Part shown: piece after piece, positions 1 through 64,000 of the stretch
Layout: every line of letters starts with the position of its first letter
Position numbering within the stretch: the first letter of the stretch is position 1
Source: Antedon mediterranea
Taxonomy: Eukaryota > Echinodermata > Crinoidea > Comatulida > Antedonidae
Direction: 5' to 3'
Assembly: GCF_964355755.1 (NCBI RefSeq)
Contig: NC_092670.1
Coordinates: forward strand, 6,721,001-6,785,000
DNA: 64,000 nucleotides
Translations under genes and position numbers: made by a program
The notes under the pieces: model-generated
Told to the model about the DNA's origin: nothing
Databases searched by the model: none
What the model saw: the letters and a program-made list of their open reading frames with translations, nothing else

Positions 1-311
1 AGAAGATACTATACAAACCTCATTTTCAGATGTTACTGAAGAAACTCGAACGAAAATTTTATCGATATGCCAGGAAATCCTGTACCTTGGAAAGGAAGAA
101 GGCAGACTCCAAAGTCACTTGCTCTAGGATTAACTGTTCGAGTGTGAATGAGATGAGTGTGAAAACAGGACAAGAGAAGAAGAAGAAGAAAAAGAAGACA
201 CACCAGACTATGGCATTGAAGATGATGAATTAGACTATGATGAATTGGACTATGAGGAATTAGACTATATGAGGAAGATGAATATGAAATATACTGTAGT
301 TTATACGGTTT
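1..311 (+). pseudogene. Decayed coding fragment with acidic tail
   Basis: Frame 2 reads an ordered, protein-like stretch (about 41 residues, containing DVTEETRTKILSIC and ILYLGKEEGR) up to a TAG at 125. After further stops at 131 and 146 the same frame is open again, with a Glu run (about 179-196) followed by Asp/Glu/Leu/Tyr repeats of the type DDELDYDELDYEEL. It may be the remnant of a gene or transposon ORF whose body lies left of the window. I do not recognise the family, and it shows no link to the HYR gene. Confidence 0.3.
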
Positions 312-454
312 TGAATGCAACAAAATCATCATAAAAAGTAACTGTAATGTAATAGGCCTACACTATAACCAATGTGAAACACTACCATGGTTATGCAAAC
401 AGAAACTGTGAGCATGTGAATAAAAAAAAAGATTTAAAAAAAATGAAAACAAAA

Positions 455-750
455 TGGAAACCATGAGAATATAAATAAATAATATAACCATGAGAATATA
501 ATAATAAAAACTGTAACCATGAGAATATAAATAAATAATGTAACAATGAGAATATAATAATAAAAACTGTAACCATGAGAATATAAATAAATAATGTAAC
601 CATGAGAATATAATAATAAAAACTGTAACCATGAGAATATAAAGAAAAATAGTAACTATGAGAATATAAAGAAATTGTGTAACCATTAAAAGAAATTGTG
701 TAACCATGAGAATATAAAGAAAAATATTAACCATGAGAATAAATACAATT
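455..750. repeat. AT-rich minisatellite
   Basis: Imperfect tandem copies of a unit reading AACCATGAGAATATAAA with A/T-rich spacers that alternate between AATAAATAATGT and ATAATAAAAACTGT, giving a higher-order period of about 60 bp. Copies decay toward the right end. Open frames crossing it are products of the repeat, not genes. Confidence 0.85.
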
Positions 751-3170
751 ACATTGAAACAAAACAAATATTTGATGTTTGTATTTTATTTAATAATTTA
801 AATTTACTATTGCATTGGTGTTTATTACTAGGAATATGTGTTCTATATGTATCACAGTTAAATCATATCAGTCACTATGTACATCCTACGGTATAAACTT
901 AGCATTATTGCTGCTGTATTTCTACTGCTATTAATAGCCTACCTGTCGGGAGAAACCATTATACGAACAGTTGAAGCCATTTGTAATTATAAATGTTTTA
1001 ATGTCGGGGGATAATTATTAACTCTAAATTTCAATTTTAGAGTTAATATAAATTTGTATTCACTAAATTTATTTAAAAAAATAAAGAATAAATCTATTTT
1101 GATAATAAATAACTTGCCTATATATTTCTTATAAACCGTGATAATAATAGTACAGTCTAGTTATAGTGCGCCACCAGTTGTTTCAGCCTCGCTATTTCGT
1201 AAGAAATCGTTGGCATATTTACCAACTTTAACGGTAATTTTCTACCAAACGCCAGGTATTTTTTTGTGGAACTTTTACTTTTTGTACTATTAGTATTTAT
1301 TTAGAACAGTATATGTGGTAAAAAAGTATTATGCTTGATGAGGAACGGGATTGCTTTTCCAGGCATCATTTCAGCTTCGCCGTAAGGCCTATCAACCAAG
1401 AAGCTTATCATATAATATTTTACCCTAATATATGTGTTATATAAGACTACTAAAGATTTCAGGAAAAACAATCAGTATAAATAAACAAAACGAAAATCTT
1501 TACAAATTGGAAAATGTACTTACAGGCACAAATCGAGCTGGATTTTTAGAACAATAGGTTAACAAGCGTGTATCGGAATAATTTTTGGTGAGCATGTAGA
1601 GTGACGTCAGCCAATTGCCAGGTAGTTCAACCAAATTTTTACCCAATTGTAATTTCTGAAATAATACGGCTGATTCAACCTGCCCCCGATTCAACCAACC
1701 CCACTCTCCCCTACATCTTCTTTAGTTGTAATAATACAAAACACTCTAGTTCCATACTACATTTATTGTACTAGAGGGTGCTCATGCTTTAGTAAGTTGA
1801 GACGATGATTATTGAAATTCTTTGCAATGATAAACATTTATAATAGGCATACACAATAAAGAATCTTTATTGATCAGATAGAAAATGTGTTTAAATTCGC
1901 AAAATTACGAGACGCTCGACTAACTGTATAATTAGTATTGAAGTGCTTTGTAACGATGTACATTTTTTATAAACTAGAGGCGCGCCCTCTATGAAGTGTA
2001 GACGATGGATCTCGGAATGTTAAATATTGACTCGGGTAAAAACCTCGGTTACCATATAATTATTGATGTTTGCTTTTCGTAAAAATAAACCTAATCTGCT
2101 TGTCAGTGTCTTCTTTAGACTAATTAAGATGAGGAATATGACATTTTAAAGTACTATGTTTATTGTTGTGTTGATTCGAGGGAGACGGTTGTTTGTTGTA
2201 ATATGGTGACATTTCATAGTAAAATAAATTCCCCTAGATATGGATAAATATAACACCGTAATTAATATAATCAACGAGTGATAAATACAGTAAACAATTT
2301 TATCAAAATGCTTGGTAAATTGTAGATCAATAAATTCTACTACAAATATGATGTGGCGTTTTTTATAGGATGGTCTAGGTTGAATATGTTCCAAATAATA
2401 TTTTATGGGAGAGGAGCGTTTATTCAAATAAATGCAGTAGACCTAATTGGTATAACCAATACATTATTTAGTTTAAATCTGGTAAAACGATCAAACACGA
2501 CACATGACATGGGCCAACGCGCACCCCGAATCTAACGGCTGTACACCTGTATTCGTTATTTTTTGCAGTATATTTTCATTTTGCATAAACTTCACGCGTG
2601 GCCTGTGAAAAAAGAACAATATGTATGTCACCGCCAATGACAAACTTTGGAGGGGAGCAAAAACCCGGAAGTCGCAAAATGAATATATCAACCCGGAACT
2701 CAGTTACCGCGGACGGCTGAAAAATCTACCGATGAAATTAGACGTTTTCTTTTAAAACCCTTTATAATATCTTCCTAAGAGAGAACAATATCGTAATAGT
2801 AAACATTAATGTTATCAACTGTACGTTTCGCGGTACATCTGAAATAGATAAGGACAAGGTCAGACTGTATGGTTAGTTATAGCGAAAGCATGATCTTTGT
2901 TACGAATAACGTTCCCTCATTTTATGAATATTGGAGGAACTCCATTCATAGTTTTAAGAACAGAATTCATGACACTTATAATGGTCTAATTGAAACCATA
3001 GTTGATATACTTCCACAATCCAACTTGCATCAGCGTTTGTGCAAATTGATATTTTAGGATATTTAGGTTGTTTTTGTGAAAGCTGCTATTGTTAATTTCC
3101 TGGTGAATTTTTTTCTTTTTCTGTTTTGTTTGTTTTGTATAATGAATATACTATCCGAAAAAAAGGAATT
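751..3170. other. Intergenic or upstream intronic DNA, no feature recognised
   Basis: AT-rich unique-looking DNA. Short open frames (for example 2146-2427 minus, 2869-3057 plus) have no recognisable domain and no flanking splice signals in a consistent phase. I found no missing YWTD or HYR exon here. Confidence 0.5.
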
Positions 3171-3174
3171 GAAT

Positions 3175-3465
3175 GGATGAATTGTGTTCAACTTTCTAAC
3201 TATTATGGTCAACATGATCCAACCATTTAAGCTTATAGTCGAACAACACTCCTAGGTACTTATTATTAACAATCTCTACTTCCTTTCCTTTAACGTATAC
3301 CGGAACCACAGTCAGCAGAATTATTATTTTTTCGAAAATCAATCCGCCTTTCTTTTTATATAATCGGTAAATCGAATAATCTCAGAAATGTATAGAGAAG
3401 AATTGTTAATATTAAGTCCAGCCATAGCTGAGTCGTCCGCAGGTGTTATCATTGGATAACTCGAG
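3175..3465 (-). pseudogene. LINE reverse transcriptase relic
   Basis: On the minus strand one frame carries ADDSAMAGL (the A/Y-x-DD catalytic region of non-LTR RT) followed by an ISEIIRFTDY segment. After a frameshift another frame carries VYVKGKEVEI and YLGVLFDYKLKW followed by a His, the typical block after the palm domain. A frameshift near 3350 and a stop near 3190 show it is dead. It lies just left of the TTAA element at 3546 and is unlike the CR1-type LINE at 23-30 kb, so it comes from another family. Confidence 0.6.
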
Positions 3466-3545
3466 GATATCGACCTAATATCTGACGTATACTCAGTAAA
3501 CAAAAAAAGGTTCCAATACGGTACCTTGTAAGTTATGTGAATTAA

Positions 3546-5866
3546 AATGGATATGAAAGGATTTTAAAATTTCACAAAAATGACTTTGTATGAATCCTTT
3601 TAATGTTAATAAACAGCACACAAAAAAATTAGATTCAAATACCTAGTAGAAATTGAGAAATAAACAAATTAAATTTTGGTATAAAACGTCCACAAAATGG
3701 CCGACCAACTGGCACGCCATCTTAATTTTTATGAACGTTCTATACGCACGTACGAGATCGTTAAATTTAGAGTTTGAAACACCCGGGGTTGTAGCCACGG
3801 CAGCAGTCGTTTTGTGATTGGTTAATGAATTTTAATACAGTCCAATCACCGCCTTGTCTCGTTCGCGGACTGTGTGGTGTAAACAAAATAAACAAACCCA
3901 TCCTAAACGAGACTTGCGTGTTGCAAGCTCCCTGTTGCTGCACTGTAGCAAAGAATATATATCACAAGAATGAGTATTCCGCGATTTTTGCATGAGAAAC
4001 TTGTAACAGAGAGCTCCAGTGAATGATGCCCGCCCTCATAAGGGCGGATGTATACATACTAAATAAGACTTGATTTAATAGACATGATACATGTCGCATT
4101 AAATAGAATTATGATGATAGTTTTTGCAATTGTAAACTATTTTATAATACATATTTATTAACAAACTAGTGTTTATTCACTTTTACAGACAATTATTTAC
4201 TAACATGCTAAGTTAGTTCACAAAAAAGGCCTAACACAGCAACACCAAAAATCAACGAATATTACTCAGCACGGCATATTCTTTACCATTGCCGTGTACT
4301 ACTGTACGCCCGGTAAATTAAGTATTGTTTTTATGATATAAATTAGTATAAAACACATGCTATTAATAGGAGAAAATGTTAAATGTCATTAACATTTATT
4401 TGTTTTACCAGAAACAAGTTAAATATAGGAATATTATTAAACTATCCTTCGTGAAAACGCGTAAACACCAACACGCCCGGTCACGCTATCGTAGCGCCCG
4501 GTTGATAAAGCAAACTGTTTATACGGCAGTTTTTACTAAATAAATTGCATAAAACGAACAATTAAATATCCAAATAGTATTTAACATGATGTTGGCATGT
4601 AGTTGATAACATTTTTATCATCGGAAAATACTCCGGTGGTCCAGCCTTTGATTAGTGAAACCTTCACAAAAAGTTGTATACATCCCAGATACATCCACAC
4701 TTATGGCGGCGCCCTACCACATGGACAATATTACTGTTACAGGGAAAATCGCGGATTACTCATTCTTGTGATATATATTCTTTGACTGTAGGTAGGTAAA
4801 AATACAAATGAATTGTTTATTTACTGTATACTGTACCATACAAGCTGAAATACCCCTAACTAGGCCTGTTATAACCTTTATTACTACATTAGAGAAAATC
4901 CACCTCTATTCATTTTATTGGGAATCATATTATTTAGTATTCAGTGTTGCCTAGCCAAGCTAGGGCGGCATGTAATAACAAAAAAATATTTTAATAATGC
5001 GTTAGTCAGGACACTACAGCACACAACAATATTAATCAGCGTACTTATAAATAATGTGTATATACATAATACAGTAACACAATTGTGCCTACCATTAACA
5101 CCCTCAACGATACATCAAGGAGCATACGCTCTCAGCTCACCTCTGGCCGGGCGACCAAACACCGTATCCAGCAGTCATCACTACTAAAAAGGCCTAGGCC
5201 TCGCTAGCTCCAGGCCATGGCATTGTCAAACACCATTTACTCGTCCAACCGTTTCTTCAAAACGATGTTAACACCCGTGTTAACAAGACGATGTGGACGA
5301 ATTTCCATCAATTTCAGTTAATTACAACGAAATAATAATAAAATGAATGTTTCAATAATACGTGTATAATAAATAGCGAAATAAACATCGCTCGCGAGAG
5401 GATCGGAGGGTCGAGAGAGAGGCCAAGGTGGTCGACTCTGTGATTCTCACGCATCCGCAAAATAACTCCGTGTACCCAGCAAGATAGGCATTTGGCTATG
5501 AATTTCGTAAAAGGTGGCCTTGAAAAACGAAATTAAAATCCGTTTAAAAAAAACCATGGTTGATAATATGAATTAATTTTATTCGATTAGGCTAACATAC
5601 TTATCCAAGAATAAAAATATCAAAGCGATAAGTAATTACTACCATGCTTTTGCATCAATCAATGATTTACTGCTAAATTCCTATCTCTGTAATACAAAAA
5701 TAACTTTTAGTGACGTCACAAAAAGTTTTTCACAGGTTTCTCAGTGGCGTTTTGAGAGCGTTGTCGTCCTTCAAAACACTAAGTATGACTATGGCAAGCT
5801 TAAAACTGATTGATCTACACGTTGAGCCAATAAAATGATATTGCTAGGAACCCTTTCATATCCATT
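3546..5866. mobile_element. Non-autonomous TTAA-flanked DNA transposon, copy 1
   Basis: Flanked by TTAA at 3542-3545 and 5867-5870, with terminal inverted repeats AATGGATATGAAAGG and CCTTTCATATCCATT. TTAA target duplication is the hallmark of piggyBac-type transposition. The outer parts match, in reverse orientation, the second copy at 24541-27457; the central part (about 3950-4790) does not. No transposase-like frame is visible, so it is presumably mobilised in trans. Short clusters of AGGCCT palindromes lie inside (about 5190-5215). Confidence 0.85.
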
Positions 5867-6018
5867 TTAAGGTAAATACAGATTGTCTGTGATGTGTTAT
5901 TAATAATTAATAGTGATCTCTGGCCGAACCAGAGTATTAAGTGTATCGTAACTGTTTCTCATGTATATTTTTAGGTACGTTTATTAAATAATGATTTCCT
6001 AATTTTTATTTAATTTAG

Positions 6019-6181
6019 GCGTGGATGGTTTAGCTATTGATGGAATTGGAAATAAACTTTATTGGACAAGTACTTCAGAAGACAGAATTGAAGTAATAAA
6101 TTTGGATGGAACGGACAGAACAGTTCTTTTTGACATGAAATTGGCTGAGCCACGTGCAATTAAAATAGACAAAGTAAACGA
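6019..6181 (+). CDS. Exon: LDLR class B (YWTD) propeller, blade part
   Basis: Acceptor TAATTTAG precedes the exon and donor GTATGT follows it. It reads [19 protein letters not shown], then a [11 protein letters not shown] strand typical of a YWTD blade. Entry phase is 1 and exit phase 2: the terminal GA joins the A of the next exon to make Glu. Earlier blades must lie upstream of the window, or in sequence I could not recognise. Confidence 0.8.
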
Positions 6182-6507
6182 GTATGTAATGGAACTAATA
6201 ACACCTGGTTCGTTTTGTATCTTGTTTATCTCAACTTGGAGATAAACTGTTTCAATAAAAATTCCACTACGTTATGAATGTCATAACATACCATTGTTGT
6301 AGAGGCATCAACACGGCTCATTTACTATTGAAGAATGTTAGGCTTAATGTGTTTCTCTGAATGTCATTAGTGATAAAACATTGGCATCTTTCAGTATAAA
6401 ATAAAATAAAATAAAATAACAACAATAGTAATAAGTAACAAATAGTATAGATCAACTTAGATCTTCATAAAGTAATTAGTAATTTAATTTGTTAATTATA
6501 AAAAAAG

Positions 6508-6644
6508 ATACTTGTATTGGACTGATTGGGGACCTGGAAATGAGATGATAGAGCGTGCGAAGCTAAATGACTTGAATGCCACTAGAACCGCCTTGGTGAC
6601 GACAGGACTTATATATCCAAACGGACTTGTTTTATCAGTTCCAG
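6508..6644 (+). CDS. Exon: YWTD propeller, continuation
   Basis: Reads YLYWTDWGPGNEMIERAKL, an almost canonical LDLR class B repeat, then ends LIYPNGLVLSVP before donor GTAAGT. The acceptor is purine-rich (a run of A then AG), so it is weak by inspection, but the phase (2 in, 1 out) and the domain continuity fit on both sides. Confidence 0.8.
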
Positions 6645-6943
6645 GTAAGTTATGAGAAACTATACATAATTATTGTATTGAGTTCAAGTGAACAAATTAA
6701 TTTGAAATGTTTTTTCAAGGACATTTAATTTTAGTAATGGTAATAATAGCAATAGACGATGGTTTAAACTATTTTTTTGTAAATTTTATTTGTGTAAACA
6801 GTTTAGTTTAGTTCGAGTAACAGACAAACAGAGAGACAAATAGATAGATAGATAGATATTTTGTATAATTATATGCTTGTTGAAAAAAAATACCGAGATA
6901 CATACTATTTTGTACAACATGCCACCGTTCTATTATTTTCAAG
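6645..6943 (+). other. Intron with GATA microsatellite
   Basis: Intron between the second and third YWTD exons. A short (GATA)n tract lies at about 6841-6857. An (AAAAT)n tract is in the preceding intron at about 6395-6418. Nothing else seen. Confidence 0.6.
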
Positions 6944-7192
6944 ATGGAAAGATGTATTGGTGCGACGCAGGAACAGATAAAATTGAAGAAGCTAATCTTG
7001 ATGGAACCAACCGAACAACAATATTAGATGTAACTGGACAACACCCGTTTGCTATCGACATTTATAAAAACTATCTATACTGGTCAGATTGGATTGGAGG
7101 CGTGTATAAAGTTAATAGAAGGACTGGAATATCATCAAACCAAAGTATCGATGGCCGACTTAATCAACCAGGAGGTTTATACATTTTCACTG
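6944..7192 (+). CDS. Exon: YWTD propeller, last blades
   Basis: Contains DGKMYWCDAG, then KIEEANLDGTNRTTIL, then NYLYWSDWIGGVYKVNR, so it covers most of two blades. It ends LNQPGGLYIFTG before donor GTAATA; the GLYIF stretch resembles the strand that closes the six-bladed propeller. In LDLR and LRP proteins an EGF module follows the propeller; here the next exon I can find is already a HYR domain. Confidence 0.8.
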
Positions 7193-7819
7193 GTAATACT
7201 TGTATTTGATAAATATTTTAAAATATCTATTTCCCACTGCAAGTTCCAATATAATAGCATAAACAGTATATTAAACCGAGTTAAAATATTCTATATTTTG
7301 TTCTAAACATTACTCTTTGGACTAAAAATACGTTATGAAACTATTTGTTTTGATATTAGGATTGACACCCAAGTAATATAAAACTGATATTCTGACTTCA
7401 ACACTTTCTATAGTTTATGTAGACTACCTACCGCCACAGATTCTGGTATGAGTATGGGGAGTATGTATAGCCATACTAACCACATGTGATTTATTTTGAT
7501 GTTCCGGTTCATAACTTTTGCATCTAAACCGTATAAAACCAATTGCTATTAATTCATTAAAAACGATAAAGGTTAATGGTTAATACTGAATTCAAGCATC
7601 TTATTATGTAAATATACCTATATTTTAACTACTTTAAACACCTACTTTTAATTATCACAAATGTACTTATATGTATATTATAAATATATTCACCAATGAG
7701 ATGTCTTAGTCACACTCACACACACAAAGCCTCATGCACTTGGAACAAGCCTCTACAATATATTCGAGCGCTCTCAAACTCTCAATCATTCCTTAAAACA
7801 ATATTGACATTTCTAATAT

Positions 7820-7990
7820 TATTTATTTATTTATTTATTTATTTGGAATTACACCTTTAGATCGGTGGCACACTTAGCACAAAGGTGCATCCTTCACAAT
7901 ATAAAATATAACAATTAACAGAAAAGTAAAAAAAGGCAAAAGCAACTATCAACCCCTATCCTACCCCCCACCCCCAATTTACATCGATAC
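7820..7990 (-). repeat. Retroposon 3' end with (AAAT)n tail
   Basis: Read on the minus strand, a unique segment (GTGCCACCGATCTAAAGGTG and surroundings) ends in about seven AAAT units at 7829-7852. That is the usual look of a truncated LINE or SINE 3' end. The family was not identified. It lies in the intron between the propeller and HYR1. Confidence 0.45.
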
Positions 7991-8115
7991 ATACAGTAGA
8001 TCATTATTAGGATGAAAAGTCGTTCCAACCAAGTTTAATGCTGTCAAGAGAAATTTTATTAGTTTTTATTTCCTATGTTCAGTATCATAAAAATATTGTG
8101 ATTTCTTTTCTATAG

Positions 8116-8391
8116 ATAATGTATTGACTATTGACTGCCCGACAAACGTCACTTCAAACAATTATATCGGAGAAGAATTTGGTTTAATACAAATTACCAC
8201 AGATGAAGGGAGTCCAACTGCCACAGTCACGTGGGATCCTCCTGTGACAAGTGACAATGGAACAGTGACTGTAGTGTCATCACCGTATGGGTCAGGTGAC
8301 ATGATACCAATCGGTACTCACGCAATCACCTTTACAGCAATTGGTTCTGCTGGCAACAATGAAACTTGTGACTTTTATATCAAGGTTGAAG
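8116..8391 (+). CDS. HYR1 exon (class B)
   Basis: First HYR domain, 92 codons. Opens DNVLTIDCPTNVTSNNYIGE, so it is a diverged class B exon. It keeps VTWDPPVTSDNG, SGDMIPIGTHAITFTA and the closing CDFYIKVEG. Compared with the younger B exons it lacks three residues after DNG and has GSAGNNETC in place of DPYGNIDTC. Acceptor CTATAG, donor GTGAAA. Confidence 0.9.
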
Positions 8392-9430
8392 GTGAAAATC
8401 TGAAAAAAAGTTTTTCAAGAATTTTATATTGTATCCTTAAGGGAAAAAAACACCAATATGAATAATCTTGGAAACTAAAAACTATATACAGTTTAATATA
8501 TCAAACCATATTTTCAATTATATAATGTATGTGGATAATCAAAGTCAGCAAATTATCCAATCAGATTAAATGAAGAACGCATGATCAATCATTACCGTAA
8601 CACCAGGTGCTCAATTCCTACAACGCAGCAATGAATCCTTCAGGTCAAACACATTTCTACAAAACCTTTATAGGTTAGTTTCTGTTTTGTTTGCAGAAAC
8701 ACGAGGAATTATGATATTGTGTTATTTGATTCTAGAATATGGAATGTTTCAATTATAAACACACATGAATGTGCATCAGCATCTTTTTTTAGCAAATAGC
8801 TAATTACTAAATATGGTGCTTGCTTTTTAAGTTCTTCCATTCTCTATTAAAACAAATGTCCTCCGAGCTTGTCTCTCTCTTTATAGCGCCCTTCCCCCTC
8901 TCATCTGAGAAGTGTCTCACTTCTCCAAATTATAATATAATAATTATTAATCGTATTATTTCGAAAATAATGAATAAATAAATATTAAACGAATAAATAA
9001 ATACAACTGTAGAGTAACCGTTTCTCTAAAAACCATGCAGGTAATTTCACAGCTCTGTCACATCTTGTGGTTTCAGGACTAGGTATTGGTTTGTTTATTG
9101 TTGGTCAGTTGTATCTTGTTTAATATTTGCGATGGCTGGATATATCGTTAAGACGGTTAAACTTTACTTGCGGTACAGAAGAATACTCTGGAGATGGGAC
9201 TTTAGCAACAACTGTCAACTATTGATTAACAGTCAAATACCACCTGCTGACACAATTAAATCTCTTTGCTAATGAGTATTACAATTATGCAAAGCAATTT
9301 GGCTTTGGCGTTTTAAATCCCATCCTAAGATTAGCGGTCTGTTTTTGTGAAACTCATGGTATAATGGGGTTACTTCAATGTAAACATTAATGCGAACACG
9401 ACATAAAATATCCATTATCTGCCTTTGCTT
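8392..9430 (+). other. Intron, left part, nothing recognised
   Basis: Intron after HYR1. Contains AT-rich DNA with short ATAAATA runs near 8970-9000; no exon or transposon feature seen before the gag-protease relic. Confidence 0.5.
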
Positions 9431-9439
9431 GTCCAATTA

Positions 9440-10200
9440 CCTTTTCTATACTTCTTGATTTCATAAACTTGTTATTTTTGTGAAACTTTTAGAAATTAAT
9501 GAAATATGAGCACCACTATCAATTAATTCACTGACTTTGTGACCTTCTACATGTACCATAATTTGAGCATTAAAACGTTGTGGAAGACTACTAGAAACAT
9601 TATCAGAAATACTATCAGTAACATCGTCTACTATAGACATCCGTGAGGGCTTCAAAAGCGATATTAGCCCCTTCAGAAGCTGAAAATCGACCCTCATTTC
9701 CAGCTACAGTAGTTCTAGTTTTCCGGATGATGATTATGTTTAGGTGTAATATTAAGAGGGCTGCGTCCTTTAATACTACTAGGGTAGGTAGGCCTACTCT
9801 GGTGTCGTGGGTGGGTTAGAAGTGTAAGTATAATTAGAAGAGTCGTTCCTGTTGTGTCTTTGTTCAGTTCTTCACTAAGTGAAGATCGTCTGAAGTAATC
9901 ATACTTCTATAATAATTGTCACGTCTCTTTTCACGGTCACTACTCTTTGAATGATCTCTGTATCTACCAGATCGAAAGTTTCATTCGCACTTTCGACTTG
10001 TTTTACAATTTTTAAATACGCTGTCTAAGGTTTGTGCACCATATTCATAACATTTCAATTGCAATGCTGGTTGTAAACCACCAAGAAATCGTCGGAAAGC
10101 TAAAAAAAAAAGCGGAAAAAAAGCCATAATCAGGAAATCATCGCGAACAAAACTTCTCAAATCTGCAGCGTACAATTGTAAGGATTCATTCGGCTGACGT
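9440..10200 (-). pseudogene. LTR-retrotransposon gag-protease relic
   Basis: Minus strand, 5' to 3': a gag-like piece (10175-9981) with YAADLRSFVRDDF, FRRFLGGLQPALQLKC and EYGAQTLDS; a basic Arg/Asp/Ser-rich linker; then a retropepsin-like piece (9697-9461) with VHVEGHKVSELIDSGAHISLI, in which D-S-G-A is the aspartic protease motif. Frames change between pieces, and no RT, integrase or LTR is seen. It differs from the complete gypsy element at 34-39 kb, which has DTGA and a different gag. Confidence 0.6.
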
Positions 10201-10362
10201 GGTCTAGCTAGCGTTCATCATACGTTTGAATGCATACATTTTATGTAGGCCTAACTAAACGTTATTATTGTATGTACTAAATCAAGATTTTACAATTATA
10301 AAAGTGTAATTATGATTTGATTGTTAATAATCCTTGTTTATTCCTGTTGTATTAATAAATAG

Positions 10363-10611
10363 ATAATGAGGATCCAGTCTTGGTCTGTTCACCTAATATT
10401 ACAACTACTACAGCAGATGGATCAGATCAAGCAGTCAATGTGAACTGGACTGACCCAATAGTAAATGACAATTCTGGTGAAGGTATAACACCAACATCGA
10501 AGTACAATTCTGGAAACAATCTATTTAATATTGGCAGCACTGATGTTATATATGACGCAGTTGATAGTTCAGGCAATGCAGCAACATGCACCTTTACAAT
10601 TATAGTTACTG
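10363..10611 (+). CDS. HYR2 exon (class C)
   Basis: 83 codons, opening DNEDPVLVCSPNITTTTADG; Cys is followed by Ser-Pro instead of Pro-Pro. Contains VNWTDPIVNDNSGE, FNIGSTDVIYDAVDSSGNAATC. It resembles HYR47 as well as HYR7, 10 and 13, so class C predates the local triplication. Donor GTAAGC. Confidence 0.92.
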
Positions 10612-10690
10612 GTAAGCATACATTGTCTCTTCTTTCCCGCTTCTCCTTCCTACTGAAGTATCAACACTTAATCTATACAGTATATCAATA

Positions 10691-11523
10691 GAGAGAAATG
10701 GCAAACCGACGTCTAAAATCCGAGTGGGTATAAAATCATAACAAACCGTTGAGGGCGGCATATTTCCTATGTTTATACACGTGAATCATGGCGTCGTCTA
10801 ACCAATGTTGTTGCTGTAACGCTCATAATTCTTTTCTATTTGTGTATTTAGTCATCCATCATTCACAATCATATTCCTAAAAATATCTCATATCTGTAGG
10901 TCTACATTAGACTAGGCCTATAGTATTATAGTAGAATGGTGTTATCAAGTATTCATCACTGGCGGTAGCCCCCCTGCAGGAAGCATCACTAACCACATAA
11001 CAAAATGGCAGTTGTCAATCTGAAACTAAATGCTAGGCCTACGTCTACTAGAGATGCTCTATTTAGTCTTACTACCTAGCTAGGAGAGGCCTAGCAGCAC
11101 CCTAGCTAAAGTAGTAGTAGTACAGTATGCAATAAAGAATTTCCAATATTATTATTATTATTATAATAACCTATAATCCGTGCTAGGCTCGCTCGAGTAG
11201 GCCTACTCGAGGGTACTACACAGCATCAGCGAAACTATCTAGGGCCTAGAGCTGGGTACAGTATATAACAAAAACGCGTCTTAATTCAATCCAAATTGAA
11301 ATAAAATATGTTAAGATTTGCCCATATAACATTAAAATTGTTAAGGGTGTTGCAAAAAAAAGATACTGCTATTATGTGTGTTTTAAACGTTCTTTTCTAA
11401 CTACCTTTTTAACTCAACCCATCGGAATTTCCCATACAAAAACATGTGGCGAAATGGTTTGTTTACAATCTATACCCACTCGGTGAAACTTGAGTGACGT
11501 CATCGCGGTTCGCCATTTCTCTC
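10691..11523. mobile_element. TA-flanked MITE
   Basis: Inverted ends GAGAGAAATGGC(A/G)AACCG lie directly inside TA dinucleotides at 10689-10690 and 11524-11525, and a second inverted patch (CCGAGTGGGTATA) follows about 25-45 bp further in. TA target and short inverted ends fit a Tc1/mariner-type non-autonomous element. The interior is rich in AGGCCTA and CTAGCTAGG motifs and has no coding potential. Confidence 0.65.
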
Positions 11524-11799
11524 TATTATGGTTAATTCTGACATATAGGCGAGTACAATGCAAAAACTTCGGTACAAATCTCCGCCTTAGATACCTACAT
11601 TATCTATCTCAGATGTACCACGAAACGTAGATTTGATAACATTAGTTTTCACATCGACGCTCTTGTTCCACTTTTGTCCACGACAAAATTTAGCGTAAAC
11701 TATCGAAATTTGTGGATATCAAAGGGTTATTTTCACACACTCGCGCTGTTGTTCAACTGGCTTCCAGGTACGTCACTTCCGGCAAAATGGCCGTTGGTG

Positions 11800-12450
11800 G
11801 CGCCATTCAATATTAAATAAAACATATTTTAGTGGTTCAACGTATCGTGAACTACTGAAATTAATTTGTTTTAGATATTCAACTAATCAATTATATTGAT
11901 TAAAGGCATTTACTTTACGTGAACTACAATTTGTTTTAGTAATTTAACTTTTATTGAAGGCCTTTACTTTTATGTGAACTACAATTGATTGAAATGATTG
12001 AATGATTGAAATATATATTTATACTGGGTAACCTCTTCAGTCAAAGACTGGTCTCCCAGGGGGCGGTGATCAGTGGCTATGATGTACTAATAGACCGGGT
12101 AACCCCCTACCCGTCTCGAAAGATTTACTAGGTTCTTTAAAGTACACACGAGCTAGATGTGTACACTGGACCTACGGTTTATAGTCCTTATCCGAGAAGA
12201 CTCGTTCTACCACCAGTACCATGGAGTGAGTGAGCCTCGAACCCCTGCCGATGTTATGGCTACGTAATTACGGTTCCACTGTCTTAACCGCTCGGCCACT
12301 CACTCACTGGATTTTAGTGATTGAAATGAATCGTGAACTACAATTTATTTGTTTAGATATTCAAATATCAATTATAAAGGCCTTTATACAATTTGTTTTA
12401 GTAATTTTACTAATTATTTATGCTATTTATTAATCATTTATCAAATTTAG
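11800..12450. repeat. Diverged repeat units split by a SINE
   Basis: A unit of roughly 75 bp with GTGAACTACAATTTGTTTTAG and AAAGGCCTTTA occurs at about 11845-11935, 11935-11990 and again at 12325-12420. The SINE at 11990-12308 separates the last copy. Confidence 0.5.
11990..12308 (-). mobile_element. tRNA-derived SINE
   Basis: On the minus strand the 5' head has an A box at 12298-12288 (TGGCCGAGCGG, followed by TTAAGAC as in class II tRNAs such as tRNA-Ser) and a B box at 12244-12234 (GGGTTCGAGGC). A body with GGATAAGGACTATAAACCG and TTAAAGAACC follows, then a tail of TTGAA/ATGA-like units. The head is degenerate and cannot fold as a working tRNA. GATTGAAATGA on both sides may be the target duplication. 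Confidence 0.65.
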
Positions 12451-12982
12451 GTGCAATTCAATGTTACTATAGGAGGCAAGGCCGACCAGGGAAACACCTT
12501 TACTATTTATCGATTATTTCTGTTGCTTGCTCTATTTATAATTATAAATGGTGTCTACTGCGACCGAAATATAAGTAGGCTACGAAAGTTGTTATTTGAT
12601 CATTTTGTTCCAAAATTAACAAGATGCTGTCATGATATATTGTGATACAAATGTTAAAGCCCCGCTCATTGCCACCCACGTTGATAAAAAATGTTTTTGG
12701 TCTCTTGGTACGGTCACGTTACAGACTGTTTCAGTGATTGATGACCCCTATTACGGTTTCCTCCTGTGTGTAACGTTTAAATAATATATATAATAATATA
12801 ATATACGTATACTGTTCTTTACAATTATATTATTTGCAATAATACCAATGAAAGTTTTACATCATTACAGGGAGAATTAATGTACATTTTGTTTACAAAT
12901 AAATAAATCTATTGAGTAACTTTTTCCTTTACGTTCCTAACCACCGATTGCTGTCAAGTGTCCATACATCATTACTGACAGG

Positions 12983-14455
12983 CAGTGGTGGCGCCAGGAT
13001 CTTTCCGACGCGGGGGCTAAATTCCCCGACGGAGGGGCTATACGAGCGAAGCGAGCATCGCTAGGCTGGGGGGAAGGGGGCCGCCGAGGGCCCCCGGTGG
13101 GGGTCCAGGGGCGACGCCCCCGGAAGCAACGCGTTATAGCGTAATTTGAGGCCGTTTTAATCAGATTTAGGGTAGCCAACTTTTTCCATTTTGTATGGTA
13201 TACAGATAAAATACTGTGCGATAAAACACATAGCACTAGATCCGATGCGATGACTGTGTAAATCCATCCTTTCAATTTTAAAAATGAAGTTCAATATTAT
13301 GCCTATCATAGAAAATATACACGAACGTAAAACTTCCCACGGGCCAAGATGTATATATCGTTATATTCGCAGAGGCGTTGGCAGGTTGCTGTCTGGTGGG
13401 GTGCGAACATTGTAAGTGCGCGAGACTAACACCCATGGGCTGATCTGAAAGAACATTTTGACAATTAAATAGAGCTGCTAGGTCTCCGGAAATTGCAATT
13501 ATACATTGATATATGAAAAGAAATTACAAGTCTACCAGAGAACTAGCCCACCGAGGTTGATATAGAGCTAAGAACATTTTAAACAAGTAGAGTTGTTAGG
13601 TTGGATTATACTATTTCGAAAAAAAAAGAAACAAAATATATACCTCTCCAGGACCAAGAGGTTGAGCTGCTAAAAAAATTGTGAAAAATAGAACTGCTAG
13701 GTACCTGGAAATTGCACTTTAAATTGCCCATATTGATAAATGAAACAAAATTATAAGTCTACAGGACCAGCCCGCCATGGATGATTGGGTGGAGCTAAGA
13801 AAGATTTGAAAAATAGAGTTGCTAGGTCCCGGAAATTTAACGTATTATACTTCGAAGCATAAACAAAAATATATACCGGTACGTCTCCAGAACCAGCCCT
13901 ACCATGGATATGGAAAAAAAAATGAAAAAAAGAGAACTCTATGTTCCCAGACAATGCACTAACTGTATATTGTACATCGAAATATGAAACGAAATGTATA
14001 AGTATCCATGACCAGCTCTATAACTGAGGACGATTGAGCTAAGACAATTTTGAAAACTAGAGCTGCAGGTCTTCAAAAACTACACTTATAACTTAAAAAA
14101 ATTCAGGCCTAAAGGCCTAAAAAAGTGACCCTTTTTACCTTTTATTTGGAGGGGAATGCGTCCGCAAGCGTAGACCATTTTCCTTCGGGGAAAATCAGTT
14201 CATTTCCCAGATGTGAATCTGGAATTTCGATGTATGATGAGCAGTTCATGATATACAGGACATTGGAAATGTAATAACTTAGCTATAATAAATAAATCAT
14301 TTTGTTTGACAAATCCAAAAGAAATTACTCACATTCTTTAGTTTTCGCCATCTTGGCTGATGGCTTGATCACAAGTGATCTGGTCCACTACTACCCCCCG
14401 ACGAGGGGGGCTACAGCCCCCCGTTGCCCCTCCCCCCCCGCTGGCGCCACCACTG
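12983..14455. mobile_element. Non-autonomous hAT transposon
   Basis: Perfect 15-bp terminal inverted repeats CAGTGGTGGCGCCAG and CTGGCGCCACCACTG, flanked by a perfect 8-bp direct duplication CTGACAGG (12975-12982 and 14456-14463). Eight-bp target duplication and CAGTG ends are diagnostic of hAT. No transposase frame. Both sub-terminal regions are very GC-rich with G and C runs, unlike the AT-rich neighbourhood, and the core is an imperfect tandem array (13480-14090). Confidence 0.92.
13480..14090. repeat. Internal subrepeats of the hAT element
   Basis: About six imperfect units of roughly 100-130 bp, each with a version of GAGCTGCTAGGTCTCCGGAAA, an AT-rich stretch with TATATGAAA, and CCAGCCC...GAGCTAAGA. 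Subterminal or internal arrays of this sort are common in hAT elements and may bind transposase; here this is an inference. Confidence 0.7.
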
Positions 14456-14936
14456 CTGACAGGGGACGTAATCAATCATAATTGGTATACATTTCGCATC
14501 TTACCAAACTTATTTTTCAGTACAGGTTCAAATCTCACACATACTGTACACAAGACCGAATATAATAATTAGCCTATATTGTTCTCAATTCGTACCTTTT
14601 TTAAACTCTAATTTGCTATATTACCCTGGAAGCTATATTTTTGGCGTACCTAATTTATGGATCACCATGAAACATCACAAAATAAACATACATTACTCAT
14701 CAGTCATATGTAGCAGCAGCATAGGTGTCACCCGGGCTTCAATTTCCAGAGGCGTTGGTCATGTTTTCGAGGACCATTCGGGTACACCCACTAGAGAGTA
14801 CGCGAGCGAAGCGTGCGAACCCTCTAGTAATATGTTAATTATTGTATAATGCATTTTAACCATGATTTTCTTCAATCACTTGGTATGATTTTTACTATAG
14901 ATATCATTAATTATAATTATTATCTTCATGGTTTAG

Positions 14937-15191
14937 ATTCAGAAAATCCGGATATTATAGATTGTCCAATTGGTATGATTGTTAACACAACAACTGGTGA
15001 GGCATTTGCAATCAATGTCACATGGATGGAACCGACAGCAACTGATAACTCTGGAGATACTTCTGTACCAGTAGCAGACTACAGTTCTGGTGATAATATG
15101 TTTGCAATTGGTGACACAAAAGTCCAGTACAATGTCTCAGATTCAGCTGGTAACTTTAATGATAGCTGCAATTTTGTAATCATTGTTGAAG
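14937..15191 (+). CDS. HYR3 exon (class A)
   Basis: 85 codons, opening DSENPDIIDCPIGMIVNTTT. Has WMEPTATDNSGD, SGDNMFAIGDTKVQYNVSDSAGNFNDSC. A second in-frame acceptor (ACTATAG ending at 14900) lies 36 nt upstream and would add 12 residues (IINYNYYLHG within), so two forms are possible. Donor GTAAGA. Confidence 0.92.
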
Positions 15192-15894
15192 GTAAGACTG
15201 TTTCCTATAAGAGGAAATTAAATTTGAGTTATAGTTTTTCACGCTGCTGATCTAGCCCGCTACGTCACAAGAGATGACATAATCCGATATAAAGCAAGCA
15301 GCAATTTTAGTTAACTGAGAGACTGACATTTTTGCGAAAATGGAAACTCCACTATAATTTATAGGTCCCAGCTGCTAGACACAAAAAACGTCTGGGAAAA
15401 GAGTCTAACGGTTGAATGACAAATCCCAAATCATTTATGGTATTTATGAGTCCCATGATATTATATAATACTGTAAATGAAAGTTTTTGTTTGTACCATG
15501 GAACTATAATTATAGTTCTATGTTTGTACTAAAGTGACAAAAATTGAGTCTGTATTTCATATCAAAGTTATTCACTTCTGTAACAAAACAATAATATTTA
15601 TTCACATATAAAAAGAGAAAAGAAACGTTTAATTATAACTAAAAAACCATTCTCTGAAAGACAATTTAAGTATTTTTTGCTTTAAATTACATTTTTTTCA
15701 GGTAAAATAACTATTATGTGACAATAAAATGACACATTCAAAAACAAATTTGAAATAAAAAATATTTTTCAGAGAGACAATATATCTTTAAAACTGTTAC
15801 GTTATAAGCGAGCAGTGTTTTTTGTACGAAATATTTCTTGTTTAATGTGGTTTTGTCAAATTCTAATTTTTTTATTCCTGTTATTTTTGTGTAG
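15192..15894 (+). other. Intron, nothing recognised
   Basis: Intron between HYR3 and HYR4, AT-rich. A small palindrome around 15490-15525 (ACCATGGAACTATAATTATAGTTCTATG) is the only structure noted. Confidence 0.5.
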
Positions 15895-16179
15895 ATAATG
15901 AAAGTCCAATAATTGACTGCCCGACAAATGTCACTTCAAAGAATTACATCGGAGAAGGGTTTGGACTAGTAAATGTCAGCACAGATATAGGACGTCCAAA
16001 TGCCACTGTCACCTGGAATCCTCCTGAGACAAGTGACAATAGTGGTGGGCTTGTTACTGTAATGTCGTCATCTTTTGAGTCTGGTGACATGATACCATAT
16101 GGTACTCACACAATCACTTTTACAGCAACTGATCCTTATGGCAATATTGACACCTGTGACTTTGGCCTCATTGTTGAAG
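15895..16179 (+). CDS. HYR4 exon (class B)
   Basis: 95 codons with no internal Met near the start. Opens DNESPIIDCPTNVTSKNYIG; has GRPNATVTWNPPETSDNSGG, SGDMIPYGTHTITFTATDPYGN. Distinguished from HYR6, 9 and 12 by Lys for Asn in SKN and by the Arg-Pro in GRP. Donor GTAAAA. Confidence 0.92.
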
Positions 16180-16387
16180 GTAAAATATAAACCTCTTTGT
16201 AATTTTGATAATTTACAAAATACAGGAAATATAATTGTTTTAAACAACATTTTCATCAATAATTCTTCACCAATTTTAGTTAATTAATAGAGAAATGTTT
16301 GCATAAATGCATTATTACCTTGATCTTCTTTCCTGAGTATTATTACTATTATTTATTATAAGTTATAATTATTACCTCATGTTTTAG

Positions 16388-16642
16388 ATCCAGAAGCTCC
16401 AGATATTATAGATTGTCCAATGGATATAATTGTTAACACAACAACTGGTGAGGCAATTGCCATCAATGTCACATGGATGGAACCGATAGCTACTGATAAC
16501 TCTGAAGAGACTCCTGTACCAGTAGCAGACTACACTTCTGGTGATAATATGTTTGCAATTGGCAACACAACAGTACAGTACAATGTCTCAGATTCAGCTG
16601 GTAACTTTAATGATAGCTGCAGTTTCGTTATCACTGTTAACG
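16388..16642 (+). CDS. HYR5 exon (class A, triplicated unit 1)
   Basis: Opens DPEAPDIIDCPMDIIVNTTT. First exon of the first 1.53 kb unit. Differs from HYR8 and HYR11 by EPIATDNSEE and by closing ITVNG rather than ITVEG. Its flanking introns are near copies of those around HYR8 and HYR11. Confidence 0.93.
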
Positions 16643-16745
16643 GTAAGACAACTGTACCTCGTTGGTGGAAAATAAAATTGAGCTACAGTAATGTGATTAT
16701 ATCAAATTTAATTTATTTATTTCCTGTTATTTATGTTGTGAATAG

Positions 16746-17030
16746 ATAATGAAAGTCCAATGATTGACTGCCCAACAAATGTCACTTCTAACAATTACAT
16801 CGGAGAAGGGTATGGACTAGTAAATGTCAGCACAGATATAGGAAGTCCAAATGCCACTCTCACCTGGGATCCTCCTGTTACAAGGGACAATAGTGGTGGA
16901 CTTGTGACTGTAATGTCTTCATCTTTCGAGTCTGGTGACATGATACCATATGGTACTCACACAATCACTTTTACAGCAACTGATCCTTATGGCAATATTG
17001 ACACCTGTGACTTTGGCCTCAATGTTGAAG
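16746..17030 (+). CDS. HYR6 exon (class B, triplicated unit 1)
   Basis: Opens DNESPMIDCPTNVTSNNYIG; has NATLTWDPPVTRDNSGG and SGDMIPYGTHTITFTATDPYGN. Its protein sequence appears identical to HYR9, and HYR12 differs at two residues (R for G in YIREGY, L for P in DLYGN). The preceding intron is only 103 bp. Confidence 0.94.
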
Positions 17031-17521
17031 GTAAAATATAAACCCCTTTTTTAATTTTGATAATTTACAATATACAGGAATTATAATTTTTATAAACAAC
17101 ATTATGAACATACTATAAGATTTACCTTCAACACACAACACAAAAGAGAACATATTTTATATTGCAAAAGTAAGTCCAAGTAATTACTGATTGATGATGA
17201 ATTCCTTGGCCTTTATACAAAAATTACATCTTTACTGATGAACCCATTTTTTTCATTTTTACCAATAATTCTTCACCAATTTTGAAGCAAACTATAATTG
17301 TAATAAGATTATTACTTTGCATATAATGTAATGGCTTGTTTATAATCTGTTTTTATAGTAAGTTTGAGAAAATTAATATATACTGTATCAAAATGTTATT
17401 TTGCACCCAGGAATCGACTCTTAGGTGGAAGATAGGAAATGGTTTGTTCCATTCTACCATTAAAAAGGTGTAATATGATTATAGCATTAGTCATTCTTGT
17501 TTCTTTCGTTTGTATTATTAG
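17031..17521 (+). other. Intron copied three times
   Basis: This intron between class B and class C exons recurs almost base for base at 18561-19047 and 20087-20562, including ATTCTTCACCAATTTTGAAG and GGAATCGACTCTTAGGTGGAA. Small indels separate the copies. Confidence 0.8.
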
Positions 17522-17770
17522 ATAATGAGGATCCAGTCTTGATTTGTCCACCAAATATTACAACTACTACAGTAGAGGGTTCAAATCAAGCAGTCAATGT
17601 CAGCTGGACTGATCCAATAGTAATTGACAATTCTGATGAAGATATAACACCAACGTCCAAGTACAATCCTGGAAAAAATGAATTTGATATTGGTAGAACT
17701 GATGTTATATATGATGCAATTGATAGTTCAAGCAATGCAGGAACATGTACCTTTATAGTAACTGTTACTG
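17522..17770 (+). CDS. HYR7 exon (class C, triplicated unit 1)
   Basis: Opens DNEDPVLICPPNITTTTVEG; has VSWTDPIVIDNSDE, SKYNPGKNEFDIGRTDVIYDAIDSSSNAGTC. It differs from HYR10 at two residues (VSW against VIW, DSSS against DNSS). SSSN instead of SSGN removes the usual Gly before Asn. Donor GTAAGC. Confidence 0.93.
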
Positions 17771-17917
17771 GTAAGCAGAGATGGAATTCTTTCCTCTGAC
17801 GTATTTAAATTAATTAATACAGAAATGTTTGCATAAATGCATTTTTACCTTGATCTTCTTTCCTGAGTATTATTACTATTATTTATTATAAGTTATAATT
17901 ATTACCTCATGTTTTAG

Positions 17918-18172
17918 ATCCAGAAGCTCCAGATATTATAGATTGTCCAATGGATATAATTGTTAACACAACAACTGGTGAGGCAATTGCCATCAATGTC
18001 ACATGGATGGAACCGACAGCTACTGATAACTCTAAAGAGACTCCTGTACCAGTAGCAGACTACACTTCTGGTGATAATATGTTTGAAATTGGCAACACAA
18101 CAGTACAGTACAATGTCTCCGATTCAGCTGGTAACTTTAATGATAGCTGCAGTTTCGTTATCACTGTTGAAG
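17918..18172 (+). CDS. HYR8 exon (class A, triplicated unit 2)
   Basis: Opens DPEAPDIIDCPMDIIVNTTT; has EPTATDNSKE and DNMFEIGNTTVQYNVSDSAGN (Glu where HYR5 and HYR11 have Ala). Starts 1,530 bp after HYR5. Confidence 0.93.
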
Positions 18173-18275
18173 GTAAGACAACTGTACCTCGTTGGTGGAA
18201 AATAAAATTGAGCTACAGTAATGAGATTATTTCAAATGTAATTTATTTAATTCCTGTTATTTATGTTGTGAATAG

Positions 18276-18560
18276 ATAATGAAAGTCCAATGATTGACTG
18301 CCCAACAAATGTCACTTCTAACAATTACATCGGAGAAGGGTATGGACTAGTAAATGTCAGCACAGATATAGGAAGTCCAAATGCCACTCTCACCTGGGAT
18401 CCTCCTGTTACAAGGGACAATAGTGGTGGACTTGTGACTGTAATGTCTTCATCTTTCGAGTCTGGTGACATGATACCATATGGTACTCACACAATCACTT
18501 TTACAGCAACTGATCCTTATGGCAATATTGACACCTGTGACTTTGGCCTCAATGTTGAAG
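18276..18560 (+). CDS. HYR9 exon (class B, triplicated unit 2)
   Basis: Same protein sequence as HYR6, with RDNSGGLVTVMSSSFESGD. Starts 1,530 bp after it. The identity extends through codon third positions, pointing to very recent duplication or gene conversion. Confidence 0.94.
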
Positions 18561-19047
18561 GTAAAATATAAACCTCTTTGTAATTTTGATAATTTACAAT
18601 ATACAGGAATTATAATTTTTATAAACAACATTATGAACATACTATAAGATTTACCTTCAACACACAACACAAAAGAGAACATATTTTATATTGCAAAAGT
18701 AAGTCCAAGTAATTACTGATTGATGATTAATTCCTTGGCCTTTATACAAAAATTACATCTTTACTGATGAACCCATGGTCATTTTCATCAATAATTCTTC
18801 ACCAATTTTGAAGCACACTATAATTGTAATAAGATTATTACTTTGCATATAATGTAATGGCTTGTTTATAATCTGTTTTTATAGTAAGTTTGAGAAAATT
18901 AATATATACTGTATCAAAATGTTATTTTGCACCCAGGAATCGACTCTTAGGTGGAAGATAGGAAATGGTTTGTTCCATTCTACCATTAAAAAGGTGTAAT
19001 ATGATTATAGCATTAGTCATTCTTGTTTCTTTCGTTTGTATTATTAG

Positions 19048-19296
19048 ATAATGAGGATCCAGTCTTGATTTGTCCACCAAATATTACAACTACTACAGTA
19101 GAGGGTTCAAATCAAGCAGTCAATGTCATCTGGACTGATCCAATAGTAATTGACAATTCTGATGAAGATATAACACCAACGTCCAAGTACAATCCTGGAA
19201 AAAATGAATTTGATATTGGTAGAACTGATGTTATATATGATGCAATTGATAATTCAAGCAATGCAGGAACATGTACCTTTATAGTAACTGTTACTG
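19048..19296 (+). CDS. HYR10 exon (class C, triplicated unit 2)
   Basis: Same opening as HYR7; has VIWTDPIVIDNSDE and DAIDNSSNAGTC. Asn for Ser creates the sequon NSS, which HYR7 lacks at that place. Confidence 0.93.
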
Positions 19297-19443
19297 GTAA
19301 GCAGAGATGGAATTCTTTCCTCTGACGTATTTAAATTAATTAATATAGAAATGTTTGCATAAATGCATTATTACCTTGATCTTCTTTCCTGAGTATTATT
19401 ACTATTATTTATTATAAGTTATAATTATTACCTCATGTTTTAG

Positions 19444-19698
19444 ATCCAGAAGCTCCAGATATTATAGATTGTCCAATGGATATAATTGTTAACACAACAA
19501 CTGGTGAGGCAATTGCCATCAATGTCACATGGATGGAACCGACAGCTACTGATAACTCTAAAGCGACTCCTGTACCAGTAGCAGACTACACTTCTGGTGA
19601 TAATATGTTTGCAATTGGCAACACAACAGTACAGTACAATGTCTCCGATTCAGCTGGTAACTTTAATGATAGCTGCAGTTTCGTTATCACTGTTGAAG
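19444..19698 (+). CDS. HYR11 exon (class A, triplicated unit 3)
   Basis: Starts 1,526 bp after HYR8. Has EPTATDNSKATPVPV and DNMFAIGNTTVQYN. Ala for Glu in SKA is its own change. Acceptor GTTTTAG, donor GTAAGA. Confidence 0.93.
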
Positions 19699-19801
19699 GT
19701 AAGACAAATGTACCTCGTTGGTGGAAAATAAAATTGAGCTACAGTAATGTGATTATTTCAAATGTAATTTATTTAATTCCTGTTATTTATGTTGTGAATA
19801 G

Positions 19802-20086
19802 ATAATGAAAGTCCAATGATTGACTGCCCAACAAATGTCACTTCTAACAATTACATCAGAGAAGGGTATGGACTAGTAAATGTCAGCACAGATATAGGAA
19901 GTCCAAATGCCACTCTCACCTGGGATCCTCCTGTTACAAGGGACAATAGTGGTGGACTTGTGACTGTAATGTCTTCATCTTTCGAGTCTGGTGACATGAT
20001 ACCATATGGTACTCACACAATCACTTTTACAGCAACTGATCTTTATGGCAATATTGACACCTGTGACTTTGGCCTCAATGTTGAAG
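19802..20086 (+). CDS. HYR12 exon (class B, triplicated unit 3)
   Basis: Has NNYIREGYGLVN and FTATDLYGNIDTC, the two substitutions that separate it from HYR6 and HYR9. Arg replaces a normally conserved Gly of the class, which might affect the loop after the first strand. Confidence 0.93.
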
Positions 20087-20562
20087 GTAAAATATAAACC
20101 TCTTTGTAATTTTGATAATTTACAATATACAGGAATTATAATTTTTATAAACAACATTATGAACATACTATAAGATTTACCTTCAACACACAACACAAAA
20201 GAGAATATATTTTATATTGCAAAAGTAAGTCCAAGTAATTACTGATTGATGATTAATTCCTTGGCTTTTATACAAAAATTACATCTTTACTGATGAACCC
20301 ATGGTCATTTTCATCAATAATTCTTCACCAATTTTGAAGCGCACTATAATTGTAATAAGATTATTACTTTGCATATAATGTAATGGCTTGTTTATAATCT
20401 GTTTTTATAGTAAGTTTGAGAAAATTAATAAAGTGTTATTTTGCACCCAGGAATCGACTCTTAGGTGGAAAGATAGGAAATGGTTTGTTCCATTCTACCA
20501 TTAAAAAGGTGTAATATGATTATAGCATTAGTCATTCTTGTTTCTTTCGTTTGTATTATTAG

Positions 20563-20811
20563 ATAATGAGGATCCAGTCTTGATTTGTCCACCAAATATT
20601 ACAACTACTACAGTAGAGGGTTCAGATCAAGCAGTCAATGTCAACTGGGCTGATCCAATAGTAATTGACAATTCTGATGAAGATATAACACCAACGTCCA
20701 AGTATACTTCTGGAGATAATGAATTCGATATTGGTAGAACTGATGTTTTATATGATGCAGTTGATAGTTCAGGCAATGCAGGAACATGTACCTTTATAGT
20801 AACTGTTACTG
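20563..20811 (+). CDS. HYR13 exon (class C, triplicated unit 3)
   Basis: Opens as HYR7 but reads GSDQAVNVNWADPIV, SKYTSGDNEFDIGRTDVLYDAVDSSGNAGTC. In SGDN and SSGN it is closer to the consensus than HYR7 and HYR10, so those two share a more recent copy. Confidence 0.93.
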
Positions 20812-21279
20812 GTAAGCATAGATGGCTTTCATTCTTTCCTCTGACATATTTAATTAATTAATATAGAAATATTTTAAGAAAATAGTCAAAGATGCTATTT
20901 ATAACAAACAGTTGCTATAACTTTCGTCTTGGACTATTCATTTATATAATATTACCAATCAGTTAAACAATTATGGCTAAATTCAGACACATGATTTTTT
21001 TAAGTTCGTCGTTAATATAATCCTTGAAGTACTAATTTTTGGCAGGCTTTCTGGCAACATGCCTTATACGTTATTAACATAACAATTAATATAAAATATC
21101 TTATGTTAAATGTTTCTGTTTAAACTACAATTTATAAATGTAATACTTATATTTACTCTAATATTTACACTGAATATTCAACTAAAATTTGCCTCATTTG
21201 ATTAAAAAGTCAACCATCCTATTTCCTTATAAATAATTTAATGATAAAATAGTTATAAGTTTCTTCATTTCATCTTTAG
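20812..21279 (+). other. Intron, nothing recognised
   Basis: AT-rich intron between HYR13 and HYR14; breaks the 1.53 kb periodicity. No repeat or exon seen. Confidence 0.5.
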
Positions 21280-21534
21280 ATGATGAAGCACCAGATATTG
21301 TAGATTGTCCAATGGATACGATTGTTAACACAACAACTGGTGAGGCATTTGCCATCAATGTTATATGGATGGAACCGACAGCTACTGATAACTCCGGAGA
21401 GACTCCTGTACCAATAGCAGACTACATTTCTGGTGATAATATGTTTGTAATTGGCATCACAACAGTCCAGTACAATGTCTCAGATTCAGCTGGTAACTTT
21501 AATGATAGCTGCAGTTTTGTAATCATTGTTGAAG
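21280..21534 (+). CDS. HYR14 exon (class A)
   Basis: Opens DDEAPDIVDCPMDTIVNTTT; has VIWMEPTATDNSGE, PIADYISGDNMFVIGITTVQYN and closes FVIIVEG. It is outside the triplicated unit and more diverged. Acceptor CATCTTTAG, donor GTAAGT. Confidence 0.92.
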
Positions 21535-22050
21535 GTAAGTGACTGTACATTCTAGAAGGAAATTAAAACTGAGGTACAGTTATGTGATTATTACTAGAAA
21601 TAGTATTATTTAAAAAAAAAATACAAAAAACATATTATTCCTAACAAACAAGTAGAGAAAATAAAAACTTATTCTATTGAAAATCATCGTTATTGTGTAA
21701 ATATAAAGATAATTGTTTCAAATAGTATTATGCCTTATGTATTTGCCTAAACTAAACTTTTTTCCAAATTAAATTAACTTTCACCCTGAATTTATTGAGT
21801 CAATCAATATATATATAGGCCTATTTGTTAGATTTTATTTAGCCTACTTTAGAAATTATTTCATTGTAAATTGTATTTGTCCAAAAAAACACCATCGCAT
21901 ATTTTCCAACTTAAATAATTCTAAAATGGGACAGTCGACATGGATGCTATGTCTTTGATGTCTGTAAAATAATAATAAAACATATTCTCTTTAGGATTAC
22001 TGTCGCAATATTGAGGCTTGGTTTAAAATAAATCAATATTTTTTTTGCAG

Positions 22051-22332
22051 ATTTGGAGGATCCCAATATCACATGCCCAACAAATTTTTCAAACTATTAC
22101 TCCAGCATTTCTGCAGACATCTGGGTTGTACACACAGACAGTGGTGAAAGCTTTGCTACTGTTACCTGGGATCCACCTTCAGTCAGTGATAACAGTGAAA
22201 ACACTACTCTTTCTGAACCATCATACAGTTCTGGAAACATGTTTAACGTTGGAGTAAATTACACAATTGTTTACAATGTGTCAGATCCTAGTGGAAATGA
22301 TAATACTTGTTCAATTACAATTGTAGTAGAAG
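22051..22332 (+). CDS. HYR15 exon (class B-like, diverged)
   Basis: 94 codons, opening DLEDPNITCPTNFSNYYSS. Has SFATVTWDPPSVSDNSEN and FNVGVNYTIVYNVSDPSGNDNTC, ending ITIVVEG. Shares the class B length and the long first loop but not its sequence. Acceptor is a strong pyrimidine run then GCAG; donor GTTAGT. Confidence 0.9.
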
Positions 22333-22699
22333 GTTAGTTTTGTTTAATTATTTTTTTTATTTTATTCTTTTTGTCAAACTGGCATGAGAAAATGTTATCA
22401 CAACCAGGTAAAGAATCATTGGTATGCTTTTATAGTTGTAATACAGTAGAGCCCCTCTCTTGGTACATCACTATTAAACAGTAAACTTTGATGTGAAACA
22501 AATCATGGGCAATACCTTATATGTTTGCCAACCATAATTCAGAAGACATCCCAAGAATAATAAATCCATATTAAGGGACAATTTATTATTACATTCATAT
22601 TGGGACAGTAATGAACGCATTGTTTTTGCATTGATTCTATTTTGATATTGATAACGATTGATTGATATTAATTGGTTATTGATTCCTTTTTGTAATTAG

Positions 22700-22978
22700 A
22701 TCATGAGGATCCAGATATCACATGCCCAATGCCGTTAACTGTCAGTACAGCAAACGGTGCAAACAGTGGCACTGCAACATGGGTAATAGATGCAACCGAT
22801 AACGTACAAGTAGCGAGTCTTGAAGAGGACTGCAATGCGATTGGTTCATTTACACCTGGTCTGAACACAACTACAAGTTACTCAGAAACTGTAGAAATAG
22901 GACAATTGACTGTAAACTTCACAGCAACAGATTTTTTTGGTAACCAAGCTAGTTGCAGTGTACTTATCACTGTCTTAG
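22700..22978 (+). CDS. HYR16 exon, odd cysteine
   Basis: 93 codons, opening DHEDPDITCPMPLTVSTANG. Has ATWVIDATDNVQVASLEEDC, then GQLTVNFTATDFFGNQASC. The Cys in EEDC is extra to the normal HYR pair and leaves an unpaired Cys, perhaps for an inter-chain or inter-domain bond. The Pro of W-x-x-P is absent. It is the last exon before the 8.5 kb LINE-bearing intron. Confidence 0.88.
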
Positions 22979-23546
22979 GTATGTTACATTAGTTTTGACG
23001 TTTTAATTAACAGATAGTGATATTTGGCACTTGCGGTAAACAAGTCTTGAGTGAGTCAAAGAGCTCAGTAAAATGCCTATGGCTGTGGTATTTGAAAATT
23101 GTTGGTCGCGGAGTACATGGCAATTTTGGCCCAACAAAATATCTGTATACTATTACTGCTATTATTATTGCAAAGATCAATCGGTAATAATAAATTAACT
23201 ATTGTGTGAACTTTGACATGAGAAATTAGTGTAATATATTTCCAGGAATTATCGTATTTGCATTTGAGAGGTTATGGTAAAATAATTTCATTTTTATAAT
23301 AATAATAATAATAATATTTATTCGGCAAAAGTTCATAAAGTACATTTTACAATTCATCTTGCCAGGAGCAAGTAATAGGCATGAGCCCAAACAGAAAACT
23401 GCTCTTACTCCATCATTACTTATAAAATACAAAAATAACAAAACTAAGTAGCACAAATTAAGTCAAAATAAAACAAAACAAAGTTATAATGAGATACACC
23501 AATTAAAAATAAGCTGCATTGAATAAACAATATAAACAATTACAAC

Positions 23547-24536
23547 TTAATATTTTGAGATCAAATGTTTGATGAGTTGGGCTTTAAAGTCTGGAATTGT
23601 AGCACATTGTTTAATTTCATTGGGAAGTTGCTCCCATAATCTAGGGAAAATAACAAACGATGAATTTAAAAATGTATTGGTCTTTGCCTTCCAATGTATT
23701 AACCGCCCTTCACACCTCTCACTTGATCTCACAAACTCATTAAAGGATGATGGACAGAGGCCATGCATTATTTTAAAACCTAATGTGAGTCTATACACTT
23801 TAAATATATCTTCAATACTTAAAATGTTTAGGGTCTTTAACCTATATAAATATGAAGTGTCCCAATTTCCTTCTTTTCTGTACATAATTATTCTAGTGGC
23901 CTTTCTCTGAACCCTTTCAAGTCTATACATATGAGAAATTTCAGTAGGTGCCCACATACAACAACAGTAAGTCACAACAGGTAGTATTAGTGCTTTGTAA
24001 AGATTTAGCATTGCCATCCAAGACATTGCTTTACTACATCTTGAAACAAAACCAAGAAGTTTGCTTGCCTTACTACAAACATAATCTACATGAGAGTGGC
24101 ATGTTAATTTACTGTTGATATATACACCAAGTAGTTTGAATTCATGGACTCTTTCCGTTGAATCGGAATTGATATCGTAAGCAAATATGATGGGATCTTT
24201 ACACCTGGATAAACTCATTGCTGCACATTTTGATGCATTTAATGGTAGTTTATTTAAAACTGACCATTCATAAATCTTATTTATATCACTCTGTAACTTT
24301 ATACAGTCTTCTAATTCATGAATAGGTCTTGAAATGGTATTGTCATCTGCGAAAAATTGAAGATTCTATACCATATTCAAGATCACTCACATACAATAGA
24401 AACAAAAGAGGGCCAAGAACTGACCCCTGGGGTACCCCTGATATTACATTCTTCCAATGCGATATTTCACCTCTATAGATAACTCTTTGTTTTCTATTTA
24501 AAAGAAAATCCTGGATCCATTTATTTAAACCTTTGT
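23547..24536 (-). pseudogene. LINE ORF2, RT C-terminal half
   Basis: Resumes after the TTAA insertion with KWIQDFLLNRKQRVIYRG and SGVPQGSVLGPLLFLLYV (RT finger/palm motif). A frameshift at about 24355 falls just before FADDNT, the catalytic Asp-Asp motif. The rest is an intact frame with FKLLGVYINSKLTCHSHV and YKALILPVVTYCCCMWAP, usual for the CR1/L2 connection region. It ends IKHLISKY and a stop. Confidence 0.85.
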
Positions 24537-24540
24537 TTAA

Positions 24541-27457
24541 AATGGATATGAAAGGGTTCCTAGCAATATCATTTTATTGGCTCAACGTGTAGATCAATCA
24601 GTTTTAAGCTTGCCATAGTCATACTTAATGTTTTGGAGGACGACAACGCCCTCAAAACGCCCCTGAGAAACCTGTGAAAAACTTTTTGTGACGTCACTAA
24701 AAGTTATTTTTGTATTACAGAGATAGGAATTTAGCAGTAAATCATTGATTGATGCAAAAGCATGGTAGTAATTACTTATTGCTTTGATATTTTTATTCTT
24801 GGATAAGTATGTTAGCCTAATCGAATAAAATTAATTCATATTATCAACCAAGTTTTTTTTTAAACGGATTTTAATTTCGTTTTTCAAGGCCATCTTTTAC
24901 GAAATTCATAGCCAAATGCCTATCTTGCTGGGTACACGGAGTTATTTTGCGCATGCGTGAGAATCACAGAGTCGACCACCTTGGCCTCTCTCTCGACCCT
25001 CCTCGCGAGCGATGTTTATTTCGCTATTTATTATACACGTATTATTGAAACATTCATTTTATTATTATTTCGTTGTAATTAACTGAAATTGATGGAAATT
25101 CGTCCACATCGTCTTGTTAACACGGGTGTTAACATCGTTTTGAAGAAACGGTTGGACGAGTAAATGGTGTTTGACAATGCCATGGCCTGGAGCTAGCTAG
25201 GCCTAGCCTAGGCCTTTTTAGTAGTGATGACTGCTGGATACGGTGTTTAGTCGCCCGGCCAGAGGTGAGCTGAGAGCGTATGCTCCTTGATGTATCGTTG
25301 AGGGTGTTAATGGTAGGCACAATTGTGTTACTGTATTATGTATATACACATTATTTATAAGTACGTTTATTAATATTGTTGTGTGCTGTAGTGTCCTGAC
25401 TAACGTATTATTAAAATATTTTTTTGTTATTACATGCCGCCCTACTAGCTAGCTAGGCAACACTGAATACTAAATATTATGATTCCCAATAAAATAAATA
25501 GAGTTGGATTTTCTCTAATGTAGTAATAAAGGTTATAACAGGCCAGGCCTAGTTAGGGGTATTTCAGCTTGTATCATATACAGTACAATATACAGTACAG
25601 TATACAGTAAATAAACAATTCATTTGTATTTTTACCTACCTACAGGTCTATAATTGGAGTGCAATTATGATAATTGATGGACGGGATAAGCAAATGTATT
25701 TATTGATTGGAATGGAAGCGCAAATGTTAGAGTAAAATTATAATATTAAGGTAACAGATACTGAGCATTGCTATTTTAAACTGTTGATCAAACCTACATA
25801 ATACATTATACTAAATTATTATTTTGTTTTGAGGGCAGATAAACATGTGCTTATTCATTTTCCTTTTTTCAGGTGAATAGAAAGATACCCAGAGTACTTT
25901 ATAATAGATGCTACTTGGATCATGCTTGCACGATACATTTATGCAGTATACTAAGACACCAAGTATAGAATGAGCGCAGACAATTAAAATTACAGAACTA
26001 AATATTTATGAAGAATAGTAAAATATGCATAATAGAATTCTTTAGACGCGAGCGCTAGGGTTACAGTCATACTGTAACTATGGTAATGTACTACCAGACA
26101 GTACACTAGTAGCAGTGCATCATATAGTGTTTGTTTTTAACCATCTAAATGGGTCTGGGTATATAAACAAATAAACCACTACTGTACTTCTTTTTTTATT
26201 TATTTAGCCAAATACTATGTACAATGGACATTTATGAAAGAATCCATCTCTTGAATATGATGGAGCTGGCTGGTGTTGATAGAATTAAAATGTATCACTC
26301 AGGTCTCAAAAGTAATTTATGTCCTGTTTGAAAAATCCTGCTTGTTCCAAACTCATTATGATACATTTGTTCAATAAAATTCATTCCACACACTATTTCT
26401 GCCATATAATTTGATGTTTACAATTTTATTACTAGTACTATTACAGTTCTTCAAAGCCATCTCATGTACTGTTGATTCCATAAATCTGCAAAGATAAGAC
26501 CAATAAATGGATGGAAATGTACTACTGTATTATTTTTATTCAATCCTACCTCTAGGCCCTATAGTATTATATTTTATGACTTGGTAACAAACAGAAAGAG
26601 GTTATTATTTAATTACACTACAGTTACTAACTAAACTATAATAATCCTCTCGGCCTCACCTCCTCTGCTCTACTTTAATTATTAGTATTATTATATTACT
26701 ATATTAGTCAATAACAAAAGTCAGAGCCAAAAACAAGTTCAACACAAGCTTACCTTTTTTATTTACGTCGCCTTTTACATACGTCTACGCCCGCGCCTTG
26801 TCCACTTCCTGGAGGTTCGTCGGTGGACCGGCGACTGCTACTCTCTTGTACTGTAGGCCATGGAGTAACTCCATGTGTAGGCCTAGCCTACTACTACTAG
26901 CGAATTTAGAAGAAACTATAGTCTACTAGACCTAGCCTAATTTGTAATCTGCGTGAGTGGTTTAGTGTGAGAAGTACAAATACACACTTTCTTCTTTTCA
27001 CGTACAATCTTTGCAGACATAACTTTTTATTGATTTGTGAAATATCGATATTTTCTACGACTGCAGCAACAGGGAGCTTGCAACACGCGAGTCTCGTGTA
27101 GCATGGGTTTGTTTATTTTGTTTACACCACACAGTCCGCGAACGAGACAAGGCGGTGATTGGACTGTATTAAAATTCATTAACCAATCACAAAACGACTG
27201 CTGCCGTGGCTACAACCCCGGGTGTTTCAAACTCTAAATTTGACGATCTCGTACGTGCGTATAGAACGTTCATAAAAATTAAGATGGCGTGCCAGTTGGT
27301 CGGCCATTTTGCGGACGTTTTATACCAAAATTTAATTTGTTTATTTCTCAATTTCTACTAGGTATTTGAATCTAATTTTTTGTGTGCTGTTTATTAACAT
27401 TAAAAGGATTCATACAAAGTCCTTTTTGTGAAATTTTAAAATCCTTTCATATCCATT
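24541..27457. mobile_element. Non-autonomous TTAA-flanked DNA transposon, copy 2
   Basis: TTAA at 24537-24540 and 27458-27461 with the same 15-bp inverted ends as copy 1. It sits inside LINE ORF2 and is inverted relative to copy 1. The outer arms (about 24541-25640 and 27060-27457) match copy 1; the 1.4 kb centre does not. No transposase seen. Confidence 0.9.
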
Positions 27458-27461
27458 TTAA

Positions 27462-29371
27462 GCCAATATTGTTAAGTTTCTTAATCAGACGATTATGGGG
27501 TACTTTATCAAAAGCAGATGAAAAATCTAAGAAAATTACATCTACTTGCTTACAATTTTTTGCATCTAAACTTTGAGCCCATGAATGAAACGCCTTAGTG
27601 AGTAACAATTCCGTACTATAAGCATGTCTAAAACCAAACTGATTATCTGATAATATACTATTAGCCTCTAAGAAATTATTGATTCGGGTACACACAAGTT
27701 TCTCCATAATTTTACAAACAATTGGTGTTAAAGACACAGGTCTGTAACTCTTAAAATCACCTTTAGGTTTTCCATGCTTTTTGAAAACAGGTACAACATT
27801 AGCAGTTTTCCACTGTTTTGGTAAAATGCCTTTTTCTAAAGATAAGTTAAAAAAGTCGCACAACAATCGTGCTAGTTCTACCCTACAAACTTTTAGAAAT
27901 ATGGGAAGTAAATTATCAGGTCCTGGAGATTTTGAAACAATTAAATAGTTTAATGCCTGATAAACTTCCATCACATTAAATTTCTTAAGTTCCATATAAT
28001 GCTGAGGGATAATATCAGAGTTGCAGAGCAAGTCATCATTACCACCATCATCATTATTACTGAAATTACTAGAAAATTGATCATTAAACAAATTTGCTAT
28101 CTCTCTAGCATCTGTTACTATAGCATCATTAATCTTAAAACTTATAACTTGTGAATCTTGTCTAATTGCCCTAATATATGCCCAAAATTGCTTTATATTT
28201 GAAGTAGCCTTATTTGAGATGTCTAGAACATAATTTCTGTGACTACAATATATGGCTTTTTTCAGTTCCTTACTACAACACTTAAATCTATCTGTAGCTT
28301 CATTTGTTTTTAAAATCTTAGCCTTCCTATATAATTTTCTTTTCTTTGTACAAAGTTTCTTAATTTCTGTAGTAATCCATGGAAATGATTTAGTCTTATT
28401 TCTTTTCTTAATAGGCACAGATTCAGAAATAGCCTTGTTTATATTGTTCATTATACTATCCCAAATATTATTAATATTTTCAAACATAAAACAATTTTCC
28501 CAATTAAAATTAATTAATATGCTTTTCATCTTTTCAAAATCTGCATTTTTTAGTGCATATACAGTTTTTGTTATAACTTTGTCACGTTGTTTTGATATCC
28601 TTAGACATATCTCAATTGCCTCATGATCACATGAGTCAAAATTGATAATAATTTGACATTTATCAATTAAAAGTGGATTACTAACAAAAGCCAAGTCCAA
28701 AAAGTGCCCATCCCCATTTCGTGTTACATAAGAAGGCTGATCTATTATTTGCACTAGTCCAGTTGCCATTGTTCCTTCTACCAAGCTTCCTGCTTGGGCG
28801 GATAAACCATTGTTCACATTCAAACAATTCCAATCAACATGAATATTAAAGTCGCCTATGAGTAATACCTGTTTGTAATCAACAACTTTTGCTTGAACTT
28901 TATCTAGATTATCAATAAAGGAATTTAAATATTGAACATATAAAACACTCCTAATAAAATTTTACCTATATTACTATGACATTCTATCCAAATCATTTCA
29001 AGTGTATCAACATTGAGATCTGTGCATAAAGATGGATTTAAACATGTTTTACAAGCAATTAAAACCCCCCCTCCATGAGAATTTCTATCCTTTCTAAAAA
29101 TGGTATAATCATTGTTTAAAAGCTGACTATCATATACTGTGCTATCGAGCCATGTCTCTGATATAGCAATGACGTCATGAGACGAAGAAGAAAATCTAAC
29201 ATTGAAATCTAATAATTTGTTTTTCACACTTCTTATATTACAATAGAATAAACTTAACATTTTACTTGATTTTGTGTTACCTGAATTTACTATATTACTG
29301 CTATTATTACTAGAATCATTGTTTATATTAATTTCATTTAATGTTATGTCATTATCATCAGCACTCTTCAT
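27462..29371 (-). pseudogene. LINE ORF2, endonuclease and RT N-terminal half
   Basis: The first part (29371-28925) is an APE-type endonuclease with YCNIRSVKNK, IAISETWLDS and RKDRNSHGGGVLI. The frame then breaks at about 28925 by a small deletion, resumes with VLLIGDFNIHVDW, and runs on through the RT domain (PGPDNLLPIFLK, FKSYRPVSLTPIVCKIMEKL, FGFRHAYSTE, VIFLDFSSAFDKVPH) to the TTAA insertion. If one TTAA copy is counted, the frame continues exactly into the left half. Confidence 0.88.
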
Positions 29372-29413
29372 CTTAGCTACATTTATTACGGCTTCATCTA
29401 CTTTGCCATTTTT

Positions 29414-30070
29414 TCAGTGTTCAACTTGGCAAAATTTCGCTTTGTGTCCTACTTGTTTACAAACCCAACACACAACTGCTTTTCCATGTCTGCAAACTCG
29501 TCGTACATGTCCACTCTCACCACAGAAATGACAATTTGCTACAGGCATGCTTTGATGATCTCTAGTGTGCGTGCTTCCAGTTCTTCTGTTTTTCTTTGGT
29601 GATATTATTGACAGTACATTATTAATACTCTTAACCAAGGCTGATGTACCCCTCAAGTTAAGATGTAAACCATGACTTGTAAACTTTGATGAATCCACTC
29701 CATATCGTGTAGTGAAAGCTCGGCTGTGATCAATAACAATGTTACCGAAAGAATATTTGAGCATTTCATTTACGTCAAATACGCGTCTGTTTAATGAAAG
29801 ATCATCAAGTCTCGGGCAAATCGCTGAGATGAAAACCTCGCCTGTTATCCTCATTTTAAGCCTTGATATCATATCAGTGTAGTCGTTCTTTAGCCTATCC
29901 AAGTCAAAGTTGATATCGCAACAGTCATTTGTTCCAGCATGAATGACAACATTTTCTACATTGGTCAGATCGATCTCACATAATGTATAGTTAACTTGTT
30001 CCACAGTTGCTCCTCTTAATGTTCTCACAGATGTTTCACATAGACCATTTGTCTTAATATGCTTCAGCAT
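29414..30070 (-). CDS. LINE ORF1: SGNH-like domain plus two zinc knuckles
   Basis: 218 codons, minus strand. VVIHAGTNDCCDI is the G-x-N-D block of an SGNH/GDSL hydrolase fold, and the later DSSKFTSHGLHLNLRG supplies the D-x-x-H-like block (HGLHLN). The C-terminus has two CCHC knuckles, CHFCGESGHVRRVC and CWVCKQVGHKAKFC. CR1-clade ORF1 proteins with an esterase-like domain are known. The block before KHIKTNG, which would hold the catalytic Ser (GDS), is missing at the 5' junction, so it is probably truncated. Confidence 0.75.
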   Translation of the reverse strand: MLKHIKTNGLCETSVRTLRGATVEQVNYTLCEIDLTNVENVVIHAGTNDCCDINFDLDRLKNDYTDMISRLKMRITGEVFISAICPRLDDLSLNRRVFDVNEMLKYSFGNIVIDHSRAFTTRYGVDSSKFTSHGLHLNLRGTSALVKSINNVLSIISPKKNRRTGSTHTRDHQSMPVANCHFCGESGHVRRVCRHGKAVVCWVCKQVGHKAKFCQVEH

Positions 30071-30072
30071 AG

Positions 30073-31349
30073 TTGTACATATTATTAGAACATTGCATTA
30101 TGATGAAAGATACTCATTATATTTCTTCCATAATAGAGTCTAATGAGAAGTCAATAACTTGTGGAGTACCACAAGGGTCGGTCTTAGGACCTACATTGTT
30201 TCTTATTTATGTAAATGATATTGTAAACTCTTCTGATTTCTTTGATACACGATTATTTGCAGATGATACTAGTTTATTTTGTTCTTTTAATCCACATGAA
30301 ATTGTTGACCTATCAAATGTAAATGAGCAGTTGAAACATATAGTAGATTGGTGTGATGTTAATAAGTTGACAATTAATTCTAAAAAGACAAATTATATTA
30401 TATTTCGTAATCAGCATACAATAATTGAAGTAAAGGGGGATATATACATAAAGGAATCAAAATTAGATGAAGTTGAAGCTACAACTTACATTGGGGTAGA
30501 TATAGATAATAGACTTACATGGAAAGTGCATTCTAATAAGGTTAATACAATTATTAGTTCTAAGGCTGGTTTATTGTACAAACTTAAATATGTTGTACCC
30601 CAATCAATTTTGGTGCTTTTATATAATTGTTTTATTTTGCCTCATATTTCATTTGCATTAGAAGCTTGGGGTAACACTTATAAAACTCATTTAAAACCAG
30701 TATATTTAACACAAAAACGTGTTATACGCACATTGACTTATTCTGATAGACTAGCACCAACATCATTATTATTCAAAGAACTTAAAATTTTAAATATTTA
30801 TCAGCAGCATCAGTATTTAATTACTTTATTTGTTTATGATAGTTTACATGGTAAATTTCCAGATACAACTCCTAAATATTTTTTGTATATTCATTTTCGT
30901 TATTCATCAAGGTCTCAGACTAGAGAAAAGTTGTATGTACCAAAATATAGAACAAACATAGGACAACATTCCATCAAGTATTCTGGTGCAAAGCTCTGGA
31001 ATGAAATCCCGGATGATTTAAGGTTTCTAACAAAAGCAAATTCAAAAAAGAAATGAAAACATACTATTTGTTTGTATAGTGATATGTATTTATTTTATAA
31101 GAGAATTATATTGTATATATTTGAGAGAGAAAGTGTATTTAAAAAAAAAAATGTTTATGTATATTAATTTTATTTTAGACAAGTAGCCCTAATTTATTTA
31201 TATAACTATTTATACTTCAATGTTTAGGGGCTGAACTTGATTAGTTTTAACTATGTTTTGGCCCTTCCCTTGATATAATTATTATTATTTGTATATTATT
31301 ACAATGTTTATAATTTATATTTATGGGTAAATAAAGAAAGAAAGAAAGG
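30073..31349 (+). mobile_element. 5'-truncated LINE fragment, opposite orientation
   Basis: Plus-strand frame to 31056 with SITCGVPQGSVLGPTLFLIY, TRLFADDTSLF (catalytic Asp-Asp), LTINSKKTNYIIF, TYIGVDIDNRLTW and the C-terminal block KLWNEIPDDLRF. A 3' UTR of about 290 bp follows and ends in (AAAG)n at about 31335-31349. Sequence and C-terminal block differ from the minus-strand LINE, so it is a separate family. The 5' end abuts the other LINE head to head. Confidence 0.82.
30103..31056 (+). pseudogene. LINE RT C-terminal fragment
   Basis: Open frame of about 318 codons covering the RT palm (GVPQGSVLGP, FADDTS), thumb and C-terminal region. It lacks the endonuclease and the RT N-terminus, so it cannot retrotranspose alone. 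The frame itself has no stop or frameshift, suggesting fairly recent insertion. Confidence 0.8.
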
Positions 31350-31479
31350 ATAATACTGAGGAAGTTTATCTGTCATTAATTGATTATAATCTATTTATTG
31401 AACTGCTGTTTTCTCATAGAACAATTTCTTTATTTTGACAGTACTGGTAACATACATTTATAAATATTGTATCCCACAG

Positions 31480-31734
31480 ATGAACAAGCTCCAGATTTTA
31501 CAGACTGTCCAATGGATATGATTGTTAACACAACAAATGGTGAGACATTTGCCATCAATGTCACATGGATGGAACCGACAGCTACTGATAACTCTGGAGA
31601 GACTCCTGTACCAGTAGCAGACTACACTTCTGGTGATAATCAGTTTGCAATTGGTGACACAAAGGTTCAGTACAATGTCTCAGATTCAGCTGGTAACTTC
31701 AATGATAGCTGCAGTTTTGTTATCACTGTTGAAG
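31480..31734 (+). CDS. HYR17 exon (class A)
   Basis: Opens DEQAPDFTDCPMDMIVNTTN. Has WMEPTATDNSGE, SGDNQFAIGDTKVQYNVSDSAGN and closes FVITVEG. It is the last class A exon, separated from HYR16 only because of the LINE-filled intron. Acceptor ATCCCACAG, donor GTAAGA. Confidence 0.92.
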
Positions 31735-31897
31735 GTAAGACTGTACCTCATTGGAGGAAATTAAACTCACACCATTACATTTACAGAAACGGATCCGACG
31801 CCATTGTTTCATTACATTCATAGTGTTTTAATGATAATATTGTAAATGTATACATTTTGTTTCTGATTTATTGAATACATAATATATTATTTTTAAG

Positions 31898-32143
31898 ACA
31901 CTGAGCCTCCTAAATACATTGGATGTCCTACCGATTCAATAATAGTCATGAACCCTGTTGGAATGGCAAATAGATCCGTTTCTTGGATAGAACCCATATC
32001 CACTGATAATGTTGGAATCTTCAATGAAACATCCAGTCATATACCTGGTGATATATTTGAAATTGGCACAGTTACAGTGACTTACACAGCATTTGATACT
32101 GCAGGATTAAAAACAACTTGTGTATTTGAAGTAACAGTTCAAG
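31898..32143 (+). CDS. HYR18 exon (class D, block 1)
   Basis: Opens DTEPPKYIGCPTDSIIVMNP; has VGMANRSVSWIEPISTDNVG, GDIFEIGTVTVTYTAFDTAG and ends EVTVQG. First exon of the first 12-exon block; paralogues are HYR30 and HYR42. Gly replaces Asp or other residues before Cys-Pro. Donor GTATTT. Confidence 0.92.
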
Positions 32144-34301
32144 GTATTTGTTTTTTACAAGTAATTAAGCACTTTTTAATTCTTTCTCTTTCAAGACGCT
32201 TATTTTATTGGGAAGCAGTAAGTAGAGTGAACACATTCACTTTAGGTTTTGAAAAAAAAAAACAATACATTAACAGTACGTTTTTAGTGCATTTAACCAG
32301 ATTAATTTATGTTTATTCAGAAGCTTGATAACATGTGAAGACTAACTATCTTCAATGAATCTCAATATTTATAAGTTGTAAGAAGTAAGCTCAATACTAC
32401 AACAAATAAGGGAGGAGTAGTACTTTATAAATCGCACTTTTTGCTCAATAGTGTCGGATGGAAGAGAAGGATATGAGAGAGTCCTAGAAGTAACTTTATT
32501 GAACATCGCTTTCAGATCGAAGACACATGTTATTAAAATGACGGTGCATTTCTAAATAAACATTACAAAAAGCCAATTATTTATTTTAAATAAAATACAA
32601 AAAACATTATTCCTAACAAAATTGGAAAACAATTAGAACAATAAGACAATTTTATTAGCAATGCTGTTCCAAGGGAAACGTAACCTCCATTATTAAATCA
32701 TAATTACATATTTGGTTTCTATGGATAATTCCCTAATTTAACCGATGTTGCGTGTAGGTTTACCCAAATACTAGGCCAAGTTGAAGTAGCCGTCTACAAC
32801 ATCCGTCTGAACTTTTCAATGTCCCCTAGCTTTTGGATATTAAAAAGATCAAGCGACCAAACGACCCAATTCAGCCCAAAAATCTTCACTCTTACCCTAA
32901 GGCTCGTAGGTTCCACAACTCTTTATATCGTCTGGTTTAGTGTTAGATTGTTCTTTTATTGTCTGCGTGTCGTCAGATTTTGTATCATTGCGCCGTAGGG
33001 CAGACGATGATGAACGGGTGGTCAGATTTTCGAGCTTACCAAATGTTTTATAGGAATAATGGAACATCTTCTAATCACCACCACTACCAGTGTGGTCAGT
33101 TAGTCTCGAATTTGCTAGATTCGCAGGTAGGCTTTCGTTTATCAACCTTTTAATTCCTAATTTATTAATACCATTTTTTGTATTTTATTGTAAATTATAT
33201 AAAGTACTGAACTATCTGTTCATCCTTCAACGTTATTCCCACTGTCTTGGTACATGAATTAGGTTTTTTTCTTAGCAAGTGTTTTTTTTCCTGATCTTCA
33301 GTTTCACATCATGAAGGGATTTTCCTTCTTCTATTTACGTCTTTTCTGAAGATTTTTGAATTTGTAGATTCTTTTATATATTCTTGTCGGGTTTCACATC
33401 ATTAAATTAAAACAAAAAATGATGTAGATTTCCTCTATTTCGACGAAATCGTGTTACTATGGTAGTTAAGAACAAACTATAAAATATCATTGTAGATATT
33501 TTTAACTTTCTTGAAAAAAGAAAACTATTAGGTAAAGATAAAGAAAAGAAATAGGAATTTTTTCTTTTATTTTTATATTTATAGTAGGGCCTAAAATAAT
33601 TGTCCAAGAAAATCAGACATTTATAATGACCGAGTACAATCGGAATACACGATAGGCCTATATTGATCATTTCTGGTATATTATCGTTGTATTCGTCAAT
33701 GTATTAATTAAAGGCTTATTTCTTGTTAAGGCAAAGCGTTTTCTATGTCTCTATATTATCTAGGTTTATTTGTGGATGATCGTTCCTCATCAATTCATCG
33801 TTAAGTTTACTATCTTCCTTGCTGAGTGGGTGTCGTCGTCGCTAAATTACTTTGTGGGTTTATTTTTCTTTCCGTATTTTGTCTAAAGTGTATGGGCGTC
33901 TTTCTTTCATTATTTTTTAGAAGCAAATATTATATTTATACTTTGATATGATATATGATATTATTAATCACACGTGATATATTTAGTAACAGTACTGTAA
34001 CTAATTTTAACATCTCATCGTCTATAGTAATGTTTCTATAAATTCCTCTTCTAATACATTGAGAGTTGATTAAAGAGGAAGGATCGAATACGAGGAATCA
34101 TACGAACACTCCTATTGTCAGACCTTGGTAGAAGGATGGTACATACAGGCCTACACCTACGCGCCTCCTGAAGGTGAAACAGAAAGAGAAAACGATAAAT
34201 CGAGGCGCGCAAATATTAATATTAAACCATTATACGATAAACAATGCGATCATAAGAACGGATCGATCACCCCTTATTTGTGTTTGCTATAAAACACGAA
34301 A
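32144..34301 (+). other. Intron left of the gypsy insertion
   Basis: The paralogous introns after HYR30 and HYR42 are only 443 and 268 bp, so most of this 2.2 kb, as well as the gypsy element, was added after the block duplicated or lost from the others. T-rich stretches at 33240-33560. No exon or recognisable transposon seen. Confidence 0.55.
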
Positions 34302-34305
34302 ACAC

Positions 34306-34614
34306 TTTAGTGAGATCCAACTTACCCACTATACTGTGTTGTGAGAGCATGCATTGGGTCCAAATATAATTAGTAACTTCTTATACTTGGCTCCGTAATT
34401 ATATAGGCCTACACATAATATATTCCAATAATATAGTTTCTTCTGTACATGTACAGGATACGCAAAGTTCCTTGAGTTAACAAACAACGGTAAGTAAAAC
34501 AAATACGTCCTGCTTGTTCGACGGTCGGTAGTTGAGAGAGAGAGAGACAAAGAATAAAAAAGGTTTGCATGCCGTTCGTTACACCTGCTAACACATATGC
34601 AAATTGCCTCTACA
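34306..34614 (-). repeat. 3' LTR of the gypsy element
   Basis: 309 bp; minus strand begins TGTAGAGGCAATTTGC and ends GGATCTCACTAAA. Differs from the other LTR by a GGCCTA insertion at 34406-34411, one extra GA unit, and one C/T change in the ACATGTAC region. Confidence 0.93.
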
Positions 34615-34632
34615 TCAGCTCCCCTCTAGATC
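34615..34632 (-). other. Polypurine tract
   Basis: Minus strand AGAGGGGAGCTGA directly before the 3' LTR; it is the expected primer for plus-strand DNA synthesis. Confidence 0.6.
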
Positions 34633-34712
34633 GCAAATGAAATGTTAGCGAGCGATGAAAAAAAAATGATTCTAGTATAAAACTTCCAACACAATAAACT
34701 AACAGAATTTCT

Positions 34713-35570
34713 TCAACCGCAATCATAATCTGCAAGCTTACGTGGCCAGTGTACATGTCGTCCGCTACGCGTTTGCCGTGGCGGAGGTGCGACTGGAATA
34801 GCACTTGCGGTTGGGGAAAGCCCTGCTTCCGGTTGCCTTGACGATTCTGGAAAGTTGTTAATAGCTTTACCATTATTTACAAAGGCGACTTTTAGTCTGT
34901 CCAAACTAACAGTTTCATGTTTACCTGCGATGCTCAAAACAAAGTATTTGTCAGTTCTGTTTAAAACTTTAAATGGCCCATTGTAAGGAGACTGAAGAGG
35001 TTTCTTTACGCTATCGCAACGAACAAACACGTGAGTACATTCACGCAAATCGTCGTGGATTTGTGCGGTGCGTTGATTCGCTCGTGTTGGCACTGGTTGA
35101 ATATTCTGCATGTGTCTTTGCAATCTATGTACGTAATTCGCAGGCTCATGTGAGGCGATATCAGTAGGCGCGACAAACTGCCTTGGAAGTTTCAGGGTTG
35201 CTCCATACACCAGTTCCGATGAAGAACAGCCTAAATCAACTTTGACCGCTGTCCGGAGACGACCCAGAAGAACTAAAGGTAAAGTTTCACTCCACTTCTG
35301 AGGATCATCTTGAGCCTTAAGCGAAACCTTTAATTGGCGGTGAAAACGTTCAACTAATCCATTTGACATAGGATGGTAAGATGTTGTTCGAATGCGTTTT
35401 GTGCCCAACATGTTAGATAGGGCGGTGAATAGTGCCGATTCGAACTGACGACCACGGTCTGTAGTGATGGTGGATGGCGCACCGAATCTGGATACCCAAA
35501 CAGTGACAAACGCTTTGGCTACAGTTTCAGCGGTAATATTGGTGATTGATATGGCCATCTTGTAAAGCGA
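34713..35570 (-). pseudogene. Gypsy integrase, C-terminal part
   Basis: Contains the second catalytic Asp in TTDRGRQFES and the catalytic Glu in SNGLVERFHRQLK, then the C-terminal domain and a Pro-rich tail. Its start is joined out of frame to the upstream part: a small deletion at about 35555, right after RFTRWP, breaks the core domain. Confidence 0.88.
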
Positions 35571-36755
35571 TCGATACATGTAAGTAGGTAAGTATAACCA
35601 TCCGATACAGGTAGTGGTCCTACCAAGTCTATGTGGACGTGGTCGAATCTTATGTCGGGCGTCGCAAACGTACCTAATGGTGTCACAGTGTGGCGATGAA
35701 CCTTATTCTTCTGGCATTTTAAACAACACTTAGCCCATGTCCGCAAATCACTGTTCATACCAGGCCAAACATACCGTGAAGCGATTAATTTTAGTGAAGC
35801 TCGAATCCCTGGATGAGAAAGTGAATGCAAAGAGTCAAACACTAACCTACGCATACCTTTGGGCACGAATGGTCTATGATTACCAGTGGTGACATCGCAT
35901 ACAATAGTACCGCCGCTAGTCGCTGTCGGTACGTCTCTCAACTTGAAAACAGACTTATGCTGATGTTCGAGCAACTCCGCATCTTTTTGCTGGTGCCTAG
36001 CCATGACGTCATAATCAATAGAAAGCTCCGATGAAGCTGACACTGCATTCAAGTCCATACGTGACAGTGCGTCTGCTACGGTATTCTCGCTACCTTTGAC
36101 GTGTCGAATGTCCGTGGTAAACTGTGAGATGTAGTCTAAGTGACGTATCTCTCGCGGCGAATATCGATCTGCGCTGGAACGTAATGCGTGTGTTAAAGGT
36201 TTATGGTCAGTTAAGATATAAAATGTTCTAGCTTCTAGAACGTGGCGAAAATGCTTAACTGCAAGATAGGTAGCTAGTAATTCCCGTCCAAAAGTACTAT
36301 ATCTCCTTTCCACCGGATTTAGACGTCGGGAAAAAAATGCAAGTGGATGCCAAATCCCTGCTACCATTTGTTGCAACACACCACCTACAGCGCAATTGGA
36401 CGCATCTACCATTAAACACAATGCAGCGTCAGGATGTGGATGTTCTAGAAGAGTTGATTCGACGAGTGCATACTTGACCTTGTTGAACGATTCAATTTCC
36501 GTCGGAGATAGTTCAATCGCCTTTTTAGGTTTACCGACAAGTAAATCAGTTAATGGATGAATCAAATCCGAACATCTAGGTATAAACCGTCTGTAGAAAT
36601 TAATTAATCCCAGAAACTCACGTAATTTACGCACAGTATCTGGTACTGGAAACTGTTCAATCGCCTCAACCTTGGAACGCAATGGCTGTATCCCAAACTC
36701 GTTAATTTGATGACCTAAAAATTGTAGTGAAGACACACCCCATACACACTTGGGA
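35571..36755 (-). pseudogene. Gypsy RT thumb, RNase H and integrase N-terminus
   Basis: Order: RT end (FLGHQI, LREFLGLINFYRRFI), RNase H (ALCLMVDASNCAVGGVL, FGRELLATYLAVKHFRH, LTDHKPL), integrase zinc-binding region (HPGIRASLKLIASRYVWPG, CLKCQKNK) and first catalytic Asp (HIDLVGPLP). A one-base insertion in the GGG run at 36752-36754 separates it from the RT core. Confidence 0.9.
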
Positions 36756-37187
36756 CGGATTAACAATAATACCAAATTCATCGAGACGTTTAAAAAGTGC
36801 CTGAAGATGCAATTCATGTTCAGCAGTATCCATGCTGGCAATAAGTAAGTCATCAATGTAAGCATACACGAAATTCATACCCCGCAACACCTGGTCAATA
36901 AAACGCTGAAATGACTGTGCCGCATTTTGAAGACCAAATGGCATTCTTAAGAACTCGAACATGCCAAACGGCGTAGTAATAGCGGTTTTTGAAATGTCTT
37001 TAGGATCGACGGGTATTTGATGATATGCACGTACCAAATCTATCTTAGAAAAAATCTTGTAACCCGAGAGAGTCGCGGTAAAGTCATGAATGTGAGGGAT
37101 GGGGTACATATCTGGAACAGTCACATTATTTAACGCTCGGTAGTCCCCACATGGCCTCCAATCACCTTTAGGCACCATGTGTAGCGG
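36756..37187 (-). pseudogene. Gypsy RT core
   Basis: Has [32 protein letters not shown] and the catalytic [11 protein letters not shown] (Asp-Asp). It continues in the same frame as the protease segment, broken only by a TAG at 37186-37188 where the family has a sense codon (N-W-S-x-P-L-H). Confidence 0.9.
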
Positions 37188-37188
37188 C

Positions 37189-37883
37189 TACGACCAGTTA
37201 CTATCTGAGGGCCGTATAATTCCTAATTGTAACATATGATCAAATTCAGCCCGTGCAATTTTCAATTTCTCAGAAGACAATCGGCGAGGTCTGGCACAAA
37301 CTGGCAACCCATTTGTATTTATCTGATGTGTAACGTTATGTTTCACGCTTCCATTACGAAAACATGGTTTGGTAATCGTTTTATATTTGTTTAATACTTC
37401 CTGAAAACGAGGATTTACTTTTGGGGTCGGAAAGACCGGACTAAGTGATGCTAGGGTACATTCTATTCCCTTGACACTAATACTAGTAGTAGCATCGAAA
37501 AGTTGGCGATTTTTTAAGTCCACAATTAAACCAAAACGTCGTAAAAAATCGGCCCCAATAATCGCATTAGGCACATCAGCAACAGTAAATATCCACCTAT
37601 ACGTGCGTCGAAATCCAAAATCAACTGTTAAGGAACGCTCCCCATAAGTAGATATTGTAGATTTGTTTACTGCTTGCAATACAAAGTCAGTTTTTCGGTG
37701 CAACTTGTCTGTTATTGATGGAGGTAACACGCTAACCTCCGCTCCAGTGTCAACTAAGAATCTGAGTCCCGAAGTACGATCAGAAATAAAAAATAGACGA
37801 CTACCTTCACCAACGCCAGCAGCTGTCGCCGTCTCTAGTCGCTGGCTTGGTCGTTTCCCGCCTTCTGTGAGGAAAAAGAGCAT
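37189..37883 (-). pseudogene. Gypsy protease and RT N-terminus
   Basis: Aspartic protease motif FLVDTGAEVSVLPPS, then the ADFLRRFGLIVD flap/dimer region, then the leader to RT. It overlaps the end of gag in the minus-one frame, as expected for gag-pol frameshifting, and ends at the nonsense codon described for the RT core. Confidence 0.9.
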
Positions 37884-38698
37884 GGTGAATTACATTTATG
37901 TGCCTTGTTACCATATCGATGATGATACCAGCATAAACCATCATTAGATGTAGCAGAGGGCGAGCATTTTCGGCTTTCACGTTGTTTACTACGGCTTCTG
38001 CCTCTGACTTGTTTCGCCAAGGAAGAAACGAGGTTGGTCAACTTACTAACCTCAGCTCTCAATTCCCGTAATTCGTCTGACGTTGCGCGTGCACCCGTAT
38101 CCTTAATTGTCGTGGCAATAGTAGGTGGTGGTGGAGAAACTTCCAAAATTTTATCGGCCAACGCTGCCAGATCTGAAAGGTCCATATCCTCACGGGTGGA
38201 CGCTAATATCAATTGAACATTAGTAGGCAATCTTTGCACAAACAACTGTTTCAGGATGGATGTCTCTAAATCACGATCCCCCAGCAATTGGTACATCTTG
38301 CGTAGTAACTGACTAAGCTTGCGATCACCTAATTCTTCCGTTGTTAACAACTGATGAAGACGCTTTTGCTCCGACACGGATGTCCTTTTAACCAGTTCCG
38401 ATTTCAAATGGGTATATGGTCTCTGGTATGGAGGGCTTAGCAATAAATCCCGAACCTCCTGTGCGATATTAGGCGGCAAAGAAGCAATTATATACGAATA
38501 CTTTGTTTCCTCAGCCGTAATTCCTCTGGTAACAAACTGAGCCTCCACTTGCGCAAACCAAATAAGTGGGTCATTCGGCCAAAATGGCGGCAATTTTAAA
38601 CTTACAGCAGCCGCCACAGGTGGTGCCTCATCCATTCTAGCGGCCATTTTGATCGGTGTAGCTCTTCCCGGAGAGGGTCTCGCCATAATTCCATTCAC
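37835..38698 (-). CDS. Gypsy gag
   Basis: 287 codons. Capsid-like region with FWPNDPLIWFAQVEAQF and LPTNVQLILAS, a predicted helical linker, a basic RGRSRSKQRESRK stretch, and a C-terminal CWYHHRYGNKAHKCNSPC, an unusual Cys/His motif in place of a CCHC knuckle. The frame is intact. Confidence 0.88.
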   Translation of the reverse strand: MNGIMARPSPGRATPIKMAARMDEAPPVAAAVSLKLPPFWPNDPLIWFAQVEAQFVTRGITAEETKYSYIIASLPPNIAQEVRDLLLSPPYQRPYTHLKSELVKRTSVSEQKRLHQLLTTEELGDRKLSQLLRKMYQLLGDRDLETSILKQLFVQRLPTNVQLILASTREDMDLSDLAALADKILEVSPPPPTIATTIKDTGARATSDELRELRAEVSKLTNLVSSLAKQVRGRSRSKQRESRKCSPSATSNDGLCWYHHRYGNKAHKCNSPCSFSSQKAGNDQASD

Positions 38699-38779
38699 GT
38701 ATCAAACAACGACAACTCAAAGTAATCTTGCAACAACGACGAAGAAAAATATTTAAATATTCCAAGCACTCTCGTTAGA

Positions 38780-38796
38780 TCACGTCGGGGTCACCA
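38780..38796 (-). other. Primer binding site, tRNA-Trp
   Basis: Minus strand TGGTGACCCCGACGTGA, one base after the 5' LTR. It is complementary to CCA plus the acceptor end of animal tRNA-Trp (TCACGTCGGGGTCA), from established tRNA knowledge. Confidence 0.85.
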
Positions 38797-38797
38797 C

Positions 38798-39098
38798 TTT
38801 AGTGAGATCCAACTTACCCACTATACTGTGTTGTGAGAGCATGCATTGGGTCCAAATATAATTAGTAACTTCTTATACTTGGCTCCGTAATTATATACAC
38901 ATAATATATTCCAATAATATAGTTTCTTCTGTATATGTACAGGATACGCAAAGTTCCTTGAGTTAACAAACAACGGTAAGTAAAACAAATACGTCCTGCT
39001 TGTTCGACGGTCGGTAGTTGAGAGAGAGAGACAAAGAATAAAAAAGGTTTGCATGCCGTTCGTTACACCTGCTAACACATATGCAAATTGCCTCTACA
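38798..39098 (-). repeat. 5' LTR of the gypsy element
   Basis: 301 bp; same ends as the 3' LTR. It lacks the GGCCTA hexamer and one GA unit. Confidence 0.93.
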
Positions 39099-39102
39099 AC
39101 AC

Positions 39103-39884
39103 TATGGGAAAAAGATTTATATATTAAGCTGATTCATTATTTGCTTTAGATCTTACCATAATTCGTAAATCATATTTGTTGACAATTTCAGTGATAGCTG
39201 TATTTATATTCGTTAGGTTTTGTAATTAAACATTGTACTATTTCCCACGGGTAAGCTCACAGTTTGTACACTGATAATACAAAGTGTGATATTTCAAATT
39301 TTGGAGACAACACAGTACGAACACTCGGGATTAGTACATATTTATTTAAGCAGTCTATTTTTAATATTTTTCGCCTTAGAAGTCACCTTGTACAACCCGT
39401 TTGGCCATGTATCCTCAATCACACAGGATTGAAATCACCGTAGGAAGTTGTACTAAAAATAAAGGCGGAATTGCGCACGAGTTTACATATTTTCACCTTG
39501 TAAAAGACAGATACCACCAACCAGGGTGTGATACGCAGCAGTCAGTATTTGTGTTTATCAATGAATGTGTTGACAAATATGGTTTGAACGCCATAACATC
39601 GGATCCCCGATCAAATTCATTTCTATACAAAAAACCCTAACCCTAACCCTCTGCTATGCCTACTTCATATATTTACCCTACTATTACCACCTACTTTCAT
39701 TCTTTCTAAATCCTATTATTAACCAATAATACCGCCATAATGTTGACATGTATGACACGTCCTACAAATTCCCTTGTCAAAGAATAGTCTGGCAAAGAAA
39801 ACGCGCGTGAAACATTGAAACAAAAATTATACGTAGTCTAATATGTATTAATTGTAGAATAACAATTTTTTGTGGAATATATAG
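39103..39884 (+). other. Intron right of the gypsy element, with telomere-like tract
   Basis: Contains three near-perfect CCCTAA units at about 39635-39651. A 79-codon frame (39401-39640) runs into the tract; I do not recognise it and it lacks HYR features, so I do not call it a gene. Confidence 0.5.
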
Positions 39885-40130
39885 ATACAGAAGATCCTGT
39901 GTTTATCAACTGCCCAATGTCTCCAATAGAAGTAGTCACTGATGAAGGCTTTGCATATGCCAACGTGTCATGGGATGACCCCCAACCTATGGACAATTCT
40001 GGCATGTTAACAGTTACTCAAGTGAATTATCCTGGTGATAGTTTTTATGTTGGAACTCATTCTGTTAACATAACAGCTAAAGATGAAGATGGTAACATTG
40101 GTATCTGCACTTTTGTGATAAGTGTCAAAG
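39885..40130 (+). CDS. HYR19 exon (class E, block 1)
   Basis: Opens DTEDPVFINCPMSPIEVVTD; has YANVSWDDPQPMDNSGM, GDSFYVGTHSVNITAKDEDGN, ends VISVKG. Paralogues HYR31 and HYR43. The intron start GTAATACTGCTACTGTGTAC is shared with HYR31. Confidence 0.93.
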
Positions 40131-40417
40131 GTAATACTGCTACTGTGTACATCTTTTGTAAATAAGGATGAAGCATATTGTAGCCAACGGAACATCCCAT
40201 TTGAAGATCCTGTAACTGTTTTGTTTAACCGGTGGTTTGTAATTACAAACACCACATTTTAGCAGATGTGTGTGTGTGCGTGTGTTTATAGAGACAGGAC
40301 CATCAGCGCAACCTCACATACAACCATTGATAGTAAAGTAATAATCTTCCCAAGAACACAATATTATAAAACAGTTCATAAACTTAACCTTTTCAGATGT
40401 CATTTCCTTTCTTTCAG

Positions 40418-40660
40418 ATGAAGAAGATCCTGTACTAACTGACTGTCCAATGGACATTATTCTGAATACTACAAGAATGCTTTCATATGCTAATGCTACT
40501 TGGATGAGTCCAAATGCTACAGATAATTCAGGCAATGTTACCTTAGTTTCTACACATGTACCTGGTGATGGCTTTGCAGTAACAACAACTGAAGTTACTT
40601 ACACAGCAACTGATCCGTATGGAAACGAAGACATGTGTACATTCAATGTTACTGTAATTG
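40418..40660 (+). CDS. HYR20 exon (class F, block 1)
   Basis: Opens DEEDPVLTDCPMDIILNTTR; has NATWMSPNATDNSGN, GDGFAVTTTEVTYTATDPYGN, ends NVTVIG. Arg in NTTR and Val in FAV set it apart from HYR24, 32 and 36. Starts the first four-exon subunit. Confidence 0.93.
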
Positions 40661-40806
40661 GTAAGAATAGCATTTAATTTTTAATAAACAATTACTATAA
40701 AACATTTCAGTTTAATTTTTTTTTTAATAGAGACGTACTTTTTATAAAGAGAAAGATAAACTGTATTACAAAATGTACTTGAGATAATGTAATGTGTATT
40801 AACCAG

Positions 40807-41049
40807 ATGCCGAGTCTCCTACTTTGAACTGTGTGTCCAATGTGACTGTGTACACCGATTTAAATTCAGCAACAGCTAATGTATCCTGGCCAATACCAGA
40901 AACAACAGACAACAGTGGTTTAGAAGCTACATTAACCTCTAACTATGAACCCTATACACTGTTTAATATTGGAACAACTCTAGTAATGTACACATCAACA
41001 GATGCATCAAATAATGTACAAACGTGCATGTTCAATGCAACTGTAATTG
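40807..41049 (+). CDS. HYR21 exon (class G, block 1)
   Basis: Opens DAESPTLNCVSNVTVYTDLN. Cys is followed by Val-Ser, not Pro. Has VSWPIPETTDNSGLEATLTS, LFNIGTTLVMYTSTDASNN, ends NATVIG where paralogues have NVTVIG. Confidence 0.93.
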
Positions 41050-41071
41050 GTAAGTACGATTAATGGGTATA

Positions 41072-41118
41072 ATATACATTTTAGTTGTAATATTTAATAT
41101 TACAACTAAAATGTATAT
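41072..41118. repeat. 47-bp near-perfect palindrome
   Basis: Two 23-nt arms (ATATACATTTTAGTTG and so on) are exact inverted repeats around a single T at 41095. It lies in a 116-bp intron; the paralogous introns after HYR25 and HYR33 are 87 and 86 bp and have no such structure. Confidence 0.9.
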
Positions 41119-41165
41119 AAAACATTTTAAACTGGCTTATTTGGTATTTCTTTAATCTATTAAAG

Positions 41166-41417
41166 ATAATGAAGATCCGGTATTTGATTGCCCCAATGGC
41201 AACATTGTGGCATTTACAGATGAGTCCCAATCATACTCAACTGTTTACTGGAATGTATCAGTTACTGATAATTCAGGTAATGTTACATATAATTGTACAA
41301 GTGAATCAGGTGACCAGTTTGATGCTATTTGGCCAATAATACAACAAAATGTAAGCTGTATGGCACAGGATCCATCGGGAAATGACGCATCTTGCTTTTT
41401 CTCTGTTACTGTTGATG
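41166..41417 (+). CDS. HYR22 exon (class H, four Cys, block 1)
   Basis: Opens DNEDPVFDCPNGNIVAFTDE; has WNVSVTDNSGNVTYNCTSES, then QQNVSCMAQDPSGNDASC. The additional Cys in NCT and SCM are placed to form a second disulfide. Ends VTVDG, donor GTGAGT. Confidence 0.93.
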
Positions 41418-41774
41418 GTGAGTTTATAAAAATTGTATTATATTGATTTTTGTGTAAAAAATGTTTTTTTTTATTTTGAATCTTATTTCTACAGTACACA
41501 AACACACTACTACAACAAAATTACTGATTCTCATTAGTTGGTTGTTTTATTATTGCAACTACACAATCCTACATGATCCTGTTACACAGTATGTTATTAT
41601 TGTATTTGACGTAGGCTACTACCATTCCATAGATTTGACTCTTAGTAGGCAAACAATAATCTTGTAAAACTTACTCTTATTAAACCATTGAAATTAATAT
41701 CAAACAGTTGGATAATACATTGGTTTAAACATTCAACAGTTAAATATTAAAGAGTTGTAATTTTTTTCTTATAG

Positions 41775-42032
41775 ATAATGAAAATCCAAATATAACATGT
41801 CCCAGTAACTTCAATGTGACAACAGACAATGGACAAGCAACAGCTTGGATTCAATGGGATGTTGAATACACAGATAACACAAAATCTCTATATAATCTCA
41901 GCCTAACAGGATCTGGTTTAAATTATAATCCATCAGGTGAAAACTTTCCTATTGGAACAACGACACTTGAATATACAGTAACTGATGTATCTGGAAACAG
42001 TGATAACTGTACATTTTATGTCACTGTACGAG
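41775..42032 (+). CDS. HYR23 exon (class I, block 1)
   Basis: 86 codons, opening DNENPNITCPSNFNVTTDNG. Has AWIQWDVEYTDNTKSLY, then ENFPIGTTTLEYTVTDVSGN, ends YVTVRG. DNT replaces the usual DNSG turn, and W-x-x-P is W-x-V-E. Closest to HYR35. Confidence 0.92.
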
Positions 42033-42221
42033 GTGAATTTTTTTAGATGGTTTTAATGATTTTCAGTAAAAAAGTTTATGTTTGAATGGAATGAAAATAA
42101 ATATCTTGTCCAATAATAATAATAACCCACGAAAATCATACCTTCTTACTTGCAGTTTTAATTTCTTAACATTATGCAATTACTTATTAATTGTTGAATT
42201 ATTAATTTGCTTTTTAAACAG

Positions 42222-42464
42222 ATGAAGAAGACCCTGTGATATCGAGCTGTTCAGTGAACATTGTTTTGAATACTACAAGTATGTTACCATTCACTAATGC
42301 TACTTGGATGACTCCAAATGCTACAGATAATTCAGGCAATGTTTCCTTAATCTCTACACATAGCCCTGGTGATGGCTTTGCAGCAACAACAACTCAGGTC
42401 ACTTACACAGCAACTGATCCGTATGGAAACGAAGACATCTGTATATTCAATGTTACTGTAATTG
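42222..42464 (+). CDS. HYR24 exon (class F, block 1)
   Basis: Opens DEEDPVISSCSVNIVLNTTS; the Pro after the first Cys is replaced by Ser. Rest is class F: NATWMTPNATDNSGN, GDGFAATTTQVTYTATDPYGN. Begins the second four-exon subunit, 1,804 bp after HYR20. Confidence 0.93.
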
Positions 42465-42617
42465 GTAAGATTAACATTTAATTTGTATTAAACAATTACT
42501 ATAAACATGTTAATGTCTTTACAAAGTTTCTTTAAAAAACAGTATTACATAAAGAGAAAGATAAACTGCATTTAAAAATGTACTTTAGATAATGTATTTT
42601 TTCAATTTATTAAACAG

Positions 42618-42860
42618 ATGCCGAGTCTCCTACTTTGAACTGTGTGTCCAATGTGACTGTGTACACCGATTTAAATTCAGCAACAGCTAATGTATCCTGG
42701 CCAATACCAGAAACAAAAGACAACAGTGGTTTAGAACCTACATTAACCTCTAACTATGAACCATATACACTGTTTAATATTGGAACAACTCTAGCAATGT
42801 ACACATCAACAGATGCATCAAATAATGTGCAAACTTGCATGTTCAATGTCACTGTAATTG
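42618..42860 (+). CDS. HYR25 exon (class G, block 1)
   Basis: Near-identical to HYR21: WPIPETKDNSGLEPTLTS with Lys for Thr, and TTLAMYTSTDASNN with Ala for Val; ends NVTVIG. Confidence 0.93.
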
Positions 42861-42947
42861 GTAAGTATAATTGATATGATAAAGAAAATACATGAGCATT
42901 TACTAACATTTGCCGATAGGTTTTTCATTTCATTTATTTTATTACAG

Positions 42948-43199
42948 ATAATGACAATCCTGTATTTGATTGTCCTAGTGGCAACATTATGTCATATACA
43001 GATGAGTCCCAATCATACTCAACTATTTATTGGAATGTATCAGTTACTGATAATTCAGGTAACGTTACATATAATTGTACAAGTGAATCAGGTGACCAGT
43101 TTAATGCCGTTTGGCCAATAATACAACAAAATGTAAGCTGCATGGCAAAGGATCCATCTGGAAATGACGCATCTTGCTTTTTCTCAATAAATATTGCGG
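42948..43199 (+). CDS. HYR26 exon (class H, block 1)
   Basis: Opens DNDNPVFDCPSGNIMSYTDE; keeps all four Cys (NCT, SCMAKD, SCF). Ends SINIAG, diverged from the VTVDG of HYR22. Donor GTGAGC. Confidence 0.93.
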
Positions 43200-43364
43200 G
43201 TGAGCATATTGTGATTATTGATTCATATTTATTGATTTATTTTACATTTTAAAGATTTTTTTACACAAATGATTTTGTAAAATCTCAAATCAAGTATAGA
43301 ATAGCAGATTTTAATGATGCAAAAAATCAATATTATAAATAATTGAATGCATAAACATAATAAT

Positions 43365-43450
43365 GTAATAAACATAATATGTTATAAAACCAGATGGATT
43401 ATATGCAAACGTATTATGTTTACATACAATTCCGTCGGATTTTACATTGA
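43365..43450. repeat. Imperfect hairpin in intron, copy 1
   Basis: ATAAAACCAGATGGATTATA and the later ATACAATTCCGTCGGATTTT form imperfect arms around ATGCAAACGTATTATGTTTACAT. The same feature, with better-matched arms, is in the paralogous intron at 50158-50222. Confidence 0.65.
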
Positions 43451-43599
43451 CCAAAATTCATAGGTTTAATATTAGATTGTCAATATTAAACCATACAATG
43501 AGTACCAACGAATTCAGTAATACATACATACTTAACATTCAATAAATGTATATTCAACATTTTAAAGTAATATAAATTATTGGGTTTTTTAATTTGTAG

Positions 43600-43857
43600 A
43601 TAATGAGAACCCAAGTATAGAATGTCCAAATGACTTCAATGTGACAACAGGCAATGGAAAACCAACAGCTTGGATTCAATGGGATGTTGAATACACAGAC
43701 AACACAGAATATTTATATGATCTCAGCCTAACAGGATCAGGTTCAAGTTATAATCAATCTGGTGAAAACTTCCTTATTGGAACAACAACACTTGAATATA
43801 TAGTAACTGATGTATTTGGAAACAGTGATAACTGCACATTTATTGTCTTTATTCGAG
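43600..43857 (+). CDS. HYR27 exon (class I, block 1)
   Basis: Opens DNENPSIECPNDFNVTTGNG; AWIQWDVEYTDNTEYLY, ENFLIGTTTLEYIVTDVFGN, ends IVFIRG. Closest to HYR39, not to its neighbour HYR23, so the internal duplication predates the 12-exon duplication. Confidence 0.92.
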
Positions 43858-44138
43858 GTGAATATACACTAGTATTGCTTTTAATTATTATTTAAATATT
43901 GTTTTTATTTTTACACAAGTTCTATTGCATAATCTTCCTGAGTACGAAATTTGAATCCAACAAAGACTACTTCTAAACCTATAAATACCGAAAGTTGGCC
44001 AAAAATCGTTTTAGAACATGCAATGTTGTCTTTTGATTTCAATATAGTAAATTGTTATCCACACATTGTCTTACGTTTGTTGAGTATAGAAATTCAAAAT
44101 TAACTCACTAACCTAATGTTTATTACATCATAATGTAG

Positions 44139-44381
44139 ATATTGAGAATCCAATGCTGAATTGTCCAGATGGCATTGTAAACGTGACTTTAATTGGTGAA
44201 GCATACGGTATTGCCAATTGGGTTGAACCAGACATTACAGACAACTCTGACATCATTCATGTGAACATGTCAAATTACGTTTCTGGTGATCGCTTCTATC
44301 CAGGCAACACAACAGTTTATTATTTTGCTGAAGATCCATATGGAAACTCTGTTAATTGTACATTTATTGTTACAATCTTTG
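44139..44381 (+). CDS. HYR28 exon (class J, block 1)
   Basis: Opens DIENPMLNCPDGIVNVTLIG; has NWVEPDITDNSDII, SGDRFYPGNTTVYYFAEDPYGN, ends IVTIFG. Paralogue HYR40 (TDNSGIF). Donor GTAAGA. Confidence 0.93.
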
Positions 44382-44803
44382 GTAAGATTAATTACCGTTT
44401 CGATAGTTTTTCTTATGTATAACTACAAAGTTAGTCACATTTTTAATAAATATGTATAATTCTGAAACGTAAATTTTAATTTTTCATTTCTGCCATTTTA
44501 CTCAAATTAAACTCATTAATTTGTATTGGTCTTAAAAAAACAATTCTTTTAAAGATCTAGTAAAGAATTGTCCGTATGCTCAATAATATGAATTTTGGAG
44601 GTTTAGGAATAAATAACTATATATAGACCACGTTGTCATAGAAGAAGAACACATTTCATTTATTAATTTACAAATCTACCAAAAATAATAATACCGTAAC
44701 AGAATCTATTTGATATTTTTAAAAAATCTGATGAAACCTCATTATTTCCTTATTCCTTAAACAATGAATACAAGCTGACTATTGATGTCTGTTTCTCCCT
44801 CAG
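44382..44803 (+). other. Intron, copied at 51109-51485
   Basis: Shares long stretches such as AATTTTGGAGGTTTAGGAATA and AGACCACGTTGTCATA with the intron before HYR41. The other copy carries an insertion with GGCTTTGGCTGCGCAG. No exon. Confidence 0.7.
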
Positions 44804-45043
44804 ATGTTGAGATACCGATATTTGATCCATGTCCCAGTAATATAGACGTAAACACAGATCCCAGACTGCCGTATGCTGTAGTAAATTGGAACATTACAGT
44901 ATATGATAATGTTGGTGTTATTGAACTTGATAGCAACTATGTCCCATTTGATACATTTAATATCACAGTAACAGAGGTAAAATATGTTGCAACAGACTCT
45001 GAGGGCAATGAAGCAGAGTGTATATTTAATGTCACAGTAACAG
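44804..45043 (+). CDS. HYR29 exon (class K, block 1)
   Basis: 80 codons, the shortest type with HYR41 and 58. Opens DVEIPIFDPCPSNIDVNTDP; VNWNITVYDNVGVIELDS, FNITVTEVKYVATDSEGN, ends NVTVTG. DNVG replaces DNSG. Last exon of block 1. Confidence 0.93.
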
Positions 45044-45620
45044 GTAACAATGATTTTGTCAGGTTATCAAATTATTTAAAATTGTAATGTCTACTTAGAA
45101 ATGTTCAGGTGGCCGAACATAACCCCAGCTAAAAAAGGTAACATGACTGAGATATACCAATTGTTTTAATAATTGGATGTGACAATACTACATTTTTACA
45201 ACATGTCCAAACAGTCAGATACCTGTGAACCCTACATTGCTGTAATGTTATTTGACGTGACCAGGTAAAAATAGCACATTTGGGACATATGATCTCCATA
45301 CAGTCACCAGTTAAATCAACGTTTTTCAAACATTATGGTTAAATGAAACCTGACTTGTTATGGAGGTCTTCTGACTCTGGGACAGACATAAGCTACATAA
45401 GACTTGTTATTGTTCTGTTTTGTCAATAGACTAGATAGACAGAACACCTGTCATGAATCTATTTTTTTTATGGGCTAGATATTTTCACAACCAGAACTTG
45501 AGAAAAGCTTTTTTTTAAATAATCGTAATTTTCTACTGCAACGCTTACAAACTTAAATCTTATCTCTTAATAATATTTGTTTATATTTTTCGAATATTAA
45601 TATCCAGCACACTTTTTCAG
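45044..45620 (+). other. Intron, copied at 51726-52242
   Basis: Shared with the intron after HYR41 (for example GTGGCCGAACATAACC and GGGCTAGATATTTTCACAAC). About 60 bp around 45157-45215 is missing from the right copy. No exon. Confidence 0.7.
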
Positions 45621-45863
45621 ATACTGAGCTTCCCGAATACATTGGATGTCCTCCTAATATAATTGTCCTGGTTCCTGTTGGAATGGCCAATAAATCTGTA
45701 ACATGGATAGAACCAGCAGCTACTGATAATGCCGGTGTATACAATGTAACATCTACTCACACACCTGGTGATACATTTGAAATTGGCACAGTTACAGTGA
45801 CATACACAACATTTGATACTGCCGGACTAAACACAACTTGTGTATTTGAAGTAACAGTTCAAG
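45621..45863 (+). CDS. HYR30 exon (class D, block 2)
   Basis: Opens DTELPEYIGCPPNIIVLVPV; GMANKSVTWIEPAATDNAGV, GDTFEIGTVTVTYTTFDTAG, ends EVTVQG. First exon of the second 12-exon block. Confidence 0.93.
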
Positions 45864-46306
45864 GTATTTGGTTTATAATGTACAACTGTAATACAAAAAC
45901 GTGCAGACGTCCAACTAAACCTTGATTTATGAAATATAATGTTTTGAATGTATATATGTATACATGAGGTGTATGGGTTTGTTTTTTCATTGATATATTT
46001 ATATACATTATTGTATGTATTGCAAGGTATAACATTTTACAGGCAATTTGATTTTCATTGTAACTCCCCCATCTGCTTTTGTTTATATATCATCGTCCCG
46101 TATATGTGTAGGTTGGATCACACAGACTAATATTTTATTTCCGATTATCAAGCTTTCTTACAGTGAGATCAATCCAGCTTAAGGTGTGTTTACCTAGAGG
46201 GCTTTTAATAACCTCTAAACATTTTAATGGTTTTATCTGCACTATCATCATCACCATCATTGAGGAGTAAATAATTGTCGCGTAATGATTTCTTTTGAAT
46301 CTATAG
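45864..46306 (+). other. Intron, 'empty site' of the gypsy insertion
   Basis: Paralogous to the 7.7 kb intron 32144-39884 but lacks the gypsy element. AT-rich; no feature. Confidence 0.65.
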
Positions 46307-46552
46307 ATACGGAAAATCCTGTGTTTACCAACTGTCCAAATTCCCCAATAGAAGTATTGACTGATGAAGGCCTTGCATATGCCAACGTGTCATGGGATGA
46401 CCCCCAACCTATGGACAATTCTGGCACGTTAACAGTTACTCAAGTGAATTATCCTGGTGATAGTTTTTATGTTGGAACTCATTCTGTTAACATAACAGCT
46501 GAAGATGAAGATGGTAACATTGGTGTCTGCACTTTTGTGATAATTGTCAAAG
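46307..46552 (+). CDS. HYR31 exon (class E, block 2)
   Basis: Opens DTENPVFTNCPNSPIEVLTD; WDDPQPMDNSGT, GDSFYVGTHSVNITAEDEDGN, ends VIIVKG. Starts 6,422 bp after HYR19. Confidence 0.93.
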
Positions 46553-46813
46553 GTAATACTGCTACTGTGTACATCTTTTGTAAATAAGGATGAAGCATAT
46601 TGTAGCCAACGGAACATCCCATTTGAAGATCCTGTAACCGTTTTCATGTTTTTAATTACAACCACCACATTGTATCAGATGTTTGTGCGTGTTTACAGGA
46701 CCATCAGCGCAACCTCACATAAAACGATTGATAGTAAAGTAATAATCTTCCTAAGAACATAATATTATAAAAATTCAACTTAACCTTTTCACATGTCATT
46801 TCCTTTCTTTCAG

Positions 46814-47056
46814 ATGAAGAAGATCCTGTACTAATTGGATGTCCAATGGACATTATTTTGAATACTACAAGTATGCTTTCATATTCTAATGCTACTTGGA
46901 TGACCCCAAATGCTTCAGATAATTCAGGCAATGTTGCCTTAATCTCTACACATAAGCCAGGTGATGGCTTTGCAGCAACAACCACTGAAGTCACTTACAC
47001 AGCAACTGATCCGTATGGAAACGAAGCAATGTGTACATTCAATGTTACTGTAATTG
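46814..47056 (+). CDS. HYR32 exon (class F, block 2)
   Basis: Opens DEEDPVLIGCPMDIILNTTS; SNATWMTPNASDNSGN, GDGFAATTTEVTYTATDPYGN, ends NVTVIG. Confidence 0.93.
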
Positions 47057-47204
47057 GTAAGAATAACGTTTAATTTGTCTTAAACAATTACTATAACACA
47101 TTTCAATGTATTTTCTTTCAAAAAGATACTTTTCATAAAGAGAAAGATAAACTGTACAACAAAATGTACTTTAGATAATGTACTTTTATTAATTTATTAA
47201 ACAG

Positions 47205-47447
47205 ATGCCGAGTCTCCTACTTTGCACTGTGTGTCCAATGTGACTGTGTACACCTACTTCAATTCAGCAACAGCTAATGTAACTTGGCCAATACCAGAAA
47301 CAACAGACAACAGTGGGTTAAAACCTACATTAACCTCTAACTATGAACCAAATACACTGTTCGATATTGGAACAACTCTAGTAATGTACACATCAACAGA
47401 TGCATCAGAAAATGTGCAAACTTGCATGTTCAATGTCACTGTAATTG
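47205..47447 (+). CDS. HYR33 exon (class G, block 2)
   Basis: Opens DAESPTLHCVSNVTVYTYFN; VTWPIPETTDNSGLKPTLTS, LFDIGTTLVMYTSTDASEN. Its TYFN for TDLN and DASEN for DASNN are unique in the class. Confidence 0.93.
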
Positions 47448-47533
47448 GTAAGTACACTTGATATGATGAAGAAAATACATGAAAAAATACAAAAATATGT
47501 ATGTATTTATTTTGTATTTACTTTTTTTTGCAG

Positions 47534-47785
47534 ATAATGAAAATCCTGTATTTGATTGTCCTAGTGGCAACATTATGACATATACAGATGAGTCACAATA
47601 TTATTCAACTGTTTATTGGAATGTGTCAGTTATTGATAATTCAGGTAATGTTACATATAATTGTACAAGTGAATCAGGTGACCAGTTTAAGGCGATTTGG
47701 CCAATTATACAACAAAATGTAAGCTGTATGGCACAGGATCCTTCAGGAAATGACGTATCCTGCTTTTTCACCGTAACAGTCGATG
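47534..47785 (+). CDS. HYR34 exon (class H, block 2)
   Basis: Opens DNENPVFDCPSGNIMTYTDE; SVIDNSGNVTYNCTSES, SCMAQDPSGNDVSC; four Cys kept. Ends VTVDG as HYR22 does. Confidence 0.93.
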
Positions 47786-48415
47786 GTGAGTTTATCATGG
47801 TTGTGAAGATTGTCTTGCACACAAATATGTTTCTTTTACAATTAAAGTCTACAATGTTAAATCAAAATACAAAGACAACAAATAATTGTTTTCAATATTA
47901 ATCTATAAGTTCAGTAAAAACAATTTATCATGGTGTATTTAATTATTGTTCTATATATTTTTAAAAATCTTATCTTAAAAATATTATTACATTAATATTA
48001 TTAACTTGTCCCTCTGTTATTTTTTTTATCTTATGTGGGTTCATCCCACTTTTATTTCCATACATATGTTCTCTTTACATATATTTTTCTATGAACATTT
48101 TCATTTCAATACACTATACATATTATTATATTAACAATGTTAGTTTTGTTCATTTGTTTACATATTATCACATTGATTTTTGTATTTATATTTTCTCTTC
48201 ATAGTTTCCTCTTTATATACATATTATCGATTATCTATAATACATTTTCATTAACAAGATTATTTTTTCATATCTACATGCATATTTATTTCCTAAAATT
48301 ATAATATATTTTATGTTTAATAAATCCATCTAATTTAGCATCTCCTCTCCACTCTGTTGTTTATAGAGTATCAGTCAGCAAGAAATTGTTTAAAATAATT
48401 CTGTTTTTCTTATAG
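47786..48415 (+). other. Enlarged intron, T-rich
   Basis: Paralogous intron after HYR22 is 357 bp; this one is 630 bp, with a T-rich, AT-only stretch (about 48030-48320). No inverted ends or coding potential seen. Confidence 0.5.
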
Positions 48416-48673
48416 ATAATGAGAATCCAAATATAACATGTCTCAGTGACGTTAATAAGACAACAGACAATGGACAACCAACAGCTTGGATTCAATGGGA
48501 TGTTGAATACACAGACAACACAGAATCTCTATATAATCTCAGCCTAACAGGATTAGGTTTAAATTATAATTCATCTGGTGAAAACTTTCCTATTGGAACA
48601 ACAACAATTGAATATACAGCAACTGATGCATTTGAAAACAATGCTAGCTGTACCTTTTATGTCACTGTGCGAG
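48416..48673 (+). CDS. HYR35 exon (class I, block 2)
   Basis: No early Met, so easily missed. Opens DNENPNITCLSDVNKTTDNG (Leu for Pro after Cys); AWIQWDVEYTDNTESLY, ENFPIGTTTIEYTATDAFENN, ends YVTVRG. The GN of the D-x-x-GN turn is EN here. Confidence 0.9.
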
Positions 48674-49016
48674 GTGAATACAAAATTATTTGGTTTACAA
48701 CTATTATTTCTTCTGATTATCCTATGTTCTATCTGCCTATTAATGTCTGCAATATTTCTAAAAGTTAATATTGTTGAATTGCATTTATAACTCAAAACCA
48801 AATCTGAAATAAATCTAGATATCCCATAATAGTGATGATTTATTTTGAGAAATGTACACTGTTTGCGTTTTCAATTGTTAAAGAAATCTGGAGAATTGCT
48901 AAACTTGAGTATAACTTATTTTAATAAATTTTTCTCAGCACAAATATAAAATATAATGATTTGATAAAATAATGTATTTTATCAAATTGCATTTTTCTTT
49001 TATTCTAAATGAACAG

Positions 49017-49259
49017 ACGAAGAAGCTCCATATATGGCTGGTTGTCCAATGGACATTATTTTGAATACTACAAGTATGTTACCATTCACTAATGCTACTT
49101 GGATGACTCCAAAAGCTACAGATAATTCAGGCAATGTTACCTTAATCTCTACACATGTACCTGGTGATGGCTTTGCAGCAACAACAACTCAAGTTACTTA
49201 CACAGCAACTGATCCGTATGGAAACGAAAACATCTGTATATTTAATGTTACTGTAATCG
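49017..49259 (+). CDS. HYR36 exon (class F, block 2)
   Basis: Opens DEEAPYMAGCPMDIILNTTS; NATWMTPKATDNSGN, GDGFAATTTQVTYTATDPYGNEN. Paralogue of HYR24, which lost CP; here CP is intact. Confidence 0.93.
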
Positions 49260-49404
49260 GTAAGTAATATTAAATGTATAACAAACATATATACTTAAAA
49301 TTACCTTAACAGTGCATGTAATTAACCATGTTTTTATGCACAATGTACATGTTAAACTCTTATTTCAAAGTATGAATAAGGTATTTTTTCAATTATTTAC
49401 ACAG

Positions 49405-49647
49405 ATAAAGAGTCTCCTACTTTGGACTGTGTGTCCAATGTTTCCGCGTACACCGATTTAAATTCAGCAACAGCTAATGTATCCTGGCCAATATCAGAAA
49501 CAACAGACAACAGTGGTTTAAAACCTTCATTAACCTCTAACTATGAACCATATACTCTCTTTAATATCGGAACAACTTTAGTAATGTACACGTCAACCGA
49601 TGCATCAAATAATATGAAAACTTGCATTTTCAATGTTACTGTAATTG
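49405..49647 (+). CDS. HYR37 exon (class G, block 2)
   Basis: Opens DKESPTLDCVSNVSAYTDLN; WPISETTDNSGLKPSLTS (Ser for Pro), LFNIGTTLVMYTSTDASNN, ends NVTVIG. Confidence 0.93.
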
Positions 49648-49737
49648 GTAAGTAAAATTGATACGATAAAGAAAATATATGAAAAAAATACTAAAATATG
49701 AAGATATGTTTTTTATTTTGTATTTATTTTATTGCAG

Positions 49738-49989
49738 ATAAAGAATATCCTGTATTTGAATGCCCTAGTGGTAACATTATGTCATATACAGATGAGTCCC
49801 AATCATACTCAACTGTTTATTGGAAGGTATCAGTTACTGATAATTCAGGTAATGTTACATATGGTTGTACGAGTGAATCAGGTGACCAGTTTAATGCCGT
49901 TTGGCCAATAATACAACAAAATGTAAGCTGCATGGCACAGGATCCATCTGGAAATGACGCATCTTGCTTTTTCGCAATTACAATTGAGG
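49738..49989 (+). CDS. HYR38 exon (class H, block 2)
   Basis: Opens DKEYPVFECPSGNIMSYTDE; WKVSVTDNSGNVTYGCTSES loses the sequon of NCT but keeps Cys. Ends ITIEG; donor GTGAGA. Confidence 0.93.
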
Positions 49990-50157
49990 GTGAGAATATT
50001 GTGATTATTGATTTATATTTATTTATTTTTAATAATATAAATATTTGTAAAATCTCAAATCTGAAGTGTAGAATAGCAGATTTTAATGTTTAAAAAAAAA
50101 CATCAATATTATAAATAATTGAATGCATAAACATAATAATGTTATAAACATAATATG

Positions 50158-50222
50158 TTATAAAATCAGATGGAATTGTATACAAACATATTATGTTTGC
50201 ATACAATTCCGTCGGATTTTAC
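50158..50222. repeat. Imperfect hairpin in intron, copy 2
   Basis: Arms TATAAAATCAGATGGAATTG and the inverse CAATTCCGTCGGATTTTA pair over about 29 bp with a few mismatches, around ATACAAACATATTATGTTTGCAT. Better paired than copy 1 at 43365-43450. Confidence 0.7.
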
Positions 50223-50325
50223 ATTGACCAAAATTCATAGGTTTAATAATATTCAATATTACACCATACAAATATATTCAACATTTTCAAGTAACAGAAA
50301 TTATTGTTCTTTTTTTAATTCATAG

Positions 50326-50583
50326 ATAATGAAAACCCAATCATAAAATGTCCAAGTGACTTCAATGTGACAACAGACAATGGAAAAGCAACAGCTTGGA
50401 TTCAATGGGATTTTGAATACACAGACAACACAGAATCTTTGTATGAGCTCAGCCTAACAGGATCAGGTTCAAGTTATAATCAATCTGGTGAAAACTTCTC
50501 TATTGGAACAACAACACTTGAATATACAGTAACTGATGTATTTGGAAACAGTGATAACTGCACATTTATTGTCTTTATACGAG
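50326..50583 (+). CDS. HYR39 exon (class I, block 2)
   Basis: Opens DNENPIIKCPSDFNVTTDNG; AWIQWDFEYTDNTESLY, ENFSIGTTTLEYTVTDVFGN, ends IVFIRG, as HYR27. Confidence 0.92.
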
Positions 50584-50865
50584 GTGAATATACACTAGCA
50601 TTGCTTTTAAAGATTATTTTAAATAATATTTTTATTTTTACACAAGCTATATTGCATAATCGTCCTCTGTACGAAATTTGAATCCAACAAAGACTACTTC
50701 TAAACCTATAAATACCGAAAGTTAGCAAAAACTCGTTTTAGAACATGAACTGTTGTCTTTTGAATTCAATATAGTAAATTGTTATCCACACATTGTCTTA
50801 CGTTTATTGATTATAGAAATTAAAAATTAACTGAATAACCTAATTAGTATTACATCATCATGCAG

Positions 50866-51108
50866 ATATTGAGAAGCCAATGCTGAATTGTCCAGATGGC
50901 ATTGTAAACGTGACTTTGATTGGTGAGGCATATGGTATTGCCAATTGGGTTGAACCAGACATTACAGACAACTCTGGCATCTTTCATGTGAACATTTCAA
51001 ATTACTTTTCTGGTGATCGCTTCTACCCAGGCAACACAACAGTTTATTATTTTGCTGAGGATCCATATGGAAACTCTGTTAATTGTACATTTATTGTTAC
51101 AATCTTTG
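50866..51108 (+). CDS. HYR40 exon (class J, block 2)
   Basis: Opens DIEKPMLNCPDGIVNVTLIG; NWVEPDITDNSGIF, SGDRFYPGNTTVYYFAEDPYGN, ends IVTIFG. Lys for Asn before Pro is its own change. Confidence 0.93.
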
Positions 51109-51485
51109 GTAAGATTAATTACCGTTTCGATTGTTTGTCTTATGTATAACTACAAAGTCAGTCACATGTTTAATAAATATTTAAATTAAATTATAATTTT
51201 TCCTTTCTGCCATTTCGCTCAAATTAAACTAATTAATTGTATTAGTTTAAAATGGCTTTGGCTGCGCAGAAAAATAATTCTAGATCTAGTAAAGAAATGT
51301 CCTTATTCTCAATGATATAAATTTTGGAGGTTTAGGAATAAATAACCAACTATAGACCACGTTGTCATAAAAGAAGGGCACATTTCATTTATTAGTTTAC
51401 AAATCTACCAAAAGAAATCTCATTATTTCCTTATTTCTTAAAAAAATGAATAAAAGCTGACTATTGATGTCTGTTTCTCCCTCAG

Positions 51486-51725
51486 ATGTTGAGATACCGA
51501 TATTTGATCCATGTCCCAGTAATATAGACGTAAACACAGATCCCAGACTGCCATATGCTGTAGTAAATTGGAATATTTCAGTATATGATAACGTTGGTGT
51601 TATTGAACTTAATAGCAACTATGCCCCATTTGATACATTTAATATCACAGTTACAGAGGTAAAATATGTTGCAACAGACTCTGAGGGCAACGAAGCAGAG
51701 TGTACATTTAATGTCACAGTAACAG
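51486..51725 (+). CDS. HYR41 exon (class K, block 2)
   Basis: Opens as HYR29; VNWNISVYDNVGVIELNS, ECTFNVTVTG. Differs from HYR29 at only a few residues (for example D/N and V/A near the centre). Last exon of block 2. Confidence 0.93.
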
Positions 51726-52242
51726 GTAATAATGATTTGGTCAGGTTATCAAATTATTTAAAATTGTAATGTCTACTTACAAATGTTCAGGTGGCCGTAC
51801 ATAACCCTAGCTAAAAAAGGTAACATGACTGAGATATACAGTCCAAACAGTCAGATATCTGTGAACCCAACATTGCTGTAATGTTATTTGACGTGACCAG
51901 GTAAAAAATAGCACATTTGGGACATATTATCTCCATACAGTCACCAGTTAAATCAACGTTTCTCAAACATTATGGTTAAATGAAACCCGACTTGTTATGG
52001 ATATCTTCTGACTCTGGGACAGACATAGGCTACATAAGACTTGTTATTGCTCTGTTTTGTCAATAGACTAGATAGACAGAACACCTAATTTGTTTATGGG
52101 CTAGATATTTTCACAACCAGAACTTGAGAAAAGCTTCTTTAACATAATAGTAATGTTCTAATGCAACTACAAACTTAAATCTTATCTCTTAATAATATTT
52201 GTTTATATTTGTCGAATATTAATATTTAGCACACTTTTTCAG

Positions 52243-52485
52243 ATACTGAGCCTCCTAAATACATTGGATGTCCTACTAATATGATTGTCATGGTTCCTGT
52301 TGGAATGGCCAATAGATCTGTAACATGGATAGAACCAGCAGCTACTGATAATGCCGGAGTATACAATGTAACATCAACTCACAATCCTGGTGATACATTT
52401 GAAATTGGCACAGTTACAGTGACATACACCGCATTTGATACTGCCGGATTAAAAACAACATGTGTGTTTGAAGTAACAGTTCAAG
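52243..52485 (+). CDS. HYR42 exon (class D, block 3 start)
   Basis: Opens DTEPPKYIGCPTNMIVMVPV; GMANRSVTWIEPAATDNAGV, GDTFEIGTVTVTYTAFDTAG. In its N-terminus closer to HYR18 (EPPKYIGCPT), in its middle to HYR30. Confidence 0.93.
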
Positions 52486-52753
52486 GTATTTGTTTGTTGG
52501 TGTACACTTTCTACCACTTACATTTAAACTAATAAGTGGTACAGTTAAGGTTATCCCTATAATTGCGTTGTACTGTAGGTGTGCTCATATACCCTAATGA
52601 TTTATTTCCGATTATCAAGCTTGCGTATAGTGCAATCAATCAAGATTGAGTTTTGCTTATCTAGACGCCTTTTGATAAACTATACATACAGTAATCATCT
52701 TCGTCCTCCTCTATGTGGACTAATTGTACTGATTTATTTTGAATATAATATAG

Positions 52754-52999
52754 ATACAGAAGATCCTGTGTTTATCAACTGCCCAATGTCTCCAATAGAA
52801 GTAGTCACTGATGAAGGCCTTGCATATGCCAACGTGTCATGGGATGAACCCAAACCTATGGACAATTCTGGCATGTTAACAGTTACTCAAGTGAATTATC
52901 CTGGTGATGGATTTTATGTTGGAACTCACTCTGTTAACATTACAGCTGTAGATGAAGATGGTAACATTGGCATCTGCTCTTTTACTGTAATTGTCCAAG
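52754..52999 (+). CDS. HYR43 exon (class E, block 3)
   Basis: Opens DTEDPVFINCPMSPIEVVTD; WDEPKPMDNSGM, GDGFYVGTHSVNITAVDEDGN, ends VIVQG. The duplicated block stops here; the next exon belongs to no block class. Confidence 0.93.
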
Positions 53000-53183
53000 G
53001 TAATCAATGTTTGTGTTGAGCGTGTAGCAGCCTAATGCTTGCTTATTATCATGCACTTTATTCTGCCACATGTAGTTTTACACCAGTGCATTATTTATTT
53101 CTCATTATACTGCCGTTTTTAATGCTATTCCTAAAGTATGCAACATTTCAAGTCATCACAACATATTTCTTTTCTAATTTCAG

Positions 53184-53426
53184 ATAATGAAAATCCGGAA
53201 TTCAATTGCAGCATTGGCAATGTATTAGTGGAAGTAGATATGAACAGTCCTACTGCACAGGCTGATTGGACATTACCAGACGCTACTGATAACGTAGATG
53301 TCGTCAGAATGACACAAAGTCATAACCAGTCATATTATTTTGATATAGGCATGACACTGGTGACTTACAAGGCATGGGATGATGCTGACAATCAAGATTC
53401 ATGCTCATTTTATGTTATTGTAATAG
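53184..53426 (+). CDS. HYR44 exon
   Basis: Opens DNENPEFNCSIGNVLVEVDM (Cys-Ser-Ile instead of Cys-Pro); ADWTLPDATDNVDVV, FDIGMTLVTYKAWDDADNQDSC, ends VIVIG. Singleton; DADNQD replaces the usual GN turn. Confidence 0.9.
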
Positions 53427-53611
53427 GTAATATTTGTTTAAGTTTCATTTTTACAGAGACCATCCAATCAAATACGATTATATAAATATTATATCATATA
53501 GTTACCTGCTCCGATAATTTAATGTTAATTTCTGCTATAATAAATGTAGAATTCGGTTCTGAATATGACAAATTCACAATATCTCTTACTTTAACAATAT
53601 TTATTATACAG

Positions 53612-53857
53612 ATAAATATCCACCAGTAATTTCAGACTGTCCTGATTACCCTGTTATGTCATACACTGACCCTGGTCAAGCTACTGGCACTGCCAACTGG
53701 ACTGAACCAATAGCTTCTGACAATTCAGGTTACCTCAACTGGTATAAATCCAATCTACCATTTTCATTATTCCCAATTGGTGAAACATTGGTGTCCTACA
53801 ACGCAACAGACAACAGTAGTAACACTGCTATCTGTTTGTTTTCGGTTGATATTGTTG
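53612..53857 (+). CDS. HYR45 exon
   Basis: Opens DKYPPVISDCPDYPVMSYTD; ANWTEPIASDNSGY, LFPIGETLVSYNATDNSSN, ends VDIVG. Singleton; MSYTD recalls class H, but only two Cys are present. Confidence 0.92.
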
Positions 53858-54224
53858 GTAAGTTTGCTTTAAGTTTGGCTCTATGGTTCATGGTTTCATG
53901 CAGATTACATATTGTTTTCGCATCTTAGTAATAGTATAATCTTTGTTGGCCATTTGCTGACTCTCATCTTCTTGCAAATAATATAAACTTTTAGTATGTA
54001 TAGAGTGTTATAAAAACATTTTAGTTACAGTTAAAGGTTTTTTTCCTAAAGTAAAATTTAGAAAGTACCTTCACTCTTAGATTAAACGAAACAAAAAAAA
54101 AATCCTTCAATCCACGTATTGTTGTATGTTGTCTTTAACAAAAGTGGAAGAATTTGCTTTCTTACGATGAAAACAAATAAATTACATAATTCTTTTTCTT
54201 GTTATTTTTTTCCGACAAACTTAG
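53858..54224 (+). other. Intron, nothing recognised
   Basis: AT-rich intron between HYR45 and HYR46. No repeat or exon seen. Confidence 0.5.
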
Positions 54225-54470
54225 ACTACGAGGCTCCCATTTTCTATACTTGTCCATCAAATATTACTATGGCTACTGATCCTAATCTAGCATCAGCAAT
54301 AGTGAACTGGAGTGACCCAAGTGTGTCGGACAACAGTGGAGAGATCTTGTTGAGTGTTCAGTCTCATATGTCTGGTGACATGTTTAGAATAGGGCAAACA
54401 TTAGTTGTATATAATGCAACTGATTCTTACAACAACATAGCAGTTTGTTCTTTCATTATTCATATTTATG
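54225..54470 (+). CDS. HYR46 exon
   Basis: Opens DYEAPIFYTCPSNITMATDP; VNWSDPSVSDNSGE, SGDMFRIGQTLVVYNATDSYNN, ends IHIYG. Acceptor AACTTAG lies after an interrupted pyrimidine tract. The GN turn is NN. Confidence 0.91.
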
Positions 54471-54769
54471 GTAAGTGCTGATTTTGTTTTATGATACATA
54501 TGTTGATGTCCTGTAAGATAAGATAACAACCACAGAAGAATTCAGCCCTCTTTATTTAGTATACGTATAGTTTGAAAATGACTTGGCGTGACCGAGTTAT
54601 TTTCCATAATGTTACCTGTGTTGAAAATCATGATAGTGTGTTAAACATAGAAACACTTTTATTTGTAATGATAGTATCTAAATTTTGGTTTCAAGTTGAT
54701 TTTGTTCACTCGAAATGTTTTACATTACATTTAGTATTTCTTCAATTTACTATTGGTAATTTTCAATAG

Positions 54770-55018
54770 ATGATGATGATCCAAACTTGCAGTGCCCATC
54801 TGATATTACAACTAATACAACATATGGCCAACATGACACATACAATGTCACCTGGAGTGATCCGATTGTAAATGACAATTCTGGTGAAGTTATAAAACCA
54901 ACGTCCAAGTACACATCTGGAAACAATGCTTTTAACATTGGAAGTACTGTTGTTATATATGATGCAGTTGATAGCTCAGGCAATGCAGCAATGTGCAACT
55001 TTACAATTACAGTTACTG
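54770..55018 (+). CDS. HYR47 exon (class C)
   Basis: Opens DDDDPNLQCPSDITTNTTYG; VTWSDPIVNDNSGEVIKPTS, FNIGSTVVIYDAVDSSGNAAMC, ends ITVTG. A class C exon 34 kb from the others, so it records an older, long-range copy. Confidence 0.92.
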
Positions 55019-55303
55019 GTAAGTATTCTTTCATTGTTTGTTGTATTTCAATTGAATATAATTTAAAATCAAAGCATTTTATGTACCTTTGCAAAGATGA
55101 AAACAAAACACGAGGCAGAAATAAGTTATTCATCGGGAACCAATGTAATTTCCCGGTATTTTTAAAACATACGCCACAGTTTTTAAACCTTAGTTTATTG
55201 TAGTTCTTATAGTAACCCAGTTTTAGATTAGTATTTAAATATACTTTGATATTTACATTAATTTATTTACAAAGAAATATTACAGTGCTCTATTTTATTT
55301 TAG

Positions 55304-55546
55304 ATAAGGAAAATCCAGTTATCAATAACTGTCCAATTGATACGACAGTAAACACTACTACGGGACTACCGACTGCTAATATATCTTGGATAGAACCAAC
55401 AGCAATTGACAATTCTGGGTATTGGGGTCTCACAGCAGACATAGGACCAGGAAGTGAGTTCCCAATTGGCAATATTGTGGTGACATACACTGCTGAAGAT
55501 CCATATGAAAATACTGCTACGTGTTCATTTACTGTCACTGTAGAAG
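55304..55546 (+). CDS. HYR48 exon
   Basis: Opens DKENPVINNCPIDTTVNTTT; ISWIEPTAIDNSGY, SEFPIGNIVVTYTAEDPYEN, ends VTVEG. Somewhat class A-like (VNTTT) but shorter. Confidence 0.92.
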
Positions 55547-55738
55547 GTATGTTAATACTTATTTTGACCAAAGTGATTATGAAGTAGTCAGTAGCTTTGC
55601 TATTATATATAATTGAAATAAGTACGCTCTCAAAAGGAAAAAAAACAATCAAGTACATCTAATCTGGTACATATACTGTACATGTTTATTTACTTGTTTA
55701 TATGTATAAAGATTTGTGTTATCTTTTTATAATTATAG

Positions 55739-55987
55739 ACATCGAAGCACCAGTGTTTACATTCTGTCCTGATAGTCAGTCAGTAAACACTACTAACGGA
55801 GAATATATCGGTGTTGCTACATGGAACACACCAACAGCTAGCGACAATTCAGAAACTTTACCAATTATCGTTGGCTCACACAACACCACATTTAAATTCC
55901 CAGCTGGGAATACACTGGTACAATACACTGCAACTGATCCATACGATAATGTTAATACGACGTGTACTTTTACCATTACAGTTGAAG
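55739..55987 (+). CDS. HYR49 exon
   Basis: Opens DIEAPVFTFCPDSQSVNTTN; ATWNTPTASDNSET, FKFPAGNTLVQYTATDPYDN, then VNTTCTFTITVEG. Two Cys; Ala replaces Ile of the usual F-x-I-G strand. Confidence 0.91.
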
Positions 55988-56438
55988 GTATTCTTTTGAG
56001 TAATTTCTCTTGTTGATTCATTTCATAGTTATTATTACAATAACATTGATACTGTTTTTCCGTTATTTTCTTATAACTTGTTTTAAGATATTCTATATCT
56101 ACTCAGTACACTATGTAAAATACGATATTAAATACACGTGGATCTGAACTTTTCTCTGCCATGAGCCATCTGAATAAACATTGAAGCTATTTCATTTTAC
56201 AATTATGATAATATATGTTGTCATCATTTGTAATGTATACGTTATAAGCCTATGCCCCTGTGGCCGTTTTTTCACATGTATATATTCTGAGATACCTCTC
56301 CATTTCTTTTTTCTCCATGTTCTTCATATATATACATATATATATATATATATTTAAAGAATGCAAATAAAGAAAGAATGCATTACTGTACTTGTTTCAT
56401 TAAGTTATAATAATATCTAAAAAAACTTGAAATCACAG
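55988..56438 (+). other. Intron with LINE-like 3' tail
   Basis: The stretch about 56240-56377 (TATGCCCCTGTGGCC, an (AT)n run at 56331-56353, then GCAAATAAAGAAAGAATG) resembles a truncated LINE 3' end on the plus strand. The same AAATAAAGAAAGAAAG ending is seen on the LINE fragment at 31349. Confidence 0.45.
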
Positions 56439-56690
56439 ATAATGAAGCACCAATTATTACGTCTTGCCCTGACAATATTGAGACAACTACTGATACTATA
56501 ACAGATTCTACCACTGTGACTTGGACACCTATTACTACAGCTACCGACAACTCGGGTGTAGCACCAAACATCACTACTACTATTGAGCAAGGAGCAACAT
56601 TGGCCATTGGGAATCATACCGTTGATGTAACTGCAACCGACAGTTCTGGAAACATCAACACCACATGTTTTTTTAATATTGAAGTTTTAG
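56439..56690 (+). CDS. HYR50 exon, Thr-rich
   Basis: Opens DNEAPIITSCPDNIETTTDT; TVTWTPITTATDNSGV, TLAIGNHTVDVTATDSSGN, then INTTCFFNIEVLG. Two residues longer between W and DNSG than the consensus. Thr-rich first half may carry O-glycans (inference). Confidence 0.9.
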
Positions 56691-56964
56691 GTAATAAATT
56701 ACATAATGTACTCATCCTTTGTATTGAAACTGCATGTAAATGTATTCTAATTTATTAACCCTTTAAATTAATTATTTTGGCCTTCAATATCTAATTATAA
56801 TCTAACTCAACCTGATTAGAGTATACTGGATTTCCCTATGGTAAAAATCAGTATCGAAATCAGTATCAGTACATATACCAGTTTACTGTATTTGACATTA
56901 TGTAAATTTATATATTTTTGCAGCTAAAACTATCCAAATAATCATCTTAATTTCCTTCTTGTAG

Positions 56965-57210
56965 ATGATGTACCTCCTGTACTTACATGTCCAAATGATA
57001 TATTTGTTATGCTTGGAAATACAAGTTCTACCGTTGTTGTCAACTGGACACCAGCTAGTGTTTTTGATAATTCTGGGCTGGCTATAGTGCTTTATTCTTC
57101 ACCAAAGATGAGTGGTGACAAGTTTAATATTGGGACTTTTGTTATAACTTATACTGCCATTGATGCTTTTCACAATATAGCTACGTGTACCTTTACAATA
57201 ACTGTTAGAG
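56965..57210 (+). CDS. HYR51 exon
   Basis: Opens DDVPPVLTCPNDIFVMLGNT; VNWTPASVFDNSGL, SGDKFNIGTFVITYTAIDAFHN, ends ITVRG. Singleton; HN replaces GN. Confidence 0.91.
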
Positions 57211-57458
57211 GTAAATGAAAATCAACTCAATTTTTGTAATTTTATAGCGATTTAAACTTTACTGGTATAATAAGTACTTGGCTGTAGGCGACGCAATTAG
57301 CATAATACATTCCACTGGCTGCATAAAAAAGATTTATAATTCAAAGGTGCATGACCAAGTAGCTTGTCATATGATGCCAAATTGTAGAATGGTTATAAGG
57401 TCTGATATATCTGCTGACCCATATAAAATATCTAAAACTGTATTGATTTTTTTTATAG

Positions 57459-57701
57459 ATTTGGAATTACCATATTTTGAAAAATGTCCGGAATCGTTTA
57501 CCGTAGGAACAGATCCTGGATTAGCAACAGCTAATGTGTCATGGGTTGAACCAGTTGCTATTGACAATAATGGTATAAACAGAACAGTGCAGAATTATTA
57601 TCCCAATCAGATGTACAATATTTCAACATACACTTTGATGTATATTGCTTATGATAACTCAAATAACAATGCAACATGTGAATTTGTCATTTCAGTGGAA
57701 G
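57459..57701 (+). CDS. HYR52 exon
   Basis: Opens DLELPYFEKCPESFTVGTDP; VSWVEPVAIDNNGI, YNISTYTLMYIAYDNSNN, ends ISVEG. The F-x-I-G-T strand is altered to Y-N-I-S-T, adding a sequon. Confidence 0.9.
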
Positions 57702-58302
57702 GTAGGTATAACGCAAGCATTTGAATACGCAATCATTTGAATACCTAAATATATTTTGAGATTGGTGAATTGATTCCTTATTTTTAAACATCTTTTTGTA
57801 ATTTGCACTTTATAAATTCAAAACCATTACCCATTCACACGTACAATACAAATGTAACAGAGCTTTCAGATGCTAGTTTTGTCATGGTCGGTATTATGTA
57901 AAATAAACGCCTAGATTGTTTCTGTCGTCTTGAAAATACTCGATTTAAGCTCAGGTATTATACGTAAGAAATATTAAGTTGAAACACTGTCTAGAACCTG
58001 GACTATATATAAACTCCATTTAAAAAAACTCATGACTCATTGGTGTCGAAGATACCGACCGTACATTTGTTTTAAGAGTTGACACAGAAACATTTTTACA
58101 CGTTTGTATCAAAGTTATCTGTAAATCGAGTATTAGTTATAGCCTACTTAGTTACTTAAATGCATATAATGGCAGGTTTACATCTTTCATACCCGGCTAA
58201 CTTATCTACCAGTACAACCGCAGTGTGTTTTAACCTAAAGAATAACACATGTTGTAGACTTATATAATATCAAAATGAAACATTGTTTTTTGTTCTTTCC
58301 AG
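57702..58302 (+). other. Intron, nothing recognised
   Basis: 600 bp intron between HYR52 and HYR53. No exon, repeat or transposon end recognised. Confidence 0.5.
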
Positions 58303-58563
58303 ATAAAGAATTTCCAAATATTATATGTCCTGATAATATAACAAAGGAAACAGATCCTGGAATAGCCTTGACATTAGTAACTTGGAATGTACCTGTACCA
58401 ACTGATAATGTAGCAATTTTGCCAACCAGCGCAGTGGCTATTCCTCTCGTTTCTCCTCCTGTACAAATTTCTATTACTGGTAATGTGGCATATGAGCAAG
58501 GTTACACAGCAGAAGATACTTCAGGGAACATTGCTTCCTGTACATTCTATATCACGGTTGAAG
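58303..58563 (+). CDS. HYR53 exon, long centre
   Basis: 87 codons. Opens DKEFPNIICPDNITKETDPG; VTWNVPVPTDNVAILPTS, a Pro/Val/Ile-rich centre (VSPPVQISITGN), then GYTAEDTSGNIASC. Lacks the F-x-I-G-T strand, so the middle strands probably differ from normal HYR. Confidence 0.88.
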
Positions 58564-59103
58564 GTATTGTACATTCTTCAGTTTCTGAATCTCATGGTTT
58601 ACACTATTGTTTTAGAAAAACATGAGTATGTTGAAATCGACATCTTACAAGTATTAATATGTTGAAATTTACCAGGGACGACGTTGAATTGTTGCATTAA
58701 AATATACATTGGGTAATGGTAATATCTGTCAATCATGTGAGAGGTTGGGTTCAAAACCGTTACCATTTGTTTGTATCTCCAGTCAATGTTCTTTATACTC
58801 ATTGCCTCGTATCTCGTGCTTGATCTGTGTGTGTAAATTCTTCGTGGTACCATAAACGGTATGGTACATGATTAAAAAACCTATGGGATTATCTTCCATT
58901 TTGCTGATCGTGGTCCTATACACTAAGCCTACTGCGAGAGCAGTCTTTTACCGAAGAGGTCACCTCTGAATACACGATAGACAAGTCAGTAAAAGTGAGA
59001 TTTCTGTGGATACAATTTTAAGATAATCTGATTGCTGGTACAAAAGAAAAAAGAAATTCTAATAAATAATTTTCAACATGGTGTATAAATATTTTTTTAA
59101 CAG
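58564..59103 (+). other. Intron, nothing recognised
   Basis: 540 bp intron between HYR53 and HYR54. Nothing supported. Confidence 0.5.
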
Positions 59104-59346
59104 ATAAAGAACCACCTGTGATTACTGACTGTCCTCCGGATATGAATTTGACAACATCTTCAGGTATAAACTATACTACTGCTACCTGGACAGAACCAAC
59201 GGCAGAAGATAATGCAGGAACTCCAAAACTTGTAACAACACACAGTAGTGGAAGCAAGTTTTACACAGGTGACACGATTGTAACATACACAGCCGAAGAT
59301 GGTTTTATGAATACTGCTACGTGTAATTTTACAATAAATGTACAAG
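59104..59346 (+). CDS. HYR54 exon
   Basis: Opens DKEPPVITDCPPDMNLTTSS; ATWTEPTAEDNAGT, GSKFYTGDTIVTYTAEDGFMN, ends INVQG. Donor GTTAGT. Confidence 0.92.
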
Positions 59347-59845
59347 GTTAGTGTTAAATTTTAATTAGTTACTACTTCTACTTTTTTTATATTTTATATA
59401 ATTCTTTAAAAAAATATTTCCAAAAATAAAAAACAAACAGGCATCACATAACAATGGTAATAAGATATCAAATGATGTAAAGAAATAATCTGGTATGTCA
59501 TCGTAAAATTAAAATGAAGAGTTCACAAAAAATGAACACAATTTAAGAGCATGTTATTCTTCTACAAGTGAAAATTAATAATTAATTGATGATTAATATG
59601 CTTACGATATTACTTTACTTTATTGCCAACAAAAACATAAACAATCATCATTAACAAAAGGAGATTATTAACTTCATATCCCAAAATGATGGTTTGATCA
59701 TTTAAACAAAAGTTATAAATCCTCATATTCTAACGATATCTCATATTGTTATTTATTAAGTTACACTCTTATAATAAATGTTTCACTGTATCACTTTTAC
59801 AATAGGAGAATGATTTATATATATATATATGTATAATTTGTTTAG
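59347..59845 (+). other. Intron, nothing recognised
   Basis: 499 bp AT-rich intron, with a short (AT)n run at 59815-59830. Nothing else. Confidence 0.5.
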
Positions 59846-60097
59846 ATATTGAACCACCAGAGGCGTTGACCTGCCCAGAGAATGATACCTATAGTACAGA
59901 CCCTGGAGTTCCTTACAAAAAAGACATTAATTGGACAGTACCTGTATTCCAGGATAATGTACCTGGACTCTTAGATTACAGCAGTAATATAAATCCGTCA
60001 TCAAATACATTTCAACTCGGAACTACAATGGTGAAGTATGAATCTACAGACACATCAATGAACACTGGGTATTGTATTTTCTACATAACAGTCATTG
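59846..60097 (+). CDS. HYR55 exon
   Basis: Opens DIEPPEALTCPENDTYSTDP; INWTVPVFQDNVPGLL, FQLGTTMVKYESTDTSMN, ends ITVIG. DNVPG takes the place of DNSG. Confidence 0.91.
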
Positions 60098-60245
60098 GTA
60101 AGAAATTACATTGCTATATTTTTAAAATCCCTCCTCACTCCATAATGACCGCTATATTGGAGCCATTGATACCCATGTGCCTGCAGTGTGAACATGTGTA
60201 TAATGAACAAAAATGTACAAAATCTCTCTTCTTTTATAATAATAG

Positions 60246-60494
60246 ATGATGAAAACCCACAAATATCCTGTCCTGACAATGTGAATATCCATGCTGGTGA
60301 CGGGTCATCTGGAGCGGTGGTCAAATGGTCACTGAATATCACCGATAACACCGATGACTTACGAGTGTCTGGGACCGGTACACAGTACAATCAATCTGGA
60401 CATGAGTTTCCAATTGGCGTTACAACATTAGAGTATGTGGTAACAGATGGATTTGGAAACATGGATAACTGCACTTTTACAGTAATTGTTATAG
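60246..60494 (+). CDS. HYR56 exon (class I-like)
   Basis: Opens DDENPQISCPDNVNIHAGDG; VKWSLNITDNTDDL, HEFPIGVTTLEYVVTDGFGNMDNC, ends VIVIG. Shares DNT and IGxTTLEY with class I, so it may be near the ancestor of that class. Confidence 0.91.
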
Positions 60495-60626
60495 GTACGA
60501 CTTTTTATTCATTTGTTACGGTATACCATGAGAGTGTTATGCATCAAACCGCCACTTTCTTAACATAGCAAGCATTAAATACTGTTATGTTGTAATATCT
60601 AATATTTGAATTTATACTTTCTATAG

Positions 60627-60869
60627 ATGAGCAAGATCCAGTATTTAAAACATGTCCAGATAGTATTATTACAGAAACTGATCCAAGGGCATCGACTACA
60701 CGTGTAAGTTGGGACACTCCTGACATTGAAGATAACTCAGGTCAAGTGTCACTAGTTGCGTCAACGAGTCCTGATAGTTCGTTTAATATTGGAACCACTT
60801 CTGTTGTATACATTGCTAGTGATAACAGCAATAACATTGCAATATGTTCATTTAATGTCACTGTTGAAG
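60627..60869 (+). CDS. HYR57 exon
   Basis: Opens DEQDPVFKTCPDSIITETDP; VSWDTPDIEDNSGQ, SSFNIGTTSVVYIASDNSNN, ends NVTVEG. Confidence 0.92.
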
Positions 60870-60993
60870 GTAATTCAGATAAAAGAATGTTTACAATAAT
60901 AATGTATTCGAAATGTTACAATATTACACAAAACCTAATTTATATGTATGTGCTGGACAAAAATAATTATTGACACAATTGTTGTTCTAATAG

Positions 60994-61233
60994 ATACCGA
61001 AGCGCCTGTTTTAGAGTGTCCTCGTGACATCATTGATGTAGCAACCACCACATTGGGAATCCGCATTACTTGGCCAGATCCCAGATATACTGATAATTCG
61101 GAAAAATCTGTGAATATAAGTTCAACACGAACATCAGGAGATGTATTTACTTTTGGGACACATACTGTAACGTACACTGGAATTGACCAATCAGAAAACA
61201 GCGGTACATGTCAATTTGAAATCAAAATAGGAG
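60994..61233 (+). CDS. HYR58 exon, GC donor
   Basis: 80 codons, last HYR. Opens DTEAPVLECPRDIIDVATTT; ITWPDPRYTDNSEK, DVFTFGTHTVTYTGIDQSENSGTC, ends EIKIG. The donor is GC (GGAG|GCAAGT); all other donors here are GT. The otherwise perfect AAGT after GC is typical of GC-AG introns. Reading on without splicing meets a stop at about 61280. Confidence 0.88.
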
Positions 61234-61630
61234 GCAAGTATTATGAATGTTCAAAAGATTTTAATCTTTTGAACAGAAATTGATTGACACAGAAATCGGA
61301 AAGAAGTATTGTCTGAAAATTGTTTTCATTGAATCTTCACAAGTCAAGCCTGCTACATCAATGAAAAACCATTTTTAGACAATAATTTTTTTCCGCTTTC
61401 TGTGTCAACATAGTTATATAGTATCTAAGTGTGACGTAGTTAATGTACTGTACAATAAACCTCAAATAACCCAATTCAAGGATAGGTTAAATTTGTAATT
61501 CTCTGAATATTAAATAAGAATCAGATACAAAACTGGCACATTTGTATTATATTTAAGTTTGTTTGCTATTAAACAAATCAAAAGGGTCTTGTATAGGTTA
61601 TAATTGATGTTGCAATATTTATTTTCACAG
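61234..61630 (+). other. GC-AG intron
   Basis: 397 bp intron between HYR58 and the EGF exon, ending TATTTTCACAG. Includes an inverted pair (TTCAAAAGATT and AATCTTTTGAA, 61249-61275), which forms a near-perfect hairpin close after the donor. Confidence 0.7.
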
Positions 61631-61744
61631 ATTCGTGTACTTCTTCACCTTGTCAAAATGGAGGAACCTGTGCACAGTTAGAGACAGACTTTGAATGCAA
61701 CTGTCCTGTATTATATGAAGGCAACTTATGTCAAATACCACCAG
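61631..61744 (+). CDS. EGF-like domain exon
   Basis: 38 codons with six Cys in EGF order: DSCTSSPCQNGGTCAQ, then FECNCPVLYEGNLCQ. One exon, phase 1-1, as for many EGF modules. The D-x-N/D and aromatic-hydroxylation signature of calcium-binding EGF is absent, so it is probably not calcium-binding. Confidence 0.92.
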
Positions 61745-62065
61745 GTATCTATATAACCAAGTTGGTATTCTCGTAGTACTAGACCGAATTGTATCCTATT
61801 TGTTATTTTGCATTGTATCTAAAACTCCCTGTTTCACATTGTTATTTAGGAACGAGGGCCATTTCATTATTTTGAATGTTTTCTTATTATTTGCTAGCAG
61901 TAAAAACAAGCAATTATAGAATAATACATTTGTAACGATGATTCATGATGCATTTTTGCTTCACTTCTATTTAGTGAGGTTAATAATAAACAATAGGAAT
62001 TTGAAACCAATATATATGACCAATTTTCAAATACAACTAGTATACATTTATTACATAATATTTAG

Positions 62066-62332
62066 GTGAGCCAACAGCAGAAATTCAACCTTTATCGAAG
62101 AGTGTTAATTTGCAAAGTACAGTCACTTTTGAATGTATTATAACTTACTCAATTGATTGGCGTTGGTATAAAGACGACGTTGAACTCTCATCTGAAACAC
62201 AAAGTCTAAAGTTCCTCACAATTAATGAAGTTGGTCTGGAAAATCAAGGCTATTATTACTGCAAAGCGTTTGGAGTATCACCACATGATGGCGTAACAGA
62301 TAATTCAATGAAAGCAGTTCTTGTTGTTAAAG
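62066..62332 (+). CDS. Ig-like domain exon
   Basis: 89 codons. Opens GEPTAEIQPLSKSVNLQS. VTFECIITYSIDWRWYKDD gives the B-strand Cys and C-strand Trp; LENQGYYYCKAFGVSP gives the D/N-x-G-x-Y-x-C F-strand signature. It ends in a VLVVKG strand. Phase 1-1, acceptor ATATTTAG, donor GTACAC. Confidence 0.88.
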
Positions 62333-62549
62333 GTACACGTATTACAGTACTTACTTCAAAGCTACTAGAAAATAGACACAAATTGTAATTTAAGAAGGGA
62401 TCATTATAAAGATACTGTCTGTTCAGAGGTGCATTATGAAATAATTTGATATCCTCATAAGGAATATTTTCTATTAGTTTATATTTTCAAAAAAATAGTC
62501 CAGAGAAAAAAAATAGATATAGATATAAACTTGTAACTCTAAAAAAGGG

Positions 62550-63066
62550 AATAACACTCAGACATACGTGTTGATGCCATGTAATAACACTCAGATATAC
62601 GTGTTAATGCCATATAATAACACTCAGACATACGTGTTAATGCCATGTATACACTCAGACATACGTGTTAATGCCATGTAATAGCACTCAGACATACGTG
62701 TTAATGCCATGTAATAACACTCAGACATACGTGTTAATGCCATTTAATAACACTCAGACATACGTGTTAATGCCATGTAATAACACTCAGACATACGTGT
62801 TAATGCCATGTAATAACACTCAGACATACGTGTTAATGCCATGTAATAACACTCAGACATACGTGTTAATGCTACGTAATAACACACAGACATACGTGTT
62901 AATGCCATGTAATAACACTCAGACATACTTGTTAATGCCATCTAATAACACTCAGACATACGTGTTAATGCCATGTAATAACACTCAGACATACGTGTTA
63001 ATGCCATGTAATAACACTCAGACATACGTGTTAATGCCATGTAATAACACTCAGACATACGTGTTA
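62550..63066. repeat. 33-bp minisatellite, main array
   Basis: About 16 copies of a 33-bp unit (AATAACACTCAGACATACGT, then GTTAATGCCATGT), with point changes and one 31-bp copy. Because 33 is a multiple of three, both strands show long open frames with an 11-residue repeat; these are artefacts. Lies in the intron after the Ig exon and continues at 63338-63445. Confidence 0.95.
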
Positions 63067-63334
63067 AGCCTGGTTTCCATTAAAATCGCTACAGCGTTTC
63101 CATTAAAATCGCTACACGCGCGGATGTCGCCGACGCAATCGGGAATGCTCCCCGATTCATCGCAGTCAAATCGGCAAAGTTCAACCATGTTCAACTTTGC
63201 CGATTTTGTCGGCGATGAATAGTATACGCGTACCAAAGAATATTTAGCGCTCGCGTACTAGATCCCCGATAAATTCTAGCGTTTCCACAGAATCGCTACG
63301 CTCTGTCGTGTAGCGATTTTATGGAAACCAGGCT
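63067..63334. mobile_element. 268-bp MITE inserted in the minisatellite
   Basis: Inverted ends AGCCTGGTTTCCAT and ATGGAAACCAGGCT, extended by AAAATCGCTA-like inner matches. TTA flanks both ends (63064-63066 and 63335-63337), fitting a 3-bp Harbinger-type target duplication; a TTAA duplication is the alternative. GC-rich interior with a 13-bp hairpin (63169-63181 with 63193-63205) and a tandem copy of TTTCCATTAAAATCGCTACA. Confidence 0.8.
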
Positions 63335-63337
63335 TTA

Positions 63338-63445
63338 AGGCCATGTAATAACACTCAGACATACGTGTTAATGCCATGTAATAACACTCAGACATACGTG
63401 TTAACGCCATGTAATAACACTCAGACATACGTGTTAATGCCATGT
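63338..63445. repeat. 33-bp minisatellite, right part
   Basis: About three further copies of the same unit, in register with the array left of the MITE. Confidence 0.92.
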
Positions 63446-63932
63446 CGACCAATCAAGTTCTGGTATTTAATACCTTAATATAATACTTAGCGCTGTAATA
63501 AAACATTTGAGATCCACCGAGGGGTTTTCTTTGTCTTGGGTATCAAACTGTACAACGATAGAAAAGGCAGTATGTGTTATATTACATTTTCCCAGTTGTT
63601 TAGTCCTACTTTAGGTAAAAAAAGACTGTTTCCAGTTACTTAGATCAAATACGCACTGGAAACTTACCCCTATGCCTTTGTATTAACATAGAATGTGTAG
63701 TATTAGAAAACATATAAACTTATGTTAAGTAACATCAATTGAAGTTTATTTATGCATTCAACGAAAGGGTATAATTAAAATCTGTTTTCACATGTTATAG
63801 ATTATAACATTCATTATCAATATAGATTGCATTATATGAATATGATGTTTAGTATTCTTTAGAAATAGCTATTGCTATTGAATAATATGGTGCAGTACAA
63901 TTCTTACTAACTTTGTATCTATTATTATACAG
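63446..63932 (+). other. Intron, nothing recognised
   Basis: Unique AT-rich DNA up to the acceptor ATTATTATACAG. No feature seen. Confidence 0.5.
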
Positions 63933-64000
63933 ATGCTATTGCTGTGCCAACAGTGTTAACTTTCCTAAATTTTCAATTTACTTCGGCAATGAACAACCCT
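63933..64000 (+). CDS. Exon start after the Ig domain, possibly SEA-like
   Basis: Phase-1 entry, reading DAIAVPTVLTFLNFQFTSAM then NNP at the window edge. The pattern hydrophobic-x-F-x-x-x-F-T-x-x-x-x-x-P resembles the first strand and helix of SEA domains, but 22 residues are too few to decide. Confidence 0.55.

Follow-up and report, generated by a model that had tools for sequence, protein, structure and literature searches.

Our analysis of a 64,000-nucleotide stretch of the Antedon mediterranea genome (NC_092670.1, positions 6,721,001 to 6,785,000; hereafter the window) places it within a single predicted gene, W, on the + strand (C1:6691389-6791522, 100.1 kb). The joined model has 104 coding exons and 25,467 nt, or 8,489 codons without a stop, and all exon phases are compatible; 102 introns are GT-AG and one is GC-AG, and introns of 7.7 kb, 8.5 kb and 13.4 kb occur among them. 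Pieces of transposons are present in introns. The stop codon TAA at 70520-70522 (extended) follows the last exon of the seven-helix (7TM) domain and tail. The predicted protein starts with a signal peptide, 17 HYR domains (the first divergent), a D8C-like domain, 8 HYR domains and a YWTD propeller, followed by 58 HYR domains (83 in total), EGF, Ig, SEA, a linker, GAIN/GPS, seven helices and a short tail. Its features are listed below; on the extended scale the C1 position is the given value plus 6721000.

-29611..-29548 (extended), + strand: signal-peptide exon, resembling the start of the next gene (27/31 aligned columns)
-27290 to -7947 (extended), + strand: 25 HYR exons (1 divergent and 16, then 8), from HMM scan and exon model
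-14333..-14127 and -13962..-13783 (extended), + strand: D8C-like exon pair, D8C_UMOD below cut-off
-7632..-7387 (extended), + strand: propeller exon 1 of 4, from exon model
6019..6181, + strand: propeller exon 2 of 4, phase 1-2, from exon model and Pfam
6508..6644, + strand: propeller exon 3 of 4, phase 2-1, from exon model and Pfam
6944..7192, + strand: propeller exon 4 of 4, phase 1-1, from exon model and Pfam
8116..22978, + strand: 16 HYR exons, chiefly repeats of a module of three exons (about 1.5 kb), from own-repeat profile and exon model
31480..32143, + strand: 2 HYR exons flanked by two long introns, from own-repeat profile and exon model
39885..52485, + strand: 24 HYR exons, a 12-exon block present twice, from own-repeat profile and exon model
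52754..61233, + strand: 16 HYR exons with a GC-AG intron after the last, from own-repeat profile and exon model
61631..61744, + strand: EGF exon (PF00008, 32.1 bits, above the Pfam cut-off)
62066..62332, + strand: Ig exon (Ig_3, 32.2 bits, above the Pfam cut-off)
63933..64045 (extended; the window ends at 64000), + strand: SEA exon 1 of 2 (PF01390)
64353-64554 (extended), + strand: SEA exon 2 of 2 (PF01390)
64697-65227 (extended), + strand: linker, GPR128_N-like, below the Pfam cut-off
65796-66818 (extended), + strand: GAIN exons, aligning to ADGRG6 (6v55)
67418-67582 (extended), + strand: GPS exon with the cleavage motif HL/TNFAILM (GPS, 50.8 bits)
67864-70519 (extended), + strand: four 7TM/tail exons (7tm_2)

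A profile of the array's own repeats, searched against all six frames of the window, gave 62 matches, all on the + strand and 0 on the - strand, counted as 58 domains (8187 to 61235), 3 split N-terminal pieces and 1 chance match (25562, E 0.11). The Pfam-A scan found HYR (PF02494) at E<=0.01 in 81 of 82 exons, including all 58 of the window; array member 1 scored 55 bits against a cut-off of 21.7, and HYR and HYR_4C were the only families, among those listed, across the 82 scanned repeat exons. The single miss most likely corresponds to the divergent first repeat, left of the window, which matched no Pfam family in another scan. This confirms the 58 HYR exons between a YWTD propeller and EGF-Ig that an earlier note, made from the window alone, had described. 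All are on the + strand; they are not the sole HYR block, as 25 more lie to the left. The last 15 HYR exons (from 53184) are without a close copy elsewhere in the array. For the final one, a GT donor at 61248 was replaced on inspection by the GC donor at 61233, which is also present in the paralog P described below. The near-identical tandem blocks of W are a sequence type prone to assembly error. A Foldseek search with a model of the HYR domain returned nothing at E<=0.001; its best match, a titin/obscurin-like Ig entry (E 0.014), is weak, though compatible with an Ig-like sandwich.

Extension to the left, as the note had proposed, recovered the signal peptide, one further propeller exon, the 25 HYR exons and the D8C-like pair, whose match to D8C_UMOD (uromodulin-like) reaches 24 bits (E 4.5e-5), below the Pfam cut-off of 27. 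An extra exon at -29516 (LTVVSQWF...) was dropped because the signal-peptide exon, through its GTGAGT donor at -29548, already connects in phase with the exon at -27290. The propeller matches Ldl_recept_b with 108.5 bits, above the Pfam cut-off. Its start was formerly placed at 6019, at what is now its second exon; the first lies across the 13.4-kb intron and has HYR exons before it, which rules out the propeller as the N-terminal domain. The order propeller, 58 HYR, EGF, Ig describes only the middle of the protein, with the propeller internal.

On the right, SEA, GAIN/GPS with an intact HL/T motif, a class-B 7TM domain and the stop were found. The suspected SEA start near the window's edge is real, with 29.7 bits for PF01390 over both exons (cut-off 26.4). 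The GAIN region aligned to ADGRG6 (6v55) over residues 2-286 of 286 (E 2.5e-16); none of the Pfam GAIN models matched this region of W at E<=1, and Pfam matched GPS alone. The GPS exceeds its cut-off of 22.5 bits, shows the C/W/C/C pattern and reads ...CHCDHL/TNFAILM; GPS cleavage goes by the HL/T motif together with a tethered agonist. The 7tm_2 match scores 136.4 bits (cut-off 20.6) and spans positions 4-250 of 250, and SEA, GPS and 7tm_2 share one strand, in that order, with matching phases. EGF, Ig_3, Ldl_recept_b, SEA, GPS and 7tm_2 all lie above their Pfam cut-offs. With a seven-helix domain, a GPS bearing HL/T and a GAIN region before it, the predicted product of W belongs to the adhesion GPCRs (class B2). 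The note had left the choice between an enormous adhesion GPCR and a membrane-anchored hyalin-like matrix protein; the GPS and 7tm_2 matches after SEA favour the former, and its estimate of well over 5,000 residues is exceeded by the model.

We put the probability that W is one + strand gene encoding one giant adhesion GPCR, of 8,489 predicted residues, at roughly 0.87, on the strength of its anatomy, open frame, phases, paralog agreement and C-terminal purifying constraint. The HYR exon ends were picked under an imposed phase 1-1, so that phase agreement is partly built in, and a phase control was used to address this. Usable donors in phase 0, 1 and 2 were found for 1, 79 and 12 of the 82 HYR exons and usable acceptors for 0, 68 and 0, the control missing 3/82 donors and 14/82 acceptors. 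The three long introns, the D8C and GPR128_N matches below their cut-offs, the failure of the first HYR and of the GAIN region to match Pfam, the near-identical blocks and a possibly relaxed propeller (see below) also weigh against the model.

A tandem relative, P, lies 170-190 kb away. Modelled by the same procedure, it has 119 exons, 98 HYR domains and 9,564 stop-free codons, identical domain order from the propeller onward and the same GC-AG intron; apart from its HYR and signal-peptide exons, similarity to W guided the placement, and that portion of P therefore depends on the W model. Its phase control gave donors in phase 0, 1 and 2 for 1, 96 and 13 and acceptors for 0, 86 and 0 of 98 HYR exons. 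In the C-terminal part, W and P differ at 56/6,521 exon sites (0.86%) and 201/9,960 intron sites (2.02%; p 1.5e-9), and dN/dS is 0.243 over 2,150 codons between W and P and 0.276 over 766 codons against a third copy. This part is under purifying constraint. Eight GPS matches on the same strand within 0.7 Mb form a tandem multigene cluster. A COX1 search aimed at the mitochondrial code gave 0 matches.

What such a receptor does can be sketched from its domains. At about 4 nm per Ig-like domain, the HYR array would form a rod of about 0.3 micrometre that keeps the propeller far from the cell. The receptor would cleave itself at HL/T; once bound or pulled at its distal end, it would shed the N-terminal fragment, so that the tethered agonist TNFAILM becomes accessible to the seven helices. 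The likeliest role of W, to which we give about even chances, is adhesion and mechanosensing over a long reach in the extracellular matrix. The same gene might instead serve recognition, as an immune, allorecognition or gamete-related receptor with a propeller diversifying from one tandem copy to the next and an unchanging signalling end. The tandem cluster fits this, and so does the propeller's dN/dS, which three paralog comparisons put at 1.66, 1.34 and 1.81, against 0.23 for EGF-7TM between W and P, a difference that is significant for that pair (Fisher p 0.0005 or 0.002, by rounding). However, none of the three propeller ratios exceeds 1 significantly (binomial p 0.16, 0.30, 0.10), so that we reject diversifying selection as proven; constraint on the propeller could simply be relaxed, as the residues lost from blade 4 in P through in-frame deletions also suggest. 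We regard this recognition role as unlikely, though it retains some weight.

Much less probable is a division into at least two genes, one for a secreted hyalin-like matrix protein with the propeller and HYR domains, the other for an adjoining EGF-Ig-SEA adhesion GPCR. The genome does contain HYR arrays with no GPS listed close by (C10:11.87 Mb, C4:29.47 Mb, C1:14.3-14.4 Mb). At the locus, however, the last HYR exon (60994-61233) and the EGF exon meet in phase 1, and the join across the 397-base intron is stop-free; the two signal-peptide exons of the family, sought from -27000 to 9000, gave weak fragments only (best E 0.17), and P has the same order and phases. Genome-wide, 15 of 139 GPS matches have same-strand HYR within 30 kb upstream among the HYR matches listed, and none of those compared has one downstream. 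An assembly artefact, with arrays inflated by mis-joined haplotypes, or a decaying duplicate is very improbable: the W-P identity of 98.6% and 98.8% in alignments of 8,989 and 13,330 bases, the intronic transposons and the shortened propeller blade of P would suit it, but all 104 and 119 exons are free of stops and frame breaks, exons are more conserved than introns, and the differences in N-terminus, HYR number (83 vs 98), transposons and one minisatellite, together with the eight GPS matches, indicate that W and P are not merely two haplotypes.

Read as one adhesion GPCR, W combines parts of several known systems. Among solved structures its GAIN-7TM part is closest to ADGRG2 (7wui, E 1.7e-57) and ADGRG6 (21du, E 2.6e-57), and its kinship with group VIII (ADGRG) is a resemblance by similarity ranks. 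ADGRG6 (GPR126) has SEA, GAIN/GPS and seven helices in the same order; its N-terminal domains are CUB and PTX, instead of which W carries a propeller, 83 HYR domains and D8C-like, EGF and Ig domains. ADGRV1 (VLGR1), with a long Calx-beta array before GAIN, is likewise a giant adhesion GPCR with one repeated beta-sandwich domain; the repeats of W are HYR (81/82 scanned), not Calx-beta, and the 7TM domain of ADGRV1 matches far worse (9fte, E 4e-13). Hyalin, a secreted matrix protein of the sea urchin hyaline layer, shares the long HYR arrays and is not known to have a propeller or seven helices, whereas in the W model the array continues, in one open frame, to a seven-helix domain. The propeller resembles those of the LRP type (LRP2, LRP6, LDLR), with E 1.9e-45 to a single LRP6 propeller (3sob) and 2.2e-34 to LDLR (1ijq). 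In LRP/LDLR proteins an EGF module follows the propeller and LDL-A repeats lie around it, while that of W has HYR exons on both sides. In the main text of PMC12716839 the terms "hyalin repeat" and "HYR" are absent, although the full-text index matches them.

Overall, the W product is predicted to be exceptional in size and architecture within a known receptor class. ADGRV1, called the largest adhesion GPCR, has about 6,300 residues (PMC11913874). If a transcript of W exists, GPCR size would extend beyond this, the largest such receptor described in people. Tentatively, and with the odds against it, the tandem family (8,489 and 9,564 predicted residues) may comprise the largest GPCRs yet described and act as antennae for recognition. 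The YWTD propeller, itself diversifying, would sit on a HYR rod of about 0.3 micrometre, its length set by three- and twelve-exon module duplication, and a fixed SEA/GAIN/7TM end would turn binding or pull into G-protein signalling. With its propeller inside the HYR array, W would exemplify how module-wise exon duplication builds giant tandem receptors. Given a transcript, 98 versus 83 HYR domains on a conserved signalling end would also offer a natural length series for questions of force sensing and spacer length in adhesion GPCRs.

The gene running through the window (W) is read here as a single + strand adhesion GPCR (aGPCR) with 83 HYR domains (PF02494). The 58 HYR exons described in the earlier note were recovered with a profile built from the window's own repeats, which gave 62 six-frame matches, none of them on the - strand: 58 are domains, three are fragments of split ones and one is due to chance. 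The 58 are flanked as claimed by propeller exons to the left and EGF and Ig exons to the right. A Pfam-A scan of 82 exons, including all 58 of the window, matched HYR at E<=0.01 in 81. This set took in all but one of the 82 HYR exons that the profile had found in W, the exception straddling a border between two loci, together with the divergent first HYR exon; the latter matched no Pfam family and is most likely the lone miss.

The possible SEA start near the right edge is continued by a second SEA exon past position 64000 (SEA 29.7 bits, over the cut-off), and the GAIN/GPS (self-cleavage region) and seven-helix exons that the earlier note had proposed to look for follow in the order two cysteine-bearing linkers, three GAIN exons, one GPS exon and four seven-helix and tail exons, ending in a stop at 70520-70522 (extended coordinates, the window numbering carried past both ends). 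Both GPS (50.8 bits) and 7tm_2 (136.4 bits) exceed their Pfam cut-offs to the right of the HYR-EGF-Ig exons, which supports the option of an enormous aGPCR, while a GPR128_N match (23.4 bits) lies below the cut-off. Scans of the whole genome (354 Mb, 18 contigs) also recovered the GPS at C1:6788442 and the 7TM at C1:6789521 (C1, NC_092670.1). The window occupies C1:6721001-6785000, and adding 6,721,000 to a window or extended coordinate gives the C1 position. No Pfam GAIN model matched the GAIN region, which can be aligned over its whole length to ADGRG6 (6v55; E 2.5e-16); among solved structures, the GPS-7TM part is nearest to ADGRG2 (E 1.7e-57) and ADGRG6 (E 2.6e-57).

The propeller does stand left of the 58 HYR exons, but it is internal and not the left border, since HYR exons and a signal peptide lie further left. 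Leftward extension yielded the first propeller exon (extended -7632 to -7387), upstream of a 13.4-kb intron. The four joined propeller exons encode 265 residues, roughly as many as a YWTD propeller with all six blades needs, and have LRP and LDLR relatives. Continuing leftward, the model includes another 24 HYR exons, a D8C-like pair whose 24 bits fall short of the Pfam cut-off, the divergent HYR exon and a signal-peptide exon; the signal-peptide region matches the start of the next gene in 27 of 31 aligned columns.

The resulting model of W has 104 exons over 100,131 bases, with 25,467 coding bases and 8,489 codons without a stop, in keeping with the expected "well above 5,000 residues". Every exon starts in the phase in which the preceding one ends, and 102 of the 103 introns are GT-AG, the remaining GC-AG intron being located after the last HYR exon. 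Because the HYR exon ends had been chosen under an imposed phase 1-1, we searched all phases for a GT[AG] donor at most six bases away from where the exon should end and a [CT]AG acceptor within a 15-base stretch. Among 82 HYR exons of W, donors were found in phase 0/1/2 in 1/79/12 and acceptors in 0/68/0; for 98 HYR exons of the tandem paralog P, the counts were 1/96/13 and 0/86/0. This agreement is far from chance and falls short of proving every single junction.

The model of P (C1:6520412-6599908) comprises 119 exons, 98 HYR and 9,564 codons without a stop and with fitting phases; its HYR exons were modelled as in W and the others placed mainly by similarity to W. Its sole non-GT donor belongs to the same GC-AG intron as in W. 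The order is signal peptide, D8C-like, 2 HYR, propeller, 96 HYR, EGF, Ig, SEA, GAIN/GPS and 7TM, without the N-terminal HYR block of W, as the 33 kb searched before its first HYR holds no further HYR. The first two propeller exons of P are only about 2.4 kb apart, so that about 11 kb was gained in W or lost in P. Open models of such length in both genes are the strongest argument that this order represents a real protein.

In the collinear C-terminal part, W and P differ at 56 of 6,521 coding and 201 of 9,960 intron positions (p 1.5e-9). Their dN/dS is 0.243 (2,150 codons), with 0.227 for EGF-7TM and 0.272 for the 15 HYR of this part; against a third copy (C1:7.112 Mb), whose EGF, Ig and first SEA exons were not found within the stretch searched, W gives 0.276 (766 codons). 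The propeller, compared also with a further copy X1 (C1:6863540-6867481), has values of 1.66 (W-P), 1.34 (W-X1) and 1.81 (P-X1), not significantly above 1 (p 0.16, 0.30 and 0.10). For W-P, the propeller value departs from that of EGF-7TM, with a Fisher p of 0.0005 or 0.002 according to how the counts are rounded. In P, blade 4 residues were lost in frame. Relaxation and diversification would both fit this propeller pattern. Domain order, an intact HL|T GPS, the open frame and constraint are shown for W.

Numbering the profile-found HYR exons of W 1-82, pairwise identities identify HYR 1-41 mostly as copies of a three-exon module and HYR 42-67 as copies of a twelve-exon block. HYR 68-82, adjoining the membrane, have no copy at >=75% identity and correspond one-to-one to P (DNA identity 99.2-100%); array length therefore changes away from the membrane.

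Genome-wide, at least 15 of 139 GPS matches are preceded on their own strand by a listed HYR no more than 30 kb upstream, a measure of proximity and not a gene model, and none among those compared has one downstream. The 139 come from 150 GPS candidates scored out of 180; of the 1,417 HYR candidates only the best 150 were scored, so the true number may exceed 15. On the + strand of C1:6.5-7.3 Mb there are eight of these sites. Propeller matches near same-strand HYR arrays occur on C1 at 6531546, 6727051, 6866352, 6897124 and 7274109, and on the - strand at 39602906 and 39673923. Two copies (C1:6866322-6867481 and C1:6897094-6898253) are 31 kb apart and 99.3% identical over 2.6 kb. No GPS lies between them among the matches listed, and the first propeller exon of the second was not found within the stretch searched; perhaps they form one receptor with two propellers. 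HYR arrays with no listed GPS within 30 kb downstream (C10:11.87-11.89, C4:29.47-29.49, C1:14.30-14.44 and C1:39.05-39.14 Mb) could encode secreted hyalin-like proteins. Eleven GPS matches on C7:2285068-2320980 (-), spaced 2.9-5.7 kb and ten with equal score, are a separate tandem amplification.

Repeats and mobile elements within the window include:

30073-31053, + strand, reverse-transcriptase open frame (RVT_1, 48.4 bits)
62550-63067 and 63335-63445, 33-base minisatellite (15.8 and 3.4 copies)

The first, part of a retrotransposon, lies in the intron that separates the HYR exon ending at 22978 from the one starting at 31480; the minisatellite sits in the Ig-SEA intron, a stretch skipped by the W-P alignment. 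Outside the window, long open frames at about -48756 to -42786 (extended) look like a Polinton/Maverick-type element; of three searched against Pfam, one matched Chromo at 35.5 bits and, narrowly missing the cut-off, rve at 32.1 bits, and two matched no family. Elsewhere, a homeodomain search located a compact 12-gene Hox cluster (C2:7827797-8206132), all + except one posterior gene (7848422, -), whose genes we take to be Hox1-8, 9/10 and three of 11/13 type, the ambulacrarian set (echinoderms and hemichordates).

ADGRV1, which can reach about 6,300 residues (PMC11913874), has been called the largest aGPCR (PMC13197933), compared with 8,489 and 9,564 codons predicted here for W and P. The architecture of W was not found in searches of the open-licence literature, judged by titles and abstract openings, nor was HYR in a term search of the main text of a sponge GPCR paper (PMC4302439). 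Since PMC12716839 may mention HYR and the literature covered was open-licence only, we do not claim HYR in an aGPCR as new. Members of this class combine GAIN self-cleavage with a tethered agonist (PMC12716839; PMC11913874). A structure model of one HYR exon, based on 82 aligned rows, is all-beta (mean pLDDT 91.6) with weak Ig-like structural matches, and residues 1-8100 of the predicted W protein hold 282 N-glycosylation motifs. The HYR domains may form a long, putatively N-glycosylated rod, about 0.3 micrometre by the spacing of Ig-like domains, that would set the propeller far from the membrane, and distal binding or tension could then release the N-terminal fragment.
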